In this document: in pieces, positions 1-64,000 of the stretch
Layout of the letters: every line of letters starts with the position of its first letter
Numbering within the stretch: position 1 is the first letter of the stretch
Assembly: GCF_004799685.1 (NCBI RefSeq)
Contig: NZ_CP031311.1
Coordinates: 1,550,001-1,614,000, forward strand
Source of the DNA: Halobellus limi
GTDB lineage: Archaea > Halobacteriota > Halobacteria > Halobacteriales > Haloferacaceae
DNA length: 64,000 nt
Reading direction: 5' to 3'
Program-made: the position numbers and the translations under genes
Notes under the pieces: model-generated
What the model was told of the DNA's origin: nothing
What the model saw: the letters and a program-made list of their open reading frames with translations, nothing else
The model's database searches: none

Positions 1-1
1 G

Positions 2-439
2 ATCGAGACCCACACGCTCGGATTCCTCGAATCGAACATGTCCCAGATCGTCAGCGTCGCCTGTCAGGGCGTCCCCGAAAAGTACCCCGATCTGGACATC
101 GTCTTTATGGAGTCGGGCGTCACCTACATCCCCGGCCTCGTCAGCCGCCTCGACGAGGAGTACCTCAAACGCCCCGAGGAAGCGCCGCTACTGGACACCC
201 GCCCCAGCGAGTACATCACGGACTTCTACTTCGGCACCCAGCCGCTGGAGATCTCCGCCCGCAACGACCTGCTGGAACTCTGCTTCGATATGGTCGGCAC
301 CGACCGACTCCTGTACGCCTCCGATTACCCCCACTGGGACTTCGACAGCCCCTCGATCATCAACGACCTCCCGATGCTCGACGACGACGACAGGAGAGCG
401 ATACTCGCCGGCAACGCGATGGAGGTGTTCGGCGTATGA
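2..439 (+). CDS. Amidohydrolase family 2 protein, C-terminal part (cut by window start)
   Basis: The frame is open from base 2, so the gene begins upstream of the window and only about 145 C-terminal residues are seen. The part shown has the end of a TIM-barrel metal-dependent hydrolase of the amidohydrolase_2 type: a YASDYPHWD motif, whose Asp is the usual late metal or catalytic residue, followed by the helical tail ending in NAMEVFG that is common in this family. Members hydrolyse or decarboxylate cyclic and aromatic acids; the substrate cannot be told here. The stop overlaps the ATG of the next gene (ATGA), so it is translationally coupled to a Rieske ferredoxin. Confidence 0.85.
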   Translation: METHTLGFLESNMSQIVSVACQGVPEKYPDLDIVFMESGVTYIPGLVSRLDEEYLKRPEEAPLLDTRPSEYITDFYFGTQPLEISARNDLLELCFDMVGTDRLLYASDYPHWDFDSPSIINDLPMLDDDDRRAILAGNAMEVFGV

Positions 440-813
440 GCGCCGACGGACTCGTCGAGGTCGGCCCGGCCGAGGAGTTCGACGACGGCGACCACGCGCT
501 CGTCGAAGTCGGCCGCGCGGAGGTGGGCGTGATCAAGGCCGAGGGCGAGTTCTACGCCCTGCGGAACCAGTGCCCGCACGACGGCGGCCCGGTCTGCAAG
601 GGGAACGTCCAGCGCGAACTCGTCGGCGAGTTCACCGGGACGGGCGAGCGCATCGACCAGCACTACAGCGACAACTGCATCGTCTCCTGTCCGTGGCACG
701 GGTGGTCCTTCGAGTTGGAGACGGGCAAACACATCGGGGACGACCGGATCAGGGTCCCCACCTACGACGTCGTCGTCGAGGACGGCGTCGTCTACGTCGA
801 CGGCGGCGACTAG
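436..813 (+). CDS. Rieske-type [2Fe-2S] ferredoxin
   Basis: A 125-residue soluble protein with both halves of a Rieske cluster site: CPH at residues 46-48 and CPWH at 85-88. It would carry electrons to or from a partner enzyme in the cytoplasm. The start is fixed by the ATGA overlap with the amidohydrolase gene, which suggests that the two act together, perhaps in ring or carboxylate metabolism. One oddity is that 36 residues separate the two halves, against about 15-17 in ordinary Rieske ferredoxins. The insertion is polar and carries two extra cysteines (54 and 81). No membrane segment or signal peptide is seen. Confidence 0.88.
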   Translation: MSADGLVEVGPAEEFDDGDHALVEVGRAEVGVIKAEGEFYALRNQCPHDGGPVCKGNVQRELVGEFTGTGERIDQHYSDNCIVSCPWHGWSFELETGKHIGDDRIRVPTYDVVVEDGVVYVDGGD

Positions 814-880
814 TCGATCGATCGGTCCGAAGTGCCGCCTCCGGGACAATCTACTTGTGTTCGAGCGGTGAGCTACCGGT

Positions 881-1891
881 ATGCACGTCGCGATCATCGG
901 CGGCGCGAGCACCATCGGTTCGACCGTCGCCTACACGCTCGCCGGACTGGCACCGACCGTCGACGTCTCGCTCGTCGACATCAACGAGGGCGCCGCGTGG
1001 GCGCACGGAAAAGACATCTCACACGCGAGTTATCACTTCTCGAACGCGCCAGGCGCGTCGCTCGCCGGCGACGACGTCGGAACGGTCCGGGCCGCGACGC
1101 CCGACGAACTGGCGGAACTGGCGCCGGACCTGCTCGTGTTCAACGCGGCGGCACCGCAACCGGAGGACGCGACGGGCCGCGGCGCGCGCGAGGCCGAACT
1201 CGATCGGAACCTCTCGATCGTCGCGGACGTCGCCGAGGAGCTCCGCCCGCTGGATCCGACGCCGCTTCTGGTCGTGACGAACCCGATCGACCGACTCGTC
1301 TATCAGTTCTACTCGCTCCTGGAGTGGCCGCGGCGCTGCTTCCTCGGGTACTCGCTCTCGGAGAGCGCCCGCGTCGCCGACGCCGTCGGCTCGGAACTTG
1401 GGGTGCACCCCAACGAGGTCTACTGTCCGATGATGGGCGAACACGGCGAGAACGTCGTCCCGATCCTCTCGCGGGCGCGGGCGGGCGGCGAACCGGTCGC
1501 CGGCGACGACCTCGACCGCGAGGCGATACGGGAGTACGTCCTCGACATCCCGTTCGACATCGCGAAGGAGCGCGGCGTCAACGAGACGTCGCGGTGGGTG
1601 ACGAGCGCGGGCGTCACGCGCGTGATCCGCTCGATCGCGGCCGGATCGGAGCCGGACGGCGAGGACCCCCATGGCCGTCTCGGAGAGCCGTTCTGTCTCT
1701 CGACGCCGCTCGACGGCGAGTACGGCTTCGCGGATCTCGCACTCAGCGTTCCGGTCGACCTCGACGAGGGCGGCGTCGCCGCGATTCACGAGTGGGACCT
1801 TCCCGACGTCGAGGCCGACGAACTCGCGACGGCGGCCGACGCGGTCCGGGCGGACCTGGCTCGGATCGGCGCGAAGGGATACGACGGCTGA
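881..1891 (+). CDS. Malate/lactate dehydrogenase-like NAD-dependent oxidoreductase
   Basis: A 336-residue protein of the LDH/MDH superfamily. It has an N-terminal Rossmann nucleotide-binding loop (IIGGASTIG), the conserved VVTNPID strand and the catalytic-histidine motif MMGEHGENV. Family members interconvert 2-hydroxy and 2-oxo acids with NAD(P). The sequence is well removed from typical haloarchaeal malate dehydrogenase: the usual LDSARFR substrate-binding segment reads SESARVADA, and no clear RQPG-type mobile-loop arginine motif is visible. The substrate is therefore open. The start follows a short spacer after the Rieske gene. The acidic composition is normal for the organism. Confidence 0.8.
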   Translation: MHVAIIGGASTIGSTVAYTLAGLAPTVDVSLVDINEGAAWAHGKDISHASYHFSNAPGASLAGDDVGTVRAATPDELAELAPDLLVFNAAAPQPEDATGRGAREAELDRNLSIVADVAEELRPLDPTPLLVVTNPIDRLVYQFYSLLEWPRRCFLGYSLSESARVADAVGSELGVHPNEVYCPMMGEHGENVVPILSRARAGGEPVAGDDLDREAIREYVLDIPFDIAKERGVNETSRWVTSAGVTRVIRSIAAGSEPDGEDPHGRLGEPFCLSTPLDGEYGFADLALSVPVDLDEGGVAAIHEWDLPDVEADELATAADAVRADLARIGAKGYDG

Positions 1892-2107
1892 GTCCGTCAC
1901 GTCCGTCGAACCCGTCCGTACCGCATAACGGGACGGAAACGAGAGCGGGCAGCGGGACGGGAGGGTGATCGACTGCGCGTATCGTCGTCGTCGATCGGGT
2001 GTCCGTGGTCGCTCGTCGGCGGCGGCCGCGGGGCCGAGCGTCGACCCGGGAGGGCCGGTGGGCTGATACTGTCGGCTGTAAATCCGCGGAGAATCCCGCG
2101 AGCCCGT

Positions 2108-3136
2108 TCAGTTCGACGGGACGTACTCGTTCGTCGCGTACTCGCCGACGTCGAAGCTCTCTTCGACGAACCCGAGTTCGACGAGTTCGTCGATGGCGAA
2201 CTGGAGGCGGTCGATGTCGATCGTGATGTCCTGACGGTAGTAGTCGTTGTTCGTGAGGAAGAAGCCGTCGACGACCTGTTCGGGGAGTTCGAAGTGCTCC
2301 GCGGCCAGGGAGACGACCTCGCTGCGGTTGTCGTAACAGTACTCGACGAGTTCGTCGAGGTCCTCCCCGAACGCGGCGATGGCGTCGCCGTTCTCGTCGA
2401 GGGAGTTGTTCGACGCGACGGTGTACGCGAAGGGGTACGCCTCGTCCCAGAGGTCCTGGCTCTTGTACACCTCGGTGAAGCCCTCCGCCCGCGCCGCGAC
2501 GGCGAACAGCGCGGGGAAGATCCCGGCGTCGATCCGGCCGTCGTTGATCGCGGAGACGAACGTCGGGAACGGCAGTTCGACGATCTCGGCGTCGGTGCCG
2601 AACTCGAGGTCGGCCTGCCGGATCCCCTTTTCGAGGACGGCGTGCGTGCCGGTCCCCTGCGCGTTCACGCCGACGTTTGCGCCCTCCAGATCGGCGATTT
2701 CGGTGATGTCCGAGTCGGGACCGGAGAAGATGGTGAACCCGTACCACTCCGGATGGGCGTCCCAGAAGTCGGTCGCGATCATCGAGATGTTGCCCGGGAC
2801 CGCCTCCTGGCGGACCGCAGAGGCGTAGCTCACGGTGGTGAGAAGCGCCATATCTACCTCTCCGGCGGCCATCGCGTTGAGCGAGTCGGGCGTGCTCTCG
2901 TTTCGCGACACGCTGAGTTCGTACTCCGAGCCCAGATTCGAGACCTGGTCCTGTAGCTCCTCGATCGCGAACAGCGACCCGAAGTTCTCGACGGGAACCG
3001 TAAAGGCGAGTCCGAGTTCAGGCGTCCCGCCACCGGTGATACTGGAACAACCCGCGAGCCCCGTCAGTCCGATCGTACTGGCCGCCGCACCCGTCTTCAA
3101 AAACGATCGACGCCGAATGCTGTCGAATGACATCAT
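2108..3136 (-). CDS. Tat-exported lipoprotein, ABC/TRAP-type substrate-binding protein
   Basis: A 342-residue protein. The N-terminus has a twin-arginine region (RRRSFLKTG), a hydrophobic stretch and a lipobox (GLAGC, Cys about residue 29), so it is probably exported folded and lipid-anchored outside the membrane. The body resembles the NMT1/SsuA/TAXI class of periplasmic-binding-like proteins: two alpha/beta lobes, with segments such as DLEGANVGVN and an interlobe region ending near DAGIFPALF. No permease or ATPase lies beside it, so the ligand is unknown. Two adjacent ATGs (3136 and 3133) are possible starts. A strong TATA element sits 22-31 bases upstream, which implies leaderless translation. 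Confidence 0.75.
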   Translation of the reverse strand: MMSFDSIRRRSFLKTGAAASTIGLTGLAGCSSITGGGTPELGLAFTVPVENFGSLFAIEELQDQVSNLGSEYELSVSRNESTPDSLNAMAAGEVDMALLTTVSYASAVRQEAVPGNISMIATDFWDAHPEWYGFTIFSGPDSDITEIADLEGANVGVNAQGTGTHAVLEKGIRQADLEFGTDAEIVELPFPTFVSAINDGRIDAGIFPALFAVAARAEGFTEVYKSQDLWDEAYPFAYTVASNNSLDENGDAIAAFGEDLDELVEYCYDNRSEVVSLAAEHFELPEQVVDGFFLTNNDYYRQDITIDIDRLQFAIDELVELGFVEESFDVGEYATNEYVPSN

Positions 3137-3157
3137 CGAATAGGATAGATGTGGTGG

Positions 3158-3167
3158 TATATAAAAT
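3158..3167 (-). promoter_or_regulatory. TATA box of the substrate-binding lipoprotein gene
   Basis: On the minus strand the sequence reads attttatata, 22-31 bases before the start codon at 3136. This is the normal position for a leaderless haloarchaeal transcript. Confidence 0.65.
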
Positions 3168-3251
3168 CACCTGTCCATCGACATTTCGGTGCCGTCGTCG
3201 ACGCCCGTATCGAGTCGGCGACCGCAACCCGTTCCCCGTCGTCTGCCGATC

Positions 3252-3419
3252 GGTCGCCGGTCACCACGGTTGCAGGGGCGGTCGCCGGTCACCACGGTTG
3301 CAGGGGCGGTCGCCGGCCGTCACGGTTGCGGAGTCGGTCTCTGGCCTCCGAGGTTGCTGAGTCGGTCACCCGGCACCACGGCTGCGAGGTCAGTCGCCGG
3401 ACATCACGGTGACGACCGG
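3252..3419. repeat. Six 28-bp tandem units overlapping the 3' end of the UspA gene
   Basis: Units lie at 3252-3279, 3280-3307, 3308-3335, 3336-3363, 3364-3391 and 3392-3419. The first two are identical and the rest are progressively diverged, keeping a core like ggtcgccggtcaccacggtt. The unit at 3392-3419 is coding: it holds the last residues (VVTVMSGD) of the minus-strand UspA gene, and its neighbour holds most of the stop codon. The non-coding units therefore look like serial duplications of the gene end. There are no unique spacers, so this is not a CRISPR array. Confidence 0.85.
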
Positions 3420-3896
3420 TAGATCCGCGGTGAGCAGGATGGACTGCGTCTTGCTCCCGAAGAGCGCCTTCCCGGTGGGCGAGCGCTTCCGGCCGCCGAT
3501 GACCAGATACTGGGCGTCACGGCGGTCTGCCTCCGAGAGGATCTCTTCGACGGGTTCGCCGACGCGACCCTTGAGAATCGTCTCCTCGGGTTCGTCGAGC
3601 GTCTCCTGGACCACGTCGCGCGCGACGCCTGTCGCGTGCCGCTCTCCGTCCTCGACGGTGTACTCCTCGCCGGAGCCCTGCTGGTGCGCCCGGCCTTCCG
3701 CACTCCCGTAGGACGCCGGCGTCGTGACGGATCGACCCGACGACCCGCTCGCGGCCGAGCGGAACTTCTCGAACACGTCCTGCGGCATCACGTGCAGGAC
3801 GACGTGATCGACGTCGAAGGCAGCCGCCAGTTCTGCGCCCCGCGCTACGGCGTCGCTCGGGACCGTCTCCCCGTCGACCGCTGTCAGTATCGTCAT
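3390..3896 (-). CDS. Universal stress protein UspA family
   Basis: A 168-residue single-domain UspA protein. It starts with the typical MTILTAVDGE strand and has the HVVLHVMP strand near residue 35. The C-terminal nucleotide loop reads GGRKRSPTGKALFGS, which matches the family G-x2-G-x9-G-S pattern except that the second Gly is Lys, a form I recall from haloarchaeal members. A hydrophilic insert (about residues 48-88) lengthens it over the usual 140-150. Such proteins bind ATP or other nucleotides and modulate stress responses. A TATA element on the minus strand at 3919-3926 suggests a leaderless transcript. Its 3' end is tandemly duplicated. Confidence 0.88.
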   Translation of the reverse strand: MTILTAVDGETVPSDAVARGAELAAAFDVDHVVLHVMPQDVFEKFRSAASGSSGRSVTTPASYGSAEGRAHQQGSGEEYTVEDGERHATGVARDVVQETLDEPEETILKGRVGEPVEEILSEADRRDAQYLVIGGRKRSPTGKALFGSKTQSILLTADLPVVTVMSGD

Positions 3897-3918
3897 AGGC
3901 GATACTCCAACCGATGGC

Positions 3919-3926
3919 TAATAAAT
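3919..3926 (-). promoter_or_regulatory. TATA box of the UspA gene
   Basis: The minus-strand sequence atttatta lies 23-30 bases before the start codon at 3896. Confidence 0.55.
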
Positions 3927-4050
3927 CGTGGTGGCAGTTGTCGACGTCGTGGTCGGATCGAAGGGGGAATCGCGTCCGGGGCAGAGTGGAGGTTTGCCTC
4001 CGGTACGGAACGGCCTCCGAGATGCACCGAGGAGTCGCGTTCGACCCGCG

Positions 4051-4060
4051 ATTTTATTAC
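4051..4060 (+). promoter_or_regulatory. TATA box of the 2-oxoacid dehydrogenase operon
   Basis: The sequence attttattac lies about 28-37 bases before the ATG at 4088. This predicts a leaderless or very short-leader mRNA and supports that start over in-frame upstream codons. Confidence 0.6.
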
Positions 4061-4087
4061 CGGGCCCGCGCAAGAACGCGTCGTCGA

Positions 4088-5257
4088 ATGAGCGATAGAG
4101 AGTCAGACATACGAGTACCGCCGGCTACGGGCGACGACGGCGGTGGCGAGGTGCGGTACCTCTCGCAGTCGGACCTGTCGGTACCCACCCACCAGATCGT
4201 CGCCCCGGACGGATCGTACGACGCGGAGGCGATCCCGGACCTCGACGACGGGGAGCTTCTGGACCTGTATCGGTGGATGGTGACCGACCGGGTGTTCTCC
4301 CGGCGGATGGTGAACATCCAGCGGCGGGGCGAACTCGGCACGTTCGGATCCACCCGCGGTCAGGAGGCGAGCATCATCGGGAGCGCGTTCACGCTCCGGC
4401 CCGAGGACTGGTTGTACGTCGGCCGCGCGTGGACGCCGATGTTTATGCGCGGCGCGTCGATGACGGACATGATCCTGTTCTGGCGGGGGATCGAAGAGGG
4501 ACAGGAGGCCTTCGCGAAGCACAACTCCCAGATCGCGATCTCGATCGGATCGCACCTCCCGCTCGTGGCGGGCATCGCCTGGGGGATGCACCTGGACGAC
4601 GCCGACGCCGTCGCGACCGCGTACCTCGGCGACGGCGCGACGAGCACCGGCGCGGCCCACGAGGGGATCAACCTCGCGGGCTCGCTCGGCCTGCCGGCGC
4701 TCTTCTTCTGTCAGAACAACGGGTACGCCATCTCGATGCCGTACGGGAAACAGAGCGGCGCGAACACGATCGCCCAGAAGGCGCTGGCCTACGGCATCGA
4801 CGCGATCCGGGTCGACGGCCAGGACGTCCTCGCCGTCTACGACGCCGTCCAGTCCGCGCGCGAACGCGTGAAGGACGGCGAACCGGTGTTCGTCGAGTCG
4901 GTCACGTACCGTCTCGACGCGCACACGACGAGCGACGACCCCACCCGCTACCGGGAGGACGAAGAGGTCGAACACTGGGAGGCCCACGACCCGATCGAGC
5001 GCTACCGGGAGTTCCTGAAGTCGGAGGGCCTGTGGTCCGAGATCGATCACGACGCGATCGTCGAGGAGATCGACGCCGAGTTCGACGAGGCGCTCGCGGC
5101 CGCCAACGAGATGGAAGAGCGGGCCGTCTCGGAGATGTTCGCGCACCTCTACGACGAACTGCCGCCGGAACTCGCCCGCCAACTGGCGGAGTTCGAAGAG
5201 CTCCTCGAACGGCGCCCCGAGATGTACGACTACATCGAACAGCGACCGAAGGGATGA
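4088..5257 (+). CDS. pdhA: 2-oxoacid dehydrogenase E1 component, alpha subunit
   Basis: A 389-residue thiamin-diphosphate-dependent subunit. The ThDP/Mg motif runs from GDGATSTGAAHEG to FCQNNGYA, and the conserved TRGQEAS and SIGSHLPL segments of E1 alpha are present. With E1 beta it decarboxylates a 2-oxoacid and passes the acyl group to lipoyl-E2. The frame is open to 3914, but the ATG at 4088 fits the TATA box and the family N-terminus. The stop overlaps the E1 beta start (ATGA), giving a fixed 1:1 pair. Haloarchaea oxidise pyruvate and 2-oxoglutarate mainly through ferredoxin oxidoreductases, so the physiological substrate (pyruvate, a branched-chain acid or another) cannot be read from the sequence. 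Confidence 0.92.
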   Translation: MSDRESDIRVPPATGDDGGGEVRYLSQSDLSVPTHQIVAPDGSYDAEAIPDLDDGELLDLYRWMVTDRVFSRRMVNIQRRGELGTFGSTRGQEASIIGSAFTLRPEDWLYVGRAWTPMFMRGASMTDMILFWRGIEEGQEAFAKHNSQIAISIGSHLPLVAGIAWGMHLDDADAVATAYLGDGATSTGAAHEGINLAGSLGLPALFFCQNNGYAISMPYGKQSGANTIAQKALAYGIDAIRVDGQDVLAVYDAVQSARERVKDGEPVFVESVTYRLDAHTTSDDPTRYREDEEVEHWEAHDPIERYREFLKSEGLWSEIDHDAIVEEIDAEFDEALAAANEMEERAVSEMFAHLYDELPPELARQLAEFEELLERRPEMYDYIEQRPKG

Positions 5258-6225
5258 CTATGCAGGCAACCATCGTACAGGCGGTCAACGACGCACTGCA
5301 CACCGAGATGGAGCGCGACGACCGGGTCGTCGTCTTCGGCGAGGACGTCGCCGAGAGCGGCGGGGTCTTCCGCGCCACCGACGAACTCCTCGAGGAGTTC
5401 GGGAGCAAGCGCGTGGTCGACACGCCGCTGTCGGAGATCGCGATCGTCGGCGGCGCGGCCGGGATGGCGATGTACGGCTACCGGCCGGTCGCGGAGATCC
5501 AGTTCTCGGGCTTCCTCCCGCCGGCGTTCGACCAGCTCGTCACGAACGCGAGCCGGATCCGCTGGCGCACCCGCGGCGAACTGAGCGCGCCGATGGTCGT
5601 CCGGATGCCCTACGGCGCGGGCGTCCGGGCGCTGGAACACCACTCCGAGAGCTTAGAGGGCGCGTACGGGCACATCCCCGGCCTCCAGGTCGTCGTCCCG
5701 AGCACGCCCGCGGACACGAAGGGACTGCTCACCGCGGCGATCCGCGATCCCGACCCGGTGCTGTTTATGGAACCGAAGCGGATCTACCGCTCCATCAGGG
5801 AAGAGATCCCCGAGGGAGAACACGAAGTCCCGATCGGCGAGGCCGCGATCCGAAGCGAGGGCGAGGACGTCACGGTCGTCGCGTGGGGGGCGATGATGCC
5901 GCCGACGCTGGAGGCGGTCGAGCACGGGAGCGTCGACGCCGAGGTGATCGACCTCCGCTCGATCTCGCCGATGGACACCGAGACGGTCGTCGAGTCGGTG
6001 AAGAAGACCGGTCGCTGCGTCGTCGTCCACGAGGGACCGCGGACGCTCGGGGTCGGCAGCGAGATCGTCGCCCGCATCAACGACGAGGCGCTGATGTACC
6101 TCGAATCCCCGGTCGAGCGCGTCACTGGCTTCGACACGCCGGTTCCGCTGCTGTCGATGGAGGACTTCTACTTCCCGCACCCGCCGCGGATCCTCGACGG
6201 TATCGAGGCGGCGCTCTCGGACTGA
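5254..6225 (+). CDS. pdhB: 2-oxoacid dehydrogenase E1 component, beta subunit
   Basis: A 323-residue transketolase-like beta subunit. It shows the GEDVAESGGVF N-terminal motif, DTPLSEIAIVG, the RMPYGAGVRALEHHSES region with the catalytic-loop histidines, and the C-terminal transketolase domain (DLRSISPMD). The ATG overlaps the E1 alpha stop; a second in-frame ATG two codons later is an alternative. It forms the alpha2beta2 E1 enzyme of the complex. The E2 gene follows after about 90 bases. Confidence 0.92.
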   Translation: MTMQATIVQAVNDALHTEMERDDRVVVFGEDVAESGGVFRATDELLEEFGSKRVVDTPLSEIAIVGGAAGMAMYGYRPVAEIQFSGFLPPAFDQLVTNASRIRWRTRGELSAPMVVRMPYGAGVRALEHHSESLEGAYGHIPGLQVVVPSTPADTKGLLTAAIRDPDPVLFMEPKRIYRSIREEIPEGEHEVPIGEAAIRSEGEDVTVVAWGAMMPPTLEAVEHGSVDAEVIDLRSISPMDTETVVESVKKTGRCVVVHEGPRTLGVGSEIVARINDEALMYLESPVERVTGFDTPVPLLSMEDFYFPHPPRILDGIEAALSD

Positions 6226-6314
6226 TTCGACCTCCGTTTCCCGGCTGTTTCCGACGTCCGCGACGCAGCGGCGCGCAGGGAAATACTGAAATGGTCGTGC
6301 CCCGACCGACTGGT

Positions 6315-8075
6315 ATGGTAGAACGAACCTTCGAGTTGCCGGACCTCGGCGAGGGGATCGCCGAGGGGGAACTCGTCTCGTGGCTCGTCGAGGAGGGGGA
6401 GTCGGTCGTCGAGGATCAGGTCATCGCCGAGGTCGAGACCGACAAGGCGCTCGTCGAGATTCCGAGCCCACAGGAGGGGACGATCGCGCGACTGCACTAC
6501 GACGAGGGGGAGATCGTTCCGGTCGACGCGGTCTTCGTGACGTTCGACGTCGCCGGCGGAGAGGACGACGCCGCCGAGGCAGCGGCGGACGCCGAAGAGG
6601 GATCTCTGGAGTCGGCCGCGACGTCCGACGCCGCACCTGCGGACGCCGAGCGCGACGAGGCAGCGGAGACCGAGGACGAGGCGGAGACGGCGGCATCGGC
6701 CGACGCCGAGGAGGGCGAATCCGTCGACGCCCCCGTTCCCTCGGGACGCGTGTTCGCCGCGCCGAGCACACGTTCGCTCGCCAGGGAACTCGGCGTCGAC
6801 CTCGCCGCCGTCGAGGGTTCGGGACCGGGCGGTCGCGTGACCGGGGCCGACGTCAGAGCCCACGCCGGTGACGGACCGTCCGCCGTCCCGGAAGACGGGA
6901 CCGCTGCTGCCGCTGCGACGACGGGGACGACCGCCGACGGGACCGAAGCAGCCGCCAGCGCCGCGTCGGCGTCAGCCGGCGCGTCGGACGCGCCAGCTCC
7001 GGAGACCGAGGACCGCGGGGTTGAGTCCGCGGCTGCGGCGGCCGTAGCCGGGAGCACCGCCGACCGCGATCGCACGCTCGCGATGCCGGCGACGCGACGA
7101 CTCGCCGGGGAACTCGGCGTCGACCTCGATTCGGTGCCCGCGAGCGAGGAACGCGAGGGGGAGCCGTTCGTGACGCCCGAGGACGTCCGGCGGTTCGCGG
7201 CCGGCGGCTCGGCGGATGCGGCCGCGGCGTCGCCCGAGAGGACGGCTGGATCGGAGGCGTCGACCGTCTCCGCCGGCGAGGCCGACGGAGCTGTCGGGGC
7301 GGACGCGGTCGGCGACAGCGGGGCGCAGAGCGCCTCGGGCGGCCGGACGGAGTCCGGCGACGCCGACGCCGAAGCGCGCTCCGGCGAGCGCGTCCCCTAC
7401 CGCGGCGTCCGTCGGACGATCGGCGAGCAGATGGCCGAGTCGAAGTACACCGCCCCGCACGTCTCTCACCACGACGAGTTCGACGCGACCGAACTCGTCG
7501 AGTTGCGGAAGGAACTCGCCGCGATCGCCGAGGACGACGGCGTGAAGCTCACGTACCTGCCGCTCGTCGTGAAAGCGGTCACGACGGCGTTGCAGGAGTA
7601 CCCCTACCTCAACTCCAGTCTCGACGAGGAGAACGAGGAGATAATCCTCCACGACGAGTACAACGTCGGGATCGCGGTCTCGACCGACGCGGGACTGATG
7701 GTCCCGGTGATCGAAGACGCCGACGAGAAGGGGCTCAAGCAGTTGGCAGAGGAGATTCGTGACCTCGCCGAGCGCGCCCGAAACCGCAAGATCAAGCCCG
7801 AGGAGATGCGGGGCGGGACGTTCACGATCACGAACATCGGCGTGATCGGCGGCGAGTTCTCCTCTCCGATCATCAACCACCCCGAGGCGGCCATCTTCGC
7901 GATGGGGCCGATCAAGGAGCGCCCGTGGGTCGTCGACGGCGACGTCGTCGCCCGCGAGACGATGCGCTTCTCGATGTCGGTCGATCACCGGCTGGTCGAC
8001 GGCGCCGACGCCGCCCAGTTCTCCAACCGCGTGAAGGAACTGCTCGTCGACCCGACGCGGCTGCTGCTGGAGTGA
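6315..8075 (+). CDS. pdhC: Dihydrolipoamide acyltransferase E2 with one lipoyl and two subunit-binding domains
   Basis: A 586-residue E2. It has an N-terminal lipoyl domain (residues 1-80; lipoyl Lys 44 in ETDKALVEI), an Ala/Glu/Asp-rich linker, a peripheral-subunit-binding domain at about 145-185 (APSTRSLARELGVDL, GRVTGADV), a second Ala-rich linker and a second such domain at about 253-296 (MPATRRLAGELGVDL). The catalytic domain follows from about 359 and has the DHRLVDGADAA motif (catalytic His 558, Asp 562). It transfers the acyl group from lipoamide to CoA. Most E2 proteins have a single binding domain. The chosen ATG gives the standard MVERTFELPDLGEG start. The region around its stop codon is duplicated once downstream. 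Confidence 0.92.
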   Translation: MVERTFELPDLGEGIAEGELVSWLVEEGESVVEDQVIAEVETDKALVEIPSPQEGTIARLHYDEGEIVPVDAVFVTFDVAGGEDDAAEAAADAEEGSLESAATSDAAPADAERDEAAETEDEAETAASADAEEGESVDAPVPSGRVFAAPSTRSLARELGVDLAAVEGSGPGGRVTGADVRAHAGDGPSAVPEDGTAAAAATTGTTADGTEAAASAASASAGASDAPAPETEDRGVESAAAAAVAGSTADRDRTLAMPATRRLAGELGVDLDSVPASEEREGEPFVTPEDVRRFAAGGSADAAAASPERTAGSEASTVSAGEADGAVGADAVGDSGAQSASGGRTESGDADAEARSGERVPYRGVRRTIGEQMAESKYTAPHVSHHDEFDATELVELRKELAAIAEDDGVKLTYLPLVVKAVTTALQEYPYLNSSLDEENEEIILHDEYNVGIAVSTDAGLMVPVIEDADEKGLKQLAEEIRDLAERARNRKIKPEEMRGGTFTITNIGVIGGEFSSPIINHPEAAIFAMGPIKERPWVVDGDVVARETMRFSMSVDHRLVDGADAAQFSNRVKELLVDPTRLLLE

Positions 8076-8102
8076 GCGTGCGGCTGTTCCTGGCGTGAGC
8101 GC
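8057..8102. repeat. Two 23-bp tandem units spanning the E2 stop codon
   Basis: Units 8057-8079 and 8080-8102 match at about 18 of 23 positions and share gcggctg at the start and tgagcg near the end. The first contains the real TGA (8073-8075). The second is a diverged copy that carries another TGA. Confidence 0.7.
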
Positions 8103-8212
8103 GCAGCCGCACTCGGGGTGGGCGCCGTCGGACGCCGCCCGCGATCGGCGGTCCCGACTCGAAAGCGCCCCGGACGGGTGTCTTTTTGACCCGGGAGCGA
8201 GTGGGTTGCCGT

Positions 8213-9637
8213 ATGGTAATGGGCGACATCGCCACGGCGACGGACCTGCTCGTGATCGGCGCGGGCCCCGGCGGCTACGTGGCTGCGATTCGCGGCGCAC
8301 AGAAGGGTCTCGACACGACGCTCGTCGAGAAGGACGCCTACGGCGGGGCGTGTCTGAACCGGGGCTGCATCCCCTCGAAGGCGTTCATCCACGGCGCGGA
8401 CGTCGTCCACGACGCCGCCACCGCCGAGGACCTCGGCATCCACGCCGACCCGGCGGTGGATATGAGCCGGATGCAGGAGTGGAAGTCGGGCGTCGTCGAC
8501 CAGTTGACCGGCGGCGTCGAGAAGCTCTGTAAGGCCAACGGCGTCTCGCTCCTGGAGGGGACCGCGTCCTTCGAGGACGAGCACACCGCGCGCATCGCCC
8601 ACGGCGGCGAGGGGCAGGGGATGGAGACCGTCGAGTTCGAGCACGCGGTGGTCGCGACGGGGTCGCGACCGATCCAGATCCCCGGGTTCGACTTCGCCGA
8701 CGATCCCGTGCTGTCCTCGGAGGACCTCCTCGATATGGAGTCGCTGCCGGACCGACTCGTCGTCGTCGGCGCGGGCTACATCGGGATGGAGCTGTCGACG
8801 ATGCTCGCGAAGCTCGGAACCGACGTCACCGTCGTGGAGATGCTCGACGACGTCCTGCCGGGCTACGAGTCGGACGTCCAGCGGACGGTCCGCTCGCGCG
8901 CGGAGGACCTCGGTATCGAGTTCAACTTCGGCGAGGGCGCGACCGGGTGGGAGGAGACCGGCGACGGAATCGTGGTCGCGACCGAGACCGAGGACGGCGA
9001 GACAGCGGAGTACCTCGGCGACGCGGTCCTCGTCGCGGTCGGTCGACAGCCCGTCACCGACACGCTCGAACTGGAGAGCATCGGGCTCGAACCCGACGAG
9101 AACGGCTTTCTCGCGACCGACGACCGCGCGCGAACCGACGTCGAGAACGTCTTCGCGGTCGGCGACGTCGCCGGCGAACCGATGCTCGCGCACAAGGCCA
9201 GCGCCGAGGGGATCGTCGCCGCGGAGGTCGCCGCGGGCGAACCCGCCGCCCTCGATCAGCAGGCGATCCCCGCGGCGGTGTTCACCGACCCGGAGATCGC
9301 GACCGTCGGGATGACCGAGACGGAGGCCGAGGACGAGGGATTCGACCCGGTCGTCGGCGAGATGCCGTTGCGTGCGAGCGGCCGCGCGCTGTCGATGGGC
9401 GAGTCCGACGGCTTCGTCCGGATCGTCGCCGACGAGGCGAGCGGGATCGTCCTCGGCGGCCAGCTCGTCGGCCCGAACGCGTCCGAACTCGTCGCGGAGG
9501 TCGCCCTCGCGGTCGAGATGAGCGCCACCCTCGAAGACGTCGCCGGGACCGTCCACACGCACCCGACACTCGCGGAGGCCGTGATGGAGGCCGCAGAGAA
9601 CGCCCAGGGACAGGCGATTCACACGCTGAACCGCTGA
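8213..9637 (+). CDS. lpdA: Dihydrolipoamide dehydrogenase E3
   Basis: A 474-residue flavoprotein disulfide oxidoreductase. It has FAD-binding VIGAGPGGYVAA near the N-terminus, the redox-active disulfide in CLNRGCIPSK, NAD-binding VVVGAGYIGMEL, a second FAD motif (NVFAVGDVAG) and the C-terminal catalytic HTHPTLAE His-Glu pair. It reoxidises dihydrolipoyl-E2 with NAD+ and closes the four-gene E1a-E1b-E2-E3 set. A T-rich TATA-like element (8181-8190) lies about 25 bases before the ATG, so it may also be transcribed independently. The alternative ATG at 8219 is only two codons on. Confidence 0.95.
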   Translation: MVMGDIATATDLLVIGAGPGGYVAAIRGAQKGLDTTLVEKDAYGGACLNRGCIPSKAFIHGADVVHDAATAEDLGIHADPAVDMSRMQEWKSGVVDQLTGGVEKLCKANGVSLLEGTASFEDEHTARIAHGGEGQGMETVEFEHAVVATGSRPIQIPGFDFADDPVLSSEDLLDMESLPDRLVVVGAGYIGMELSTMLAKLGTDVTVVEMLDDVLPGYESDVQRTVRSRAEDLGIEFNFGEGATGWEETGDGIVVATETEDGETAEYLGDAVLVAVGRQPVTDTLELESIGLEPDENGFLATDDRARTDVENVFAVGDVAGEPMLAHKASAEGIVAAEVAAGEPAALDQQAIPAAVFTDPEIATVGMTETEAEDEGFDPVVGEMPLRASGRALSMGESDGFVRIVADEASGIVLGGQLVGPNASELVAEVALAVEMSATLEDVAGTVHTHPTLAEAVMEAAENAQGQAIHTLNR

Positions 9638-9747
9638 CTGCGACTCCCCCGTTTTGGACGTCGCGGTCGCGAGCCACTCTCTCTCAGACTGAGACCGCCT
9701 CTCGGGCCGACCCGAGGAACTATTTTTCCCGCTGCAGTGGTGGGGAT

Positions 9748-10695
9748 ATGACCCGAGAACGGACGATTCGACGCGTCGGCATCCACGACTGGGGGACGCA
9801 CCCGTGCCCGCCCGAACACCTCCGGGAGCTGCTCGAAGAGCGCGCGGAGGTCGACTGCGAGGTCGAGGTGTGCGAGACCGACGAGGTCGGAGCGTTCGAC
9901 GGCGTCGTCACGCTGTTTCACCACGACGAGTTCCTCGACGCCGTCGAGTGGGTCCACAACATCCGCTCGGGATACGAGGACTTCCCGCTCGACGCCTACC
10001 GAGAGCGCGGCGTGGCGATGACCAACAGCACCGGCGTCGCCGGCGACCTCGTCGGCGAAACCGTCACCGGTCTGGTCCTGACGCTCGCGAAGGGGCTCCA
10101 CCGGTTTCGGGACCGACAGCACGAACGCGAGTGGGAGCGACTCCCCTGGCGACGACCCTTCGAGGTGAGCGGCTCGACCGCCTGCGTGGTCGGCCTCGGC
10201 GAACTCGGCGGGAGCGCCGCGACCAGGCTCGGCGTGCTCGGGATGGACGTCGAGGGCGTCGACGTCCGGCCCGTCTCCGGGCTCGGCCTCGGTCGGGTGT
10301 ACGACCCCGCCCGGATCGAAACCGCCGTCGCCGACGCCCGGTTCGTCGTGCTCACGACCCCGCTGACGGACGCGACGCGTGGCCTCGTCGACCGATCGGT
10401 GTTCGAGGCGATGCGCGAGGACGCCTACCTCGTCAACGTCAGCCGCGGCGAAATCGTCGTCGAAGAGGACCTCGTTGACGCCCTGGAGTCTGCGGAAATC
10501 GCCGGTGCCGCGCTGGACGTCTTCTACGACGAACCGCTCCCCGAGTCGTCGCCGTTCTGGGAGATGGAGAACGTCGTCGTCACCCCACACGCCGCGGCAC
10601 AGGCGGCCACCTACGGCGACCGGATCGCCGACCTCGTCGCGACCAACGTGGGCCGTCTCAACGACGGCGGGACCCCGTGGAACCAGGTGGTCTGA
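9748..10695 (+). CDS. D-isomer-specific 2-hydroxyacid dehydrogenase
   Basis: A 315-residue NAD-binding protein of the phosphoglycerate dehydrogenase/glyoxylate reductase superfamily. The catalytic Arg lies in NVSRGEIV, the Glu in DVFYDEPLP and the His in VTPHAA. The Rossmann loop is VVGLGELGGSAA. Family members reduce 2-oxoacids to D-2-hydroxyacids. The N-terminal substrate domain is not diagnostic, so the substrate is unknown; the dehydrogenase operon upstream hints at oxoacid metabolism. A TATA-like stretch (ctatttttcc, 9720-9729) precedes the ATG by about 20-28 bases. The gene is convergent with the IclR gene. Confidence 0.85.
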   Translation: MTRERTIRRVGIHDWGTHPCPPEHLRELLEERAEVDCEVEVCETDEVGAFDGVVTLFHHDEFLDAVEWVHNIRSGYEDFPLDAYRERGVAMTNSTGVAGDLVGETVTGLVLTLAKGLHRFRDRQHEREWERLPWRRPFEVSGSTACVVGLGELGGSAATRLGVLGMDVEGVDVRPVSGLGLGRVYDPARIETAVADARFVVLTTPLTDATRGLVDRSVFEAMREDAYLVNVSRGEIVVEEDLVDALESAEIAGAALDVFYDEPLPESSPFWEMENVVVTPHAAAQAATYGDRIADLVATNVGRLNDGGTPWNQVV

Positions 10696-10953
10696 CCCGA
10701 GCGGGGCGCACTCGTGGTCTCGACCTGTCCCGTCATCGGGAACGGTCATCCGGAATCGACGAGCATCCGGAAGTGATTCGCTCCTGAGGATAGCTTGTTC
10801 CTTGAAACCGAACCAAATTGGCAAAACCGGCTTGTCCGACCATATTAGCCCTGTCTCTCACCTCTGATGCGGATATATCATCGATATCTATGATCTTTAT
10901 TTCATCCGAAGAGAACACTATTTCACTCTTGGCGAAAGCAGTGAAAGCAATCC
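10696..10953. other. Convergent intergenic spacer, AT-rich, with an 18-bp palindrome
   Basis: Between the convergent hydroxyacid dehydrogenase and IclR genes the composition becomes clearly AT-rich from about 10790. At 10877-10894 there is a near-perfect palindrome, atcatcgatatctatgat, with one mismatched pair around a gatatc core. I see no ORF with coding character. It probably holds the two transcription ends. Confidence 0.5.
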
Positions 10954-11724
10954 TCAGGAATGCGCCTGATTGAGTTCGATGATGTTCGCCGCCCGGCGGA
11001 GTTCCGGCAGGACTTCGTCCTCGATCCGGTCGTGTCCCATCCGACTCACCGGTCCCGAGACGCTCAGTGCACCGGCGATGTCGTCGTCGTACAGTATCGG
11101 AACGGCGACGCAGTTGAGGCCCTTGATCCGCTCTTCCCTGTCGTAGGCGCACTCGCGCTGTCTGATCTCTTCGAGGGCGTCGAACAGTTCGTTTCGCTCC
11201 GTGATCGTCCGTTCGGTCATCGCCGGGAGGCCGTGACGGTCGATGATCGCCTCGACGCGCTCGCGCGGGAGGTACGCCAGGATCGTCTTTCCGAGCGCGG
11301 TGGTGTGCAGTCTGACCGACTGTCCCGTGTACGAGTCGAGGCTCACGGCGTCGGCACCGCGCTCGCGCGCGAGGAACACACCGAGTCCGTGCTCTTCGAC
11401 CAGGAGGTTGGCGTACTCGCCCGTGGCCTCGGCGACCCGCTCCATCTCCGGGATCGCGATGTCGTAGAGGCGCTCTCGCGAGCGGGCGTACCCGCCGAGG
11501 TCGAGAAATCGCAACCCGACCTCGTACTCGCCGTTTCTCTCGACCACGTAGCCCTCGTGTTCGAGCGTCCGGAGGTAGTTGTGAGCGCTGCTCTTCGCGA
11601 TGTCGAGTCGGTCCGCGAGCTCGGTGACCGTCGCGCCGTCGAGCGATTTGAGCGTCTCCACGATCCGGAACGTCGTCTGCGCCGTCTTGACCGGCGTGTT
11701 CGGTTTCTGCCCCGGTTGTTCCAT
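10954..11724 (-). CDS. IclR family transcriptional regulator
   Basis: A 256-residue regulator. The N-terminal winged helix-turn-helix (about residues 10-75) contains TVTELADRLDIAKSSAHNYL. The C-terminal IclR effector domain (80-250) contains LHTTALGKTILAYLP and the INCVAVPI-like strand GLNCVAVPI. Such proteins bind a small aromatic or carboxylic ligand and control neighbouring catabolic genes. The start at 11724 fits a TATA box 24-34 bases upstream; an in-frame ATG pair (11748/11745) would overlap that box and is less likely. It lies convergent to the hydroxyacid dehydrogenase and co-oriented with DUF3237, either of which may be a target. Confidence 0.9.
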   Translation of the reverse strand: MEQPGQKPNTPVKTAQTTFRIVETLKSLDGATVTELADRLDIAKSSAHNYLRTLEHEGYVVERNGEYEVGLRFLDLGGYARSRERLYDIAIPEMERVAEATGEYANLLVEEHGLGVFLARERGADAVSLDSYTGQSVRLHTTALGKTILAYLPRERVEAIIDRHGLPAMTERTITERNELFDALEEIRQRECAYDREERIKGLNCVAVPILYDDDIAGALSVSGPVSRMGHDRIEDEVLPELRRAANIIELNQAHS

Positions 11725-11747
11725 ACGGCTAGCGATGACGTTCATCA

Positions 11748-11758
11748 TTTTATATTTA
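11748..11758 (-). promoter_or_regulatory. TATA box of the IclR gene
   Basis: The minus-strand sequence taaatataaaa lies 24-34 bases before the start codon at 11724. Confidence 0.65.
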
Positions 11759-11843
11759 CTGTTCGGCGGTCGCGAAACACCGTTCTTCGGACTGGATCCC
11801 GAACGGAAGCCGAGCGCGGTCCCTACGAGGCGCTTCCCGACCG

Positions 11844-12332
11844 TTACACCACTCGGTACACGGCGAGGCGGACTCCGGTCGGCTGGCGGGTGCCGGCCGC
11901 GACGAAGACGCTCTCTGTGAGCCACTCCAACTCCGGAGCGGCGGTCTCGAACTCCGGGACCGAACAGAAGTAGACGTCTTCGGGTTCGACCGGTTTCCCC
12001 TCGCGGAGCCGTGCCTTCGTCTCGGGATCGGCGACGCGCATCCCCCGGTTCTCGACGTAGACGCGGTCCCCGTCGATCGTCTCGAAGGCGTACTTGGCGA
12101 CGAGTTCGGTCGGCCGTCGGTCCCGATAGAGCTGGTAGTCCGCGCCGGCTTCGAGCACCGTTCCCTCGATCTCGCCCGAGACTGTGCCGCCCAGAATCGG
12201 GATGATGCGCCGCTGTCCGTCGCCGGTCTGTCCGATCTCGATCGGGGATTCGACGTCGATCTCCAGTTCCATCACGCGTTCGAGGCCGAGTTCGAGGTTC
12301 GGGTCGTCCGTCTGCCAGCTGTCGTCTGCCAT
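11844..12332 (-). CDS. DUF3237 (UPF0311) family protein
   Basis: A 162-residue protein that fits the DUF3237 fold. It has an N-terminal strand with ILGGTVSGEIEGTVLEAGAD, a central YAFETIDGDRVYVENRG stretch and a C-terminal YFCSVPEFET...FVAAGTR pattern. The family is a small beta-barrel, often encoded beside IclR-type regulators and catabolic enzymes; its reaction is not established. There is no signal or membrane segment. About 120 bases separate it from the IclR start, and both genes are on the same strand, which suggests related function. Confidence 0.8.
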   Translation of the reverse strand: MADDSWQTDDPNLELGLERVMELEIDVESPIEIGQTGDGQRRIIPILGGTVSGEIEGTVLEAGADYQLYRDRRPTELVAKYAFETIDGDRVYVENRGMRVADPETKARLREGKPVEPEDVYFCSVPEFETAAPELEWLTESVFVAAGTRQPTGVRLAVYRVV

Positions 12333-12713
12333 ACGCTCCCGTCCGGACCGGACTCACATAACCGTTTGGCGGACGGCCTCCGCGTCCGAGTATGTCGTAG
12401 CCGTTGTGGTGCCGTCCGGAATAACATATGTACTGATGTTATCTGAACTGCTTTCGTCCGTATCCGTTCTCCAGATACATCAGATAAGAATTAAAATATG
12501 TATATTTATATATTTTTGCAAGGTATTCGTCGTTCAAACGAGGTAGTACATATTCTGCCAGGGATAGCTAGAATAATTCTGTCGCCGTCAGAAGTTAGGT
12601 ACTTTTTGAAACAAAAAGAGTCTTATTAGAAGCCTCGAAGATTATTTTACTCTAAAATATATTTGACTATTCTCTTTTATTCAGGTACTAGATAACTCTG
12701 CCGCCGTAAAGGC
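12333..12713. other. AT-rich gene-free spacer with an imperfect direct repeat
   Basis: From about 12420 to 12716 the sequence is far richer in A+T than its surroundings and has no convincing ORF. An imperfect direct repeat of about 30 bases occurs at 12568-12597 and 12688-12716, sharing ctag...taa, ctctg and cgccgt. The second copy runs into the phosphomevalonate decarboxylase stop codon. There is no transposase, tRNA or terminal inverted repeat to mark a mobile element. Confidence 0.55.
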
Positions 12714-13688
12714 TTAAAACAGCGCGTCGGACTCGGGGAGGATCGCTGCGGGTCCGCCGACCTCCCACACGTCCGTGTCGACGCCGACGTCCCCGACCGC
12801 CGCCTGCACCGCGTCGACGTGGGCCGCGGTCGTGTTCACGTAGACGCTCGCGCCGGTATCAGTCGAGAAGTACACCGGAATGTCCCTCTCTTCGCGAAGC
12901 TCTCGGACGGCGTTGAAGACGGCGATCGTGTCCGGCTGCCAGTAGACCCACCCGGCCGGTCCGGTCATCGTCGTCGCCGTCAGCGACAGCGAGTCGTGTT
13001 CGGCCAACTCGAACGCGCGATCGAAGTCGGCCTCGTAGAGCGCGTCCCGCATCGCGTCGATCTGGTGGTGGACGTGTGCCATCCGCGCCTGGAACATGTG
13101 GCTCTCCGCCGCCTCGCGGTGCGCCTCTTCGGTCTCCTTGTACGCGGGGACGTGCGCGGCGACGATTCGGAGGTCGTCTTCGAGGTCGGTCTCGATGCGC
13201 TCGGAGCGACAGTCCTCGTCGTTCATCCCGGAGTAGAGCTGTGAGAACGCGCCCGTGACCGCGCGGGCGGCCGAGGAGGACCCCCGGCGGGCGATCGTCG
13301 AGACCTCCGGACGGGTTTGATCGAGTCCGGCGGCCTCCGCGAGCGCCATCGCCGCCGCGGCGAAGCCGGAGGAGGAAGAACCGAACCCGATGTTCGACGG
13401 GAACGAGTTCTCCGATTCGAGCCGGACTGCGTGATCGAAGCCGGCGAGTTCGCGGACGTGCTCGACGACGGCGTCGATCCGCTCCGCGCCGCGACCCTCG
13501 ACGCGGTCGCCGCCGATGCGGTAGACGTCCTCTCCTCCCCCGGGCAGGAACTCGACGGTCGTCTTCGTGTGACTGGGCGCGGTACAGACGCTGATACTGT
13601 CGTGGTACGGAAGTCGCCGCTCCTCGTCGCGCATACCGTGGTACTTGATGAGCCCCTGAATCGGGTGGGCCTTCGCTGTCGCTTTCAT
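12714..13688 (-). CDS. mvaD: Phosphomevalonate (diphosphomevalonate-like) decarboxylase
   Basis: A 324-residue GHMP-superfamily enzyme. The ATP-binding loop is SNIGFGSSSSGFAAAA (about residues 99-114). The N-terminal AKAHPIQGLIKYHG and the YFSTDTGASVYVN C-terminal motif are typical of mevalonate-diphosphate decarboxylases. From family knowledge, the haloarchaeal enzyme (characterised in Haloferax volcanii) decarboxylates mevalonate 5-phosphate to isopentenyl phosphate, the archaeal branch of the mevalonate route to ether-lipid isoprenoids. It acts in the cytoplasm. It is monocistronic here, with AT-rich DNA downstream. Confidence 0.9.
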   Translation of the reverse strand: MKATAKAHPIQGLIKYHGMRDEERRLPYHDSISVCTAPSHTKTTVEFLPGGGEDVYRIGGDRVEGRGAERIDAVVEHVRELAGFDHAVRLESENSFPSNIGFGSSSSGFAAAAMALAEAAGLDQTRPEVSTIARRGSSSAARAVTGAFSQLYSGMNDEDCRSERIETDLEDDLRIVAAHVPAYKETEEAHREAAESHMFQARMAHVHHQIDAMRDALYEADFDRAFELAEHDSLSLTATTMTGPAGWVYWQPDTIAVFNAVRELREERDIPVYFSTDTGASVYVNTTAAHVDAVQAAVGDVGVDTDVWEVGGPAAILPESDALF

Positions 13689-13777
13689 ACCCTTATGCGA
13701 GAGAGACGGTGGGTTAAACGTCCCGAAAAATCAGGGGCCGGCGTCGTCGCCGCCGTCCCGGCGGTCGCCGACCGGTT

Positions 13778-14221
13778 TTATAACCCGATTCCGACCGCGT
13801 ACGGCCACGCGGTCCCCGAGAGCGCGAGGAAGACCAGCGCGCCGCCGAGCAGCGCGACGTTCTTCAGGAAGTTCGTCATCTCCGACTGCTGTTGCTCTTC
13901 GGGGACCGCCCAGAAGTCGTGCATCGTCGGCGTCGACACGAGCAGGAACAGGGCGATGGCACCGGCAGCCAGGGCGGGATACGCGCCGACGGCGACACCG
14001 AGGCCGCCGAACAGGAGCATCCCGCCGCTGAAGAGGACCGCCAGCCGCGGCGCGGGGAGCCCCTTCGCCTCCGCGTACCCGGCCATTCCGTCGACGTTCA
14101 TAAAGTGGTTCAGTCCCATGAACGCCAGGACCGCCCCGAAGAGCACGCGCCCGAGGAGGAACGCGATGCCGCTCGATCCGGCGTCCAGTTGCAGTACCGT
14201 CGTGGAGATATCAGGTATCAT
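13778..14221 (-). CDS. DoxX family membrane protein
   Basis: A 147-residue integral membrane protein with four hydrophobic segments (roughly residues 18-38, 60-80, 84-100 and 120-142). The DoxX-like signature is FLLGRVLFGAVLAFMGLNHF followed by GYAEAKGLPAP. Family members include a subunit of thiosulfate:quinone oxidoreductase and many uncharacterised proteins, so no reaction is assigned. A TATA-like gatataac on the minus strand lies near 14248-14255, about 27-34 bases before the start. It is divergent from the secreted CARDB-like gene. Confidence 0.82.
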   Translation of the reverse strand: MIPDISTTVLQLDAGSSGIAFLLGRVLFGAVLAFMGLNHFMNVDGMAGYAEAKGLPAPRLAVLFSGGMLLFGGLGVAVGAYPALAAGAIALFLLVSTPTMHDFWAVPEEQQQSEMTNFLKNVALLGGALVFLALSGTAWPYAVGIGL

Positions 14222-14600
14222 CTCGTTAGTTGGTTACGAGAGGAACTGTTATATCATTTCCCGGACTTCGGTGATACCGGGTTACACGCGCGTCACGTAG
14301 TGATGAACCGCATACTCCGAACGGGACTCACAACGTAACGACCATTCGGTCGGCGACCGAGTTCCCGCGCTCGGGGACGTCTCCGCCGGTTTCGATCGCG
14401 ACCGCCGAGGCGGAACGGAGAGACGTCTCCCCCGGACGGCCGGAGACCACCGGGCGGAGAGAACCTCGATACTGTTTGTAGAAATTTACAATCGCTTAAG
14501 TACGAAGCGTCCGACGGACCAGTATCGGTCGCGCGTTGCCGGTCGCTCCAGCGCCGCCGGGCGTTCGACAACTCGCGAACAACACGGTAGGTCCCCCTCG
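14222..14600. other. Divergent promoter region
   Basis: 379 bases lie between the divergent DoxX and secreted-protein genes. An imperfect inverted repeat around 14377-14433 has two gacgtctcc-containing arms. A TATA-like cgcttaagta at 14493-14502 is about 100 bases before the ATG at 14601, so that gene would have an unusually long leader for a haloarchaeon. No coding ORF is supported. Confidence 0.45.
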
Positions 14601-16142
14601 ATGAAACGCAAACTGCTCGTGATCTTGATCGTCGCATCGCTCCTGGCAAGCGCCGTCCCTGCCACCGGATACCTCACCTCCAACCCCGACATCAGGACCG
14701 TCGCGCAGAACCCGACGCTCCAACCGGGTGGCGTCAACGAGGTCGACTTCAAGTTGGTGAACGATCCGGACGGCCCCGACGACGACACGCGGACGGCGCG
14801 AAACGTCCGCGTTCGCCCCCGCGACACCGGCCGGATCGACGTCGAGACCAACGAACTGTACGTCCAGTCGCTGGCTGACGGCGTCCCCGCCGAACGCTCG
14901 CTCCGGTTGAACGTCCCCTCGGACCTCGAGAGCGGAACGTACCGCATCCCGCTGCGTCTCACCTACGAGTACGACAACGGGGCGGGCAGCGCAGTCGAAC
15001 GACAGCGCACGATCTATCTCCCGGTCCGCGTCGAACCGGGTCCGCGCTTCTCCGTCGTCGACACCAGTTCGACGGCGACCGTGAACGGCCAGGGAACGCT
15101 CGAGGTGACCCTGCAGAACGTCGGGGACTCGGCGGCCAGAGACTCGACGGTCTCGCTCTCCTCGTCGTCGCCGGACGTCACGCTCGGAGCCGGTCAGTCG
15201 AGCGCGCGGTACGTCGACGCCTGGGAACGCGGCGAGAACCGGACCTTCGAGTTCGAGACCCGACTCGGCGAGAGCGCGAAGCCCGGGAACTACTCGCTGA
15301 GCGCTCAGGTCGACTTCGAGAAGACGAGCGGGACGACCGGATCGAGCGCCAGCCTCGACGTGCCGCTCAGGGCGCTCCCCGAAATGACGTTTGCCGTCTC
15401 GGACGTGGACGGTTCGCTCCGGGTCGGTGAGACCGGAACGCTGACCGGGACGGTCACCAACACCGGGCCGATGGCCGCCGACGACGCCGTCGTGACGTTC
15501 CAGGACCCGGGGCCGACGGTCACGCCCATCGAGACGTCGGTCGCGGTCGGATCGCTCGCGCCGGGTGAGTCCTCCGAGTTCGCCTTCGACGTCGAGGTGA
15601 CGAGCAGCGGGAGTTCGGGCCCCCGGCAGTTCGATCTCGGCGTCCGGTACTACGATCAGGACGACAGACAGCGGCAGTCTGACCCGCTCCCGACGCGCGC
15701 CGACGTCGGTTCGGAGACCCCCGAGTTCGACGTCGACCCGGTGAACGCGACGTTCACTGCCGGTTCGGGCGACGAGTTCAGCGTCACTGTCACGAACACG
15801 CGCGAGCACGCCGTGACCGACGTCTCCGCGAAGATCTACGCCGATTCGCCGCTCTCGACGTCCGACGACGAGGCGTTCGTCGATCGCCTCGAACCCGGTG
15901 AGTCCAGGGAGGTCGTCTTCCAGCTCAGCGCCGGCGGTGGCGCGACCGCGAAGACCTACCCGGTGAAGATGGACTTCCAGTACGACGACGACGACGGCGA
16001 CACCATCGTCTCCGACACGTATCAGGTTCCCGTGGAGGTGACCGAGAGCACCGACGGCGGGCTTCCGATCGTGCCGATCGTCGCCGTCGCTCTGGTCGTC
16101 TTGGCCGCCGGCGGGTTCCTCTACTACCGTCGCCGGGGCTGA
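14601..16142 (+). CDS. Secreted CARDB/NEW3-like protein, C-terminally anchored (COG1361-like)
   Basis: A 513-residue exported protein with an N-terminal Sec signal (residues 1-23), at least three Ig-like adhesion modules of the CARDB/COG1361 'S-layer-like' type (repeated phrases such as VTLQNVGDSAARDSTVSL, TVTNTGPMAADDA and VTVTNTREHAVTDVS), and a C-terminal transmembrane helix (about 489-508) followed by YYRRRG. It would be a cell-surface protein held by that helix. The RND exporter begins 3 bases after its stop, and this pairing suggests that it is an accessory or extracellular adaptor for the exporter. That role is inferred from context only. Confidence 0.75.
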   Translation: MKRKLLVILIVASLLASAVPATGYLTSNPDIRTVAQNPTLQPGGVNEVDFKLVNDPDGPDDDTRTARNVRVRPRDTGRIDVETNELYVQSLADGVPAERSLRLNVPSDLESGTYRIPLRLTYEYDNGAGSAVERQRTIYLPVRVEPGPRFSVVDTSSTATVNGQGTLEVTLQNVGDSAARDSTVSLSSSSPDVTLGAGQSSARYVDAWERGENRTFEFETRLGESAKPGNYSLSAQVDFEKTSGTTGSSASLDVPLRALPEMTFAVSDVDGSLRVGETGTLTGTVTNTGPMAADDAVVTFQDPGPTVTPIETSVAVGSLAPGESSEFAFDVEVTSSGSSGPRQFDLGVRYYDQDDRQRQSDPLPTRADVGSETPEFDVDPVNATFTAGSGDEFSVTVTNTREHAVTDVSAKIYADSPLSTSDDEAFVDRLEPGESREVVFQLSAGGGATAKTYPVKMDFQYDDDDGDTIVSDTYQVPVEVTESTDGGLPIVPIVAVALVVLAAGGFLYYRRRG

Positions 16143-16145
16143 TCG

Positions 16146-18704
16146 ATGGACCTCGACTATCAGCGCTTCGTCGACTGGGCGGACGACAAGATCGTCAACA
16201 GCCCGAAGCGGGTGATGCTCACCTTCCTCCTGGTGACGGTGCTTTTCGCCGGCGGGCTGGGGAACGTCTCCACCGAGGCGGGGACCCAGCAGTTCGCCGA
16301 GGACATCCCGGCCGCGGACGCGCTCGAACGGATCGAAAACGAGTTCGAACCGCCGTTCAGTCCCGATCCCGGGAGCACCCAGCTCGTCCAGCGCGACCGC
16401 AACGTCCTCTCGAAGGGGTCGATGCTCGCGATGCTCAGAGCCCAGCGGGCGCTCGAAGACCGCGACGATATGTACGTCTCCAGCACCTCGTCGGCGGCGG
16501 CGGTGGTGGCGCAGACGATCGATCCGGAGGCGACGACGCTCGAACGGCAGATCACCGCGCTCGAACGCGCGACGGGGGCGGACGTCAGACAGGCCGTCCG
16601 CGAGAACGCGGACAATCCCCGGTTCACGGGGACGGTGAGCAACGACTTCAACGCGCGGTCCGCGTCGGCGTCGGCGACCATCGGCGTCGTGCAGCACGAC
16701 CTGCCCGGCGGCGCCGGCGGCGGCACGGCCGGCCAGTCCGGCGACAGCCCGCTGACGCCGATCCAGAACGACGCCCAGCGGATCATCGACGCGGAACTCG
16801 ACGCCGACATCACCGTCTTCGGAAGCGGGATCATCGCCGACGAGTTCGGCACCGTCATCACGGACTCGCTTCTCATCGTGACGCCCGCGGCCGTCCTCCT
16901 GATCGTGGGCTTTCTCGTCGTCGCCTACCGGGACTTACTCGACCTCCTCCTCGGCGTCACCGCGCTGGCGATGGCCGTGATCTGGACGTTCGGCTTCCTC
17001 GGGCTGGCGGGTATCCCGTTCAACCAGATCATGATCTCGGTGCCGCCGTTGCTCTTAGCGGTCGGGATCGACTTCGGGATCCACGCGATCAACCGCTACC
17101 GCGAGGACCGGGCGACCGGTCTCGGCATCGAGTCGGCGATGCAGCGGGCGACCGATCAGCTGCTCGTCGCCTTCTTCATCGTCACCGGGACGACCGTCAT
17201 CGGCTTCCTCTCGAATCTCGCCTCGGACCTGCCGCCGATCCGCGACTTCGGCATCGTCGCGGGCGTCGGCATCGTCTTCACGTTCTTCATCTTCGGCATC
17301 TTCCTCCCGGCGGCGAAGGTCTGGATGGACCGCCGCCGCGAGGGCTGGCCGATCCCGACGTTCAGCCAGCGCCCGCTGGGCGAGGAGGGGTCGGCGCTCG
17401 GCGAGGTGCTCTCCGTCGGCGTGTTCGCCGCCCGGAAGACGCCCGTGCTGCTGCTCGTCGTCGCGCTGCTGTTCAGCGCGGGCGCGGCGGGGTACGCCAC
17501 CGGCGTCGACACCTCGTTCTCCCAGGAGGACTTCCTCCCGCCCGAGGAGGTCTCGCCGCTCCTGAAGTCGCTGCCGGAGCCGTTCGCGCCGAGCGACTAC
17601 GGCGTCGTCGGGACGCTGAACTTCCTTGAGGACAAGTTCACGAGCACGCAGGGGGGATCTGTCACCATATACCTCGAGGGCCGTATGGAGAACGACGCGG
17701 CCCTCGAACGGATCCACCGCGCGGGCGAGGACCCGCCCTCGGAGTTCGTCACCGACGGAAACCGCCGCGCCGAGTCGACGAGCATCGTGACGATCATCCG
17801 AGAGCACGCCGAACGGGATCCGGAGTTCCAGGCGCTCGTCGAGCGCAACGACCGCAACGACAACGGCGTCCCCGACGACAACCTGGATACGATCTACCGC
17901 GAACTGGAGGCCTCGTCGTCTGGCGACCGCGCCTCGCAGTACCTGGCCGACGACCGCCGCAGCGCGCGCATCGTGTACACGGTGTCGGCGGACGTCTCAG
18001 ACCAGGAGGCCGTGGCCGCGGCCGAGGAGGTCTCAGAGCGCTTCCGCGAGGACACGACGCCCACGGGCCAGACGGTCGTCTTCCAGGCGGTCTCCGATCT
18101 CATCTTCGAGTCCGCGATCACGAGCCTCGCGCTCGCGCTCGGGCTGACGGTCGTGTTCCTGGTGGTCATCTACTGGGTGCTGGAGGGGCTCCCCTCGCTC
18201 GGCGTCGCGAACCTGGCGCCGATCGTCGTCGCGGTCGCGTCGGTCGCGGGGACGATGCGCCTCTTGGGGATCTCCTTTAACGCCTTCACCGCGACGATCC
18301 TCTCTCTCACCATCGGGTTGGGCATCGACTACTCGGTCCACGTCGTCCACCGGTTCGTCGACGAGCGCCGCGAGCGCGCGCTGGTCCCCGCGCTCCGGCG
18401 GACGGTCATCGGCACCGGCGGCGCGCTCCTGGGCAGTATGGCGACGACGGCGTTCGGCATCGGCGTGCTCGTCCTCGCCGTCCTCTCGGTGCTCGGCCAG
18501 TTCGGCGTCCTGACCGCCATCTCGATCGTCTACTCCTTCCTGGCGTCGCTTCTCGTCCTCCCGTCGGCGCTGGTGGTCTGGGACCGCCTCGTCAACGGCG
18601 ATCCCGACGTGCCGATGGGGTACCCCGCGGCGGACTCGACCGCCGAATCGACGTCCACGGGTCGAATCGACGACGCCGACACGGCCGAGGGGGGAACGCT
18701 ATGA
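16146..18704 (+). CDS. RND superfamily (MMPL/HAE3-type) exporter
   Basis: An 852-residue polytopic membrane protein with the duplicated RND plan: one helix (about 19-38), a large extracellular loop, then five helices (about 240-415), repeated in the second half (helix near 438, loop, then 650-830). Each half has the proton-relay motif at the same place, GIDFGIHAINRYRE and GIDYSVHVVHRF. Such proteins export lipids, hydrophobic compounds or sterol-like molecules using the ion gradient; the cargo is unknown. It is coupled to the secreted CARDB-like gene upstream. The stop overlaps a 14-codon ORF that leads to the TrmB gene. Confidence 0.9.
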   Translation: MDLDYQRFVDWADDKIVNSPKRVMLTFLLVTVLFAGGLGNVSTEAGTQQFAEDIPAADALERIENEFEPPFSPDPGSTQLVQRDRNVLSKGSMLAMLRAQRALEDRDDMYVSSTSSAAAVVAQTIDPEATTLERQITALERATGADVRQAVRENADNPRFTGTVSNDFNARSASASATIGVVQHDLPGGAGGGTAGQSGDSPLTPIQNDAQRIIDAELDADITVFGSGIIADEFGTVITDSLLIVTPAAVLLIVGFLVVAYRDLLDLLLGVTALAMAVIWTFGFLGLAGIPFNQIMISVPPLLLAVGIDFGIHAINRYREDRATGLGIESAMQRATDQLLVAFFIVTGTTVIGFLSNLASDLPPIRDFGIVAGVGIVFTFFIFGIFLPAAKVWMDRRREGWPIPTFSQRPLGEEGSALGEVLSVGVFAARKTPVLLLVVALLFSAGAAGYATGVDTSFSQEDFLPPEEVSPLLKSLPEPFAPSDYGVVGTLNFLEDKFTSTQGGSVTIYLEGRMENDAALERIHRAGEDPPSEFVTDGNRRAESTSIVTIIREHAERDPEFQALVERNDRNDNGVPDDNLDTIYRELEASSSGDRASQYLADDRRSARIVYTVSADVSDQEAVAAAEEVSERFREDTTPTGQTVVFQAVSDLIFESAITSLALALGLTVVFLVVIYWVLEGLPSLGVANLAPIVVAVASVAGTMRLLGISFNAFTATILSLTIGLGIDYSVHVVHRFVDERRERALVPALRRTVIGTGGALLGSMATTAFGIGVLVLAVLSVLGQFGVLTAISIVYSFLASLLVLPSALVVWDRLVNGDPDVPMGYPAADSTAESTSTGRIDDADTAEGGTL

Positions 18705-18745
18705 ACGCCACAGTCACGCACGCGATCGACGGGGGGCGACCGTGA
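18701..18745 (+). CDS. 14-codon mini-ORF linking the RND and TrmB genes
   Basis: ATG at 18701 overlaps the RND stop (ATGA), and its own TGA (18743-18745) overlaps the GTG start of the TrmB gene (GTGA). The predicted peptide is MNATVTHAIDGGRP. It could hand ribosomes from one gene to the next. It may equally be chance, as no homologue can be recognised. Confidence 0.35.
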   Translation: MNATVTHAIDGGRP

Positions 18746-19545
18746 ACCCGGCCGACGCAGCCGACGTGTCGGACGTCTCCGAGCACGACGCCGTCGCCGC
18801 GCTCGAACGCCTCGGGCTGTCGAACTACGCGGCGCGCGTGTTCGTGGCGCTCCAGCGCCTCGGCGTCGGGACGGCCAGGCAGATCCACGAGGACACCGAG
18901 GTCCCCCGCTCGCAGGTGTACGGCGCGGCGGAGGAACTCACCGACCTCGGCCTCGTCGAACTCCAGCAGTCGACGCCGAAGCGCTACCGGCCGGTCGACC
19001 TCGACACGGCCCGGCGGCAGCTCGCCGAGGCGCTGAAATCCGAGGCCGACCGGGCCTTCTCGTTCCTCAGAGCGCAGCGCAGCGCTCGCAGCGAGCGCGA
19101 GACGCGCGACGACGTGTGGACCACGCGCGGACGCGAACCGATCAACGGCCGCGTCACCGAACTTGCCAGGCAGGCGACCGACACCGTGTTGTTCGCGGCC
19201 CCCGACCCGGCGTTCGTCCCCGACGATCTGATCGCGGTGCTCGAAGCGCGCGTCGACGACGGCGTGTCAGTTCGCGTCGTAAGCGAGAGTCCGGCGGTCA
19301 GAGAGACGTTCTCGGACGTCGCCGGCGTCGAGGTGGACGCGGCGATGGACTCCCAGCCGATGGAGTACACCGGTCGGGTCCTCCTGGTCGACGATCGGGC
19401 CGTCCTGCTGTCGGCCGTGTCGCCGACGGAAGCCGCCGAGGAGACGGCCATCTGGTCCGCCGACACGGCGATGGCGGACATCCTCGTGCGGGCGATCGCC
19501 GGCAACATCGACTCGTTCGTCCGCGACGGGGACGCCCCGGCGTGA
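18742..19545 (+). CDS. TrmB family transcriptional regulator
   Basis: A 267-residue regulator starting at GTG. The N-terminal TrmB winged helix (about 14-85) has LGLSNYAARVFVALQRLG and a recognition region EVPRSQVYGAAEELTDLG. It is followed by a short coiled segment and a C-terminal sensor domain with a phospholipase-D-like layout. TrmB proteins bind sugars or other ligands and act on adjacent operons. It is the last gene of the secreted protein-RND exporter set and probably regulates it. The start is supported by the GTGA overlap with the mini-ORF. Confidence 0.85.
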   Translation: MNPADAADVSDVSEHDAVAALERLGLSNYAARVFVALQRLGVGTARQIHEDTEVPRSQVYGAAEELTDLGLVELQQSTPKRYRPVDLDTARRQLAEALKSEADRAFSFLRAQRSARSERETRDDVWTTRGREPINGRVTELARQATDTVLFAAPDPAFVPDDLIAVLEARVDDGVSVRVVSESPAVRETFSDVAGVEVDAAMDSQPMEYTGRVLLVDDRAVLLSAVSPTEAAEETAIWSADTAMADILVRAIAGNIDSFVRDGDAPA

Positions 19546-19644
19546 GCTATCGTACCGTTTGCAAGTCTTCGCCCACACGATCGCGCGACGACGTGCGATC
19601 GGATGTGCGACCGGTTGCAAGCGCTACTACACTTCCGGCGACGC

Positions 19645-19926
19645 TCACCAGCGGACCTCGAACCCGGACTCGGCCTCCGGCTCCTCGTAGGTCACGTCGA
19701 CGTCCTCGACGGACGCCGCCGGACTTCCCGTGTGACACCACTCGATCAGCTCCTCGACGGCCGGTTCCGGCCCCTCGAAGACCGCCTCCACGCGACCGTC
19801 GTCGAGGTTTCGGACCCAGCCGTCGACGTCGCGGTCGCGGGCCGCGTCCCGCGTCGACGCCCGGTAGTAGACGCCCTGGACGGTTCCGCTGACGAAGACG
19901 TGCGCTCTGATGCGGTCGTCGCTCAT
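19645..19926 (-). CDS. acyP: Acylphosphatase
   Basis: A 93-residue protein matching the acylphosphatase fold and length. The phosphate loop is SGTVQGVYYRASTRDAA with catalytic Arg 22, and the second catalytic residue is Asn 40 in GWVRNLDDGRVEA. It hydrolyses carboxyl-phosphate mixed anhydrides such as acetyl phosphate or 1,3-bisphosphoglycerate in the cytoplasm. It is monocistronic and convergent with the TrmB gene. Confidence 0.93.
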   Translation of the reverse strand: MSDDRIRAHVFVSGTVQGVYYRASTRDAARDRDVDGWVRNLDDGRVEAVFEGPEPAVEELIEWCHTGSPAASVEDVDVTYEEPEAESGFEVRW

Positions 19927-20080
19927 CCCGGGACGACGTACGCGAGTCGACCGAAAGAGCGTGTCGGCTCGGCGGGTCCGGTCTGTGGATTTCTGTTGGA
20001 AAATATAACCTATTAGTCTCCTCTTTTTTCATATAGACTGACAATTACAATACCCCGAACCGCTGTCTTATGCTCCCAGA

Positions 20081-20590
20081 ATGGCCACCCGCGACATCGG
20101 CGCTACGCTCCGAGAGAGAAGTGAACGCTCCACCCAGGCAGACGTCGTATTCTCGGCCCTGAGCAACCGCCGTCGACGACTGGCCGTTTCCGTGCTGCAG
20201 GAGGCAGACGCCCCCCTGGACATCGGCACGCTCTCGACGCGGATCGCCGCCCGGGAAAACGACGTTGATCCCGCCGCCGTCACTCACCGGCAGCGAAAGA
20301 GCGTCTACACCTCCCTCCACCAGAACCACCTCCCGAAGCTCGCCGACACCGGCTTCGTCGCCGCGGAACGCGAGTGGGTGGACATCCGCCTCACGGACCG
20401 GGCCGATGTCCTCGAATCGCACCTCCGACCGACCGATCAGTCGCCGCGTTCCTACTGGCCGGTGGCGCTCGCGACTGGCATCTGCACGACCGCGGCCGTC
20501 GCCCTCTTTCCCGGGTCCACGCTTCCGGGCGTCGCGGGTGCGGTCCTCGCGACGCTGTCGGTGACCCTCGTCTGTCTGGTCGCCTTCTGA
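20081..20590 (+). CDS. Winged-helix protein with C-terminal membrane segments (DUF7344-like)
   Basis: A 169-residue protein. Residues 20-100 form a helix-turn-helix of the type common in haloarchaea (VVFSALSNRRRRLAVSVLQE, then LPKLADTGFVA). The C-terminus has two hydrophobic stretches (about 128-145 and 147-167), which would tether it to the membrane. It lies on the same strand 228 bases before the giant surface-protein gene and is a plausible regulator of that cluster. No ligand domain is visible. AT-rich promoter-like DNA (20000-20050) precedes it. Confidence 0.7.
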   Translation: MATRDIGATLRERSERSTQADVVFSALSNRRRRLAVSVLQEADAPLDIGTLSTRIAARENDVDPAAVTHRQRKSVYTSLHQNHLPKLADTGFVAAEREWVDIRLTDRADVLESHLRPTDQSPRSYWPVALATGICTTAAVALFPGSTLPGVAGAVLATLSVTLVCLVAF

Positions 20591-20818
20591 CCGTTCTTGG
20601 AGAATCGGGGCGCAGGCTCGCGTCGAACGTGTAACGGAGACCTGTCAGTCAGTTATAGAGACGCTATCGGGGTTAATGCGAGGCTTTCTCACGCGGTATC
20701 CCGCCAATACTCACGGTACATATCGGTCTATCTGCAGTCAGCCCCGGTCGACCGTACCTGTCCCCGGGGAGACACGTATGTACGACTCAGATAGACGCCC
20801 CTCCGACAGCGTATCGAT

Positions 20819-23800
20819 ATGACAGACAAGACACGAATACGGCTGTTAGCGGTGCTTGCGGCGATGTTTATGATCACGTCACCGATGGCCGGCGTCGCCG
20901 GCGCGTCTGCCGTCAGTGACGCTGGGATGTCGCACGCGGTTGGATCGGACCAGGTGAAGCAGCCACAGCTCGATCCGCCAATACCGGATGACAGCGCAGA
21001 CGCCGCATCCCAGACAGAGACACAACAACGGGCCATCCAACCGGTAGAGGAACAGGCCGCTATACAGACCAGTGGAGAATTGGCCGAGATACAACCGTCA
21101 GGGTTCGATAAAGAGACGGTACTCTCCGGGTTGAACCAGCCCACAGCAACCACGTTCCTGCCGGACGGCCGAATGCTCCTCTTACAGAAGGGCGGCGAGG
21201 TGCTGATCGTCAACCCGGACACTGGGGCGACCTCTCCGTATATGTCGATCACAGACCTCGACACCGCCGGTGAGGAGGGGCTGATCGACATCACGCTCGA
21301 TCCGAACTTCCAGCAGAACAACTACATCTACATCTATTACACGCCCGAATCCAGTGGTAAGAACCGAATCGCTCGGTTCACTCACCAGGAGAACGGCGGT
21401 GGCCTCCAGAGCACCGCGGATCCGTCGAGCGAGTTCGTGGTCTGGGAGGACAACAGCGAACGAAAGAGTAACTATCACCACGGTGGTGGCCTCGACTTCG
21501 GCCCCGACGGGAAACTCTACCTGACCATCGGGGAGGAGGTCGATGGAAACCAAGCACAGGACCTGACCGAGGCCGGCGGCTCCGTAATCCGCGTCAATAA
21601 GGACGGAACGATCCCGCAGGACAACCCGTTCGTCGACGGTCCCGGTGGAAACGTCGACGCGATCTGGGCGTACGGCCTGCGCAACCCCTTCCGTGCGGAG
21701 TGGGACCTCCAAGCAGAGAATCCGCGCTACTACATCGCCGAGGTCGGTGGGAACGATCAGGCCACCGCTCAGGAGGACCTCCACATCGGCGAGAAGGGCG
21801 CCAACTACGGCTGGCCCGATTGCGAAGGTGCGTGTGATAACCCCGATTACACCGACGCGCTGTACACCTACTCACACGAGGGATCCGGCGCCTCGATCAC
21901 CGGAGGCGTCGTCTACCACGGTGACCAATTCCCCAGCCAGTACGAGGGGACCTACTTCTTCGCCGACTACGTCCGCGGCTGGATGAAGTACCTCACCTTC
22001 GACAGCTCCGGAGAGGTCCAGAGCGTCAACACGTTCGACGACAACGCCGGGGCGGTCGTCGAGATCGACCAGGGACCGGACGGGTCGCTGTACTACCTCG
22101 ACATCGCCTCCGGAACGCTCCAGAAGGTCTCCTACGACGCGACGACCGACGCTGAACCGACGCTCGACTCCATCGGAACTACGTTCGTCGACGAAGGCCA
22201 GACGAAACAGGTCACGGTCAGCGCGTCCGACGCGGACGGCGACCCGCTGACGCTGTCCGCCGAGAACCTCCCGGGATTCGCCTCGTTCACCGACAACGGC
22301 GACGGCACGGGCACGCTCACGCTCGCCCCGCAGTCGGGTGAGGCCGGCCAGTACCAGGCGACTGTCTCCGTCAGCGACGGCGACGACACTGACAGCGAGA
22401 CGTTCACGATCTCCGTCCTCGAACCGGGTATGGATCAGGTCGCCTACCGGGTCCACGCGGGGGCTGGAACGATCGCGGCGGTTGATAACGGACCCGACTG
22501 GGAGTCGGACACGACGTATATGCAGACCCTCGGTGACACGTCTGACTGGTCGGGCACGACCTACACCGTCGACGACTCGGTCCCGGCGAGCACGCCCGAC
22601 GCCGTCTTCGAGACGGAACGCTGGCCCTCGTCCGGGTCGACTATCGAGTACGATTTCCCCGTCACGCAGGGTGAGACCTACGAGGTCCGCCTGTACTTCA
22701 TCGAGCAGTACAGCGAGGCCCAGGACGTCGGCGATCGGGTTATGGACGTCTCACTGGAGGGTCAGACGGTCCTGAACGACTACGACATCGTCGCCGACGC
22801 CGGCTACAAGACGGGCACGATGCAGAACTTCACCGTCACAGCCAGCGACGGGACGCTCGACCTCTCGTTCGACCAGGACGGCGGGACCCACAACCCGCTG
22901 ATGTACGGCGTCGAGATCGTCAAGCAGAGTCCCGACAACGACCAGCCGACGGCGTCGTTCACCTACTCGCCGTCCGATCCCACGACGGGCGAGTCGGTGA
23001 GCTTCGACGCCGCGGGATCGAGCGACTCCGACGGCTCGATCCAGAGCTACGACTGGGATTTCGACGGTGACGGGACGACCGACGCGACGGGCGAGAGCGT
23101 GTCGCACACGTTCGCTTCGAGCGGTGATCAGACGGTCGAACTCACGGTGACCGACGACGGCGGCGCGACCGCGACGGCGACCCAGACGGTGAGCGTCTCC
23201 TCGACTCAGCAGGGACAGCAGGTGCTCTACCGCGTGAGCGCCGGTGGGCCGGAGATCGCGGTCCAGAACGGCCCCGACTGGGAGAGCGACAACGGAACCG
23301 CGCCAAGCCAATACCGGGTCGGCGGCGGTGACGGTGCCACGGACTGGAACTCGTTCACGCCCGATCCCCCGCTGCAGTACGACGTCGGCTCCGCGGTCCC
23401 GGCGAGCACGCCGGACGCCGTCTTCGAGTACGAACGATACGGCAACGACGGATCCGTCGATTGGGAGTTCCCGGTCACGCAGGGTGAGACCTACGAGGTC
23501 CGCCTGTACTTCATCGAGCAGTACAGCGAAGCCAACGGCACCGGCGAACGCGTGATGGACGTCTCGATGGAGGGCCAGACGGTCCTGAACGACTACGACG
23601 TCGTCGCCGAAGTCGGCTACAAGAACGCGACGATGAAGTCCTTCGAGGTGACCGCCGACGACGGAAACCTCGATATCTCCGTCGCCCAGGACGGCGGGGA
23701 CCACAACCCCAACGTCTTCGGCGTCGAAGTGATCCAACCGGGTACCGACGGCGCGAACCAACCGCCCGAGGCGACCATCGACGCGCCCGCCGACGGGTCG

Positions 23801-26800
23801 TTATTCCAGGCTGGCGACACCATTAACTTCTCCGGGTCGGCGACCGATCCGGAGGACGGCACGCTCTCGGGAACGGACCTCGAGTGGACCGTTCGGTTCC
23901 TCCACAACGAGCACTGGCACCCGTACCTGGACTCGGTGTCCGGTTCCAGCGGGAGTTTCACCGTTCCGACGAGTGGCCACGACTTCCACGACGATACGGC
24001 GTACCAGATCAACCTTACGGCAACTGACTCCCAGGGCGCCACCGACACCGAGACGGTAGTCGTCGAACCGGACAAGGTCGATCTCACCTTCGACACCCAG
24101 CCGAGCGGGTTAGAGATCGATATCGACAGCATACCGCACACCACCCCCCAGGTCCACGACTCGCTCATCGGCTTCGAGCACACCGTCTCCGCGCCGCAGA
24201 CGCAGTGTATGGACGGGACGGAGTACCAGTTCGAGGGCTGGTCCGATGGGGGCGCGGCCCAGCACACGATCACGGTCCCGAACTCGGACACGACGTACAC
24301 GGCGAATTACACCGCTGTCGGTCCGTGTGACGGTGGAGACAGTACGATCGCTCAGGCCGTGGCGAGCCAGAACGCGCCGGCCGACCAGATCGATCTCCAG
24401 GAGATCCAACTCGCGATCAACTGGTGGTCGACCAGCGCGGAAGTGCCGAACACCGGCGGGGAGACCATCTCCCTCCAAGAGATTCAACAGCTCATCAACG
24501 CATGGTCGACCAGCGCGACCGTCGGTGACGGCGGTGACGGGAACCAGGCCCCGGATGCCGCGTTCACCGTATCGCCGTCCGATCCCGCGACGGACGAGCA
24601 GGTGAGCTTCGACGCCTCGGGGTCGAGCGACTCCGACGGCGCGATCGCGAGCTACGAGTGGGACTTCGGCGACGGGACCACCGCCACCGGCGCGTCTCCC
24701 TCGCACGCCTACGACAGCGCGGGCACGTACACGGTGACGCTCACCGTGACCGACGACGACGGCGCGATCGATACGACGACCCAGCAGGTGACGGTCTCCG
24801 CGCCGCATACCCAGTATGTGGTCTACCGGCTGAACGCCGGTAACTCCTCGGTTCCTGCCGTCGACGACGGGCCGGACTGGGAGAACGACACCGAGTATCT
24901 CCAGGCGGCGGGTCAGCAATCGACGCCCGATACGTGGGGCGCGAACTACTCGGTTGGGAACGCCGTTCCCGATTCCACACCCGACGCCATCTTCGAGAGC
25001 GAGCGGTGGACGGACGCTGGACCGATCGACTACGACATCCCGGTGACTGCCGGCGAGACCTACGAGGTCCGCCTGTACTTTATCGAACAGTGGAGCCAGG
25101 CGCAGAACTCCGGTGATCGGGTGATGGACGTCTCAATGGAGGGCCAGACGGTGCTGAACGACTACGACACCGTCGCCGAGGTCGGCTACAAGAACGCCAC
25201 GATGGAGACTATCGAGGTGACTCCCCAGGACGGGGCCCTCGACCTCACGCTCACGCAGGACGGTGGCTCCGCGAAACCGTTCGTTTACGGTATCGAGATC
25301 CTGACCGAGGGCGGCGAGCAGGTGAACCAGCCGCCGACAGCCGGCTTCCACGTCCACGATCCGGTGGCCGGCCAGTCGGCCACGTACCACTCCGAGTCGA
25401 CCGACTCGGACGGCTCGATCCAGAGTTACGAGTGGGACTTCGACGGTGACGGAACCTTCGAGGAGTCGACGACGAACGCCCAGATCCAGCACACGTTCGA
25501 TTCGGGCGGCGACTACGACGTGACGCTGAAAGTCACCGACGACGACGGCGCGACCGACACGGCAACCCAGACCGTGACCGTCGCCAGTCAGTCGTCTGAG
25601 CAGATCATCTACCGGGTCAATACCGGCGGTCCGGAACTGCAGGCGACCGACGGCGGTCCGAACTGGGCGGTCGACAACGCGACCGACGGAAGCCAGAGCC
25701 CGTACCTGGTCGGCGACGGTGACGTGACGGTCCACGATACGCAGTTCAACGTCACAGACAGCGTGCCGCAGTCGACCCCCGACCAGATTTTCGTCACCGA
25801 GCGCTACGTCGACCAGCAGATGTCGTGGGACTTCCCGGCGACCGCCGGCGAGACCTACGAGGTCCGGCTGTACTACATCGAACAGTGGGACCCCAACGCG
25901 CAAGAAGGCGCCCGCATCTTCGACGTGGCCGCCGAGGGCCAGACGGTCCAGAACGACTACGACGTGATGGCCGACGTCGGCTTCGACAACGCGACGATGA
26001 AGAGCTTCACCGTCACGGCCGACGATGGAACCCTCGACATCGACTTCTCGCAGGACGGCGGGGGCGCGTACCCGCTGATCTACGGCATCGAGATCATCCA
26101 GCAGGGTGACGGCGGGAACGTCCCGCCGACGGCCTCGTTCTCCGCGTCGACCACGTCGGCTTCTTCCGGCCAGTCGATATCGTTCGACGCGAGCGGATCG
26201 AACGACCCTGACGGGGCGATCCAGAGCTACGCGTGGGACTTCGACGGCGACGGCACCACCGACACCACCGGTCCCACGGCCTCGCACGCCTTCTCGAACG
26301 TCGGCACCTACACGGTCGAACTAACGGTCACGGACGACGGTGGTGCGACCGCGATGGCCACCGAGCAGATATCCGTCACGGAGCCGTCGGACGGAACGTT
26401 CCAGACCGAGCAGATGACCAGCGGCCTCGACCAGCCCGTCGCGATGGAGGTCCTGCCGGACGATCGGATGCTCATCCTTGAGCGCGGCGGCGACGTCCTC
26501 ATCGCCGAGGAGCAGGGGAGCTCCCTCTCGACCTCGGAGTACCTGTCGTTGTCGAGCGTCAGTACGAACGGCGAGCAGGGCCTTCTGGGCGTGACCATCG
26601 ACCCCGACTTCCAATCGAACGGGTACGTCTACCTCTACTACACGAACGAGAACACGGACACGAACCAGATCTCGCGGGTCGTCCACCAAGAGAACGGCGG
26701 CGGCCTGCAGAGCACGGCCGATCCCACGACCGAGACGAAAATCTGGAACAGTTCGATCCAAGGCGATGCCACGTACCACCACGGAGGCGGGCTCGACTTC

Positions 26801-29800
26801 GGACCCGACGGGAAACTGTACCTTTCCACCGGGGAGCAGTTTACGGCCTCCCGAGCACAGGACCTGAGTTCGACCGGAGGCAAGATCATTCGGATCAACA
26901 AGGACGGCTCGATCCCGTCCGATAACCCGTACGTCGACGACGGCGATCCGAATACCCGCGGTGACATCTGGGCTTCCGGGCTGCGCAACCCCTTCCGTGC
27001 GGAGTGGGACCACCAGACCGACCGGTTTTTCGTCGCCGAAGTCGGTCTGGACACCGCCGAGGACATCCACCTCGGGAAGAAGGGGGCCAACTACGGCTGG
27101 CCCGACTGTGAAGGCGAGTGCAGCGATCCGGCCTACGACGATCCGATCTACACGTACGGCCACGACGTCGGTGGATCAATCACCGGCGGTGACTTCTATC
27201 GCGGATCTCAGTTCCCCAGCGAGTACGAGGGTGCGTACTTCTACGGTGACTACGTCGCCGGCTGGATCAAGTACCTGACTTTCGACTCGGACGGAAACGT
27301 CACCGGAAGCTACGACTTCAAGAGCGACGCGAACAACGTCGTCGAGATCGACCAGGGCCCCGACGGGTCGCTCTACTACATCGATATCACCGGTTCGATC
27401 CACCGCGTCTCCTTCCAGCCCGCCGAGGAGGGAAGTGCCAGCCTTTCGCTCAACGAGGGCAACAGCAACATCGACACGAGCACCTGGAAGAGCGGCGCAG
27501 TCGAGATCGAAAACACCGGCGACAAGCAGATCGAGTCGGTGACGTTCGACCTCTCGACCGCCGCTATGCCCGATATCGTCTTCGGGCCACTGACCGACAG
27601 TGGGACACCCGGCAACGCGGTCAAGGACGCCTCGGGCGCGGGTGGATTCCAGACGTCGTACAGCGAGCCGCACGACGGCAACCCCGACGACGGCTACGAT
27701 CAGCTGACGTTCACCTACGATGACTTCCAGCCTGGCGAAACGTTCACCGTCTCGCTGGACACCGACGCCCTGAGCGTCAAGGGCGCGACGCCGATCCAGC
27801 AGGGACTCGAGATTTCCGGTCTCGAAACGACGGGGACCACCGTCACTATCGAGTACGCCGATGGAACGACGCAGACGACGACGCCGTTCAGCGACGGTAG
27901 CGCGGCTGGCGCTGTCGCAACTGCGAAATCGGACGTGCCGGCGGCACCGAGTCTCGGTGTCGAGGAAGTGACGCTGGACGGGGGGGCGCTCGACGCTCGA
28001 CACAGCGCGGCGACCGTCGCCTCGGCCCAGCAGACCGTCGAGGTCAGTGGGGAGCCCAACTCGACCGTTCGAGTGCTTCGCTTCGAAGGTGAACTCAACC
28101 TCGAAGACGTGAGCGGCTACGACCTCGAATCCTACGAGGCGAATCGGATCCTGAACTTCGACGAACAGACGGTCACCCTCGACGAGAACGGTGAGGCGAC
28201 CGTCGACGTGACGCTCTCGAACAGCAGCGCGGCCGGCGGCCTCAACTACATCGTCGCGGTGGGCGAGGACGCGCAGGGCGACACCGGACTCACGTCGGAC
28301 CCGATCGTCCTTGATTACGACCCCGACGCCGCTCAGCCGTCGGGCGGCGAGGCGACAGTCGCCATCACGACGACCGAGGCGGCCTTCCCGGAGGGGATGG
28401 TCACGCTGCAGGACGCGACCACCTATTTCGAGGACTCGGTCCAGATCACCAACACCGGCGACCAGCAGATCGAGTCGCTCACCATCGACAAGAGCACGTC
28501 GCTGATCGAGAATATGGTCTACGATCCGACCGGGTGTGCCGGTGACGGCGGGTGCAACCCCGGCGCTACCGACATCCGGATCGTGAATGAGAACGGCGCT
28601 GTTCTGACCAGCCACGAGTTCCAGAAGCCGGTCAACGGCGTCGACGGAACCGACGGGTACAAGGCGTTGCATATGAAGTTCGACGACTTCGACCCCGGTG
28701 AGACGGTCACCTACGCGTCCGACGGCGACCCGAACACCATCAAGGGCGGCGGCGGCCAGCAGTCTGTTCTCGCCGGCCCCGAGTCCGGCATCGATCTCAC
28801 GGGCACGACCGTCACCGCGTCGTTCGCCGACGGCACGACTGCGTCCTCGGGCACCTTCAACGAGGGCAGTCTCGCCGGCTCGACCGGCGTCGCGCGAGCG
28901 AACGCCCCTGACGCACCCAGCATCGACGCGCAGAACCTGACCCTCCAGGCGACGACCCTCTCGGACAGACACACCGCCGCGACCGTCGCCGACGCCGACC
29001 AGACCATCGAGATCAGCGGCCCGCCCGGCGAGACGGTGCGGCTGATGCACGCGGAGGCGACGCTCCTGCTGGAGGACGTTCCGACCTACGACGGCACGCC
29101 GGGCTACGACATCGAACCCTACGAGGCGAACAATGTCGAGAACTACACGATCACGGACGTCCAAATCGACCAGAACGGTGAGGCCACCGTCGACGCAACG
29201 CTCACCAACCTGACTGGTGAGCTGACCTCGCCCGCGGACAAGAGCGGGTTCAACTACTTCGTCGCCACCGTTCAGGGCGACGACGGCCACGCGGGGACGG
29301 CCTCGAACGTGGTCATCCTGAAGCTAGAGGAAGGCTCGCAAACGCCCAGCATCCAGCCGGTCGACGACCAGTTCCTCACCGAGGGCGACTCGACGACCGT
29401 AACGGTCGAGGCGACCGATCCCAACGGTGACGCGCTGACGCTGTCGGCGTCGAACCTCCCGGACTTCGCGAGCTTCACCGACAACGGCGACGGCACGGGA
29501 ACGCTGACGTTATCGCCGCAGACCGATGACGCGGGGAACTACGACCTCACGCTGTCGGCCTCCGACGGCGAGCACACGACGACCCAGCAGGTGACCGTCG
29601 GCGTGAGCGAACCCGGTGCCGACCAGGTCGTCCACCGCCTGCACGCAGGGAGCGGCACGATCAGTGCGATCGACGGCGGCCCTGACTGGGGATCGGATTC
29701 CCAGTATATGACGACGGCGGGAGATACGTCAGACTGGACGGGTACGACCTACACGGTCGGACCCTCGGTCCCGGCGAGTACTCCCGACGCCGTGTTCGAG

Positions 29801-31708
29801 ACGGAGCGCTACCCCACCGGCGGGAGCACGATTGACTACGACTTGCCGGTTACCCAAGGTGAGACCTACGAGGTCCGTCTGTACTTCATCGAACAGTACA
29901 GCGATACGCAGAACCCCGGTGATCGGGTGTTCGACGTCACGATCGACGGCCAGACGGTGCTGAACGACTACGACGTCGTCGCCGACGTCGGCTACAAGAA
30001 CGCGACGATGGAGTCCTTCGAGGTGACCGCCGACGACGGGACTTTGGATCTCTCGTTCTCGCAGGCGAGTGGCGCCTCTCCGTTTATGTACGGAGTCGAA
30101 GTCGTGAAATCGGGGGCCAGTAACCAGGCCCCGAACGCCTCGTTAACTGCCTCGTCCACGTCCGTTGAGACCAGCCAAACCGTCGACTTCGACGCGGCCG
30201 GATCGAGCGACCCCGACGGGTCGATCGCGAGCTACGAGTGGGACTTCGACGACGGGACCACGGCCACGGGTCCGACCCCCTCGCACAGCTACGACAGCGC
30301 GGGTACCTACACCGTCGAAGTGACCGTCACCGACGACGGCGGTGCGACCGACACCGCCACCACGACGGTCACGGTCACCGAGTCGACGACGTCGTCGATC
30401 CTCTACCGTCTGAACGCCGGCGGTCCGGAGATCGCGGCGATCGACGGCGGCCCCGACTGGGAGAGCGACAACACCACCCAGCCGAGCCAGCACATCATCG
30501 ACGACGGCAGTGTGGGCACGACAAACTGGCTGACGTTCGAGAACGGGCCGCTGAACTACGATGTCGGGGCGGCAGTTCCCGCGAGCACGCCGGACGCCGT
30601 CTTCGAGTACGAACGGTACGCCACCGACGACGAACTGGCGTACTCGTTCCCGGTCACGCAGGGCGAGACCTACGAGGTCCGCCTGTACTACATCGAACAG
30701 TACGAATCGGCGAACGGATCGTCTGACCGCGTGATAGACGTGACGGTGGAGGGGCAGACGGTACTCAACGACTACGACACCTCCAACGAGGTCGGATTCA
30801 AGAACGGGACGATGGAGAGCGCAGAGGTCACTGCCGACGACGGCACGCTTGACCTCACGATCGCCGACGTCAGCGACGAAAACAGCGCGAATCTCTTCGC
30901 TATTGAAGTGCTGGAAGCGACCGGTGGGGCGGCGAATCAGGCACCGAACGCGTCGGTCACCGCGTCGGCGACGGATGTCGAGACCGGCGAATCGATCGAC
31001 TTCGACGCGTCGGCATCGAGCGATCCCGACGGCTCGATCGCGAGCTACGAGTGGGACTTTGACGGCGACGGGACGACCGACGCCACGGGCGCACAGGCGT
31101 CGCACGCCTTCCAGAGCGCCGGCACCTATCAGGTGAACCTCACCGTCACGGACGATGCCGGCGCGACCGCCTCGGCTCAGCAGACCATCTCGGTCAGCGA
31201 ACCGGCGTCGTCGAACGTCGTCTACCGGGTCAACACGGGTGGCTCGGAGGTTTCGGTCTCCGACGAACCGAACTGGGAGAACGACTCGAGCTACCTCCTC
31301 ACCAACGGGGGAGTGACAACCCACGACACCCAGTTCAATGTCACCGACAGCGTCCCGACGGGGACGTCTGAGCAGATCTTCGTCACCGAGCGGTGGCCGT
31401 CCTCCGGTTCCACCCTCGACTACGAGTTCTCGGTGACGCAGGGTGAGACCTACGAGGTCCGGCTGTACTTCATCGAGCAGTGGGCCCCCAATGACCAGGA
31501 AGGGACGCGGATCTTCGACGTCACCGCCGAGGGCCAGACGGTCCTGAACGACTATGACATTATGACCGACGTGGGCTTCGACAATGCGACGATGAAGTCC
31601 TTCGAGGTGACCGCCGACGACGGCACCCTCGACATCTCGCTCACGAAGGACGGCGGGAGTGCCAATCCGTTCGTGTACGGAATCGAGATCGTCGAGAAGG
31701 AGAGTTGA
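20819..31708 (+). CDS. Giant secreted protein: two glucose/sorbosone dehydrogenase, seven malectin-like, six PKD domains
   Basis: A 3629-residue exported protein with a Sec signal (1-30). Domain order by approximate residue: GSDH propeller 94-439, Ig-like 440-537, malectin 538-703, PKD 705-795, malectin 796-975, a GSDH-associated Ig plus beta repeat 976-1174, dockerin-like 1175-1240, PKD 1240-1329, malectin 1329-1499, PKD 1500-1591, malectin 1591-1763, PKD 1763-1856, second GSDH 1856-2201, two unrecognised modules 2201-2839, Ig 2840-2933, then malectin-PKD-malectin-PKD-malectin to the end. Propeller motifs YHHGGGLDFGPDGKLYL, GLRNPFRAEWD and GANYGWPDCEG occur in both copies. The family suggests PQQ-dependent sugar oxidation, with carbohydrate binding by the malectins. 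There is no C-terminal anchor, so retention may depend on partners. It is the first gene of a five-gene cluster. Confidence 0.88.
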   Translation: MTDKTRIRLLAVLAAMFMITSPMAGVAGASAVSDAGMSHAVGSDQVKQPQLDPPIPDDSADAASQTETQQRAIQPVEEQAAIQTSGELAEIQPSGFDKETVLSGLNQPTATTFLPDGRMLLLQKGGEVLIVNPDTGATSPYMSITDLDTAGEEGLIDITLDPNFQQNNYIYIYYTPESSGKNRIARFTHQENGGGLQSTADPSSEFVVWEDNSERKSNYHHGGGLDFGPDGKLYLTIGEEVDGNQAQDLTEAGGSVIRVNKDGTIPQDNPFVDGPGGNVDAIWAYGLRNPFRAEWDLQAENPRYYIAEVGGNDQATAQEDLHIGEKGANYGWPDCEGACDNPDYTDALYTYSHEGSGASITGGVVYHGDQFPSQYEGTYFFADYVRGWMKYLTFDSSGEVQSVNTFDDNAGAVVEIDQGPDGSLYYLDIASGTLQKVSYDATTDAEPTLDSIGTTFVDEGQTKQVTVSASDADGDPLTLSAENLPGFASFTDNGDGTGTLTLAPQSGEAGQYQATVSVSDGDDTDSETFTISVLEPGMDQVAYRVHAGAGTIAAVDNGPDWESDTTYMQTLGDTSDWSGTTYTVDDSVPASTPDAVFETERWPSSGSTIEYDFPVTQGETYEVRLYFIEQYSEAQDVGDRVMDVSLEGQTVLNDYDIVADAGYKTGTMQNFTVTASDGTLDLSFDQDGGTHNPLMYGVEIVKQSPDNDQPTASFTYSPSDPTTGESVSFDAAGSSDSDGSIQSYDWDFDGDGTTDATGESVSHTFASSGDQTVELTVTDDGGATATATQTVSVSSTQQGQQVLYRVSAGGPEIAVQNGPDWESDNGTAPSQYRVGGGDGATDWNSFTPDPPLQYDVGSAVPASTPDAVFEYERYGNDGSVDWEFPVTQGETYEVRLYFIEQYSEANGTGERVMDVSMEGQTVLNDYDVVAEVGYKNATMKSFEVTADDGNLDISVAQDGGDHNPNVFGVEVIQPGTDGANQPPEATIDAPADGSLFQAGDTINFSGSATDPEDGTLSGTDLEWTVRFLHNEHWHPYLDSVSGSSGSFTVPTSGHDFHDDTAYQINLTATDSQGATDTETVVVEPDKVDLTFDTQPSGLEIDIDSIPHTTPQVHDSLIGFEHTVSAPQTQCMDGTEYQFEGWSDGGAAQHTITVPNSDTTYTANYTAVGPCDGGDSTIAQAVASQNAPADQIDLQEIQLAINWWSTSAEVPNTGGETISLQEIQQLINAWSTSATVGDGGDGNQAPDAAFTVSPSDPATDEQVSFDASGSSDSDGAIASYEWDFGDGTTATGASPSHAYDSAGTYTVTLTVTDDDGAIDTTTQQVTVSAPHTQYVVYRLNAGNSSVPAVDDGPDWENDTEYLQAAGQQSTPDTWGANYSVGNAVPDSTPDAIFESERWTDAGPIDYDIPVTAGETYEVRLYFIEQWSQAQNSGDRVMDVSMEGQTVLNDYDTVAEVGYKNATMETIEVTPQDGALDLTLTQDGGSAKPFVYGIEILTEGGEQVNQPPTAGFHVHDPVAGQSATYHSESTDSDGSIQSYEWDFDGDGTFEESTTNAQIQHTFDSGGDYDVTLKVTDDDGATDTATQTVTVASQSSEQIIYRVNTGGPELQATDGGPNWAVDNATDGSQSPYLVGDGDVTVHDTQFNVTDSVPQSTPDQIFVTERYVDQQMSWDFPATAGETYEVRLYYIEQWDPNAQEGARIFDVAAEGQTVQNDYDVMADVGFDNATMKSFTVTADDGTLDIDFSQDGGGAYPLIYGIEIIQQGDGGNVPPTASFSASTTSASSGQSISFDASGSNDPDGAIQSYAWDFDGDGTTDTTGPTASHAFSNVGTYTVELTVTDDGGATAMATEQISVTEPSDGTFQTEQMTSGLDQPVAMEVLPDDRMLILERGGDVLIAEEQGSSLSTSEYLSLSSVSTNGEQGLLGVTIDPDFQSNGYVYLYYTNENTDTNQISRVVHQENGGGLQSTADPTTETKIWNSSIQGDATYHHGGGLDFGPDGKLYLSTGEQFTASRAQDLSSTGGKIIRINKDGSIPSDNPYVDDGDPNTRGDIWASGLRNPFRAEWDHQTDRFFVAEVGLDTAEDIHLGKKGANYGWPDCEGECSDPAYDDPIYTYGHDVGGSITGGDFYRGSQFPSEYEGAYFYGDYVAGWIKYLTFDSDGNVTGSYDFKSDANNVVEIDQGPDGSLYYIDITGSIHRVSFQPAEEGSASLSLNEGNSNIDTSTWKSGAVEIENTGDKQIESVTFDLSTAAMPDIVFGPLTDSGTPGNAVKDASGAGGFQTSYSEPHDGNPDDGYDQLTFTYDDFQPGETFTVSLDTDALSVKGATPIQQGLEISGLETTGTTVTIEYADGTTQTTTPFSDGSAAGAVATAKSDVPAAPSLGVEEVTLDGGALDARHSAATVASAQQTVEVSGEPNSTVRVLRFEGELNLEDVSGYDLESYEANRILNFDEQTVTLDENGEATVDVTLSNSSAAGGLNYIVAVGEDAQGDTGLTSDPIVLDYDPDAAQPSGGEATVAITTTEAAFPEGMVTLQDATTYFEDSVQITNTGDQQIESLTIDKSTSLIENMVYDPTGCAGDGGCNPGATDIRIVNENGAVLTSHEFQKPVNGVDGTDGYKALHMKFDDFDPGETVTYASDGDPNTIKGGGGQQSVLAGPESGIDLTGTTVTASFADGTTASSGTFNEGSLAGSTGVARANAPDAPSIDAQNLTLQATTLSDRHTAATVADADQTIEISGPPGETVRLMHAEATLLLEDVPTYDGTPGYDIEPYEANNVENYTITDVQIDQNGEATVDATLTNLTGELTSPADKSGFNYFVATVQGDDGHAGTASNVVILKLEEGSQTPSIQPVDDQFLTEGDSTTVTVEATDPNGDALTLSASNLPDFASFTDNGDGTGTLTLSPQTDDAGNYDLTLSASDGEHTTTQQVTVGVSEPGADQVVHRLHAGSGTISAIDGGPDWGSDSQYMTTAGDTSDWTGTTYTVGPSVPASTPDAVFETERYPTGGSTIDYDLPVTQGETYEVRLYFIEQYSDTQNPGDRVFDVTIDGQTVLNDYDVVADVGYKNATMESFEVTADDGTLDLSFSQASGASPFMYGVEVVKSGASNQAPNASLTASSTSVETSQTVDFDAAGSSDPDGSIASYEWDFDDGTTATGPTPSHSYDSAGTYTVEVTVTDDGGATDTATTTVTVTESTTSSILYRLNAGGPEIAAIDGGPDWESDNTTQPSQHIIDDGSVGTTNWLTFENGPLNYDVGAAVPASTPDAVFEYERYATDDELAYSFPVTQGETYEVRLYYIEQYESANGSSDRVIDVTVEGQTVLNDYDTSNEVGFKNGTMESAEVTADDGTLDLTIADVSDENSANLFAIEVLEATGGAANQAPNASVTASATDVETGESIDFDASASSDPDGSIASYEWDFDGDGTTDATGAQASHAFQSAGTYQVNLTVTDDAGATASAQQTISVSEPASSNVVYRVNTGGSEVSVSDEPNWENDSSYLLTNGGVTTHDTQFNVTDSVPTGTSEQIFVTERWPSSGSTLDYEFSVTQGETYEVRLYFIEQWAPNDQEGTRIFDVTAEGQTVLNDYDIMTDVGFDNATMKSFEVTADDGTLDISLTKDGGSANPFVYGIEIVEKES

Positions 31709-31712
31709 TAGT

Positions 31713-34199
31713 ATGAAGAAACGAACCACCCCGAACGGTTCTTCGGAGGAATCGGCGCGGAACGAGCATCGCATTAGTCGGAGAGACGTGCTTCGCGGAA
31801 CGTCGGCACTCGGCGTCGCCGGGATGGCGTCCAGTCTGACCGTTGGACGGGCCCAGGCGGCACCTGACGACACCACCTTCGTGAGCGTTCCGGATATGTA
31901 CAACTGGGACATCGCGAATCCTCAGTCCGGCTGGGAGGACGCGATCGACTGGTTCTTCAACCAGCTCACGTCCGTGGAAGGCGCCGAGTTCGCCCTCTCC
32001 GCGGGAGACATTATGGACGCCCGCTGGTGGTCCGACAAACAGCAGGTCGAGACGCTGGCAGACGAATACTGGGTCGGATACAAACAGCGATTCGAGAACA
32101 GCAACCTCCCGGTGTACGTCGCTCCGGGTGACCACGAGCGGGGCGACAACGACTGGCCCGACTGGAAGCTGGACCTGGTCCCCACGTTCGAACAGAAGTT
32201 CGTGGAGATCTTCGATCATCCCACGAACGGCCCGACGGGAAAGGAGGAACTGGCCTACTACTTCGTCGAGGACAACGCGCTGTTCGTCACGGTAGACACG
32301 TGGGAACTGAAGAACGGAGAGGTGCATCTGAGCGTTACCGGCGACCAGCTCACCTGGTTCGAGAACACCCTCTCGAACCACCAGGACAAGGACTTCATCG
32401 TCGTTCAGGGCCACGTACCAGTCATTCCCGGCGTCAACACCCGGAATTCGAGCGGCCTCTACCTGGAGGGGGGCCAGTCGTCCGCGTTCTGGCAGACGAT
32501 GAAGCAGTACGGTGTCGACGCCTACCTGTGTGGCGAACACCACGCCATCACCACCGACAAGGTCGACGGCATCTGGCAGATCGTTCACGGGTCCCTCTGG
32601 GGGACGCACACGAACCTGAACTACCTCGTGGGAACCGTGGGGTCGGACACGCTCGAACTCGAACTCAAGGAGTTCGACGTGAGTTACGGCGGTGGCTACA
32701 TCGACCACATCAATCGAGGCGATACGAACGCGCCCCGAGAGGAGGTCACGATCTCCGCCAGTGCCAAGCAGAACGGTCCCACCACTGTCGAGTCGATCAC
32801 GATCGACAGCTCGGCGCCCGACAACCCAGACAGCGGGGGTTGTCCGGTCACCAAAACCGTGCCCGACCTGACCGATAATGGGAACGACGGGACGATCGAA
32901 GGAAACGTGTCGCAGGTCTCTGCCTACGACGGCGACGGCTTGCAGTTCAACGACGGCGGGTACGTTACTGTCGCGGAGAGTCCCAGCATCGACGTAACGG
33001 ATCCGCCGTTCACGGTGGAGTGCTGGGTGAAACCCACCGACCCGAAAGCCGGCGGGAACGGGTACGAACCCTACGTCACGAAGGTCGGTGAAACAGGTCA
33101 GTACTCGCTCCACCGGACCTCCCTGGCGAACGACGCGAACGGCCAACTCGAATTCGCGGTCAGCTCCGAGGGAGAGTTCTACACGCCCCGGTCGCCCGTC
33201 CCCGACGACTGGCAGGGAACCTGGCATCACCTCGCCGGTGTGTACGACGGCAGCGCTGTCAAACTCTACGTCGACGGCGCGGAGAAAGACAGCGTCCCGT
33301 TCTCGGGAACGCTCGCGGACACGACGAGCCCGGTTGAAATCGGCCGTAACTTCGGAAATCCGACGCGGCAACTCACGGACGGAACGGTCGTCGACCGGGT
33401 TCGAATCCACCGGGCAGGACTCACTGCGAGCGAACTCGACCAGTCGGATCCTGCCGGGAGCGAAAACTCCGTCCTCTGGTTCGACTTCGAGTCGATCGAT
33501 ACCGACGCGACCGGTGCACCGACGAGCGACACGTATCTGAGTGATCTCGAGGCGATCGATTTCACTGTCGGCTACACCTTCGAGGATTTCGGCAGGGACG
33601 AGGCCGTCTCCGGCAACGCGCTACAGGTCGACGGACAGACGTACGACAAAGGTATCGGGACGCACGCGACCTCCGAGATACGATACTGCCTGGATCGGAA
33701 CGTTGCCCGGTTCCAGGCCCAGGTCGGTATGGACGAGAAAGGAGGCGAGTTCACCGGCGGAGCTGCAGGCGGAAACGGCGTCGTCTTCCGGGTGCTCGGT
33801 GACGGGCAGATCATCACCGAGGAGGGCCCGGTGACCCATCCTGAAGGACCAGTCTCCATCGATATCGACGTTTCCGACGTCAGCGTGCTCACGCTCGTCG
33901 CCGACGGCGGCGGCGATACCTCGTACGACCACGCCGACTGGTTGCAAGCGCGCGTCACGACCCAGACAGTCCCCGAGGCGATCGCGGGTCCGGACGGGAC
34001 GGTGGGCTTCCAGGAGGTCCAGGAGGCCATCAATATGTGGGCGAGAGAGGATCCCGTGCCGGGAACCGGTGGCGAGACCATCGGCTTCCAGCAGATACAG
34101 GAGATCATCAACCTCTGGTCGACCGGCGGCACCGTCGGCGACGACAGTGAAGCCACGTCGCAATCGTTGGCGTCGATGATCGGCCCGGGGGGTGAGTGA
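31713..34199 (+). CDS. Tat-exported metallophosphoesterase-like protein with LamG, NPCBM and dockerin-like modules
   Basis: An 828-residue protein. It has a Tat signal (SRRDVLRGTS, Arg pair 23-24, followed by a hydrophobic stretch to about 50) and a calcineurin-like phosphoesterase domain (about 52-335) with GDIMDAR, APGDHERG, VQGHVPVIPG and CGEHHAI. The usual GNHE and GHxH motifs are altered to GDHE and GEHH, and the first DxH motif is not clear, so metal binding may be changed. A LamG-type jelly roll (383-577, WHHLAGVYDG), an NPCBM carbohydrate-binding module (607-751, DKGIGTHATSEI) and a C-terminal dockerin-like module (753-813) follow. It starts 4 bases after the giant gene. It is probably a surface enzyme or lectin of the same complex. 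Confidence 0.85.
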   Translation: MKKRTTPNGSSEESARNEHRISRRDVLRGTSALGVAGMASSLTVGRAQAAPDDTTFVSVPDMYNWDIANPQSGWEDAIDWFFNQLTSVEGAEFALSAGDIMDARWWSDKQQVETLADEYWVGYKQRFENSNLPVYVAPGDHERGDNDWPDWKLDLVPTFEQKFVEIFDHPTNGPTGKEELAYYFVEDNALFVTVDTWELKNGEVHLSVTGDQLTWFENTLSNHQDKDFIVVQGHVPVIPGVNTRNSSGLYLEGGQSSAFWQTMKQYGVDAYLCGEHHAITTDKVDGIWQIVHGSLWGTHTNLNYLVGTVGSDTLELELKEFDVSYGGGYIDHINRGDTNAPREEVTISASAKQNGPTTVESITIDSSAPDNPDSGGCPVTKTVPDLTDNGNDGTIEGNVSQVSAYDGDGLQFNDGGYVTVAESPSIDVTDPPFTVECWVKPTDPKAGGNGYEPYVTKVGETGQYSLHRTSLANDANGQLEFAVSSEGEFYTPRSPVPDDWQGTWHHLAGVYDGSAVKLYVDGAEKDSVPFSGTLADTTSPVEIGRNFGNPTRQLTDGTVVDRVRIHRAGLTASELDQSDPAGSENSVLWFDFESIDTDATGAPTSDTYLSDLEAIDFTVGYTFEDFGRDEAVSGNALQVDGQTYDKGIGTHATSEIRYCLDRNVARFQAQVGMDEKGGEFTGGAAGGNGVVFRVLGDGQIITEEGPVTHPEGPVSIDIDVSDVSVLTLVADGGGDTSYDHADWLQARVTTQTVPEAIAGPDGTVGFQEVQEAINMWAREDPVPGTGGETIGFQQIQEIINLWSTGGTVGDDSEATSQSLASMIGPGGE

Positions 34200-34442
34200 G
34201 AGATGACAGAAGCGTCGGTTGTGCCGATGACGGCACGATTGAACCCCGGTATCGCTCGAGGACACCCGACGCCTCCTTTCCACGGTCTTCCCTCGCCACT
34301 GGCGACAGTTGCGTCCCGCTACGCCACTGTCTACCGCCCGAGAGAATCGTGGAGCGATCGATGCGCGAAGCTCACGACGAACGTTCCACACGACGCAGAC
34401 GAATTGAATGTCAAATAGATTAAACACCGACACGGAACCACA
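34200..34442. other. Intergenic spacer with probable internal promoter
   Basis: 243 bases without a convincing gene. An AT-rich stretch (tcaaatagattaaacacc, about 34413-34430) just before the ATG at 34443 could serve as a TATA element, so the last three genes may also be transcribed separately. Confidence 0.4.
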
Positions 34443-36860
34443 ATGAATCACATCGCTCCACGCGCCGGTCGGATCACCGCTGTGCTCGTAGCGCTGCTAC
34501 TCGTCACATCGGTCTTCGGTCCGATCGGGACGGTGGCAGCAGAACCAGGCGTATCGATCTCTCAGACGGCCACGTCGGGAACGACGGTGGCCCCCGGGGA
34601 AACGATCACAATAGAAGCAACTATCGACTACACAGACGTCAACGGACCCGGAATCAACGCCACAGTTCCCGACGGTTGGTCCGTCACGAGCCACACCGAC
34701 GACGGCGGCACGTACGGACCCCCCCAGCCCGCGTGGGTCTGGCTGGATGGCGGCGAGGCCGGTGCGACCGGGAATCACACCGTCTCCTACACGGTTCAGG
34801 TCCCCACGGACGCCTCAGAAGGTGAGTACACGTTCTCTGCCGTCGGATCGGCCGGCAACCCCGCCGGCGGACCGCTTCTGGAGAGCACCGACGAACTGAC
34901 CGTCACGGTCCAGGACAACCAACAGCCGAGTGCCTCGTTCAGCGCGTCGCCGACCGATCCCGAAGTCGGCCAGTCAGTGACCTTCGACGCCTCGGCGTCG
35001 AGCGATTCCGACGGGTCGATCGACACCTACGCGTGGGACTTCGACGGCGACGGAACGACTGACGCCACGGCTGCCACCGCAACGACGTCGCACACCTACG
35101 ACACCAACGGAACCTACACCGCGACGCTCACCGTCACCGACGACGACGGTAAGACCGCGACCGACACGGTCGACGTGACCGTCCAGTCGCCCGCACCGAC
35201 TCTGAACCCGAGCGTTTCGGTCACCCAGACGGCCACCTCGCCGACCACGGTCCAGCCCGGTGACATAGTCTCCGTCGAGACGACCATCGACTACACCGAC
35301 GTCAACGCCCCCGGCATCGACGTCACACTCCCCGACGGCTGGTCCGTCACGAGCCACACCGACGACGGCGGCACATACGGTCCCCCACAGCCCGCCTGGG
35401 TCTGGGGCCAACAGGGCTCTGAGACCGGTATCACCGGGTTCAACACTGTCACGTACACGGTACAGGTGCCCGTCGGCACCTCGTCCGGCGACTACACGAT
35501 CGCAGCCGAGGGTTCCGGCGTCGATCCCAGTGACGATTCGTTCGTGACCGATACGACCGACCTGACCGTCTCCGTTCAGGAACCCACTAACCAGGATCCG
35601 ACGGCGGTGTTCTCGGCGACGCCGTCCGATCCCGAAGTTGGACAGACGGTGACGCTGGACGCCTCGGGGTCGAGCGACTCCGACGGCGCGATCGCGAGCT
35701 ACGAGTGGAACTTCGGCGACGGGACCACCGCCACCGGCGCGTCTCCCTCGCACGCCTACGACAGCGCGGGCACGTACACGGTGACGCTCACCGTGACCGA
35801 CGACGACGGCGCGATCGATACGACGACCCAGCAGGTGACCGTCAGCGAACCGCCGAACCAGAGTCCGTCGGCTGCGTTCACCGCGTCGCCGTCCGACCCC
35901 ACTGTCGATCAGAAAGTGACTCTCGACGCGTCCGGTTCGAACGACGCCGACGGCTCGATCCAGAGCTACGAATGGACGATCGAGACGCCCGGCACGACGG
36001 GCGATACCACGCTCCTCGACACCGACTTCGAGTCGGGCTCGCTTTCGGCGGCTGGCTGGAGTCACGGATCGACTGACGGGACGGCGTCGGCCGGCGTGAG
36101 CGATGCCACGTCGAACTCGGGCAGTCTGTCGGCGTTCCACCACGGTGGCGCCGGCGCGCTGGTCTCCCCGGCGGTCGACGCCGCGGGGACGCAGTCGATC
36201 GAGATCAACTACTGGGTCCAGAAGGGCCACGACGACTTCAGCGAAAATCCCGACGCGAACGACGAAGAGGATCTCGTCGTCGAATACCTGTCTTCCAGCG
36301 GCGACTGGGTCGAGATCGGTCGAATCGAATCGACGGTTTCGCCCGGTGCGATCGTCGAGGAGAGCGTCGTGATCTCGGACGCCGCTGCATTCCACGACAG
36401 CTTGCAGGTTCGCTTCCGCCAGCAAGGCGCTGACGCAACCAACGGTGACTACTGGCACGTTGACGATGTCGCGATCTCCGCGACGACCGATGAAACTCAG
36501 GACATAACGATGACAAACGAAACGACGACATTCACTCCGTTGACGGCCGGTGACTACGAGGTCACGCTCACTGTCACCGACGACGACGGCGCAACGGACT
36601 CGACGACGCAGACGGTCACTGTAGACGAACAGGCACCTGACGATCAATCCATCTCCCAGGCCGTCGCGAGCCTGAACGACGCCGGCGACGACTCCGTCAT
36701 CGGAACTCAGGAGATCCAGCAGGCGATCGATCTCTGGGTTGACGACGATCCAGTCCCGAGAACCGACGGTGAGACCATCTCGACCGCGCAGATGCAACAG
36801 CTCATCGATATGTGGGTTGAGGACGAGACGGTCGACGCCGCCAACGGAGGTGGGAACTGA
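34443..36860 (+). CDS. Secreted PKD protein with inserted MAM/lectin-like domain and dockerin-like C-terminus
   Basis: An 805-residue exported protein with a Sec signal (1-31). Two copies of an Ig-like module of NEW3/DUF11 character (33-145 and 250-375, both with VPDGWSVTSH or LPDGWSVTSH and YGPPQPAWVW) alternate with PKD domains (155-245, 378-470). A third PKD domain begins at about 471 and is interrupted at SYEWTIETPG by about 160 residues resembling a MAM or concanavalin-like module (DTDFESGSLSAAGW to YWHVDDVAIS). Its last strands (TAGDYEVTLTVTDDDG) resume near 690. A dockerin-like module closes it (733-803). It has no catalytic motif and is likely a structural or binding component. Confidence 0.82.
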   Translation: MNHIAPRAGRITAVLVALLLVTSVFGPIGTVAAEPGVSISQTATSGTTVAPGETITIEATIDYTDVNGPGINATVPDGWSVTSHTDDGGTYGPPQPAWVWLDGGEAGATGNHTVSYTVQVPTDASEGEYTFSAVGSAGNPAGGPLLESTDELTVTVQDNQQPSASFSASPTDPEVGQSVTFDASASSDSDGSIDTYAWDFDGDGTTDATAATATTSHTYDTNGTYTATLTVTDDDGKTATDTVDVTVQSPAPTLNPSVSVTQTATSPTTVQPGDIVSVETTIDYTDVNAPGIDVTLPDGWSVTSHTDDGGTYGPPQPAWVWGQQGSETGITGFNTVTYTVQVPVGTSSGDYTIAAEGSGVDPSDDSFVTDTTDLTVSVQEPTNQDPTAVFSATPSDPEVGQTVTLDASGSSDSDGAIASYEWNFGDGTTATGASPSHAYDSAGTYTVTLTVTDDDGAIDTTTQQVTVSEPPNQSPSAAFTASPSDPTVDQKVTLDASGSNDADGSIQSYEWTIETPGTTGDTTLLDTDFESGSLSAAGWSHGSTDGTASAGVSDATSNSGSLSAFHHGGAGALVSPAVDAAGTQSIEINYWVQKGHDDFSENPDANDEEDLVVEYLSSSGDWVEIGRIESTVSPGAIVEESVVISDAAAFHDSLQVRFRQQGADATNGDYWHVDDVAISATTDETQDITMTNETTTFTPLTAGDYEVTLTVTDDDGATDSTTQTVTVDEQAPDDQSISQAVASLNDAGDDSVIGTQEIQQAIDLWVDDDPVPRTDGETISTAQMQQLIDMWVEDETVDAANGGGN

Positions 36861-38914
36861 TGTGGCCCGATGATTCGCCACGCAGCAGGCGCTTTGCGGC
36901 AATCGCGTTCGCGCTGCTGGTCGCCCTATCGGTCCTCTCACCGGCAGCCGCAATCCCTCAACCAGCCGACACCGTCGGTGTGGAACAGAGCGCGGCCCAG
37001 TCGGTGGCTTCACCAGGGCAGACGGTCACGATCGAAACGACGATCAACGCCAGCAGTTACAACGCGCCGGCGCTAGCGGTCGATCTCCCCGACGGGTGGT
37101 CGATCCAGAGCCAGTCCGCGCAGGGGCCAGCAACGTTCAAGCCCTCTACCAACGAGTGGGTTTGGTTGTCCGGTGACGAGTATACCGTCACCTACACCGT
37201 GTCGGTCCCCACCGACGCGGCCGACGGTGACTACACCATCACCGCCGACGGATCGGCGATCGATCCGTCCGACGATAGCTTCGTAAACAACGGTGCGTCA
37301 ACGACGATCACCGTCCAGACGCAACCGACGAACCAGCCGCCGAACGCAGACGCAGGTGACGACCAGACGGTCGACGAAGGAGCGACCGTGACGCTCGACG
37401 GCTCCGGGTCTGACGATTCGGACGGCGACAGTCTGAGTTACTCCTGGAGCGTGACCGACGACGCGGGCACGGGCGTGACGCTCTCCGACGCCTCCTCGGA
37501 GGGACCCTCGTTCACTGCACCCGACGTCGACGGTGATGAGACTCTGACGTTCCAAGTCCAGGTCTCCGACGGCCAGACGAGTGACACAGACACCGTCGAG
37601 GTGACGGTCCAGGACACCGACACCGACGATCCGGAACCGGCGGCCGACGTGACGGTCTCGCAGTCGGCTCAAGCGGCGTCGGTCGCGCCCGGTGAGACGG
37701 TGACGTTCGACGCGACGATATCCACGACGGCCGCCAACGCGCCAGCCCTCGACGTGACGCTACCAGCCGGTTGGTCGATCCAGAGCCAGTCCGCGCAGGG
37801 GCCAGCAACGTTCAAGCCCTCCACTCAGGAGTGGGTGTGGCTCGCCGGCGGTGACTATACCGTCACCTACACGGTGGCCGTGCCCTCCGATGCGACCGAC
37901 GGTCAATACACGGTCACCGCCGATGGATCGGCTGTGAACCAGGCCACCGACAAGTTCGTCACCGACTCGACGACGACGTCGGTGACCGTCCAGACGCAGC
38001 CAACGAACCAGCCGCCATCGGCGGCGTTCACTGCGTCGCCGACCGATCCCGAAGTCGGCCAGTCGGTGAGCTTCGACGCGTCGGCCTCGAACGACCCCGA
38101 CGGCTCGATCCAGAGCTACGAGTGGGACTTCGACGGCGACGGAACGGTCGACGCGACCGGTGAGTCAGGGACGTACGCCTATGTCTCCGCCGGTGACTAC
38201 GACGTCACTCTCACGGTCACCGACGACGACGGCGCGACCGCCAGCACCACGCAGACGGTGACGGTCTCCGAGATGCCCGACTCCGATCTGTCGACCGCGG
38301 TGTCGCTGTCGCCCGACGAGGATCTGATCGCCGTGAACGGCGCTAGCACGTTCGACGTGGTGGTCGAGGACGCCGACGGCGGCGTCGGCGTGTACTCGCT
38401 GTCGCTCTCGGTCGACGACGACTCTACCGCCACGATTACGGACGTCTCGGTCGACGACGACGCGACGACTGACATCCAAATCGCCCCCGACAACGCCTCG
38501 GCGACCGTCGAGGTCGCACTGCTCGACACCGAACAGAACGGTTCCGTCACCGTCGCGAACGTGACGGTCGCCGGTCAGTCCGCGGGGACGACGGACCTCG
38601 AACTCGACGTGGCCGCGCTCGGAACCGAGTCCGGACAGGCCTACAACGTCACCGCGACGAACGGCGCCTCAATCACCGTCTCCGAACTCGTGGTCGGTAA
38701 CTCGAAGGCACCCGCACAGGACCCCGACGGCGACGGAGCCCACGAGGACGTGGACGGCGACGGGGATGTCGATGTGCTCGACGTCCAGGTGCTGTTCGTC
38801 GAGCGCAACAGCGCCGTCGTGCAGAACTCCCCGGACGCCTTCGACTTCAACGGCGACGGCGAGTTCGACATCCTCGACGTGCAGGCCCTGTTCTACCAGG
38901 AGATCGTCCTCTGA
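36860..38914 (+). CDS. Secreted PKD protein with cohesin-like domain and canonical dockerin
   Basis: A 684-residue exported protein with a signal near 10-35. Two Ig-like modules (38-155 and 262-385) share LPDGWSIQSQSAQGPATFKP-type sequence. They are separated by a REJ/PKD-like domain (158-255) and followed by a PKD domain (390-475). Then comes a cohesin-like beta module (477-615, VDVVVEDADGGVGVYSLSLS-type strands) and a dockerin with two EF-hand-like loops (DVDGDGDVDVLDVQVLF and DFNGDGEFDILDVQALF). Cohesin next to dockerin in one archaeal protein recalls Archaeoglobus fulgidus. The start overlaps the previous stop (TGATG), so the two genes are coupled. Confidence 0.82.
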   Translation: MWPDDSPRSRRFAAIAFALLVALSVLSPAAAIPQPADTVGVEQSAAQSVASPGQTVTIETTINASSYNAPALAVDLPDGWSIQSQSAQGPATFKPSTNEWVWLSGDEYTVTYTVSVPTDAADGDYTITADGSAIDPSDDSFVNNGASTTITVQTQPTNQPPNADAGDDQTVDEGATVTLDGSGSDDSDGDSLSYSWSVTDDAGTGVTLSDASSEGPSFTAPDVDGDETLTFQVQVSDGQTSDTDTVEVTVQDTDTDDPEPAADVTVSQSAQAASVAPGETVTFDATISTTAANAPALDVTLPAGWSIQSQSAQGPATFKPSTQEWVWLAGGDYTVTYTVAVPSDATDGQYTVTADGSAVNQATDKFVTDSTTTSVTVQTQPTNQPPSAAFTASPTDPEVGQSVSFDASASNDPDGSIQSYEWDFDGDGTVDATGESGTYAYVSAGDYDVTLTVTDDDGATASTTQTVTVSEMPDSDLSTAVSLSPDEDLIAVNGASTFDVVVEDADGGVGVYSLSLSVDDDSTATITDVSVDDDATTDIQIAPDNASATVEVALLDTEQNGSVTVANVTVAGQSAGTTDLELDVAALGTESGQAYNVTATNGASITVSELVVGNSKAPAQDPDGDGAHEDVDGDGDVDVLDVQVLFVERNSAVVQNSPDAFDFNGDGEFDILDVQALFYQEIVL

Positions 38915-38920
38915 TCGACG

Positions 38921-39862
38921 ATGGCTAGAACGACACACCGACGTTGCGTGCGACTGGGGGCGCTTGCCCTCGCGTTAGCCGTGGTTCTCGGCGCGGTGAG
39001 CGGCGTCGCGGCCGCCGCCGCCGCCACGAGCGTCGGGGTGTCCGTCGAGGCCACCGACGTCGCCGCCGGCGAAACCACGGCGGTCGACATCGTCGTCGAG
39101 GACGCCGACGGCGGCGTCGGCGCGGTGGAAGCCACGCTCACGCTTTCGGATCCGGCGGTCGCGTCCGTCGCGGACGTGAGGTTCCACGGGAACCCGGGGC
39201 TCACCGACGTGAGCGAGCGCGACGACGGCGTCGAACTGAGCGCCGCGCTCGCGGACACCGCAGACACCGGCCGCGTCACCGTCGCGACGGTCGTCCTCAG
39301 CGCTGACGGGGCGGGAGAGACGGCCGTCGACGTGGACGTCGAGTCCCTGGGAGACGAAGACGGAACGGCCTACACGGTCGACTCGGTCGACCGCCCGACG
39401 ATCACCGTCGCGGCCGACGGCTCCGGTTCTGACGGCTCCGGCTCGTCCGGCGCCGGCGGTTCTCAGGCTGACGCAACGGGTTCCGGCGACTCCCTGGGTG
39501 ACGCGACCGACTCCGGCGACGCCGGTGGCTCGGGCGCGACGCCCGCAGCGTCCGGTGACGAGGCCTCGAACGACGGTAGCGCCGCATCCGACGGTCAGAA
39601 CGGCGACTCCGCCGGTACCGCCGACACCGCGAACGAGGGGGCCGCTGGTGAGGGCGACGAGGCGACGGACGCCCCCACGACCGCACGGACCGACGATCGG
39701 ACCGCGGACGAGCGCGGACGGGAAGGCGTGACCGACGCCGACGGGAGCACCGATCGGATCGCCCTGTCCGGTCCCGGCGGGGCGTCGCTCGCGGGCCCCG
39801 TCGGTGCGGTCGGGGTCCTCGTGCTCGCGACGATCGCTCTCTATCGGTTCCGACGGTCCTGA
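38921..39862 (+). CDS. Membrane-anchored cohesin-like surface protein
   Basis: A 313-residue protein. It has a signal or hydrophobic N-terminus (about 8-30) and a cohesin-like domain (33-165, with DIVVEDADGGVGAVEATLTL close to the module in the upstream protein). A long Gly/Ser/Asp-rich low-complexity linker (166-285) and a C-terminal hydrophobic helix (287-308) ending YRFRRS follow. The linker plus tail is the usual way to project a haloarchaeal protein from the surface, and a GPGG motif lies just before the helix rather than the classic PGF. It starts 7 bases after the dockerin protein and is the obvious candidate anchor for it. Cohesin assignment is by pattern, not by search. Confidence 0.78.
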   Translation: MARTTHRRCVRLGALALALAVVLGAVSGVAAAAAATSVGVSVEATDVAAGETTAVDIVVEDADGGVGAVEATLTLSDPAVASVADVRFHGNPGLTDVSERDDGVELSAALADTADTGRVTVATVVLSADGAGETAVDVDVESLGDEDGTAYTVDSVDRPTITVAADGSGSDGSGSSGAGGSQADATGSGDSLGDATDSGDAGGSGATPAASGDEASNDGSAASDGQNGDSAGTADTANEGAAGEGDEATDAPTTARTDDRTADERGREGVTDADGSTDRIALSGPGGASLAGPVGAVGVLVLATIALYRFRRS

Positions 39863-39986
39863 GCGTCGCCTCCTCTACTCCCTCCCGACGGTCCTGAGCG
39901 GCTCCTCTCCTATTCCCTCCCGACGGTCCTGAGCGTCTCCTCTCCTACTCCCTCCCGACGGTCCTGAGCGTCTCCTCTACGGTCCC
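39851..39986. repeat. 35-bp tandem repeat overlapping the cohesin-like gene's stop codon
   Basis: Units at 39851-39885, 39886-39920 and 39921-39955 are nearly identical, and a partial fourth runs to about 39986. Each starts cgacggtcctgagcg. The first contains the codons RRS-stop of the cohesin-like gene; the others are non-coding copies. Confidence 0.85.
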
Positions 39987-40111
39987 TGCGCCCGTTTCTT
40001 CGGGGGCCCCGCTGCCCGATCCGTCGCGTGCTCCCGGCGGCAGGACAGTTCGCCCTGCGGTCTCCGACTCGCAAGCGTGAATTTATAGGTGATCGCGGAG
40101 CCAGGGAGGGT

Positions 40112-41518
40112 ATGGAACTCTTCGGAACCGCGGGCATCCGCGGCTCTGCGCGCGACCGCGTGACGCCCGAACTCGCGCTCGCCGTCGGGCGGGCGGTCGG
40201 CGTCGACGCGGTCGAGTCGGCGGAGACGGGCAACGCCGCGCGACGGCCGGCGGTCGTCGTGGGGCGCGACGGTCGGGCGACGGGACCGGCGCTCGCGTCG
40301 GCCGTGGAGGCGGGCGTCGAGTCCGCCGGCGCGGACGTCCGCCGGATCGGCGTCGCTCCCACGCCGGCGCTCGCGTACGCCTCGCAGAGCCGTCACGGCG
40401 TGATGCTCACCGCCTCGCACAACCCCCCGACCGACAACGGGATCAAAATCTTCGTCGACGGCGAGGAGTACGACCGGGAGCGCGAGCGGGGCGTCGAGAC
40501 CCGCGTCGCGAACGATCACTCGCCAGCCGCGTGGGACGAGTGGGGGGAGGCCGAAGGGATCGACGTGCTCCCCGCCTACCGCGCGGCGGTCGTCGACTAC
40601 GCGGAGGCCCACGGCGCGGACGCGACGGGGCTCGACGTCGCGGTCGACCTCGGCAACGGGACGGGCGCGCTCGGGACGCCGCAGGTGCTCCGCGAACTCG
40701 GCGCGCGGGTCGTCACGCTCAACGGACAGGTCGACGGGCACTTCCCCGGCCGGGAGTCGAAACCGACGCCGGAGACGCTTTCGGACCTCCGGGAGTTCGT
40801 CCGCGAGGGCGACTTCGCGTTCGGCATCGGCCACGACGGCGACGCCGACCGGATCGTGATCGTCGACGGCGACGGCGACGTCGTCCACGAAGACACCGTC
40901 GTCGCGATCCTGGCGTCGCACTTCGTCCGGGCGGCGGACGCGGCGGACCCCGTCGTCGTGACGACGCCGAACGCTTCGGGCCGGATCGACGAGCGGGTCC
41001 GCGACGCCGGCGGCCGCGTCGAGCGGGTCCGTCTCGGCGCGCTTCACGAGGGCATCGCCGCCGTGCGGGCCGACGGCGGCGACGTCGTCTTCGCCGCCGA
41101 ACCGTGGAAGCACATCCACCCGGACCACGGCGGCTGGATCGACGGGATCGCGTCGGCGGCCGTGCTGACGCGCCTCGTGGCGGCCGAGGGGCTCGCCGGC
41201 CTCCGCGGTCCGATCACCGAACGGCCCTACCGGAAGGTGAGCGTCGACTGCCCCGACGGCCGCAAGGCCGACGTGATGACTCGTCTGGAGACGGCGCTCC
41301 CCGAGGCGTTCCCCGAGGCGAGCGTCGACACGGAGTACGGGGTCCGACTGGAGTTCGACGACGGCTCGTGGACGCTGGTCCGGCCCTCCGGGACGGAGCC
41401 GTACGTCCGGGTGTACGCCGAGGCTGACGACGTCGACGCGTTCGTGGCGTCGGTCACCGAAGTCGTCGCCGGCGCGGTCGACGGCGACCCCGCCGGCACA
41501 GTCGACGGCGACGACTGA
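40112..41518 (+). CDS. glmM: Phosphoglucosamine mutase / phosphohexomutase
   Basis: A 468-residue alpha-D-phosphohexomutase with four domains. The N-terminal MELFGTAGIRG, the phosphoserine loop TASHNPPTDNG, the metal-binding loop GHDGDADR and the phosphate-binding RPSGTEPYVRV are all present. It would convert glucosamine-6-phosphate to glucosamine-1-phosphate (or mannose/glucose equivalents) for nucleotide-sugar and surface-glycan synthesis. The ATG at 40112 gives the family N-terminus and is preceded by gaatttata (about 40078-40086). Confidence 0.88.
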   Translation: MELFGTAGIRGSARDRVTPELALAVGRAVGVDAVESAETGNAARRPAVVVGRDGRATGPALASAVEAGVESAGADVRRIGVAPTPALAYASQSRHGVMLTASHNPPTDNGIKIFVDGEEYDRERERGVETRVANDHSPAAWDEWGEAEGIDVLPAYRAAVVDYAEAHGADATGLDVAVDLGNGTGALGTPQVLRELGARVVTLNGQVDGHFPGRESKPTPETLSDLREFVREGDFAFGIGHDGDADRIVIVDGDGDVVHEDTVVAILASHFVRAADAADPVVVTTPNASGRIDERVRDAGGRVERVRLGALHEGIAAVRADGGDVVFAAEPWKHIHPDHGGWIDGIASAAVLTRLVAAEGLAGLRGPITERPYRKVSVDCPDGRKADVMTRLETALPEAFPEASVDTEYGVRLEFDDGSWTLVRPSGTEPYVRVYAEADDVDAFVASVTEVVAGAVDGDPAGTVDGDD

Positions 41519-41654
41519 ACCGAAACCGCTGGGTCGTGTCGAGTTCTCCCGCCGTCTGTGGGGGTCATCCGAACCGCTCGACTGCCGACTGCTACCTTCG
41601 GATACCCGTCCACTTTTCGACGGAAGGAGTGCGGGTGAAGCGACAGAAGCGACG

Positions 41655-41662
41655 AATTTATG
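41655..41662 (+). promoter_or_regulatory. TATA box of the BMP-type transporter operon
   Basis: The sequence aatttatg lies about 40-47 bases before the lipoprotein ATG at 41702, giving a short leader. A second AT-rich stretch (ttctatagga) follows at about 41682. Confidence 0.45.
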
Positions 41663-41701
41663 CACATCTCTCTGCCCATTGTTCTATAGGAGTACACAGC
41701 T

Positions 41702-42847
41702 ATGGATAGACGTACATTCGTGAAGGCGACGGGCGTTGCGGGAATCGCGGGACTGGCGGGTTGCAGCGGCGGACCGACCGGCGGATCGGACGGCGACACG
41801 GCCACGGAGACCGAAACCAGCGGCGGCGACGGCTCGGGCGACTCCGGCGGCGAGGAGACGACGACGGAGCCGAGCGACGACGGTCCGGCGGCCAACGTCG
41901 GGATGGTCTACGCCACGGGCGGGCTCGGCGACGGGTCGTTCAACGACCAGGCCCAGCAGGGGGCGCTCGAAGCCGAGGAGGAACTCGGCGTCTCGTTCAA
42001 CGAGGCCCAGCCCGACGAGGTCGCACAGTTCAGCACGTTCCAGCAGCAGTTCGCGCAGTCGACCGATCCGGACTACGACCTGGTCTGCTGTATCGGCTTC
42101 CTCCAGGCCGACGCGCTGTCGGAGACCGCGGCCGACTACCCCGACCAGAACTTCATGCTCGTCGACTCGGTGGTCGACGCATCGAACGTGGACAACTACG
42201 TGTTCGCCGAGCACGAGGGCTCCTACCTCGCGGGCCTGATGGCCAGCCTCCTCACCACGCGGGACTTCTCCGCCGGGGCGGGATCGACGGCGGGCGACTC
42301 GACGAACGTCGGGTTCGTCGGCGGCGTCGAGTCCGACCTGATCCGGAAGTTCGAGGCCGGGTTCGTCGCGGGCGTCGAGGCCGGCAGCGACGACGTCGAC
42401 GTGAGCACGAACTACACCGGGAGCTTCAACGACCCCGCCGCGGGGAAGGAGGCGGCCACGGCGATGTACAACAGCGGCGCCGACATCGTCTATCACGCCG
42501 CCGGGAACACCGGGACGGGCGTCTTCCAGGCCGCCCAGGAGCAGGAGAAGTTCGCCATCGGCGTCGACCGCGACCAGTCGATCACGAAGCCCTCCTACGC
42601 CGACGTCATCCTCGGGAGTATGGTCAAGCGCGTGGACACGGCCGTCTACACCTCCATCGAGTCGGTCGTCGAGGGCAACTTCGAGGGCGGCGACACCATC
42701 GAACTCGGCCTCGATCAGGAGGGCGTCGCGCTGGTCTACGGCGACCAGCTGGGCTCGGAGATCCCCGACGACGTCGCCGATGAGGTCGCGACCGCGCGCG
42801 AGGACATCATCGCGGGCGACATCGACGTGCCGTCGACGCCGCAGTAG
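41702..42847 (+). CDS. BMP family nucleoside-binding lipoprotein (ABC importer)
   Basis: A 381-residue lipoprotein. It has a Tat signal (MDRRTFVKATG), a lipobox (GLAGC, Cys about residue 21), a Ser/Thr/Glu-rich tether (22-62) and then the BMP/PnrA fold beginning GMVYATGGLGDGSFNDQA. The family binds nucleosides and feeds an ABC importer. The ATPase and two permeases downstream on the same strand form the rest of the system. The DNA encoding its last residues is repeated several times after the stop codon. Confidence 0.9.
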   Translation: MDRRTFVKATGVAGIAGLAGCSGGPTGGSDGDTATETETSGGDGSGDSGGEETTTEPSDDGPAANVGMVYATGGLGDGSFNDQAQQGALEAEEELGVSFNEAQPDEVAQFSTFQQQFAQSTDPDYDLVCCIGFLQADALSETAADYPDQNFMLVDSVVDASNVDNYVFAEHEGSYLAGLMASLLTTRDFSAGAGSTAGDSTNVGFVGGVESDLIRKFEAGFVAGVEAGSDDVDVSTNYTGSFNDPAAGKEAATAMYNSGADIVYHAAGNTGTGVFQAAQEQEKFAIGVDRDQSITKPSYADVILGSMVKRVDTAVYTSIESVVEGNFEGGDTIELGLDQEGVALVYGDQLGSEIPDDVADEVATAREDIIAGDIDVPSTPQ

Positions 42848-42970
42848 GTCATCGCGGGCGACGCATCGACCTCATCGCGGACGCATCGATCCCACCGCGA
42901 CGCATCGATCTCACCGCGACGCATCGATCTCACCGCGGGCGACGTCGACCTCATCGCGCTGCCGCAGTAG
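42848..42970. repeat. Degenerate 19-23 bp tandem repeats after the BMP lipoprotein gene
   Basis: Six units (42849-42871, 42872-42891, 42892-42910, 42911-42929, 42930-42950, 42951-42970) resemble the coding sequence near 42807-42827 (tcatcgcgggcgac). The last unit ends gccgcagtag, an exact copy of the gene's own last bases with its stop (42838-42847). The array is thus bracketed by the duplicated gene end. Confidence 0.8.
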
Positions 42971-43051
42971 GCGCGTTCCCGCGGGAGGCCGCATTGGCCG
43001 CCGAATATCCAAACCTATTCGTTGATCCCCCGTTCAAGGGGAGACAGATCT

Positions 43052-44644
43052 ATGGATACAGCCGTCCACCTCGACGGGATCACCAAACGGTTCCCGGGTG
43101 TCGTAGCGAACGACGACGTGGACCTCGCCGTCGAGCGCGGGACTGTGCACGCCCTCCTCGGCGAGAACGGTGCGGGGAAGACGACGCTTATGAACGTCCT
43201 CTACGGACTCTACAGACCGACGTCGGGGCAGGTGTTCGTCGACGACACCGAACGGCGGTTCGACTCGCCGCGGGAGGCCATCGACGCCGGCATCGGGATG
43301 ATCCACCAGCACTTTATGCTGGTCGACCCGATGACCGTCACCGAGAACATCACGCTCGGCAACGAACCGCGAAAGTGGGGCGGCCTCACCGTCGACCGGG
43401 CGGCCGCTCGCGACGCCGTCGTCGACCTCTCGGAGCGCTACGGCTTCGACGTCGACCCCGACGCCCGGGTCGAGGACGTCTCCGTCGGCGAGCAACAGCG
43501 CGTCGAGATCCTCAAGGCGCTCTACCGCGGCGCGGACGTGCTGATCCTCGACGAGCCGACGGCCGTGTTGACGCCGCAGGAGGTCGAAGAGCTGTTCGAG
43601 GTGCTCGAAGAGCTGACAGACCAGGGCAAGACGATCATTTTCATCACGCACAAACTGGGCGAGGCGATGCGCGCGGCCGACGAGATCACCGTCCTCAGAG
43701 ACGGCCGCAACGTCGGCACCGTCGACGCCGACGGGACGACACGCGAGGACCTCGCGGAACTGATGGTCGGGCGGGAGGTCTTGCTCGACGTCGATCGGCC
43801 GCCGACGGAGACCGGCGAGGTCGTCGCCGCGGCGTCGAACCTCGTCGTCGAGGACGACCGGGGCGTCCGCGCGGTCGACGACGTCTCGCTCGACGTTCGA
43901 GCGGGCGAGGTGTTCGGCATCGCGGGCGTCGACGGCAACGGCCAGTCGGAACTCGTCGAGGCGCTGACGGGGCTTTCGGCCCCCGAATCGGGCCGGATCG
44001 AGTTCCTCGGTGAGGACGTCACCGACACCTCCCGACGCCGACGCATCGAATCCGGGATGGCGTACATCCCCGAGGACAGACAGGAGCGCGGGCTCGTGAT
44101 GGACTTCGACCTCGTGGAGAACGCGCTGTTGGGGAGCCAACACAGCCCCGAACTCGGCCCCAACGGTCGCATCGACTGGTCGGCCACGAGGGAGCACGCC
44201 GAGTCGATCATCGAGGAGTACGACGTGCGGCCGCCGAACCCGGATTCGACCTCGGAGTCGCTCTCCGGGGGGAACCAGCAGAAGTTCATCGTCGGCCGGG
44301 AGTTCTCGCGGGACCCCGAACTCGTCGTCGCGGCGCACCCGACCCGCGGCGTCGACGTCGGTTCGATCGAGTTCATCCACGAGCGACTGCTGGAACTCCG
44401 CGAACGGGGGGTCGCGATCGTCCTCGTCTCCTCGAAACTGGAGGAGGTCCAGGGGCTCTCCGATCGCCTCGCCGTGATGTACGAGGGCGAGTTCATCGAC
44501 GTGGTCGACCCCGGGGAGACGACCGAGGAGGAACTGGGACTGCTGATGGCCGGCGAGCGTCCGACGGAGGGCGGGACAGACGGACGCGAGCGGCAGGCCG
44601 AACCCGGGTCGACGGACGCGCCGAACGGCGGTGAGCGCGCGTGA
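43052..44644 (+). CDS. Nucleoside ABC importer, double ATP-binding protein
   Basis: A 530-residue protein with two fused ABC domains. The first has Walker A GENGAGKTT, signature VSVGEQQRVEI and Walker B VLILDEPTAVL. The second has degenerate Walker A GVDGNGQSE, signature LSGGNQQKFIVGRE and Walker B VVAAHPTRGVD. This layout (one full and one degenerate site) is standard for sugar and BMP-type nucleoside importers. The ATG gives the usual N-terminus. The stop overlaps the permease GTG start (GTGA). Confidence 0.93.
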   Translation: MDTAVHLDGITKRFPGVVANDDVDLAVERGTVHALLGENGAGKTTLMNVLYGLYRPTSGQVFVDDTERRFDSPREAIDAGIGMIHQHFMLVDPMTVTENITLGNEPRKWGGLTVDRAAARDAVVDLSERYGFDVDPDARVEDVSVGEQQRVEILKALYRGADVLILDEPTAVLTPQEVEELFEVLEELTDQGKTIIFITHKLGEAMRAADEITVLRDGRNVGTVDADGTTREDLAELMVGREVLLDVDRPPTETGEVVAAASNLVVEDDRGVRAVDDVSLDVRAGEVFGIAGVDGNGQSELVEALTGLSAPESGRIEFLGEDVTDTSRRRRIESGMAYIPEDRQERGLVMDFDLVENALLGSQHSPELGPNGRIDWSATREHAESIIEEYDVRPPNPDSTSESLSGGNQQKFIVGREFSRDPELVVAAHPTRGVDVGSIEFIHERLLELRERGVAIVLVSSKLEEVQGLSDRLAVMYEGEFIDVVDPGETTEEELGLLMAGERPTEGGTDGRERQAEPGSTDAPNGGERA

Positions 44645-45873
44645 GCGTCCGCGACCGGGCTCGGGAGGTCCTCGAACGGCTGGCGGGGGCGTCGGCGACC
44701 GAGCGGGTCCTCATCAGCACCGCGTCGCTCGTGCTCTCGATCCTCGTCGGCGCCGTCCTCGTCCTCGTCGCCGGGCGGATGACGACGTGCACGGCGGGCG
44801 AGGCCGTCTACTACTTCGGGACCGGCTTCTGCTACGACCCCGTCGTCGTCTTCGATCGGCTGTTCCTCGGGGCGCTCGGCGACCCCTTCAGCGGCGGCTG
44901 GTCGCCGGACGGCCAGTTCTCGGTGACGCTCCGGGAGACGACGCTTCTGCTCTTCACGGGGCTCTCAGTGGCGCTGGCATTCCGCGCGGGCATCTTCAAC
45001 ATCGGCACCCAGGGCCAGATGGTCGTCGGCGGGATGGCCACTGCGGTCCTCGTGCTCTGGGCGTCCTCGCTCGTCTCGGGCGTCGTCGGGACGTTCCTCC
45101 TGGTCCCGTTCGGGGTGCTCGTCGGCGCGGTGTTCGGTGGGCTCTACGGGGCGATCCCCGGGTTCCTGAAGGCCTACGCCGACGCCAACGAGGTGATCAC
45201 GACGATTATGCTCAACTTCATCGCGACCGGGGTCACGCTGTATCTCGTCAGCGGGGCGTTCAAAGACCCCGAGAGCGCGGCGAACCAGACCGTCCCGTTA
45301 CCGGAGTACGCCCAGTTCCCCACGGTGCTCTTCGGCGGCCGGCAGGACTTCTCGCTCGTCGCGCTGTTCTTCGGCGTCGTCGCCGTCGGCGCGCTCTACT
45401 ACCTGCTCGAACACACGGCCTTCGGCTACGACGTCCGGACGAGCGGCATCCAGCCCGACGCCGCGGAGTACGGCGGCGTCGACGCCGCCCGGACCATCGT
45501 CGCGAGCCTGACGCTGTCGGGCGCGCTCGGGGGCGTCGCCGGCGCGATGTACGTGATGATGATCCTCGGATCCTTCCAGTCCGGCGTCCCCTCCTACGGC
45601 TTCGACGGCATCACCGTCTCGATCCTCGCCGGCAACAACCCGCTCGGCGTCGGGTTCGCGGCGCTGCTGTTCGGCGTCCTCAAGAGCGGGACGACGGTCG
45701 TCCAGTTCGCGACCGACGTCCCGCCGCAACTGGTCGGCGTCCTCCGCGGGCTGATCATCCTCTTCGTGGCGATGCCGGAGTTCTTCCGACTCGTCGGAAA
45801 GCGGGTGACCGACACGGGGTCGAAGGTCGTCGCGACCGACGGCGGCGCGCCCGGGGGTGACGACGATGAGTGA
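44641..45873 (+). CDS. Nucleoside ABC importer permease 1 (BPD_transp_2 family)
   Basis: A 410-residue permease with about ten hydrophobic segments. It includes the family core FRAGIFNIGTQGQMVVGG and the second conserved region GVAGAMYVMMILGSF. It starts with GTG overlapping the ATPase stop and overlaps the second permease by 8 bases, so the operon is tightly coupled. It transports the ligand delivered by the BMP lipoprotein, probably a nucleoside. Confidence 0.9.
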   Translation: MSVRDRAREVLERLAGASATERVLISTASLVLSILVGAVLVLVAGRMTTCTAGEAVYYFGTGFCYDPVVVFDRLFLGALGDPFSGGWSPDGQFSVTLRETTLLLFTGLSVALAFRAGIFNIGTQGQMVVGGMATAVLVLWASSLVSGVVGTFLLVPFGVLVGAVFGGLYGAIPGFLKAYADANEVITTIMLNFIATGVTLYLVSGAFKDPESAANQTVPLPEYAQFPTVLFGGRQDFSLVALFFGVVAVGALYYLLEHTAFGYDVRTSGIQPDAAEYGGVDAARTIVASLTLSGALGGVAGAMYVMMILGSFQSGVPSYGFDGITVSILAGNNPLGVGFAALLFGVLKSGTTVVQFATDVPPQLVGVLRGLIILFVAMPEFFRLVGKRVTDTGSKVVATDGGAPGGDDDE

Positions 45874-46965
45874 GGCCTCTCAGGGGTCCGACGCGGAGTC
45901 CGAGCCCGAATCCGCGTCCGAAAGCGGCTTTTTGGAGCAGTACTCCACGCGGGTGCTGACGGCCGCGGTGACGGTCCTCGCCGTCGTCGCCCTGCTCGTC
46001 GGCGGCTGGCTCTTCCCGGACTCGATCGTCGGTACCTTCGCGGACGTCATCGCCAGCGAGAACACGCTCTCGTCGGCGCTGCGGCTCTCCGTTCCGATCG
46101 CCTTCGCGGCGCTCGGGGGATCTTCTCGGAGAAGTCCGGCGTGATCAACATCGGGCTCGAGGGCCTGCTCATCATCTCGGCGTTCACCGCGATCTACGTC
46201 ACCGATCTCACCGGCGGCGTCTGGATCGGGTTCGGCGGGGGGATCCTCGCGAGCACGCTGCTCGCGCTGCTCTTCGCCATCGTCACGATCGAGTTCCGGG
46301 CGGACCAGATCATCGCGGGGCTGGCCGTCTGGCTCATCGCGCTCGGCCTCGCGCCGTTCGCCTCGCAGGTCATCTACGGCGGCCCCAACACGCCGACGGT
46401 TCCGACGCCCGGAGCCATTTCGGTGCCGGTGCTCGCCGACGTCCCGTTCTTCGGGGCGCTCTTCTCCGCGTCGCCCTCGGTCTACCTGCTCTTTCTCGCG
46501 GTCGGTCTCTCGTGGTACGTCTTCGAGCGCACGGCGTTCGGCCGCTGGGTCCGCGCCAGCGGCGAGAACCCGAAGGCGCTCGACACCGCGGGCGTGAGCG
46601 TCGCTCGCGTCAGGTACGCGGCGGTGCTCCTCTCGGGGGTGCTCTCGGGGATGGGCGGTGCGGCGCTCTCGCTCGACCTCGGACAGTTCACCGGCAACGG
46701 CCCGACGATGGTCAACGGCAAGGGATTCATCGCCATCGTGGCCTACCTGTTCGGCAACTACAACCCGATCGGCGCGTTCCTCTCGACGATGCTCTTCGCC
46801 GGCCTCGACGCGATGCAGACCGCCCTCCAGTTGCAGGGGATCGGCGTCCCCAGACAGCTCATCCGGATCACGCCGTTCGTCGTCGTGATCATCGTCCTCG
46901 CACTGGTGGGGCGGACGCGCATCCCCGAGGCCGCGGGCGAGCACTACGAGTCCGGCGAGGAGTAG
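45866..46965 (+). pseudogene. Nucleoside ABC importer permease 2, frameshifted
   Basis: Two reading frames together make one BPD_transp_2 permease. The first (45866-46144) encodes the N-terminus to RLSVPIAFAALGG; the second picks up at once with the conserved VINIGLEGLLIISAF and runs to 46965. The break is in a run of five G at 46115-46119: a sixth G would restore the expected ...ALGGIFSEKSGV. So one base is missing relative to a functional gene. It may be a sequencing error, a real null mutation or slippage-tolerant expression. All other parts of the transporter are intact, which favours error or recent loss. Confidence 0.88.
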
Positions 46966-47057
46966 CGGACCGTCCTCGCCTCACCCGGAGACCCCGGACC
47001 CGTCGCCGGCCGGCCGAGGGATAAAGAGTTTTCCGCTCGCACGCGAGAGACGGAACG

Positions 47058-48431
47058 ATGAGTACCTCCCACGAGTACGACGTCGTCGTCGTCGGCGCGG
47101 GGACGGCCGGCTGCTACGCGGCGGCCACCGTCGCCCGCGAGGGTCTCGACGTCGCGATCGTCGAGCGGAAACCCGCCGAGGAAGCCGGGCACATCGCCTG
47201 CGGCGACGCGCTGAAGGGCGCGGACGCGTTCCCCGAATCGATCCCGAAGTCACAGATCGAGGGCTCCTTCACGAACACGGGCGTCGATCACGGCCGCTTC
47301 GAGATTCCCCAGGAGGACACGGTCCTCGACATTCCCGTCCCCGGCGAACTCGCCGTCATCGACCGCTGGGAGTACGGTCGGCTGATCATCGAGGGCGCGG
47401 AGAACGCCGGCGCCGACCTCCACTACGACACGGTCGTCCAGGACGTCCTCCAGGACGACGACGGCACCGTCACGGGCGTCCGCGGCAAGCGGAACGGCGA
47501 CGTCGTCGAGTTCGCGGCCGACGTCGTCGTCGACGGCGCGGGCTCGCTGTCGATTCTCCAGGACAAGACCGACTTCTCGAACTCCCGCTTCGACACGAAC
47601 GTCTCCTACTCGCAGTTCTGTTCGGCCTACCGGGAGATCGTCGAGGTGCCCGAGCCCGTCGAGTGGGACGACGCCTTGGTCTTCAAGCCGACCGAGCGGG
47701 CGGCGGGGTACCTCTGGTACTTCCCGCGGACGGAGACGACGATCAACGCCGGCCTCGGCTTCCAGATGAACGAGGAGCCGATGAAGCTCGTCGACGACCT
47801 GAAGCGGGACCTCCGGGACCGCCCCGAGTTCGAGGGCGCGGAGGTGAAAGACAAACTCGGCGCGGCGCTCCCGACGCGCCGACCCTACGACTCGGCGGTC
47901 GCGGACGGCTTCCTCGCCGTCGGCGACGCCGCCGGCCACGTCAACCCCACCACCGGTGGCGGGATCGCCGGCGCGGCCTACGCCGGCACGTACGCCGGCG
48001 AACAGGCCGTCCGCGCCATCGCCGACGGCGACGTCAGCGAGGGATCGCTGTGGCGCTACAACGAGCGTGTGATGGACCACTTCGGCGCGCGCTACGCCGG
48101 CCTCGACGTCTACAACGTCCTCTCGACCGCCGTCGACGTGGACGACCTGATGGGGCTTCTGGCCTCGCTCCCGGGCGAAAAACTCGCCGAGGCGCTGTAC
48201 TCCGGGACGACGTCGTTCGGCCCGACGCTGCTGGCGAAGACGGCGAAGGACTCCTTCGGCTACTGGGGGCAGATCCTGAACTTCTATAAGACGAAGAGCC
48301 TCGCGGACGACCTGATGGAGCACTACGCGCGCTACCCGCGCCGGCCCGAGGCGCTCGACGTCTGGCAGGAGCAGCGCGACGCCCTGATGGACGACATCTA
48401 CGCGGTCACCGGCGCGGAGCCGAAGTACTGA
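47058..48431 (+). CDS. Geranylgeranyl reductase family FAD-dependent oxidoreductase
   Basis: A 457-residue flavoprotein. The N-terminal dinucleotide loop is VVVGAGTAGCYAAATVA, followed by the acidic strand VAIVERK. The second FAD motif is GDAAGHVNPTTGGG. The architecture is that of geranylgeranyl reductases, which saturate the isoprenoid chains of archaeal lipids or quinone side chains. Several paralogues exist in haloarchaea, so the substrate is not certain. It is monocistronic, with a TATA-like gataaagag about 30 bases upstream. Confidence 0.85.
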   Translation: MSTSHEYDVVVVGAGTAGCYAAATVAREGLDVAIVERKPAEEAGHIACGDALKGADAFPESIPKSQIEGSFTNTGVDHGRFEIPQEDTVLDIPVPGELAVIDRWEYGRLIIEGAENAGADLHYDTVVQDVLQDDDGTVTGVRGKRNGDVVEFAADVVVDGAGSLSILQDKTDFSNSRFDTNVSYSQFCSAYREIVEVPEPVEWDDALVFKPTERAAGYLWYFPRTETTINAGLGFQMNEEPMKLVDDLKRDLRDRPEFEGAEVKDKLGAALPTRRPYDSAVADGFLAVGDAAGHVNPTTGGGIAGAAYAGTYAGEQAVRAIADGDVSEGSLWRYNERVMDHFGARYAGLDVYNVLSTAVDVDDLMGLLASLPGEKLAEALYSGTTSFGPTLLAKTAKDSFGYWGQILNFYKTKSLADDLMEHYARYPRRPEALDVWQEQRDALMDDIYAVTGAEPKY

Positions 48432-48542
48432 GCCGGCCGCGTTTCGGCTGTTTCGTTGCGGGCGCGAATTGACACTCTCGGCAGCCCGTGGCCGCTCGTC
48501 GGTATCTCTCCGGACGTGGTTTGGGGAGGCGGAGGCAACGGA

Positions 48543-48956
48543 CTAGCCGACGCGCCGTTCGAGGGCGAACCGGTACTTCGAGTCGGCGATCCAGTCGTCG
48601 ACGGTCGCTTCCGTGATGTTCCCCGAGGAGTACACGCGCCCGTCCTCGAAGGCGATGACGTGCGTCGGCCACGGGCGGGACGGTTCCCAGCAGAACGCGA
48701 TACCCGTGCCCTCGCGCCCCTGCGCGACCATCCAGGACGCCGCGACGAGCGCGTAGTCCTCACAGTCGCCGGTGCCTCGGGAGACAGTTTCCACGGGCCG
48801 CTGGGCGAAGTCGCGAAAGCCGTTCCAGGGGTCCTCCGTCCACTCGTAGGTCGACTCTGACCACTGCTCGAGGTCGAACTCCGCCCAGAACGGATCGCGG
48901 TCCACGTAGCGGTTCGGACACAGATACGTGAGAGGCGTCCATCGACGTAGACGCAT
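48543..48956 (-). CDS. Transglutaminase-like cysteine-protease-fold protein
   Basis: A 137-residue cytoplasmic protein. GTGDCEDYALVAASW has the catalytic Cys context of the transglutaminase-like superfamily, with the His in WPTHVIAFEDG and a possible Asp/Asn in SSGNITEATVDDW. It is small for the family, essentially only the core. A substrate (peptide or thiol) is not predictable. A TATA element lies at 48981-48990 on the minus strand, and the promoter region is shared with the divergent nuclease-like gene. Confidence 0.7.
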   Translation of the reverse strand: MRLRRWTPLTYLCPNRYVDRDPFWAEFDLEQWSESTYEWTEDPWNGFRDFAQRPVETVSRGTGDCEDYALVAASWMVAQGREGTGIAFCWEPSRPWPTHVIAFEDGRVYSSGNITEATVDDWIADSKYRFALERRVG

Positions 48957-48980
48957 ATGGCTAGGTCACTTCCCGAACGA

Positions 48981-48990
48981 ATAGCTATAT
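48981..48990 (-). promoter_or_regulatory. TATA box of the transglutaminase-like gene
   Basis: The minus-strand sequence atatagctat lies 25-34 bases before the start codon at 48956. Confidence 0.5.
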
Positions 48991-49083
48991 CGCTGCGGGC
49001 GACGACCCGTTTCCGGCGAGCGTTCGAACTCTCCCGGAAACCGCCGGCGTGGTTTATGATACCCGGGCGCAAACGTCTCCGCA

Positions 49084-50058
49084 ATGGCCTCGGTCACGGA
49101 CGCGCCGCCGCCAGCGATTCAGCGCGACGAGGAAACCCTCTCCTCGGCCCTCGACGAGGCAATTCCGCCCCGCATATACGACCGGAACCTCCTGATCGCG
49201 ACGTGGAACGTCCGCGCGTTCGGCGGCCTCACCCGAAAGTGGGTGGCCGACGCCGACGATAGCCCGACGCGGGATTTGCAGTCGATTCGGGTCATCGGCG
49301 AGATAATCCGGCGCTTCGACGTCGTGGCCCTGCAGGAAGTCCGGGGCGACCTCGAGGCGCTCCGCGAGACGCTCGCATTTCTCGGCTCGGACTGGGGGCT
49401 GATTTTGACTGACGTCACACGGGGCGCGCCCGGTAACGACGAGCGCCTCGGTTTTCTCTTCGACCAGCGAAAGGTCCAGATCGGCGGTCTCGCTGCCGAA
49501 CTGGTGGTGCCCCGCGAGGAACTGGACGATATCGGTCCAGACGCCCTCCAGCGGCAGTTCGCCCGCACGCCGTACGCAGTGAGCTTCCGCTGTGGCGACG
49601 AGAGCTTCGTGCTCGTGACGCTTCACGTGCTCTACGGCGACTCCGCGACCGAACGGACCGGAGAGCTCCGAGCCATCGCAGCGTGGCTCGACCGATGGGC
49701 CCGGGACAGCGACGCGTGGGACCACAACCTCATCGCGCTGGGGGATTTCAACATCGACCGGATGGGCGACGAGCGCTACGACGCGTTCACCTCCACCGGG
49801 CTGCACGTTCCGGCGGACCTCCATCGGGTCCCGCGAACGCTGTTCAGCGATCCGGAGGACCCGAACAAGCAGAAGTTCTACGACCAGATCGCGTGGTTCA
49901 CGGAGGCCGACAGTCGCCCCGCGCTCTCCCTCGCACACGAGCGGAGTGGCTACTTCGACTTCAGGGACGTCGCGCTCCCTCGTCGCGATCTGAGCGACTT
50001 TCAGCTCTCCTGGCGGATCTCCGATCATTACCCACTCTGGTCAGAGTTCAGCCTCTGA
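49084..50058 (+). CDS. Endonuclease/exonuclease/phosphatase (EEP) family protein
   Basis: A 324-residue hydrolase. It shows the EEP motifs in order: ATWNVRAFGG (metal Asn), VVALQEVRGD (metal Glu), LVTLHVLYGD, LGDFNID (catalytic Asp and Asn) and the C-terminal ISDHYPLW (Asp-His). Members cut nucleic acids or phosphodiesters and phosphoinositides. There is no signal peptide, so it is cytoplasmic. A TATA-like tttatgat at 49053-49060 sits 24-31 bases before the ATG. Confidence 0.88.
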   Translation: MASVTDAPPPAIQRDEETLSSALDEAIPPRIYDRNLLIATWNVRAFGGLTRKWVADADDSPTRDLQSIRVIGEIIRRFDVVALQEVRGDLEALRETLAFLGSDWGLILTDVTRGAPGNDERLGFLFDQRKVQIGGLAAELVVPREELDDIGPDALQRQFARTPYAVSFRCGDESFVLVTLHVLYGDSATERTGELRAIAAWLDRWARDSDAWDHNLIALGDFNIDRMGDERYDAFTSTGLHVPADLHRVPRTLFSDPEDPNKQKFYDQIAWFTEADSRPALSLAHERSGYFDFRDVALPRRDLSDFQLSWRISDHYPLWSEFSL

Positions 50059-50090
50059 CTGCCGAGGCTGAGCGAGAGCCAGCATTCGGG

Positions 50091-51800
50091 TCAGAAGTAT
50101 CGTTCGAGGATCCTGTCGGCCGTTCGAGCAGCGAGTGCCTGCCCCGTGTTGGTCGGGTTCGCACCACCGACGCCGTTGGACAGTGCGGAGTGGTCGGCGA
50201 CGAACAACCGGTCGACGTCGTACGCCTCGCAGGCCTCGTCGACCACCTTCCCCATACGCATCGTGCTGTGAACGTGAAGTGCCGTGGGCGGAGAATCGGA
50301 GCGGTGGACGTGTGCGGCGCCGGCTTCGCGCAGGATTTCGGCGGCGATCTCGGCGAGTTCGTCGCGACGCTGCCGGTCGCCCCGACTGGGCTCGTAGTTC
50401 ACGAGCGGAATCGGCCCGTGCTCGTCCGACAGCGCCTCCGAGACGGTGACGCCGTTGCGCTGGTGGGGACGATCGTCACTCACGACGAGGATCTGGAGCA
50501 TCCGTCGGTAATCGGAAAGGAGGCGCTTGAGTTCCGCTCCCGCGAGTCGCCCCATCGTGTCCCAGGGAGCGTCGTCGGGGTCGTTCTGGAACGCGAACCC
50601 GGACGCGCTGGCACCGAATCCGAGGATCGCACCGATGCCGGGACCGGTGCCGACCGTCTGGAGCATACCGAGGCCGGGGTAATCGAACCGGGCGGCGATG
50701 TCTTGTCCCTGATGCTGGTCGATCGTCCGCTTGCCGAGGATTCCTTCGAGGTCGGTGCCGTCCCACAGCCCCATCACGTTGTCCCCGAAATGGATAGTCA
50801 GCCCGCGACCCACCCACTCGTTCCGCGGGAGGTCTGCGTTCAGCCACAGCCGCGGCGTCTCGATGGCCCCCGCAGCGAGGATGACCACCTCCGCCTCGAC
50901 GGACTCCGTGCGTCCGGTCCACGTGTCTCGGAAGGCGACGCCAGTCGCCGCGGGTGAATCGCCCAGGGGAGTTTCGGTCCGAACGTCCGTGGCGAAGGCG
51001 TTCGGCCGAATCGTCACGTTGCCCGTGCGCAGCGCCGCGGGCACGAAACTGACGTTGCTCGCCCGCTTCGCCTTCTCTTCGTAGGGTGCCCCACGCGGGT
51101 GGGGATTCCCGGCGATGTTCCCCAGCGCCAGCGTGTCGCCCCGGACGTCCGGGTAGGTGAAGCCCCCATCGTATCCGCCGTCCACGTGAAGCTTCGCATC
51201 GGGCGGTCTGATGGCGTTCGGCTGGGGGCGGTAGCCCGGCTCGGTGACGTTGTGGTCGTCGACGAACTCCCACCCGGCGCGGGCGGCACCGCGGAAGAAC
51301 AGCTCCTCCTTGGCGGTGACGGGCGCGGGCGTCACCTCGCACAGTTTCTCGACCTCCCGGTAGTAGGGGAGCAGGTCGGCGTAATCGATAGGCCAGTGGC
51401 CCTGCTCGTCGATGGACGCGGGATAGGCCCGCGGATGACAGCCGGTGTAGTGGAGGGTCGTCCCGCCGACGCCCGCACACTGGAGGATAGCGCCGTCGCC
51501 CGGAAACTTTCGGAACCAGAAGCCCCGCTCGTGGTCCGCCGGGCCGAAGAGCAGCTTGTTTATCATCTCGAACTCGCGGGTGGTGAACTGCTCGTCCAGC
51601 AGATCACCGCTCAAATCGGCTGTACTCGAGGAGGCTTCGCCGCCGGATTCCTCGTTGGGCTTGGGCCACTGCTCGTTGCCGTAGAACGGCCCCGCCTCGA
51701 GGAGGAGCACGGACAGGCCGGCCTCTCCGAGTTTCCAGGCCGCGACCGGACCGTCACCACCTGCGCCGACAACCACCGCATCGTAGCTCTCGGCGACCAT
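50091..51800 (-). CDS. GMC-family FAD-dependent oxidoreductase
   Basis: A 569-residue flavoprotein. It has N-terminal VVVGAGGDGPVAAWKL, the FAD-contact stretch GVGGTTLHYTG, VILAAGAIETPRLWL and the C-terminal active-site region VHSTMRMG then LSNGVGGANPTNTG. It resembles the large subunit of membrane-linked gluconate/sorbitol/fructose dehydrogenases, which pair with a small 'subunit 3'. Such a gene lies immediately upstream (2-base gap), so the two form one enzyme. No cytochrome subunit is present nearby. The open frame extends to 51917, but the ATG at 51800 gives the proper flavoprotein start. Confidence 0.9.
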   Translation of the reverse strand: MVAESYDAVVVGAGGDGPVAAWKLGEAGLSVLLLEAGPFYGNEQWPKPNEESGGEASSSTADLSGDLLDEQFTTREFEMINKLLFGPADHERGFWFRKFPGDGAILQCAGVGGTTLHYTGCHPRAYPASIDEQGHWPIDYADLLPYYREVEKLCEVTPAPVTAKEELFFRGAARAGWEFVDDHNVTEPGYRPQPNAIRPPDAKLHVDGGYDGGFTYPDVRGDTLALGNIAGNPHPRGAPYEEKAKRASNVSFVPAALRTGNVTIRPNAFATDVRTETPLGDSPAATGVAFRDTWTGRTESVEAEVVILAAGAIETPRLWLNADLPRNEWVGRGLTIHFGDNVMGLWDGTDLEGILGKRTIDQHQGQDIAARFDYPGLGMLQTVGTGPGIGAILGFGASASGFAFQNDPDDAPWDTMGRLAGAELKRLLSDYRRMLQILVVSDDRPHQRNGVTVSEALSDEHGPIPLVNYEPSRGDRQRRDELAEIAAEILREAGAAHVHRSDSPPTALHVHSTMRMGKVVDEACEAYDVDRLFVADHSALSNGVGGANPTNTGQALAARTADRILERYF

Positions 51801-51802
51801 CG

Positions 51803-52707
51803 TCACTCCGGATAGGGCTCCGTGTAGTCGCTCGTGTCGTACTCGTTCTCGCGGAACGACCCCGGCTGGTAGGTTATGCGGACCGGTGGCGCGGCGTCCG
51901 AGTCGATGGTCGTCCACGTTTCGCCGCCCCCGAGCGGTCCGTCGTCCGTCCCGAGGTACCCGCGGAGCGCGGCGTATCCGTTCGCGAAGCCGGGAAATCC
52001 GGTCTGGCGCCAGCCCTGGACGGCGGCCGGATCGTTCGGGTGGACGCGCTCGCTCGGGGCTGTGTGAACTCGTCGTAGCCCTGCCACTCGCTGTAGTAAA
52101 TCATCTCCGTGAATCCGACGACGAGCTGGCCGACGAGGCCGGCGTCGAACTCGAACAGGTCGTCGACGCCGGGCGTGACCGAGAGCTCGAACTCGTCGAG
52201 AATCGAGATGGCTCGCAGCCGGTCCTTTCGGGACAGTTTCGAGAACGCCCCGGCCGCGTCCCGGACCGCCTCCGGCGACGCCTCGCCCGGGTCGAGGAGC
52301 GACACTGGCCGGTCCGGGCTCGGCTCGGACTCGTTCTCGCTGCGGTCACACAGCGTCAGCGCCGCGAAGTCGAGGGCGTGCGCGATCGGGTCGGCCAGCC
52401 GGATGTTGCCGTGCGGGCCGATATGGGGTAGCCCCAGCTGGAACCCGTCGTCGACGTACGTGATCACGAACTCGTCGAGAGCGATCGCCAGTCCACCGGG
52501 GACGTGTTCGTCACCGAGTTCAGTGCCGAGCGCCGGCGTCTCGGGGAGGACCGCGTCCGTGACGGCCCGAAAGGTCACCCGCGTGTGGAGGTCGACGTCC
52601 GAACCGAAGCCGATCGTCTCGAGGGCCACCTCGAGCAGTGACGTCACCGCACGCCAGAGGCCGTCTATCCACCGGACGAGTCGACCGAGCGTGCCGCGCG
52701 TTCCCAT
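51803..52707 (-). pseudogene. Gluconate 2-dehydrogenase subunit 3-like protein, frameshifted
   Basis: The N-terminal frame (from 52707) encodes about 210 residues, ending ...EMIYYSEWQGYDEFTQ, then loses sense. The continuation SERVHPNDPAAVQGWRQTG to the end (TEPYPE) lies in another frame that closes at 51803. The junction is a run of four G on the plus strand at 52056-52059; one extra base would join the frames. The family is the small subunit of GMC-type dehydrogenases, normally one continuous protein. Both halves look under coding constraint, so the lesion is recent or a sequence error. A TATA element lies at 52724-52735. Confidence 0.85.
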
Positions 52708-52723
52708 ACGACTCTATCGGGGG

Positions 52724-52735
52724 TTAAATATAATA
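52724..52735 (-). promoter_or_regulatory. TATA box of the subunit 3-GMC oxidoreductase operon
   Basis: The minus-strand sequence ttatatttaa-like stretch lies 17-28 bases before the start codon at 52707, in a short AT-rich patch. Confidence 0.5.
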
Positions 52736-52791
52736 ATCTTTACTGAATAATTAGACGGAGACCGCCCCATCCAGACAGACCCGAGAACAGT

Positions 52792-53055
52792 TCACTCACG
52801 GACCGGGTCGGCGGATCCCTCGGACGTCAGTTCAGTCGCCCGACGGAACCCGAGAGCCAGTAGAACCGATCCCGTCACGCCGGTCGCGAGAAAGTCGAGG
52901 GGCCAGTGCCAGGGGTACGGCGACGGCGGGTCCCGAACGTGCTCGAGCGGTGCCCTGAGAACGGGAACATACCAGAAGAGATACGCGAGGAGGTAGAATC
53001 CCCCGATGATCATCCAGAGCCAGTCGGTACGCCGGAGCCAGGTGCGAACGGACAT
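52792..53055 (-). CDS. Small two-helix membrane protein, unrecognised
   Basis: An 87-residue protein starting MSVRTWLRR. Two hydrophobic helices (about 14-32 and 55-73) are joined by a proline-rich loop with SPYPWHWP. It has a typical small haloarchaeal membrane protein look. The frame is open much further upstream, but that part is arginine-rich and is the shadow of the neighbouring gene, so the ATG at 53055 is preferred. Function unknown. Confidence 0.6.
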   Translation of the reverse strand: MSVRTWLRRTDWLWMIIGGFYLLAYLFWYVPVLRAPLEHVRDPPSPYPWHWPLDFLATGVTGSVLLALGFRRATELTSEGSADPVRE

Positions 53056-53078
53056 AGTCGAGTCATCGCACCGCGTCC

Positions 53079-53744
53079 CTAAGCCTCTTCGCTGGATCGA
53101 GCGATCCGACCGCGCCGTGAGCAGAACCGCCAGACAGCGTAGCCCGCGGCGACCAGTGCGAGCGCGAGCAGCGCGAACCGGACCGAGCGCTGTCCGTCCC
53201 CAGCGGACTGGCGTCCCACGGATGCGGTGCCCTGCCACGCGAGCGGGCGGGCGGCGACGTACTCCTCGACGGTGGCCTCCTCGACGACCTCGAAGGTGGT
53301 CGATCCGAGCGAGTCGAGGGGAGCGAGAAGCGCCTCCAGGACGTCGACGAACCGCTCTGCGTCGGCGCTGGAGTCCCACTCGTAGAGTTCGAGATACGCT
53401 CCCGATTGCTCCCCCGCGAGCCAGAGCTTCCGCCTGAAGCCGGGCAAGCCCAAAAAGAAGGGTGTCGCGACGTTCGCGACCGGCGCGAACAGTACCTCAC
53501 GGAGCCCCGATGCCGCCTCGCGTTGCGTCACGTCGATCCGAAAGACGAGGACGGCTGGCTCCTCGACCGCGTCCGCCCGGGCCGCCCGGAGTGCCGTCTC
53601 TCGATAGACCGAGAACCGATCGCCGTCCTGCAGTTCGAGGACGTATCCCAGTCGGTCGTGGGGGAACCGAACGTCGCCGGCGAGAAAATAACGGACGGAG
53701 CGGACGGCTGCCTGTGCGAGCGTGAACGCGTGTTGGATCTTCAT
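53079..53744 (-). CDS. Conserved-looking protein with C-terminal membrane helix, unrecognised
   Basis: A 221-residue protein. The N-terminal 170 residues are mixed alpha/beta; the stretch KLWLAGEQSGAYLELYEWDS and the following helix resemble the ferredoxin-like fold of dimeric alpha/beta-barrel proteins, but this is weak. Residues about 188-208 form a transmembrane helix followed by a basic tail. It lies 23 bases from the two-helix protein on the same strand and may be co-transcribed with it. No catalytic motif is seen. Confidence 0.6.
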   Translation of the reverse strand: MKIQHAFTLAQAAVRSVRYFLAGDVRFPHDRLGYVLELQDGDRFSVYRETALRAARADAVEEPAVLVFRIDVTQREAASGLREVLFAPVANVATPFFLGLPGFRRKLWLAGEQSGAYLELYEWDSSADAERFVDVLEALLAPLDSLGSTTFEVVEEATVEEYVAARPLAWQGTASVGRQSAGDGQRSVRFALLALALVAAGYAVWRFCSRRGRIARSSEEA

Positions 53745-54146
53745 AGCGGACCTTCCGGCCGGCGGCCCGACCGAAGTCGACCGATCGATTCGGGCTACAG
53801 CTACAAATAGTCGCGCACACCAGATGTAGATACAACGACTGGATGGACAGATACTGTGAACGCGGGACGTCTCTCGTCTCGCGGAGGCGAAACGGAGCGC
53901 TTCCCCTCGAACGGGTGACCGAACGACCGCGAACCCGATTTCACGAACGAGGCCGGATATCGAGCCACGACGTCGATCGAGAACCGGTGACCGTCGACAC
54001 GACGGCCAGTGGCACCTGGACGAGCGCCGGCGGCCATTTCCCGAAGCGTCCCGGTGTACCCATCGTCCTTCTCACATTCCTCACCCTCACAAACACGTGA
54101 CTGATCGGAAGGTTTTATGCTATATAATAACACATATAAGGGGGTT
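53745..54146. other. Divergent intergenic region with a strong TATA box
   Basis: About 400 bases with no convincing gene. At 54121-54129 the sequence tatataata precedes the ATG at 54147 by 18-26 bases. I see no other clear repeat, RNA gene or operator. Confidence 0.5.
54121..54129 (+). promoter_or_regulatory. TATA box of the 388-residue membrane protein gene
   Basis: The sequence tatataata is centred about 22 bases before the ATG at 54147. It also lies inside any reading started at the ATG at 54117, which makes that upstream start unlikely. Confidence 0.65.
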
Positions 54147-55313
54147 ATGGGGGCCGCCGAGCAGCCGTCGACCGGTGAGAAAAAACCGGTTCCAACTCCG
54201 CAGACGGAGACGACGCGTGAGGCGACAGACGGATCGCTGTTGGGGAAGTTCATCGCGAAACGGGTCGTGAACAAAGGGGCGTATATCCGACTCCGCTCGG
54301 AACTCACCGCGGCGCGCCCGGAGTTCGAGCAGTTGGTCGAGCAGACGGACGCGGAGGGTGAATCGTGGGTGAAACACGGCCGCGAGCTATTGGCGAGGGC
54401 AGAGGCGAATCTTCGACGGGGCGAGATCGAGGAAGCCTGGCGGGCCCTTCACACCGCGAGGCGGTTCGAGGTGTACGGACTCGAAGCTCTCGCCGGCCAG
54501 ACCGCGACTGCGGGCGAGCGATCGGAACTCCAGATTCGAGCGAGAGTCGTCCACGAGGAGGCGCTCGACGAACTCGTCGGCTGGCGACGGCGGGCAGTCG
54601 TCGACATTCTCTGTGACGAGCACGAACAACTCCGGGAGGGGATCACGGGTTCGGAACTTCGGGCGGCGAGTCGACTCCTGCACGAGCAGTACGAGCGGGT
54701 CTATCTGCGCCGCAGTGAACGCCAGCGCGAGTTCAATCAGCTGGTCCTGATGGGGACGCTTTCCGGGCTGGCGCTGCTCGTGCTCACCCTGGCCGACTGG
54801 TCTCTGGACGCGGCGTCGACTGCGGGGCTTGCGAGTCTCCTTGAGGAGTTCCTGGCGACGCCGTTCGACGCGAGTCCCGGTGACGTCGCCACCCCCGGGT
54901 TCGCCGTGTTTATGACCGTCGTCGGTGTTATGGGCGCGTCGCTGTTCGGGATCCGAACTCTGCGAAACCAGTCGCTCTCGACGAAGATTCCCCAGCACAT
55001 AAACCAACTCACAGTGACTAGCGCCCGCGGCGTCATCGGCGCGATCTCCGCGCTGCTGTTCTACTTCGTCCTGCAGACCCCTCTGCTGACGGACGGGGCG
55101 ATTCTGGCAGACGGCGTGGTCTCGGCACCGATGATGGCCGTCGTCGCGTTCGCCGCCGGATACACCGAGCGTATGGCTCCGGGCGTGGTCGCCAAGGTCG
55201 CGTCGATTACCGATACGGACGACAGTAACGCCTCCTCACCCAGCCCGGACTCGAACGCCGCCACGACTTCGAGGCCGGCGTCGAACGGAGAGCGGCCTGG
55301 AACTGAGCCCTGA
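54147..55313 (+). CDS. Membrane protein with helical N-terminal domain, unrecognised
   Basis: A 388-residue protein starting MGAAEQPSTG. After a low-complexity start, residues about 55-205 are highly charged and helical, probably coiled-coil-like (ELLARAEANLRRGEIEEAWR). Four hydrophobic segments follow (about 210-230, 262-280, 305-325 and 333-350), then a Ser/Pro/Asn-rich tail. The layout suggests a membrane protein with a soluble sensory or scaffolding domain. It is followed after 3 bases by another small membrane protein, so the two are probably an operon. I do not recognise the family. Confidence 0.7.
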   Translation: MGAAEQPSTGEKKPVPTPQTETTREATDGSLLGKFIAKRVVNKGAYIRLRSELTAARPEFEQLVEQTDAEGESWVKHGRELLARAEANLRRGEIEEAWRALHTARRFEVYGLEALAGQTATAGERSELQIRARVVHEEALDELVGWRRRAVVDILCDEHEQLREGITGSELRAASRLLHEQYERVYLRRSERQREFNQLVLMGTLSGLALLVLTLADWSLDAASTAGLASLLEEFLATPFDASPGDVATPGFAVFMTVVGVMGASLFGIRTLRNQSLSTKIPQHINQLTVTSARGVIGAISALLFYFVLQTPLLTDGAILADGVVSAPMMAVVAFAAGYTERMAPGVVAKVASITDTDDSNASSPSPDSNAATTSRPASNGERPGTEP

Positions 55314-55316
55314 CCG

Positions 55317-55688
55317 ATGGCGTTCCCCGACCTCGCCGTCAATGCGATTTACACCGTCCTCTGTCTGGTTCCGGGCTTCGTCAGCCTCCAGACTCTGGTG
55401 TACGCCGCCGACCTCGACGTGGACCTGACCGAGTTTGAGAAGTCGACCTGGAGTTTCATCGCCAGCGGCGTGTCGCTCTCGGCGCTGTACTTCCTGTACG
55501 TCGCCTGGATGGCTATCGTGACGGGACGATTCGTGCCAATCCGTTCGCTCGACATCAGCTGGGTCGAGATCGTCGCCGTCTATCCGGTTCTCATCCTCGT
55601 GGCGGCCCTCGTCGGCTACGTGGGTGCGAAAGTCCTCGTCCGGACGGGTGGCGCGTCCGCGATACCACAGCACGACACGGCCCGGTAG
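55317..55688 (+). CDS. Small membrane protein (DUF6338-like)
   Basis: A 123-residue protein with three hydrophobic segments (about 8-28, 44-66 and 84-106) and the motif LVPGFVSLQTL near the N-terminus, reminiscent of DUF6338 proteins. It starts 3 bases after its partner gene. Its stop codon opens a short run of 20-bp tandem repeats. Function unknown. Confidence 0.65.
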   Translation: MAFPDLAVNAIYTVLCLVPGFVSLQTLVYAADLDVDLTEFEKSTWSFIASGVSLSALYFLYVAWMAIVTGRFVPIRSLDISWVEIVAVYPVLILVAALVGYVGAKVLVRTGGASAIPQHDTAR

Positions 55689-55744
55689 GAGGCCCGTTCT
55701 GAAGGAAGGTGGCCTGTTCTGGAGGGGGATGGCCTGTATCGAAC
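55685..55744. repeat. Three 20-bp tandem units starting at a stop codon
   Basis: Units 55685-55704, 55705-55724 and 55725-55744 share the pattern g.ggaggcc.gttctg. The first begins one base before the TAG (55686-55688) of the small membrane protein gene. Confidence 0.65.
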
Positions 55745-55785
55745 GTAGAGGAGGTACGCCCATACCGAACCGGACACACGCGCGC

Positions 55786-56736
55786 TCACTCGATATCCAG
55801 TTTCACGTCGCCGACTCGCTGTCGAAACGTCGCTTCGAGCGACGTCAGCGGGAGGGTCTCCCGCTCGAGGTGGCGGAGCGTTCTCAGCACGGCCGGATCG
55901 ACGCTGGGGGTGAGCAAGAGGTACCCGACACCGGTCGAGATCGCACGGATTCGCCAGTCGACGAAGCGTTCCACCGGCGGCCACCGCGTGTCGACTATGA
56001 GCACCGCGTTGCGCCACGCCAGCGACCGGGCCTCGGAGAGCCCCACGTAGGTGACGGTCTCGTCGACGGAAGCGAGCCACTCGTCGGCGTGGGCGTAACC
56101 GCCTGCGTCGTAGATGTCAGCCATTGCACGCTGGACGACGTCCACCAGCTGGCGGAGGACGTCGTTGATTCTGTCGTGGTCCCGGTGTTTCGCCCGCCTG
56201 TCCGGGTCGATTCCGACGTCACAGAGCGAGTACGCCAGGTCGTGATTGATGTGGGCGTTGACCCCGAGCAACGCGTCCTGCAGGAACAGCGTCTCGCCGC
56301 TCGCCGAGGCCTGAAAGGCGAGCCGCCAGGCTGGAGGAATGGTAGCTAGCTCACCACGCTCGGCCCCGAGCAGCGCCGTTCGGTACCGCTCCGCGAAAGC
56401 GACGAGGTAGTCGCGGACCCACGCGGGAGACTCGAACGTTCCGGATTCGATGCCGCGCTTGACGGTCGCCGTCATTTCCGTGTAAACGGTCAGGAACACT
56501 GACCGACGGTCGGAGCGCTGGCGGAGGTATGCCTCCGCCTCGCCGAGGCGGTCGAGAACGTCGTCGACGGACCGGAAGGGATCGGCCATCGTCTGGAGCA
56601 GACGGTCGTCGGGGGGGCCCTTCCGGTGAGATTCGACGGGCACCCAGTCACCCTGACCGACGCGCTTACGGAGTGCACGGGCCACGGCCCGCAGCTCGGC
56701 GCGCGTCGGTGTGTAGGTGCGAACGCCGGCCGTCAT
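55786..56736 (-). CDS. DUF5995 family protein
   Basis: A 316-residue, mainly helical protein. The central LQDALLGVNAHINHDLAYSL stretch is the hallmark of the DUF5995 family, with conserved Asn/His/Asp residues that could bind a metal. No signal or membrane segment is evident. The function of the family is not known to me. It lies on the same strand as the next unknown protein, 121 bases downstream of it. Confidence 0.75.
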   Translation of the reverse strand: MTAGVRTYTPTRAELRAVARALRKRVGQGDWVPVESHRKGPPDDRLLQTMADPFRSVDDVLDRLGEAEAYLRQRSDRRSVFLTVYTEMTATVKRGIESGTFESPAWVRDYLVAFAERYRTALLGAERGELATIPPAWRLAFQASASGETLFLQDALLGVNAHINHDLAYSLCDVGIDPDRRAKHRDHDRINDVLRQLVDVVQRAMADIYDAGGYAHADEWLASVDETVTYVGLSEARSLAWRNAVLIVDTRWPPVERFVDWRIRAISTGVGYLLLTPSVDPAVLRTLRHLERETLPLTSLEATFRQRVGDVKLDIE

Positions 56737-56857
56737 ATCGATTCCGGTAGACGGAGCCGTGTGGTCACTGCGGCACTATCCGGCCGCACCGTTGCACAGA
56801 GGGAGGCGACCGCCCGTTGCGGGAGTGACAGTGACCGTCGGACGGTGACAATCGGGG

Positions 56858-57475
56858 TCACGCTCCTCCCGCGTCGACGGGGCGGTCGGTCGAGTCGGTG
56901 ACCGTGGCCACTTCGTCCGGAGAGAGGTGGGTGTACTCGACGCCCTCCTCGTCCATAACGACCTGTATCTCGTCCATACCGCACTCGACGTCGAGGCCGT
57001 ACATCGAGACGTGGGCGTCGGGGTGTTCGCTCGGCTCGGTCTCGAAGTGCGCGCTGAGTTCGATCCCGCCGTCGTCGTGGAGATAGCCCCGGACGTGGAC
57101 CTGCCACCACTCGTAGGGCTTATCGTCGTGGTATTCGACGCGTCGAAGGTTGAGTACCTCGCCGAGGTAGTTGTAGGACAGTTCCCAACCGGGTTCGAAG
57201 TGGTGGCGGCCGAACAGGCGGACCACCTCGGGCTTGGTCATCTCGACCAGATAGGCCGGCGTCTCGCTGCGCGGGCGCGTGAAGAACGTCTTGCGGATCC
57301 ACCACAGCGAATGCCGCAGGTTTCGCAACGGCGCGCGGTGAATCGTCCGGAGACGGTCGAGAATCGTATACGCGGGCTCGAACTGGGACTGCGTGGCCGC
57401 TCCGAGAGGGAGCAACTCCCGGAGTCTGTCGGACAGGGTCTCCCCGCTCCTGTGATCGTCGCTTCCACTGGTCAT
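56858..57475 (-). CDS. Conserved-looking protein, unrecognised
   Basis: A 205-residue soluble protein starting MTSGSDDH. An N-terminal basic helical part (residues 10-65) is followed by a beta-rich domain with EPGWELSYNYLGEVLNLRR and HVRGYLHDDGGIELSAHFE. It has no cysteines in motif arrangement and no known catalytic signature. An in-frame ATG at 57499 is possible, but the AT-rich element at about 57500-57510 fits the 57475 start as a leaderless gene. Confidence 0.65.
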   Translation of the reverse strand: MTSGSDDHRSGETLSDRLRELLPLGAATQSQFEPAYTILDRLRTIHRAPLRNLRHSLWWIRKTFFTRPRSETPAYLVEMTKPEVVRLFGRHHFEPGWELSYNYLGEVLNLRRVEYHDDKPYEWWQVHVRGYLHDDGGIELSAHFETEPSEHPDAHVSMYGLDVECGMDEIQVVMDEEGVEYTHLSPDEVATVTDSTDRPVDAGGA

Positions 57476-57532
57476 GCGAACGATTGGCACTGAAAGCATA
57501 TGAATTTACGCTGGCACTCTCGACGTCGACGG

Positions 57533-58480
57533 CTATCGACGGAGCCGAGCGACCGTCTGCCCGTCTCGCCCGCGTAGCTCGACGAGGCCGTCGTCCGCCA
57601 GGTCCGAGCACAGTTCCCGGAGCCACTCGCGTCCGTACGTGCCGTCCGGCGCGTAGTCGACTCTGACCCGCGGCCCCAAGTCGTCCAGGGACAGTTCGTC
57701 GTACTCCTTCAGGGCCGAAATCACGCGCCCTCGCATCTGCCGGCGACTGCCCTCGAAATCCGGTTGCGTCGGGACGTCGGGGGCGGTGAAGTCGCCCGTC
57801 TCGTAGGCGTGACACCGCTGTCGCCAGGGGCACCCCGCCTCGTCACAGCGCGGCGTCTTCCCGCAGGCGACGCCGCCGAGTTCCATGATCGCGTTGTTCC
57901 AGACGCGGGACTCCCCCTCGGGCATCAGCGCGGCCGCGACGCGCTCGAAGGCCGCGTCGTCGTCCTCGACGTCGAAGGCGCGGTAGAGCACCCGCTTGAC
58001 GTTCGTGTCGACGACGGCCTCGCCGTTGTTGAACGCGAACGAGGCCACCGCGTTGGCGGTGTAGGGCCCGACGCCCATCAGTTCGGAGAGTTCCTCCGGC
58101 GTGCGCGGGAACTCGCCGTCGTACTCCTCTCTCACCTGGTTCGCGGCCTCGTGGAGGTACTTCGCGCGGTTGTTGTAGCCCAGCGAGTGGCCGCTCCAGA
58201 ACGCGACGACGTCCGAGCGGTCGGCGGCGGCGAGCGACTCGGCGGTCGGCCAGCGGTCGAGGAAGTCGTGCCAGGCGTCGACGACGCGGTCGAGTTGCGT
58301 CTGTTGGCTCATCACCTCCGAGACCAGGATCTCGTAGGGGTCGTCGGTCTCGCGCCAGGGGAACGCTCGGTGATCGTCCTCGTACCACGAGACGAGCGCC
58401 TCGCGGACGGCGTCGACGTCGACCGCTCCGCTTTCGATGCCCTCGACGCCGCCGGTCCGGTCCCCCTCCTCGTCGGTCAT
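57533..58480 (-). CDS. mutY: A/G-specific adenine DNA glycosylase MutY
   Basis: A 315-residue HhH-GPD glycosylase. It has the catalytic Glu region near DPYEILVSEVMSQQTQ, a helix-hairpin-helix LMGVGPYTANAVASF, the catalytic Asp in EAVVDTNVKRVLYR, and an iron-sulfur loop with four cysteines in CGKTPRC...CPWRQRC. It removes adenine mispaired with 8-oxoguanine. The cysteine spacing is x5-x4-x5 rather than the classical x6-x2-x5. The open frame extends far upstream, but the ATG at 58480 gives the usual N-terminus. Confidence 0.92.
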   Translation of the reverse strand: MTDEEGDRTGGVEGIESGAVDVDAVREALVSWYEDDHRAFPWRETDDPYEILVSEVMSQQTQLDRVVDAWHDFLDRWPTAESLAAADRSDVVAFWSGHSLGYNNRAKYLHEAANQVREEYDGEFPRTPEELSELMGVGPYTANAVASFAFNNGEAVVDTNVKRVLYRAFDVEDDDAAFERVAAALMPEGESRVWNNAIMELGGVACGKTPRCDEAGCPWRQRCHAYETGDFTAPDVPTQPDFEGSRRQMRGRVISALKEYDELSLDDLGPRVRVDYAPDGTYGREWLRELCSDLADDGLVELRGRDGQTVARLRR

Positions 58481-58624
58481 CACCCGGAGGTGGGACCGCC
58501 CGGATTTGTGGATTCTGGTCGGCGACCGTCGGCGCCCGGCCGCGGCGACGAGCGATCCCGCCGGGCATCGGCCAGCCCCACCGAGACGAAAGTCGTTTGC
58601 CCGCGTCGCCCGAGTGGTCGAGGT

Positions 58625-58948
58625 ATGAGTCTCGACGAACTCACCGAGGACGTAGAATCCGCCTACGGCGACGTCGACGAGGAGCAGTCGGTCTCGCTGG
58701 ACCGCGAGACGCGTCACGAACTCGCGATGCTCTCGGCGGCGTTCGGCACCGAGGACACCGACGAACTGCTCCGACGGGCCGTCCACCTGCTGTTTCAGAC
58801 GACCGTCGACCGCGGGACGCTCGACTTCCACCTGCGGCAGGGCTACGACGTTACGTACGACGAGTACCTCTCCGGAATGACCTTCGAGGAGATGACCGGG
58901 CAGGATCAGTACCCCCAGCGCGACGACGAACGCCGGTATCAGATGTAG
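58625..58948 (+). CDS. Small conserved-looking acidic protein, unrecognised
   Basis: A 107-residue, very acidic protein starting MSLDELTEDVE. Residues 20-60 contain SVSLDRETRHELAMLSAAFG then TDELLRRAVHLLF, which resembles a ribbon-helix-helix or a short helical DNA-binding region. The rest is Asp/Tyr-rich. It is divergent from mutY with about 145 bases between. Function unknown. Confidence 0.6.
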   Translation: MSLDELTEDVESAYGDVDEEQSVSLDRETRHELAMLSAAFGTEDTDELLRRAVHLLFQTTVDRGTLDFHLRQGYDVTYDEYLSGMTFEEMTGQDQYPQRDDERRYQM

Positions 58949-59245
58949 GCAGCCGCGGCGACGATCGAGGCCGTCGTCGGCTGTCGACCGGTCGCGCCCC
59001 GTCCCCGGGTTTATGTACGAAGACGGGGCCAACGCCCCCGTGATCTGATATCTGCCCCGCGTCGGGTTGCGGTTGCTCGGCACGTCGACGCGGGGGGTGG
59101 GAGCGACGGGTCGGCTGTCGGCCGCCGCGCGAGGACGGCGACGACGCGGCCACGGTCGTCGCGAGCGGTGTGCCGACTGTCCGCCCTTCGATCGATCCGC
59201 CTCCGGAGCGGAGAGCTTTATTCCCCGGAGCCTCCGATAGCGGGT
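58949..59245. other. Gene-poor spacer with a possible hairpin
   Basis: 297 bases upstream of the BolA gene. An 8-bp perfect stem (gccccgtc at 58996-59003, gacggggc at 59022-59029) encloses an 18-base loop that includes tttatgta. It could be a transcript end for the upstream gene. A 12-codon reading after that atg is not convincing. Confidence 0.4.
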
Positions 59246-59506
59246 ATGGACACAGACGAGGTCGAACGACGCATCGAGGCCGAGATTCCGGACGCCGAGG
59301 CCGAGGTCACGCTCCCGCGCGTCCCCGACGAGGACCACGAGGACGCGCACTTCGCCGCCGTCATCGTCTCGCCCGCCTTCGAGGGGAAGACGCTCGTCCA
59401 GCAGCACCAGATGGTCTACGACGCGCTCGGCGACGCGATGACGACCGAGATTCACGCCCTGGAGATGCAGACGTACACGCCCGAGGAGTACCGCGAGCGG
59501 AGCTGA
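59246..59506 (+). CDS. BolA family protein
   Basis: An 86-residue protein with the BolA/IbaG class-II KH-like fold. It has an N-terminal helix DEVERRIEAEIPDAEAEV, a central HFAAVIVSPAFEGKTLVQQHQMVYDAL and a C-terminal EIHALEMQTYTPEEY. The FEGK..V.QHQMVY pattern is diagnostic. Family members work with monothiol glutaredoxins in iron-sulfur cluster handling or as redox-linked regulators. The ATG is fixed by the family N-terminus. Confidence 0.9.
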   Translation: MDTDEVERRIEAEIPDAEAEVTLPRVPDEDHEDAHFAAVIVSPAFEGKTLVQQHQMVYDALGDAMTTEIHALEMQTYTPEEYRERS

Positions 59507-59539
59507 ACGGACGTCACAACGCCGTCTCGGCGCTCACAG

Positions 59540-61174
59540 TTAGCCGAACATCCGCTCGAACTCCCGCACGCTCTCGTCCGTGCCGGCGACGACCAGCCTG
59601 TCGTCCGTCCCGATTCGGGTGTCCGGCCCGACGTCGGTCAGGACGTCGTCGTCGCGCTCGATGGCGACGACGGTGGCTCCGGTTCGAGCGCGGATGTCGA
59701 CGTCGCCGATCGTCCGTCCGGCGACCTTCGGCGCTCCCATCCGAACGACCTCCACCTGCTGGTCCAGAGAGAGCACGTCCCGGTCCTGCAGCACCCGCGA
59801 GGCGATCATCCGCCCCGTGACCGTCGCCAGCGAGAGGACGTAATCCCCGCCGGCGCGGAACGTCTTCGGGATGCTGGGCGCCTCCTCGACGCGGGCGATG
59901 ATCTCGGTTTCGGGCGCCATATCCCGGATCACCAGCGTCGCGAACTCCGTCGTCGTGTCGTCGGGGAGCGCGAGCACCACCGTCCGCGCCTCGTCGATCC
60001 CGGCCTCGACGAGCGTTTCGGGCTCGGTCGCGTCGCCGACGACGTCCACTCCCTCCGCTTCGGCCCGGTCGACGGTCGTGGACGGGACCCCCGCCCGTTC
60101 GAGGGCTGCGGTGACGGTCTGTCCCACCTGTCCGTGGCCGACGACGATCGTCTTTCCCGTGCCGAACTGCCGGAGCCCGGCCTGCGTCATTCCGAGGAGT
60201 TGCTCCAGTTGATCCGGATGGCCCGAGACGAACAATACGGTACCGGCCGACAGTTCGTCGCCCGGCGAGAGCCTGGCCGTGAACTCCCCGTGGAACCACG
60301 CTCCGATCACGTTGACTCCGGTCTTCTCGCGGATTCCGCTTTCTGCCAGCGTCGTCCCCACGAGACTGCTCCCGTGGTGGACCGGCACCTCGGCGAGCTC
60401 GAAATCGTCGCCGATCTCGATCGCCTCGTCGATCTCGGCCGTCAGCGCCGTCGTCACTTTGGCCGCGAGACTCTCCCCGAGCAGCGAGCGCGGCGAGAGG
60501 ACCTGATCGGCCCCCGCCAGCCGGTGGTACTTCGCGCGGTCCGGCTCCTCGACGACACTGAGGATCGAGACGTCCTCGGCGAGTTCCCTCGCGGCCAGGA
60601 CGATGCTCGCGTCCACCTGGTCGTCGCCGTCCGCGACGAGCGCCCGAGCCTCCGACAGCCTCGCCCCCGCTAATCCGTCGGTCGATTCGGGATCCGCTCT
60701 GATCACGCGTTTCCCGTTCTCGTACAGCTCTGCGGCCTGCGTTCGGTCCGGTTCGACGATCACGTACGGCACCTCCAGCGAATCGAGCTCGGCGGTGAGA
60801 GCGTCGGCCCGCGAGGTGTACGAACAGATCACGACGTGGTCCTCGAGGGCGTCCTCCAGGGCCGTGGGGACCGTCGTCGAGAACGCGTCTTCCAGGAACG
60901 GCGTCGCCAGGACCGGCAGCGCCCCGATCAGGAGCGCCATCCCGACGAGGTCCATCACGATGATGAACGCGTTCATCTGGGGGCTCGTCCACGGCGAGTC
61001 CCCGCCGAACCCGGTCGTGGTGAACATCTCGACGACGACCTGCAGCGAGTGTAGGAGGGTGACCGGATCGTCCTCGTACACCCGCATCCCGTACTGGTAG
61101 GAGACCGCGGTCAGGAGCATCACTGTCGCGAGAAACGCGGTGTACCCGACGACGCGACGTCTCCACGCGTTCAC
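59540..61174 (-). CDS. K+ channel-like protein with two TrkA-N/TrkA-C (RCK) units
   Basis: A 544-residue protein. The N-terminal membrane part (about 8-95) has a first helix, a pore loop with the filter-like TTTGFGGDSPW and a second helix. Two RCK regulatory units follow. The first (about 112-315) has a degenerate nucleotide loop (VVICSYTSRADAL), while the second (about 340-544) keeps VVGHGQVGQTV. The layout is that of a ligand-gated potassium channel, apt for an organism that accumulates K+. The filter reads TGFGG where the canonical one is TVGYG, so ion selectivity is uncertain. Confidence 0.85.
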   Translation of the reverse strand: MNAWRRRVVGYTAFLATVMLLTAVSYQYGMRVYEDDPVTLLHSLQVVVEMFTTTGFGGDSPWTSPQMNAFIIVMDLVGMALLIGALPVLATPFLEDAFSTTVPTALEDALEDHVVICSYTSRADALTAELDSLEVPYVIVEPDRTQAAELYENGKRVIRADPESTDGLAGARLSEARALVADGDDQVDASIVLAARELAEDVSILSVVEEPDRAKYHRLAGADQVLSPRSLLGESLAAKVTTALTAEIDEAIEIGDDFELAEVPVHHGSSLVGTTLAESGIREKTGVNVIGAWFHGEFTARLSPGDELSAGTVLFVSGHPDQLEQLLGMTQAGLRQFGTGKTIVVGHGQVGQTVTAALERAGVPSTTVDRAEAEGVDVVGDATEPETLVEAGIDEARTVVLALPDDTTTEFATLVIRDMAPETEIIARVEEAPSIPKTFRAGGDYVLSLATVTGRMIASRVLQDRDVLSLDQQVEVVRMGAPKVAGRTIGDVDIRARTGATVVAIERDDDVLTDVGPDTRIGTDDRLVVAGTDESVREFERMFG

Positions 61175-61302
61175 AGGCGGAGAACGGACGGGAATCTCTT
61201 AAACCGTCGGGAAACGCGACACGGTCGACTCCGGGCGGCTCGGACGGACGCTGGCGGACGGAACCGACGGGTTTTACGCGCCCGCCGGCCGTCGCTCCGA
61301 GT

Positions 61303-62712
61303 ATGTCCGACGACGAGTACCGCATCGAGCGGGACAGCCTCGGAGAGATGCAGGTGCCGAGAGACGCCTACTGGGGCGCACAGACCCAGCGGGCCATCGA
61401 GAACTTCCCGATCTCCGGGATCGCGTTCGGGCGACGCTTCGTCCGCGCGCTCGGGATCGTGAAGAAGGCCGCCGCGCGGGCGAACCGCGACCTCGGACTC
61501 GTCGACGACGAGGTCGCCGAGGCCATCGTCGAGGCCGCCGACGAGGTCATCGCCGGCGAGCACGACGACCAGTTCCCGGTCGACGTGTTCCAGACCGGAT
61601 CGGGCACCTCCTCGAACATGAACGCCAACGAGGTGATCGCCAACCGGGCGGCCGAGATTATGGGCGAGTCGATCGGCGACCGAGCGGTCCACCCGAACGA
61701 CCACGTCAACTACGGGCAGTCGTCGAACGACGTGATCCCGACGGCGATGCACGTCTCCGCTCTCGAAGCCGTCCAGAAGGACCTGACCCCCGCGCTCGAA
61801 ACGCTCGCGGAATCGCTCGAAGCGAAGGAGTCGGAGTTCGACGGCGTCGTAAAGACGGGTCGAACGCACCTGCAGGACGCCACGCCGATCCGACTCGGTC
61901 AGGAGTTCGCCGGCTACCGCACGCAGGTCGAGAAGGGGATCGCCCGCGCCGAGGACGTCAGCGACCACCTCGGCGAACTCGCGCTCGGCGGCACCGCCGT
62001 CGGCACCGGGCTCAACACGCATCCGGAGTTCCCCGAGCGCGCCGCCGAGTACATGTCCGAGGAGACGGGCCTCTCGTTCCGACCGGCGGACAGCCACTTC
62101 GAGGCGCAGGCCGCCCACGACGCGATGAACGAGGCCCACGGCGCGCTCCGCACGGTCGCGGGCTCGCTGAACAAGATCGCGAACGACCTCCGGCTGCTGG
62201 CGTCGGGGCCGCGGAACGGCCTGGGCGAGATCGAACAGCCGGAAAACCAGCCCGGGAGTTCGATCATGCCCGGCAAGATCAACCCGGTCGTCGCCGAGGC
62301 GGTCAACCAGGTCCACAAGCAGGTCGTCGGCAACGACGCCGCCGTCGCCGCGGGCGCGGCGGAGGGACAGATCGATCTGAACCTCTACAAGCCCGTCCTC
62401 GCGCACAACTTCCTCCAGTCGGCCGAACTGCTCGCGAACGCCTCCGAGGTCTTCGCCGAGCGCTTCGTCGCGAAACTCGAGGCCAACGAGGAGGTCTGTC
62501 AGGAACAGGTCGAGCGGTCGATGGCGCTGGCGACGGCGCTGAACCCGACGATCGGCTACGACAAGGCCAGCGAGGTCGCGAAGGCGGCGCTGAAGGAGGG
62601 GAAGACGGTCCGAGAGGTCGTCGTCGAGAAAGGGTACCTCACCGAGGAGGAGGCCGACGAGGTTCTCGACCCCGAGTCGATGACCTACCGCGGCATCCTC
62701 GGCGAGGACTGA
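61303..62712 (+). CDS. fumC: Class II fumarate hydratase
   Basis: A 469-residue fumarase/aspartase superfamily enzyme. It has GSGTSSNMNANEVIANRA, GQSSNDVIPTAMH (substrate His), KTGRTHLQDATP and the flexible catalytic loop GSSIMPGKINPV. It catalyses fumarate to L-malate in the citric-acid cycle. A TATA-like ggttttacg at about 61269-61277 lies 26-34 bases before the ATG, and no other gene is coupled to it. Confidence 0.95.
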   Translation: MSDDEYRIERDSLGEMQVPRDAYWGAQTQRAIENFPISGIAFGRRFVRALGIVKKAAARANRDLGLVDDEVAEAIVEAADEVIAGEHDDQFPVDVFQTGSGTSSNMNANEVIANRAAEIMGESIGDRAVHPNDHVNYGQSSNDVIPTAMHVSALEAVQKDLTPALETLAESLEAKESEFDGVVKTGRTHLQDATPIRLGQEFAGYRTQVEKGIARAEDVSDHLGELALGGTAVGTGLNTHPEFPERAAEYMSEETGLSFRPADSHFEAQAAHDAMNEAHGALRTVAGSLNKIANDLRLLASGPRNGLGEIEQPENQPGSSIMPGKINPVVAEAVNQVHKQVVGNDAAVAAGAAEGQIDLNLYKPVLAHNFLQSAELLANASEVFAERFVAKLEANEEVCQEQVERSMALATALNPTIGYDKASEVAKAALKEGKTVREVVVEKGYLTEEEADEVLDPESMTYRGILGED

Positions 62713-62765
62713 GCCGGCGGTCGGTGTCGCACTCGGGGCGTTAAACAGGCCTCTTCGGGGATCTC

Positions 62766-62831
62766 TCGGGCGGTCTCGGAACCTCGCTCGGGCAGTCTCG
62801 GGACCTCACTCGGGCGCTCTTGCCTCCGACC
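62766..62831. repeat. 22-bp tandem repeat downstream of fumC
   Basis: Units at 62766-62787 and 62788-62809 are close copies (tcgggc.gtctcgg.acctc), and a diverged third follows to about 62831. They start about 54 bases after the fumC stop and do not overlap a gene end. Confidence 0.55.
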
Positions 62832-62902
62832 GCGCTCGACCCGCGAACGCGACTCGGCCGCGCGCTCGCACACTTATTGCCCCTGCGGCCGCACGTGGGC
62901 GT

Positions 62903-63670
62903 ATGGCGGGTCCGACCCCCGACGAACTGCGTTCCGTCGTCGATCGGTTTCCGACGCCCCCCGACGCCGAGGCGTTCGGCCGCGCCGACGAACTGCTCGA
63001 CGGCACGTACAGCGCGATCGCCGAATCGTGGTATCCGGAGTTGCGACGCCTCGCGACCGCGTACGCCGAGGGCGACGTCCTCCGCGAATCGGTGCTCGAA
63101 CACGTCGAGGCGGTCCCCTCCTTCCGGATCTCGGAGGGGGCAACGCCGCTGACTCGGCGGCGCGAGGCGCTCGCGACCGCCGCCGAGACGCTCGATTCGG
63201 TGGCCGAGGTCTCGGCGTGGTACGACGACCTGCGGACGCTGCTCGCGGACTCGCCCGACTCGCGTTCGCTCCTCGAACGGCTCCTCCACGACTTCGGATA
63301 CGCGGCCGCCCACGTCCTCTTCCTCGGTGCGTCCTCGCCGGAGCAGGTGGTGCGCCGACTCCGCTGGGCCTACCGGACCGTGGGCGTCCGGATCGATTCG
63401 GTGAGCTCTGAGGCCGGGACCGAACGAACGACGTTCACGTGTCCGTACCGGGACGTCGCGGCCGGGCGGTGCGGCAAACGGTGGGTGTGCCACGAGAAAC
63501 TCGACCGCGTCGACGACGGCTACGTGACCTACCTCCGGGAACGCGGGATCGACTACCAGCGGCCGCGCGGCTGCGCCGAGTCCGAGCGGTGCCACTCGTC
63601 GGTCGCGCGGGACGGTCCGTCGCAGTGGTGGCCGAAGACGCCGCCCTCAGCGGTGGAGCGTGAACCGTGA
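62903..63670 (+). CDS. Conserved-looking protein with C-terminal cysteine cluster, unrecognised
   Basis: A 255-residue protein. The first 170 residues are helical. The C-terminal 80 carry four to six cysteines in pairs (FTCPYRDVAAGRCGKRWVC, RGCAESERC) plus His, like a metal-binding or redox site. No nucleotide-binding or signal sequence is visible. The stop overlaps the GTG start of a methyltransferase (GTGA), so the two are probably functionally linked. I do not recognise the family. Confidence 0.7.
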   Translation: MAGPTPDELRSVVDRFPTPPDAEAFGRADELLDGTYSAIAESWYPELRRLATAYAEGDVLRESVLEHVEAVPSFRISEGATPLTRRREALATAAETLDSVAEVSAWYDDLRTLLADSPDSRSLLERLLHDFGYAAAHVLFLGASSPEQVVRRLRWAYRTVGVRIDSVSSEAGTERTTFTCPYRDVAAGRCGKRWVCHEKLDRVDDGYVTYLRERGIDYQRPRGCAESERCHSSVARDGPSQWWPKTPPSAVEREP

Positions 63671-64000
63671 CGCCGAGCGGTTCGGATCGGGACGGACCCG
63701 CGCCGTTCGACCTGGACGCCGCCCGGCGCATCCGCCGGGAGTACGGCGCGTGGGCCCCGATATACGACTGGTTCGCGCGGGCGACGGCCTCGATCGGCGG
63801 CGTCCGCGACGGCTGCGCGGCCGCGCTCGACCTCGATCCGGGCGATACCGTCGTCGACTTCGGCTGCGGCCCCGGCGTCAACTTCCCGGTGCTGCGCGAG
63901 GCCGTCGGGGCCGACGGCCGCGTCGTCGGCGTCGACGTCACCGGACCGATGCTCGACCGGGCGCGGGGGCTCGTCGAGCGGCGCGGCTGGGAGAACGTCG
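63667..64000 (+). CDS. SAM-dependent methyltransferase, N-terminal part (cut by window end)
   Basis: It starts with GTG overlapping the preceding stop and is open to the end of the window (111 codons seen). The class I methyltransferase fold begins with YGAWAPIYDWFAR, then the SAM-binding motif VVDFGCGPGVN and the acidic strand VVGVDVTGPML. It resembles UbiE/COQ5-type C- or O-methyltransferases; the substrate is unknown. Confidence 0.85.
   Translation, partial: MTPSGSDRDGPAPFDLDAARRIRREYGAWAPIYDWFARATASIGGVRDGCAAALDLDPGDTVVDFGCGPGVNFPVLREAVGADGRVVGVDVTGPMLDRARGLVERRGWENV

Follow-up and report, generated by a model that had tools for sequence, protein, structure and literature searches.

A conserved cohesin-dockerin gene set in Halobacteria and the putative three-tier surface complex of Halobellus limi

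Five neighboring genes of Halobellus limi rather likely encode a three-tier, non-covalent surface complex, in which a membrane-anchored cohesin would hold an adaptor and the adaptor would hold several cargo proteins. The cohesin-dockerin surface complex is well supported by the fold of a cohesin module, the gene linkage, the co-occurrence of the modules across genomes, and the split between anchored and unanchored proteins. We regard the assembly as real, conserved, and a new variation on cohesin-dockerin assembly, with putative binding and putative chemistry. The window that was analyzed is a stretch of 64,000 nt (NZ_CP031311.1 in assembly GCF_004799685.1, forward-strand positions 1,550,001-1,614,000), and all coordinates are given as window positions. 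Genes A-E lie side by side on the + strand at 20819-39862. Their features, with the gene directly upstream, are as follows.

20081..20590, +, putative HTH regulator of the DUF7344 type (PF24035, E 7.6e-25), directly upstream of gene A
20819..31708, +, gene A, exported giant of 3629 aa with two GSDH propellers, seven malectin domains, PKDs, and an internal dockerin-like module
21107..22138, +, GSDH (glucose/sorbosone dehydrogenase) propeller 1 of A (Pfam GSDH; PDB 2ism E 5.7e-36, 3a9g E 3.6e-33, sGDH 1c9u E 2.8e-24)
24338..24535, +, non-canonical dockerin-like module of A, residues 1174-1239 (AlphaFold2 pLDDT 82; dockerins are the best, weak structural matches)
26402..27418, +, GSDH propeller 2 of A (best GSDH stretch, residues 1870-2188)
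31713..34199, +, gene B, with a Tat-type start, a phosphoesterase-like region, LamG, NPCBM, and a C-terminal dockerin-like module
33960..34148, +, non-canonical dockerin-like module of B
34443..36860, +, gene C, exported PKD protein with a C-terminal dockerin-like module
36642..36845, +, non-canonical dockerin-like module of C
36860..38914, +, gene D, scaffold or adaptor with PKDs, a cohesin, and a canonical dockerin, without a TM tail
38288..38704, +, cohesin module of D (AlphaFold2 pLDDT 93; VIA Z 14.5 to 1g1k and 14.0 to 2xdh; Foldseek 2xdh E 1.7e-9)
38744..38890, +, canonical type I dockerin of D with two intact calcium loops (PF00404 above cut-off)
38921..39862, +, gene E, membrane-anchored cohesin protein with a long linker
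39017..39418, +, cohesin-like module of E (36% identical to the module of D)
39779..39850, +, C-terminal TM-like tail of E, residues 287-310 (peak mean hydropathy 2.07)

The original prediction of five adjacent, co-oriented genes for exported proteins agrees with the gene order and with the N termini of the products, since all five genes are on the + strand, a hydrophobic N-terminal segment is present in A, C, D, and E, and a Tat motif is present in B. The start of B follows the stop of A after 4 bases, 243 bases separate B from C, C and D overlap by 1 base, and 6 bases separate D from E. Homologues of the DUF7344 protein are also encoded next to the giant gene in several relatives (L110, L111, L099, L093, L089, and L096).

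In the proposed assembly, E in the membrane would display one cohesin outside the cell. D would act as the adaptor: its canonical calcium-loop dockerin would plug into the cohesin of E, and its own cohesin would take up the cargo proteins A, B, and C by their non-canonical dockerin-like modules. The cargo would bring malectin/CBM57, LamG, and NPCBM/CBM51 sugar-binding domains to the surface, together with two propellers of the sugar-dehydrogenase type and a phosphoesterase-like domain. Such a complex would bind, and possibly oxidize, glycans. We infer the pairing scheme from the cohesin tree, the gene order, and the precedent of the cellulosome.

Cohesin modules, a canonical dockerin, and a probable second dockerin type

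The C-terminal 215 residues of D were modeled with AlphaFold2 using 22 relatives, and the cohesin module is predicted with a pLDDT of 93. In a Foldseek search with the model, the cohesin of Archaeoglobus fulgidus (2xdh) ranks first (E 1.7e-9). VIA aligns the model with 1g1k at a Z score of 14.5 (rmsd 2.1 over 127 residues) and with 2xdh at 14.0, and all but three among the 50 entries listed by VIA are cohesins. By predicted structure, the β module of D has the cohesin jelly-roll fold; structure prediction, proposed earlier as a check on this cohesin-like domain, returns a near-exclusive match to solved cohesins. The module of E, 36% identical to the modeled module of D, appears to be cohesin-like on this identity. 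Among A-E, only E has a C-terminal TM-like segment, and with its long linker the protein matches its earlier description as a cohesin-like domain, similar to that of D, on a membrane tail.

From sequence alone, these modules are difficult to recognize. Pfam Cohesin (PF00963) has no match in the source genome and matches one of the 23 cohesin-family relatives (E 1.9e-4), and protein E is without any Pfam match. The cohesin profile has only three matches among the PDB sequences, all of them sub-significant chains of cellulosomal scaffoldins (best E 0.031), and phmmer searches of the PDB with D and E gave nothing useful. The source genome contains five cohesin-like domains; two belong to D and E, and the other three are encoded at a second locus, at a distance of about 110 kb. 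At this locus, gene F encodes GSDH, PKD, a cohesin, and a canonical dockerin, and gene G encodes two cohesins.

The dockerin of D scores above the cut-off of Dockerin_1 (PF00404, E 2.8e-7 and 4e-6 in two scans), and its position beside a cohesin-fold module bears out the predicted presence of the two domains in one protein. Across the family of canonical dockerins beside cohesins, the calcium ligand positions 1, 3, 5, and 12 are kept in both loops, and the dockerins beside cohesins in our sample are of the DPDGDG type.

The modules of A, B, and C are 46-49% identical to the A copy, in line with the expectation of one dockerin-like module shared by three genes, and no copies beyond these were found in the 3.75-Mb genome. 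The module is a tandem repeat of 26 residues, the halves of which are 53% identical on average (9% in shuffles). Loop 2 has P1, T3, and G5 where calcium ligands are expected, and loop 1 retains D5 and E12 only. The AlphaFold2 model consists of three helices (pLDDT 82). With this model, Foldseek ranks a type II X-dockerin chain first, at a non-significant E of 0.57, and EF-hand proteins are also among its weak matches; the first four among the five entries listed by VIA are dockerins, with weak Z scores of 3.4, 3.1, 3.1, and 2.7. At the sequence level, hhalign against canonical dockerins gives a non-significant probability of 0.2%, Dockerin_1 is absent from the Pfam matches of the 32 module-family members, and PDB sequence searches with the module give chance-level matches only. 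A Pfam match of the module to DUF3717 (E 8e-6) was set aside as its identity because the match spans 17 residues only.

The best independent hint to the nature of the module comes from a positional swap. In two loci (L090 and L106), a canonical dockerin is located at the site of the non-canonical module in orthologues. The giant is split in these loci; the first half ends with the canonical dockerin, and in the second half the non-canonical module comes after a cohesin. This swap leads us to read the A/B/C module as a dockerin, which, with the predicted structure, it probably is. The lack of a profile match to dockerins and the EF-hand proteins among the weak structural matches would also fit a separate EF-hand-like surface module, serving for example another envelope component, with D and E as the only interacting proteins. 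Related modules in most genomes of genus g121 and in G228, where Pfam cohesins are missing, point in the same direction. We consider such a separate module unlikely, since the tight gene linkage of the module to cohesins, the dockerins at the head of its structural matches, and the swap with a canonical dockerin all argue against it.

Reading the module as a dockerin leads to a broader proposal, which we regard as tentative and not quite an even bet. The module would represent a new, calcium-free dockerin class adapted to molar salt, and with its cohesin it would form a second pair that is orthogonal to the canonical cohesin-dockerin pair. One operon would then give a two-step surface assembly with exchangeable cargo, and the related modules of Methanosarcinaceae would make the class an older archaeal invention. 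If the pairs bind, a dockerin that needs no calcium and is stable in salt would serve well as an orthogonal connector.

Recurrence of the three tiers in Halobacteria

We searched a sample of 242 Halobacteria genomes for the modules. Strong modules of the A/B/C type are found in 17 genomes, cohesin-like domains in 108, and Dockerin_1 in 112; cohesin-like domains and Dockerin_1 occur together in 85 genomes (Fisher p 2e-20, shared ancestry ignored). In 14 of the 17 genomes with a strong module (14 of the 15 measurable ones), the nearest cohesin is 201-6210 bp away. The corresponding chance bound is 4e-17 for 14/16 genomes, with G228 left out and the genomes treated as independent, though they are related. 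The exceptions are G210, in which the locus is split by a contig end, G121, with a distance of 94 kb to the nearest cohesin, and G228, in which no cohesin was found. A six-frame search of the scaffold locus of G121 for the missing cohesin or dockerin found neither.

The recurring unit is a set of three genes encoding a giant with the module, a scaffold with 1-3 cohesins and a canonical dockerin, and a cohesin anchor. The window has this set, as do most of the loci L080-L099 and L102-L113, in genera including Halobellus, Halorussus, Halorubrum, Haloarcula, and Halogranum. Tier sets were hand-picked on the basis of the domain tables, and cohesin proteins that lack a dockerin and adjoin a scaffold were counted as anchors. 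With these sets, TM-like tails are present in 14 of 18 anchors, in none of 16 giants, and in none of 17 scaffolds. Cargo, adaptor, and anchored proteins are separate, conserved tiers.

In a tree of 62 cohesins, the labels scaffold, anchor, and cohesin-plus-module need 6 changes against a shuffled mean of 22, though near-copies inflate this clustering. Scaffold and anchor cohesins fall into largely separate clades, suggesting that they have distinct partners and form two binding classes. The tandem of cohesin and dockerin with a short, near-constant spacer recurs in 22 units, as would also be expected if the canonical dockerin of one D bound the cohesin of another D to give a chain that E caps at the membrane. 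Such a chain is quite improbable, given the distinct partners suggested by the separate clades and the usual arrangement of a scaffold gene adjoining an anchor gene. We prefer D as the adaptor between E and the cargo.

Anchors of other forms and further occurrences of the modules were also observed. Cohesin anchors without a TM tail (L011:18801-19796; L084, L090, L104, and L106) end in helical-looking repeats, which are possibly another way of surface attachment. The repeat of the L011 anchor is TRDEIAQAKYG.DFDELS.ET and is also found in the genus relatives G217 and G452; the L084 anchor has an additional collagen-like stretch. In the haloarchaeal genome G208 (G208:C1:73000-112400; L136 and L137), PF00963 matches a 2087-aa protein 14 times, and this protein ends in a hydrophobic, membrane-like tail. 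Another protein of the locus has three cohesins, and several subtilases encoded there carry dockerins, some of them together with cohesins; all cohesin counts are Pfam matches. This locus looks like a cellulosome-style protease complex. G155 (L139 and L140) has about ten cohesin and eight dockerin matches, some of them divergent, and genes for dockerin proteins and cohesin anchors adjoin there; G189 is similar by counts.

A divergent module ends CARDB proteins of about 330 aa in several haloarchaeal families (L029, L036, L034, and similar loci), including genomes without cohesin matches, and a trypsin-like protein of G228 (L094) has a C-terminal module. Outside the haloarchaea but in the same phylum (L122-L124, G351, G355, and G398), a related dockerin-like module is found at the protein end, with carriers including a PQQ-type propeller and a papain-like protease with a lectin-like domain. 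In genomes of the Methanosarcinaceae type, related modules end exported proteins, with weak matches (E about 1e-9 to 1e-3). Pfam cohesins are missing from the majority of the Methanosarcina-like genomes that have related modules. Among the non-haloarchaeal relatives, the genomes of genus g106 have 9-10 Pfam cohesins, and most of those of genus g121 have none.

Cargo domains and possible sugar oxidation

Pfam assigns two GSDH propellers (E 1e-121), seven malectin domains (E 4e-139), and PKDs to A, LamG (E 5e-22) and NPCBM (E 3e-35) to B, and PKDs to C and D. Of the cargo parts originally named, the GSDH propellers, malectin, LamG, and NPCBM are recovered, and the phosphoesterase-like domain stays below threshold, the N-terminal region of B being weakly phosphoesterase-like (TIGR03767, E 0.0099). 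In another genome (L091), a separate protein consists of a Pfam metallophosphoesterase, CBM96, and a dockerin-like module of the A/B/C type. No glycoside hydrolase catalytic domain is present among the domain matches of A-E.

Both propellers of A keep the HHGGG and RNP motifs, the His and Arg residues of which we take to be catalytic, and the motifs of propeller 1 align with those of the Pyrobaculum sugar dehydrogenase (3a9g). PqqE was the pqq gene searched for, and no gene of the source genome reaches its cut-off, so that PQQ would need import or another route; it may be scavenged from outside. Most relatives have the same assembly with a divergent propeller, in which the GSDH match is weak and spans 32-34 residues. 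The cargo of the window type, a GSDH giant followed by a phosphoesterase-like/LamG/NPCBM protein, recurs in G217 and Haloarcula amylovorans. In the rest of the scanned giants, malectins accompany an ASH/Ig domain and a divergent propeller region, and the idea of a glycoside hydrolase in the giants of relatives found no support. The connector parts are thus conserved, and the cargo varies.

The same complex could have another job in adhesion or glycan capture, such as biofilm formation or binding of S-layer glycan or detritus, with propellers that are structural or ligand-binding and do not oxidize. The domain composition, dominated by malectin, PKD, LamG, and NPCBM, favors this possibility, as do the lack of a PqqE-level gene and the relatives that keep malectins and the dockerin-like module with a short, weak GSDH match only. 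However, both window propellers keep the HHGGG and RNP motifs, those of propeller 1 in alignment with the Pyrobaculum enzyme, and a further GSDH protein with a cohesin and a dockerin is encoded by gene F of the second locus. We take the non-oxidizing role as a serious but somewhat doubtful alternative. Oxidation of sugars or polysaccharides by the complex is possible, as judged from the sequences, and glycan capture at the cell surface is our guess at its function. The original prediction of a surface complex for polysaccharide oxidation holds for the complex, through fold, linkage, co-occurrence, and the anchored/unanchored split, and is weaker for oxidation, given the absence of a PqqE-level gene and the divergent propellers of most relatives.

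Comparison with known systems

Archaeoglobus fulgidus has archaeal cohesin and dockerin modules in non-cellulolytic proteins, and its cohesin is the first Foldseek match of D. Halobellus differs in that one cohesin belongs to a membrane-anchored protein of its own, an adaptor is present, and several cargo proteins share a further dockerin-like type, which is non-canonical. The bacterial cellulosome consists of dockerin-bearing enzymes, a primary scaffoldin, and an anchoring scaffoldin in a type I/type II arrangement. This arrangement is mirrored by the cargo dockerin, the adaptor with a cohesin and a different dockerin, and the anchored cohesin. On the Halobellus side, the adaptor encoded in the window has a single cohesin, no glycoside hydrolase was found, the cargo module lacks calcium ligands, and the membrane tail is haloarchaeal.

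According to the relevant section of a study on ANME archaea, some of their surface proteins have up to five cohesins and a dockerin, and transporter binding proteins are common cargo (PMC9012536). That section describes no three-gene operon with a non-canonical dockerin. Archaeal cohesin-dockerin pairs as such are already known, from Archaeoglobus and from ANME (PMC9012536). In the literature on haloarchaeal cohesins and dockerins, covered mostly through open papers, we found no description of this operon, and an earlier mention of haloarchaeal cohesins is possible.

Exported polysaccharide enzymes of haloarchaea carry type I dockerins, which have been read as substrate-binding, with cohesins unmentioned (PMC10963439, PMC13260240). 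This view contrasts with the joint occurrence of cohesins and Dockerin_1 in 85/242 genomes. Should the pairs bind, non-covalent assembly may apply to a large share of the haloarchaeal exoproteome.

The propellers of A are of the GSDH type, as in PQQ-dependent sugar dehydrogenases (AA12), including sGDH and the aldose sugar dehydrogenases of Pyrobaculum and E. coli, as reflected in the matches to 3a9g, 2g8s, and 1c9u. Unlike in these enzymes, two copies of the propeller form part of a malectin/PKD protein of 3629 aa, which also has a dockerin-like module.
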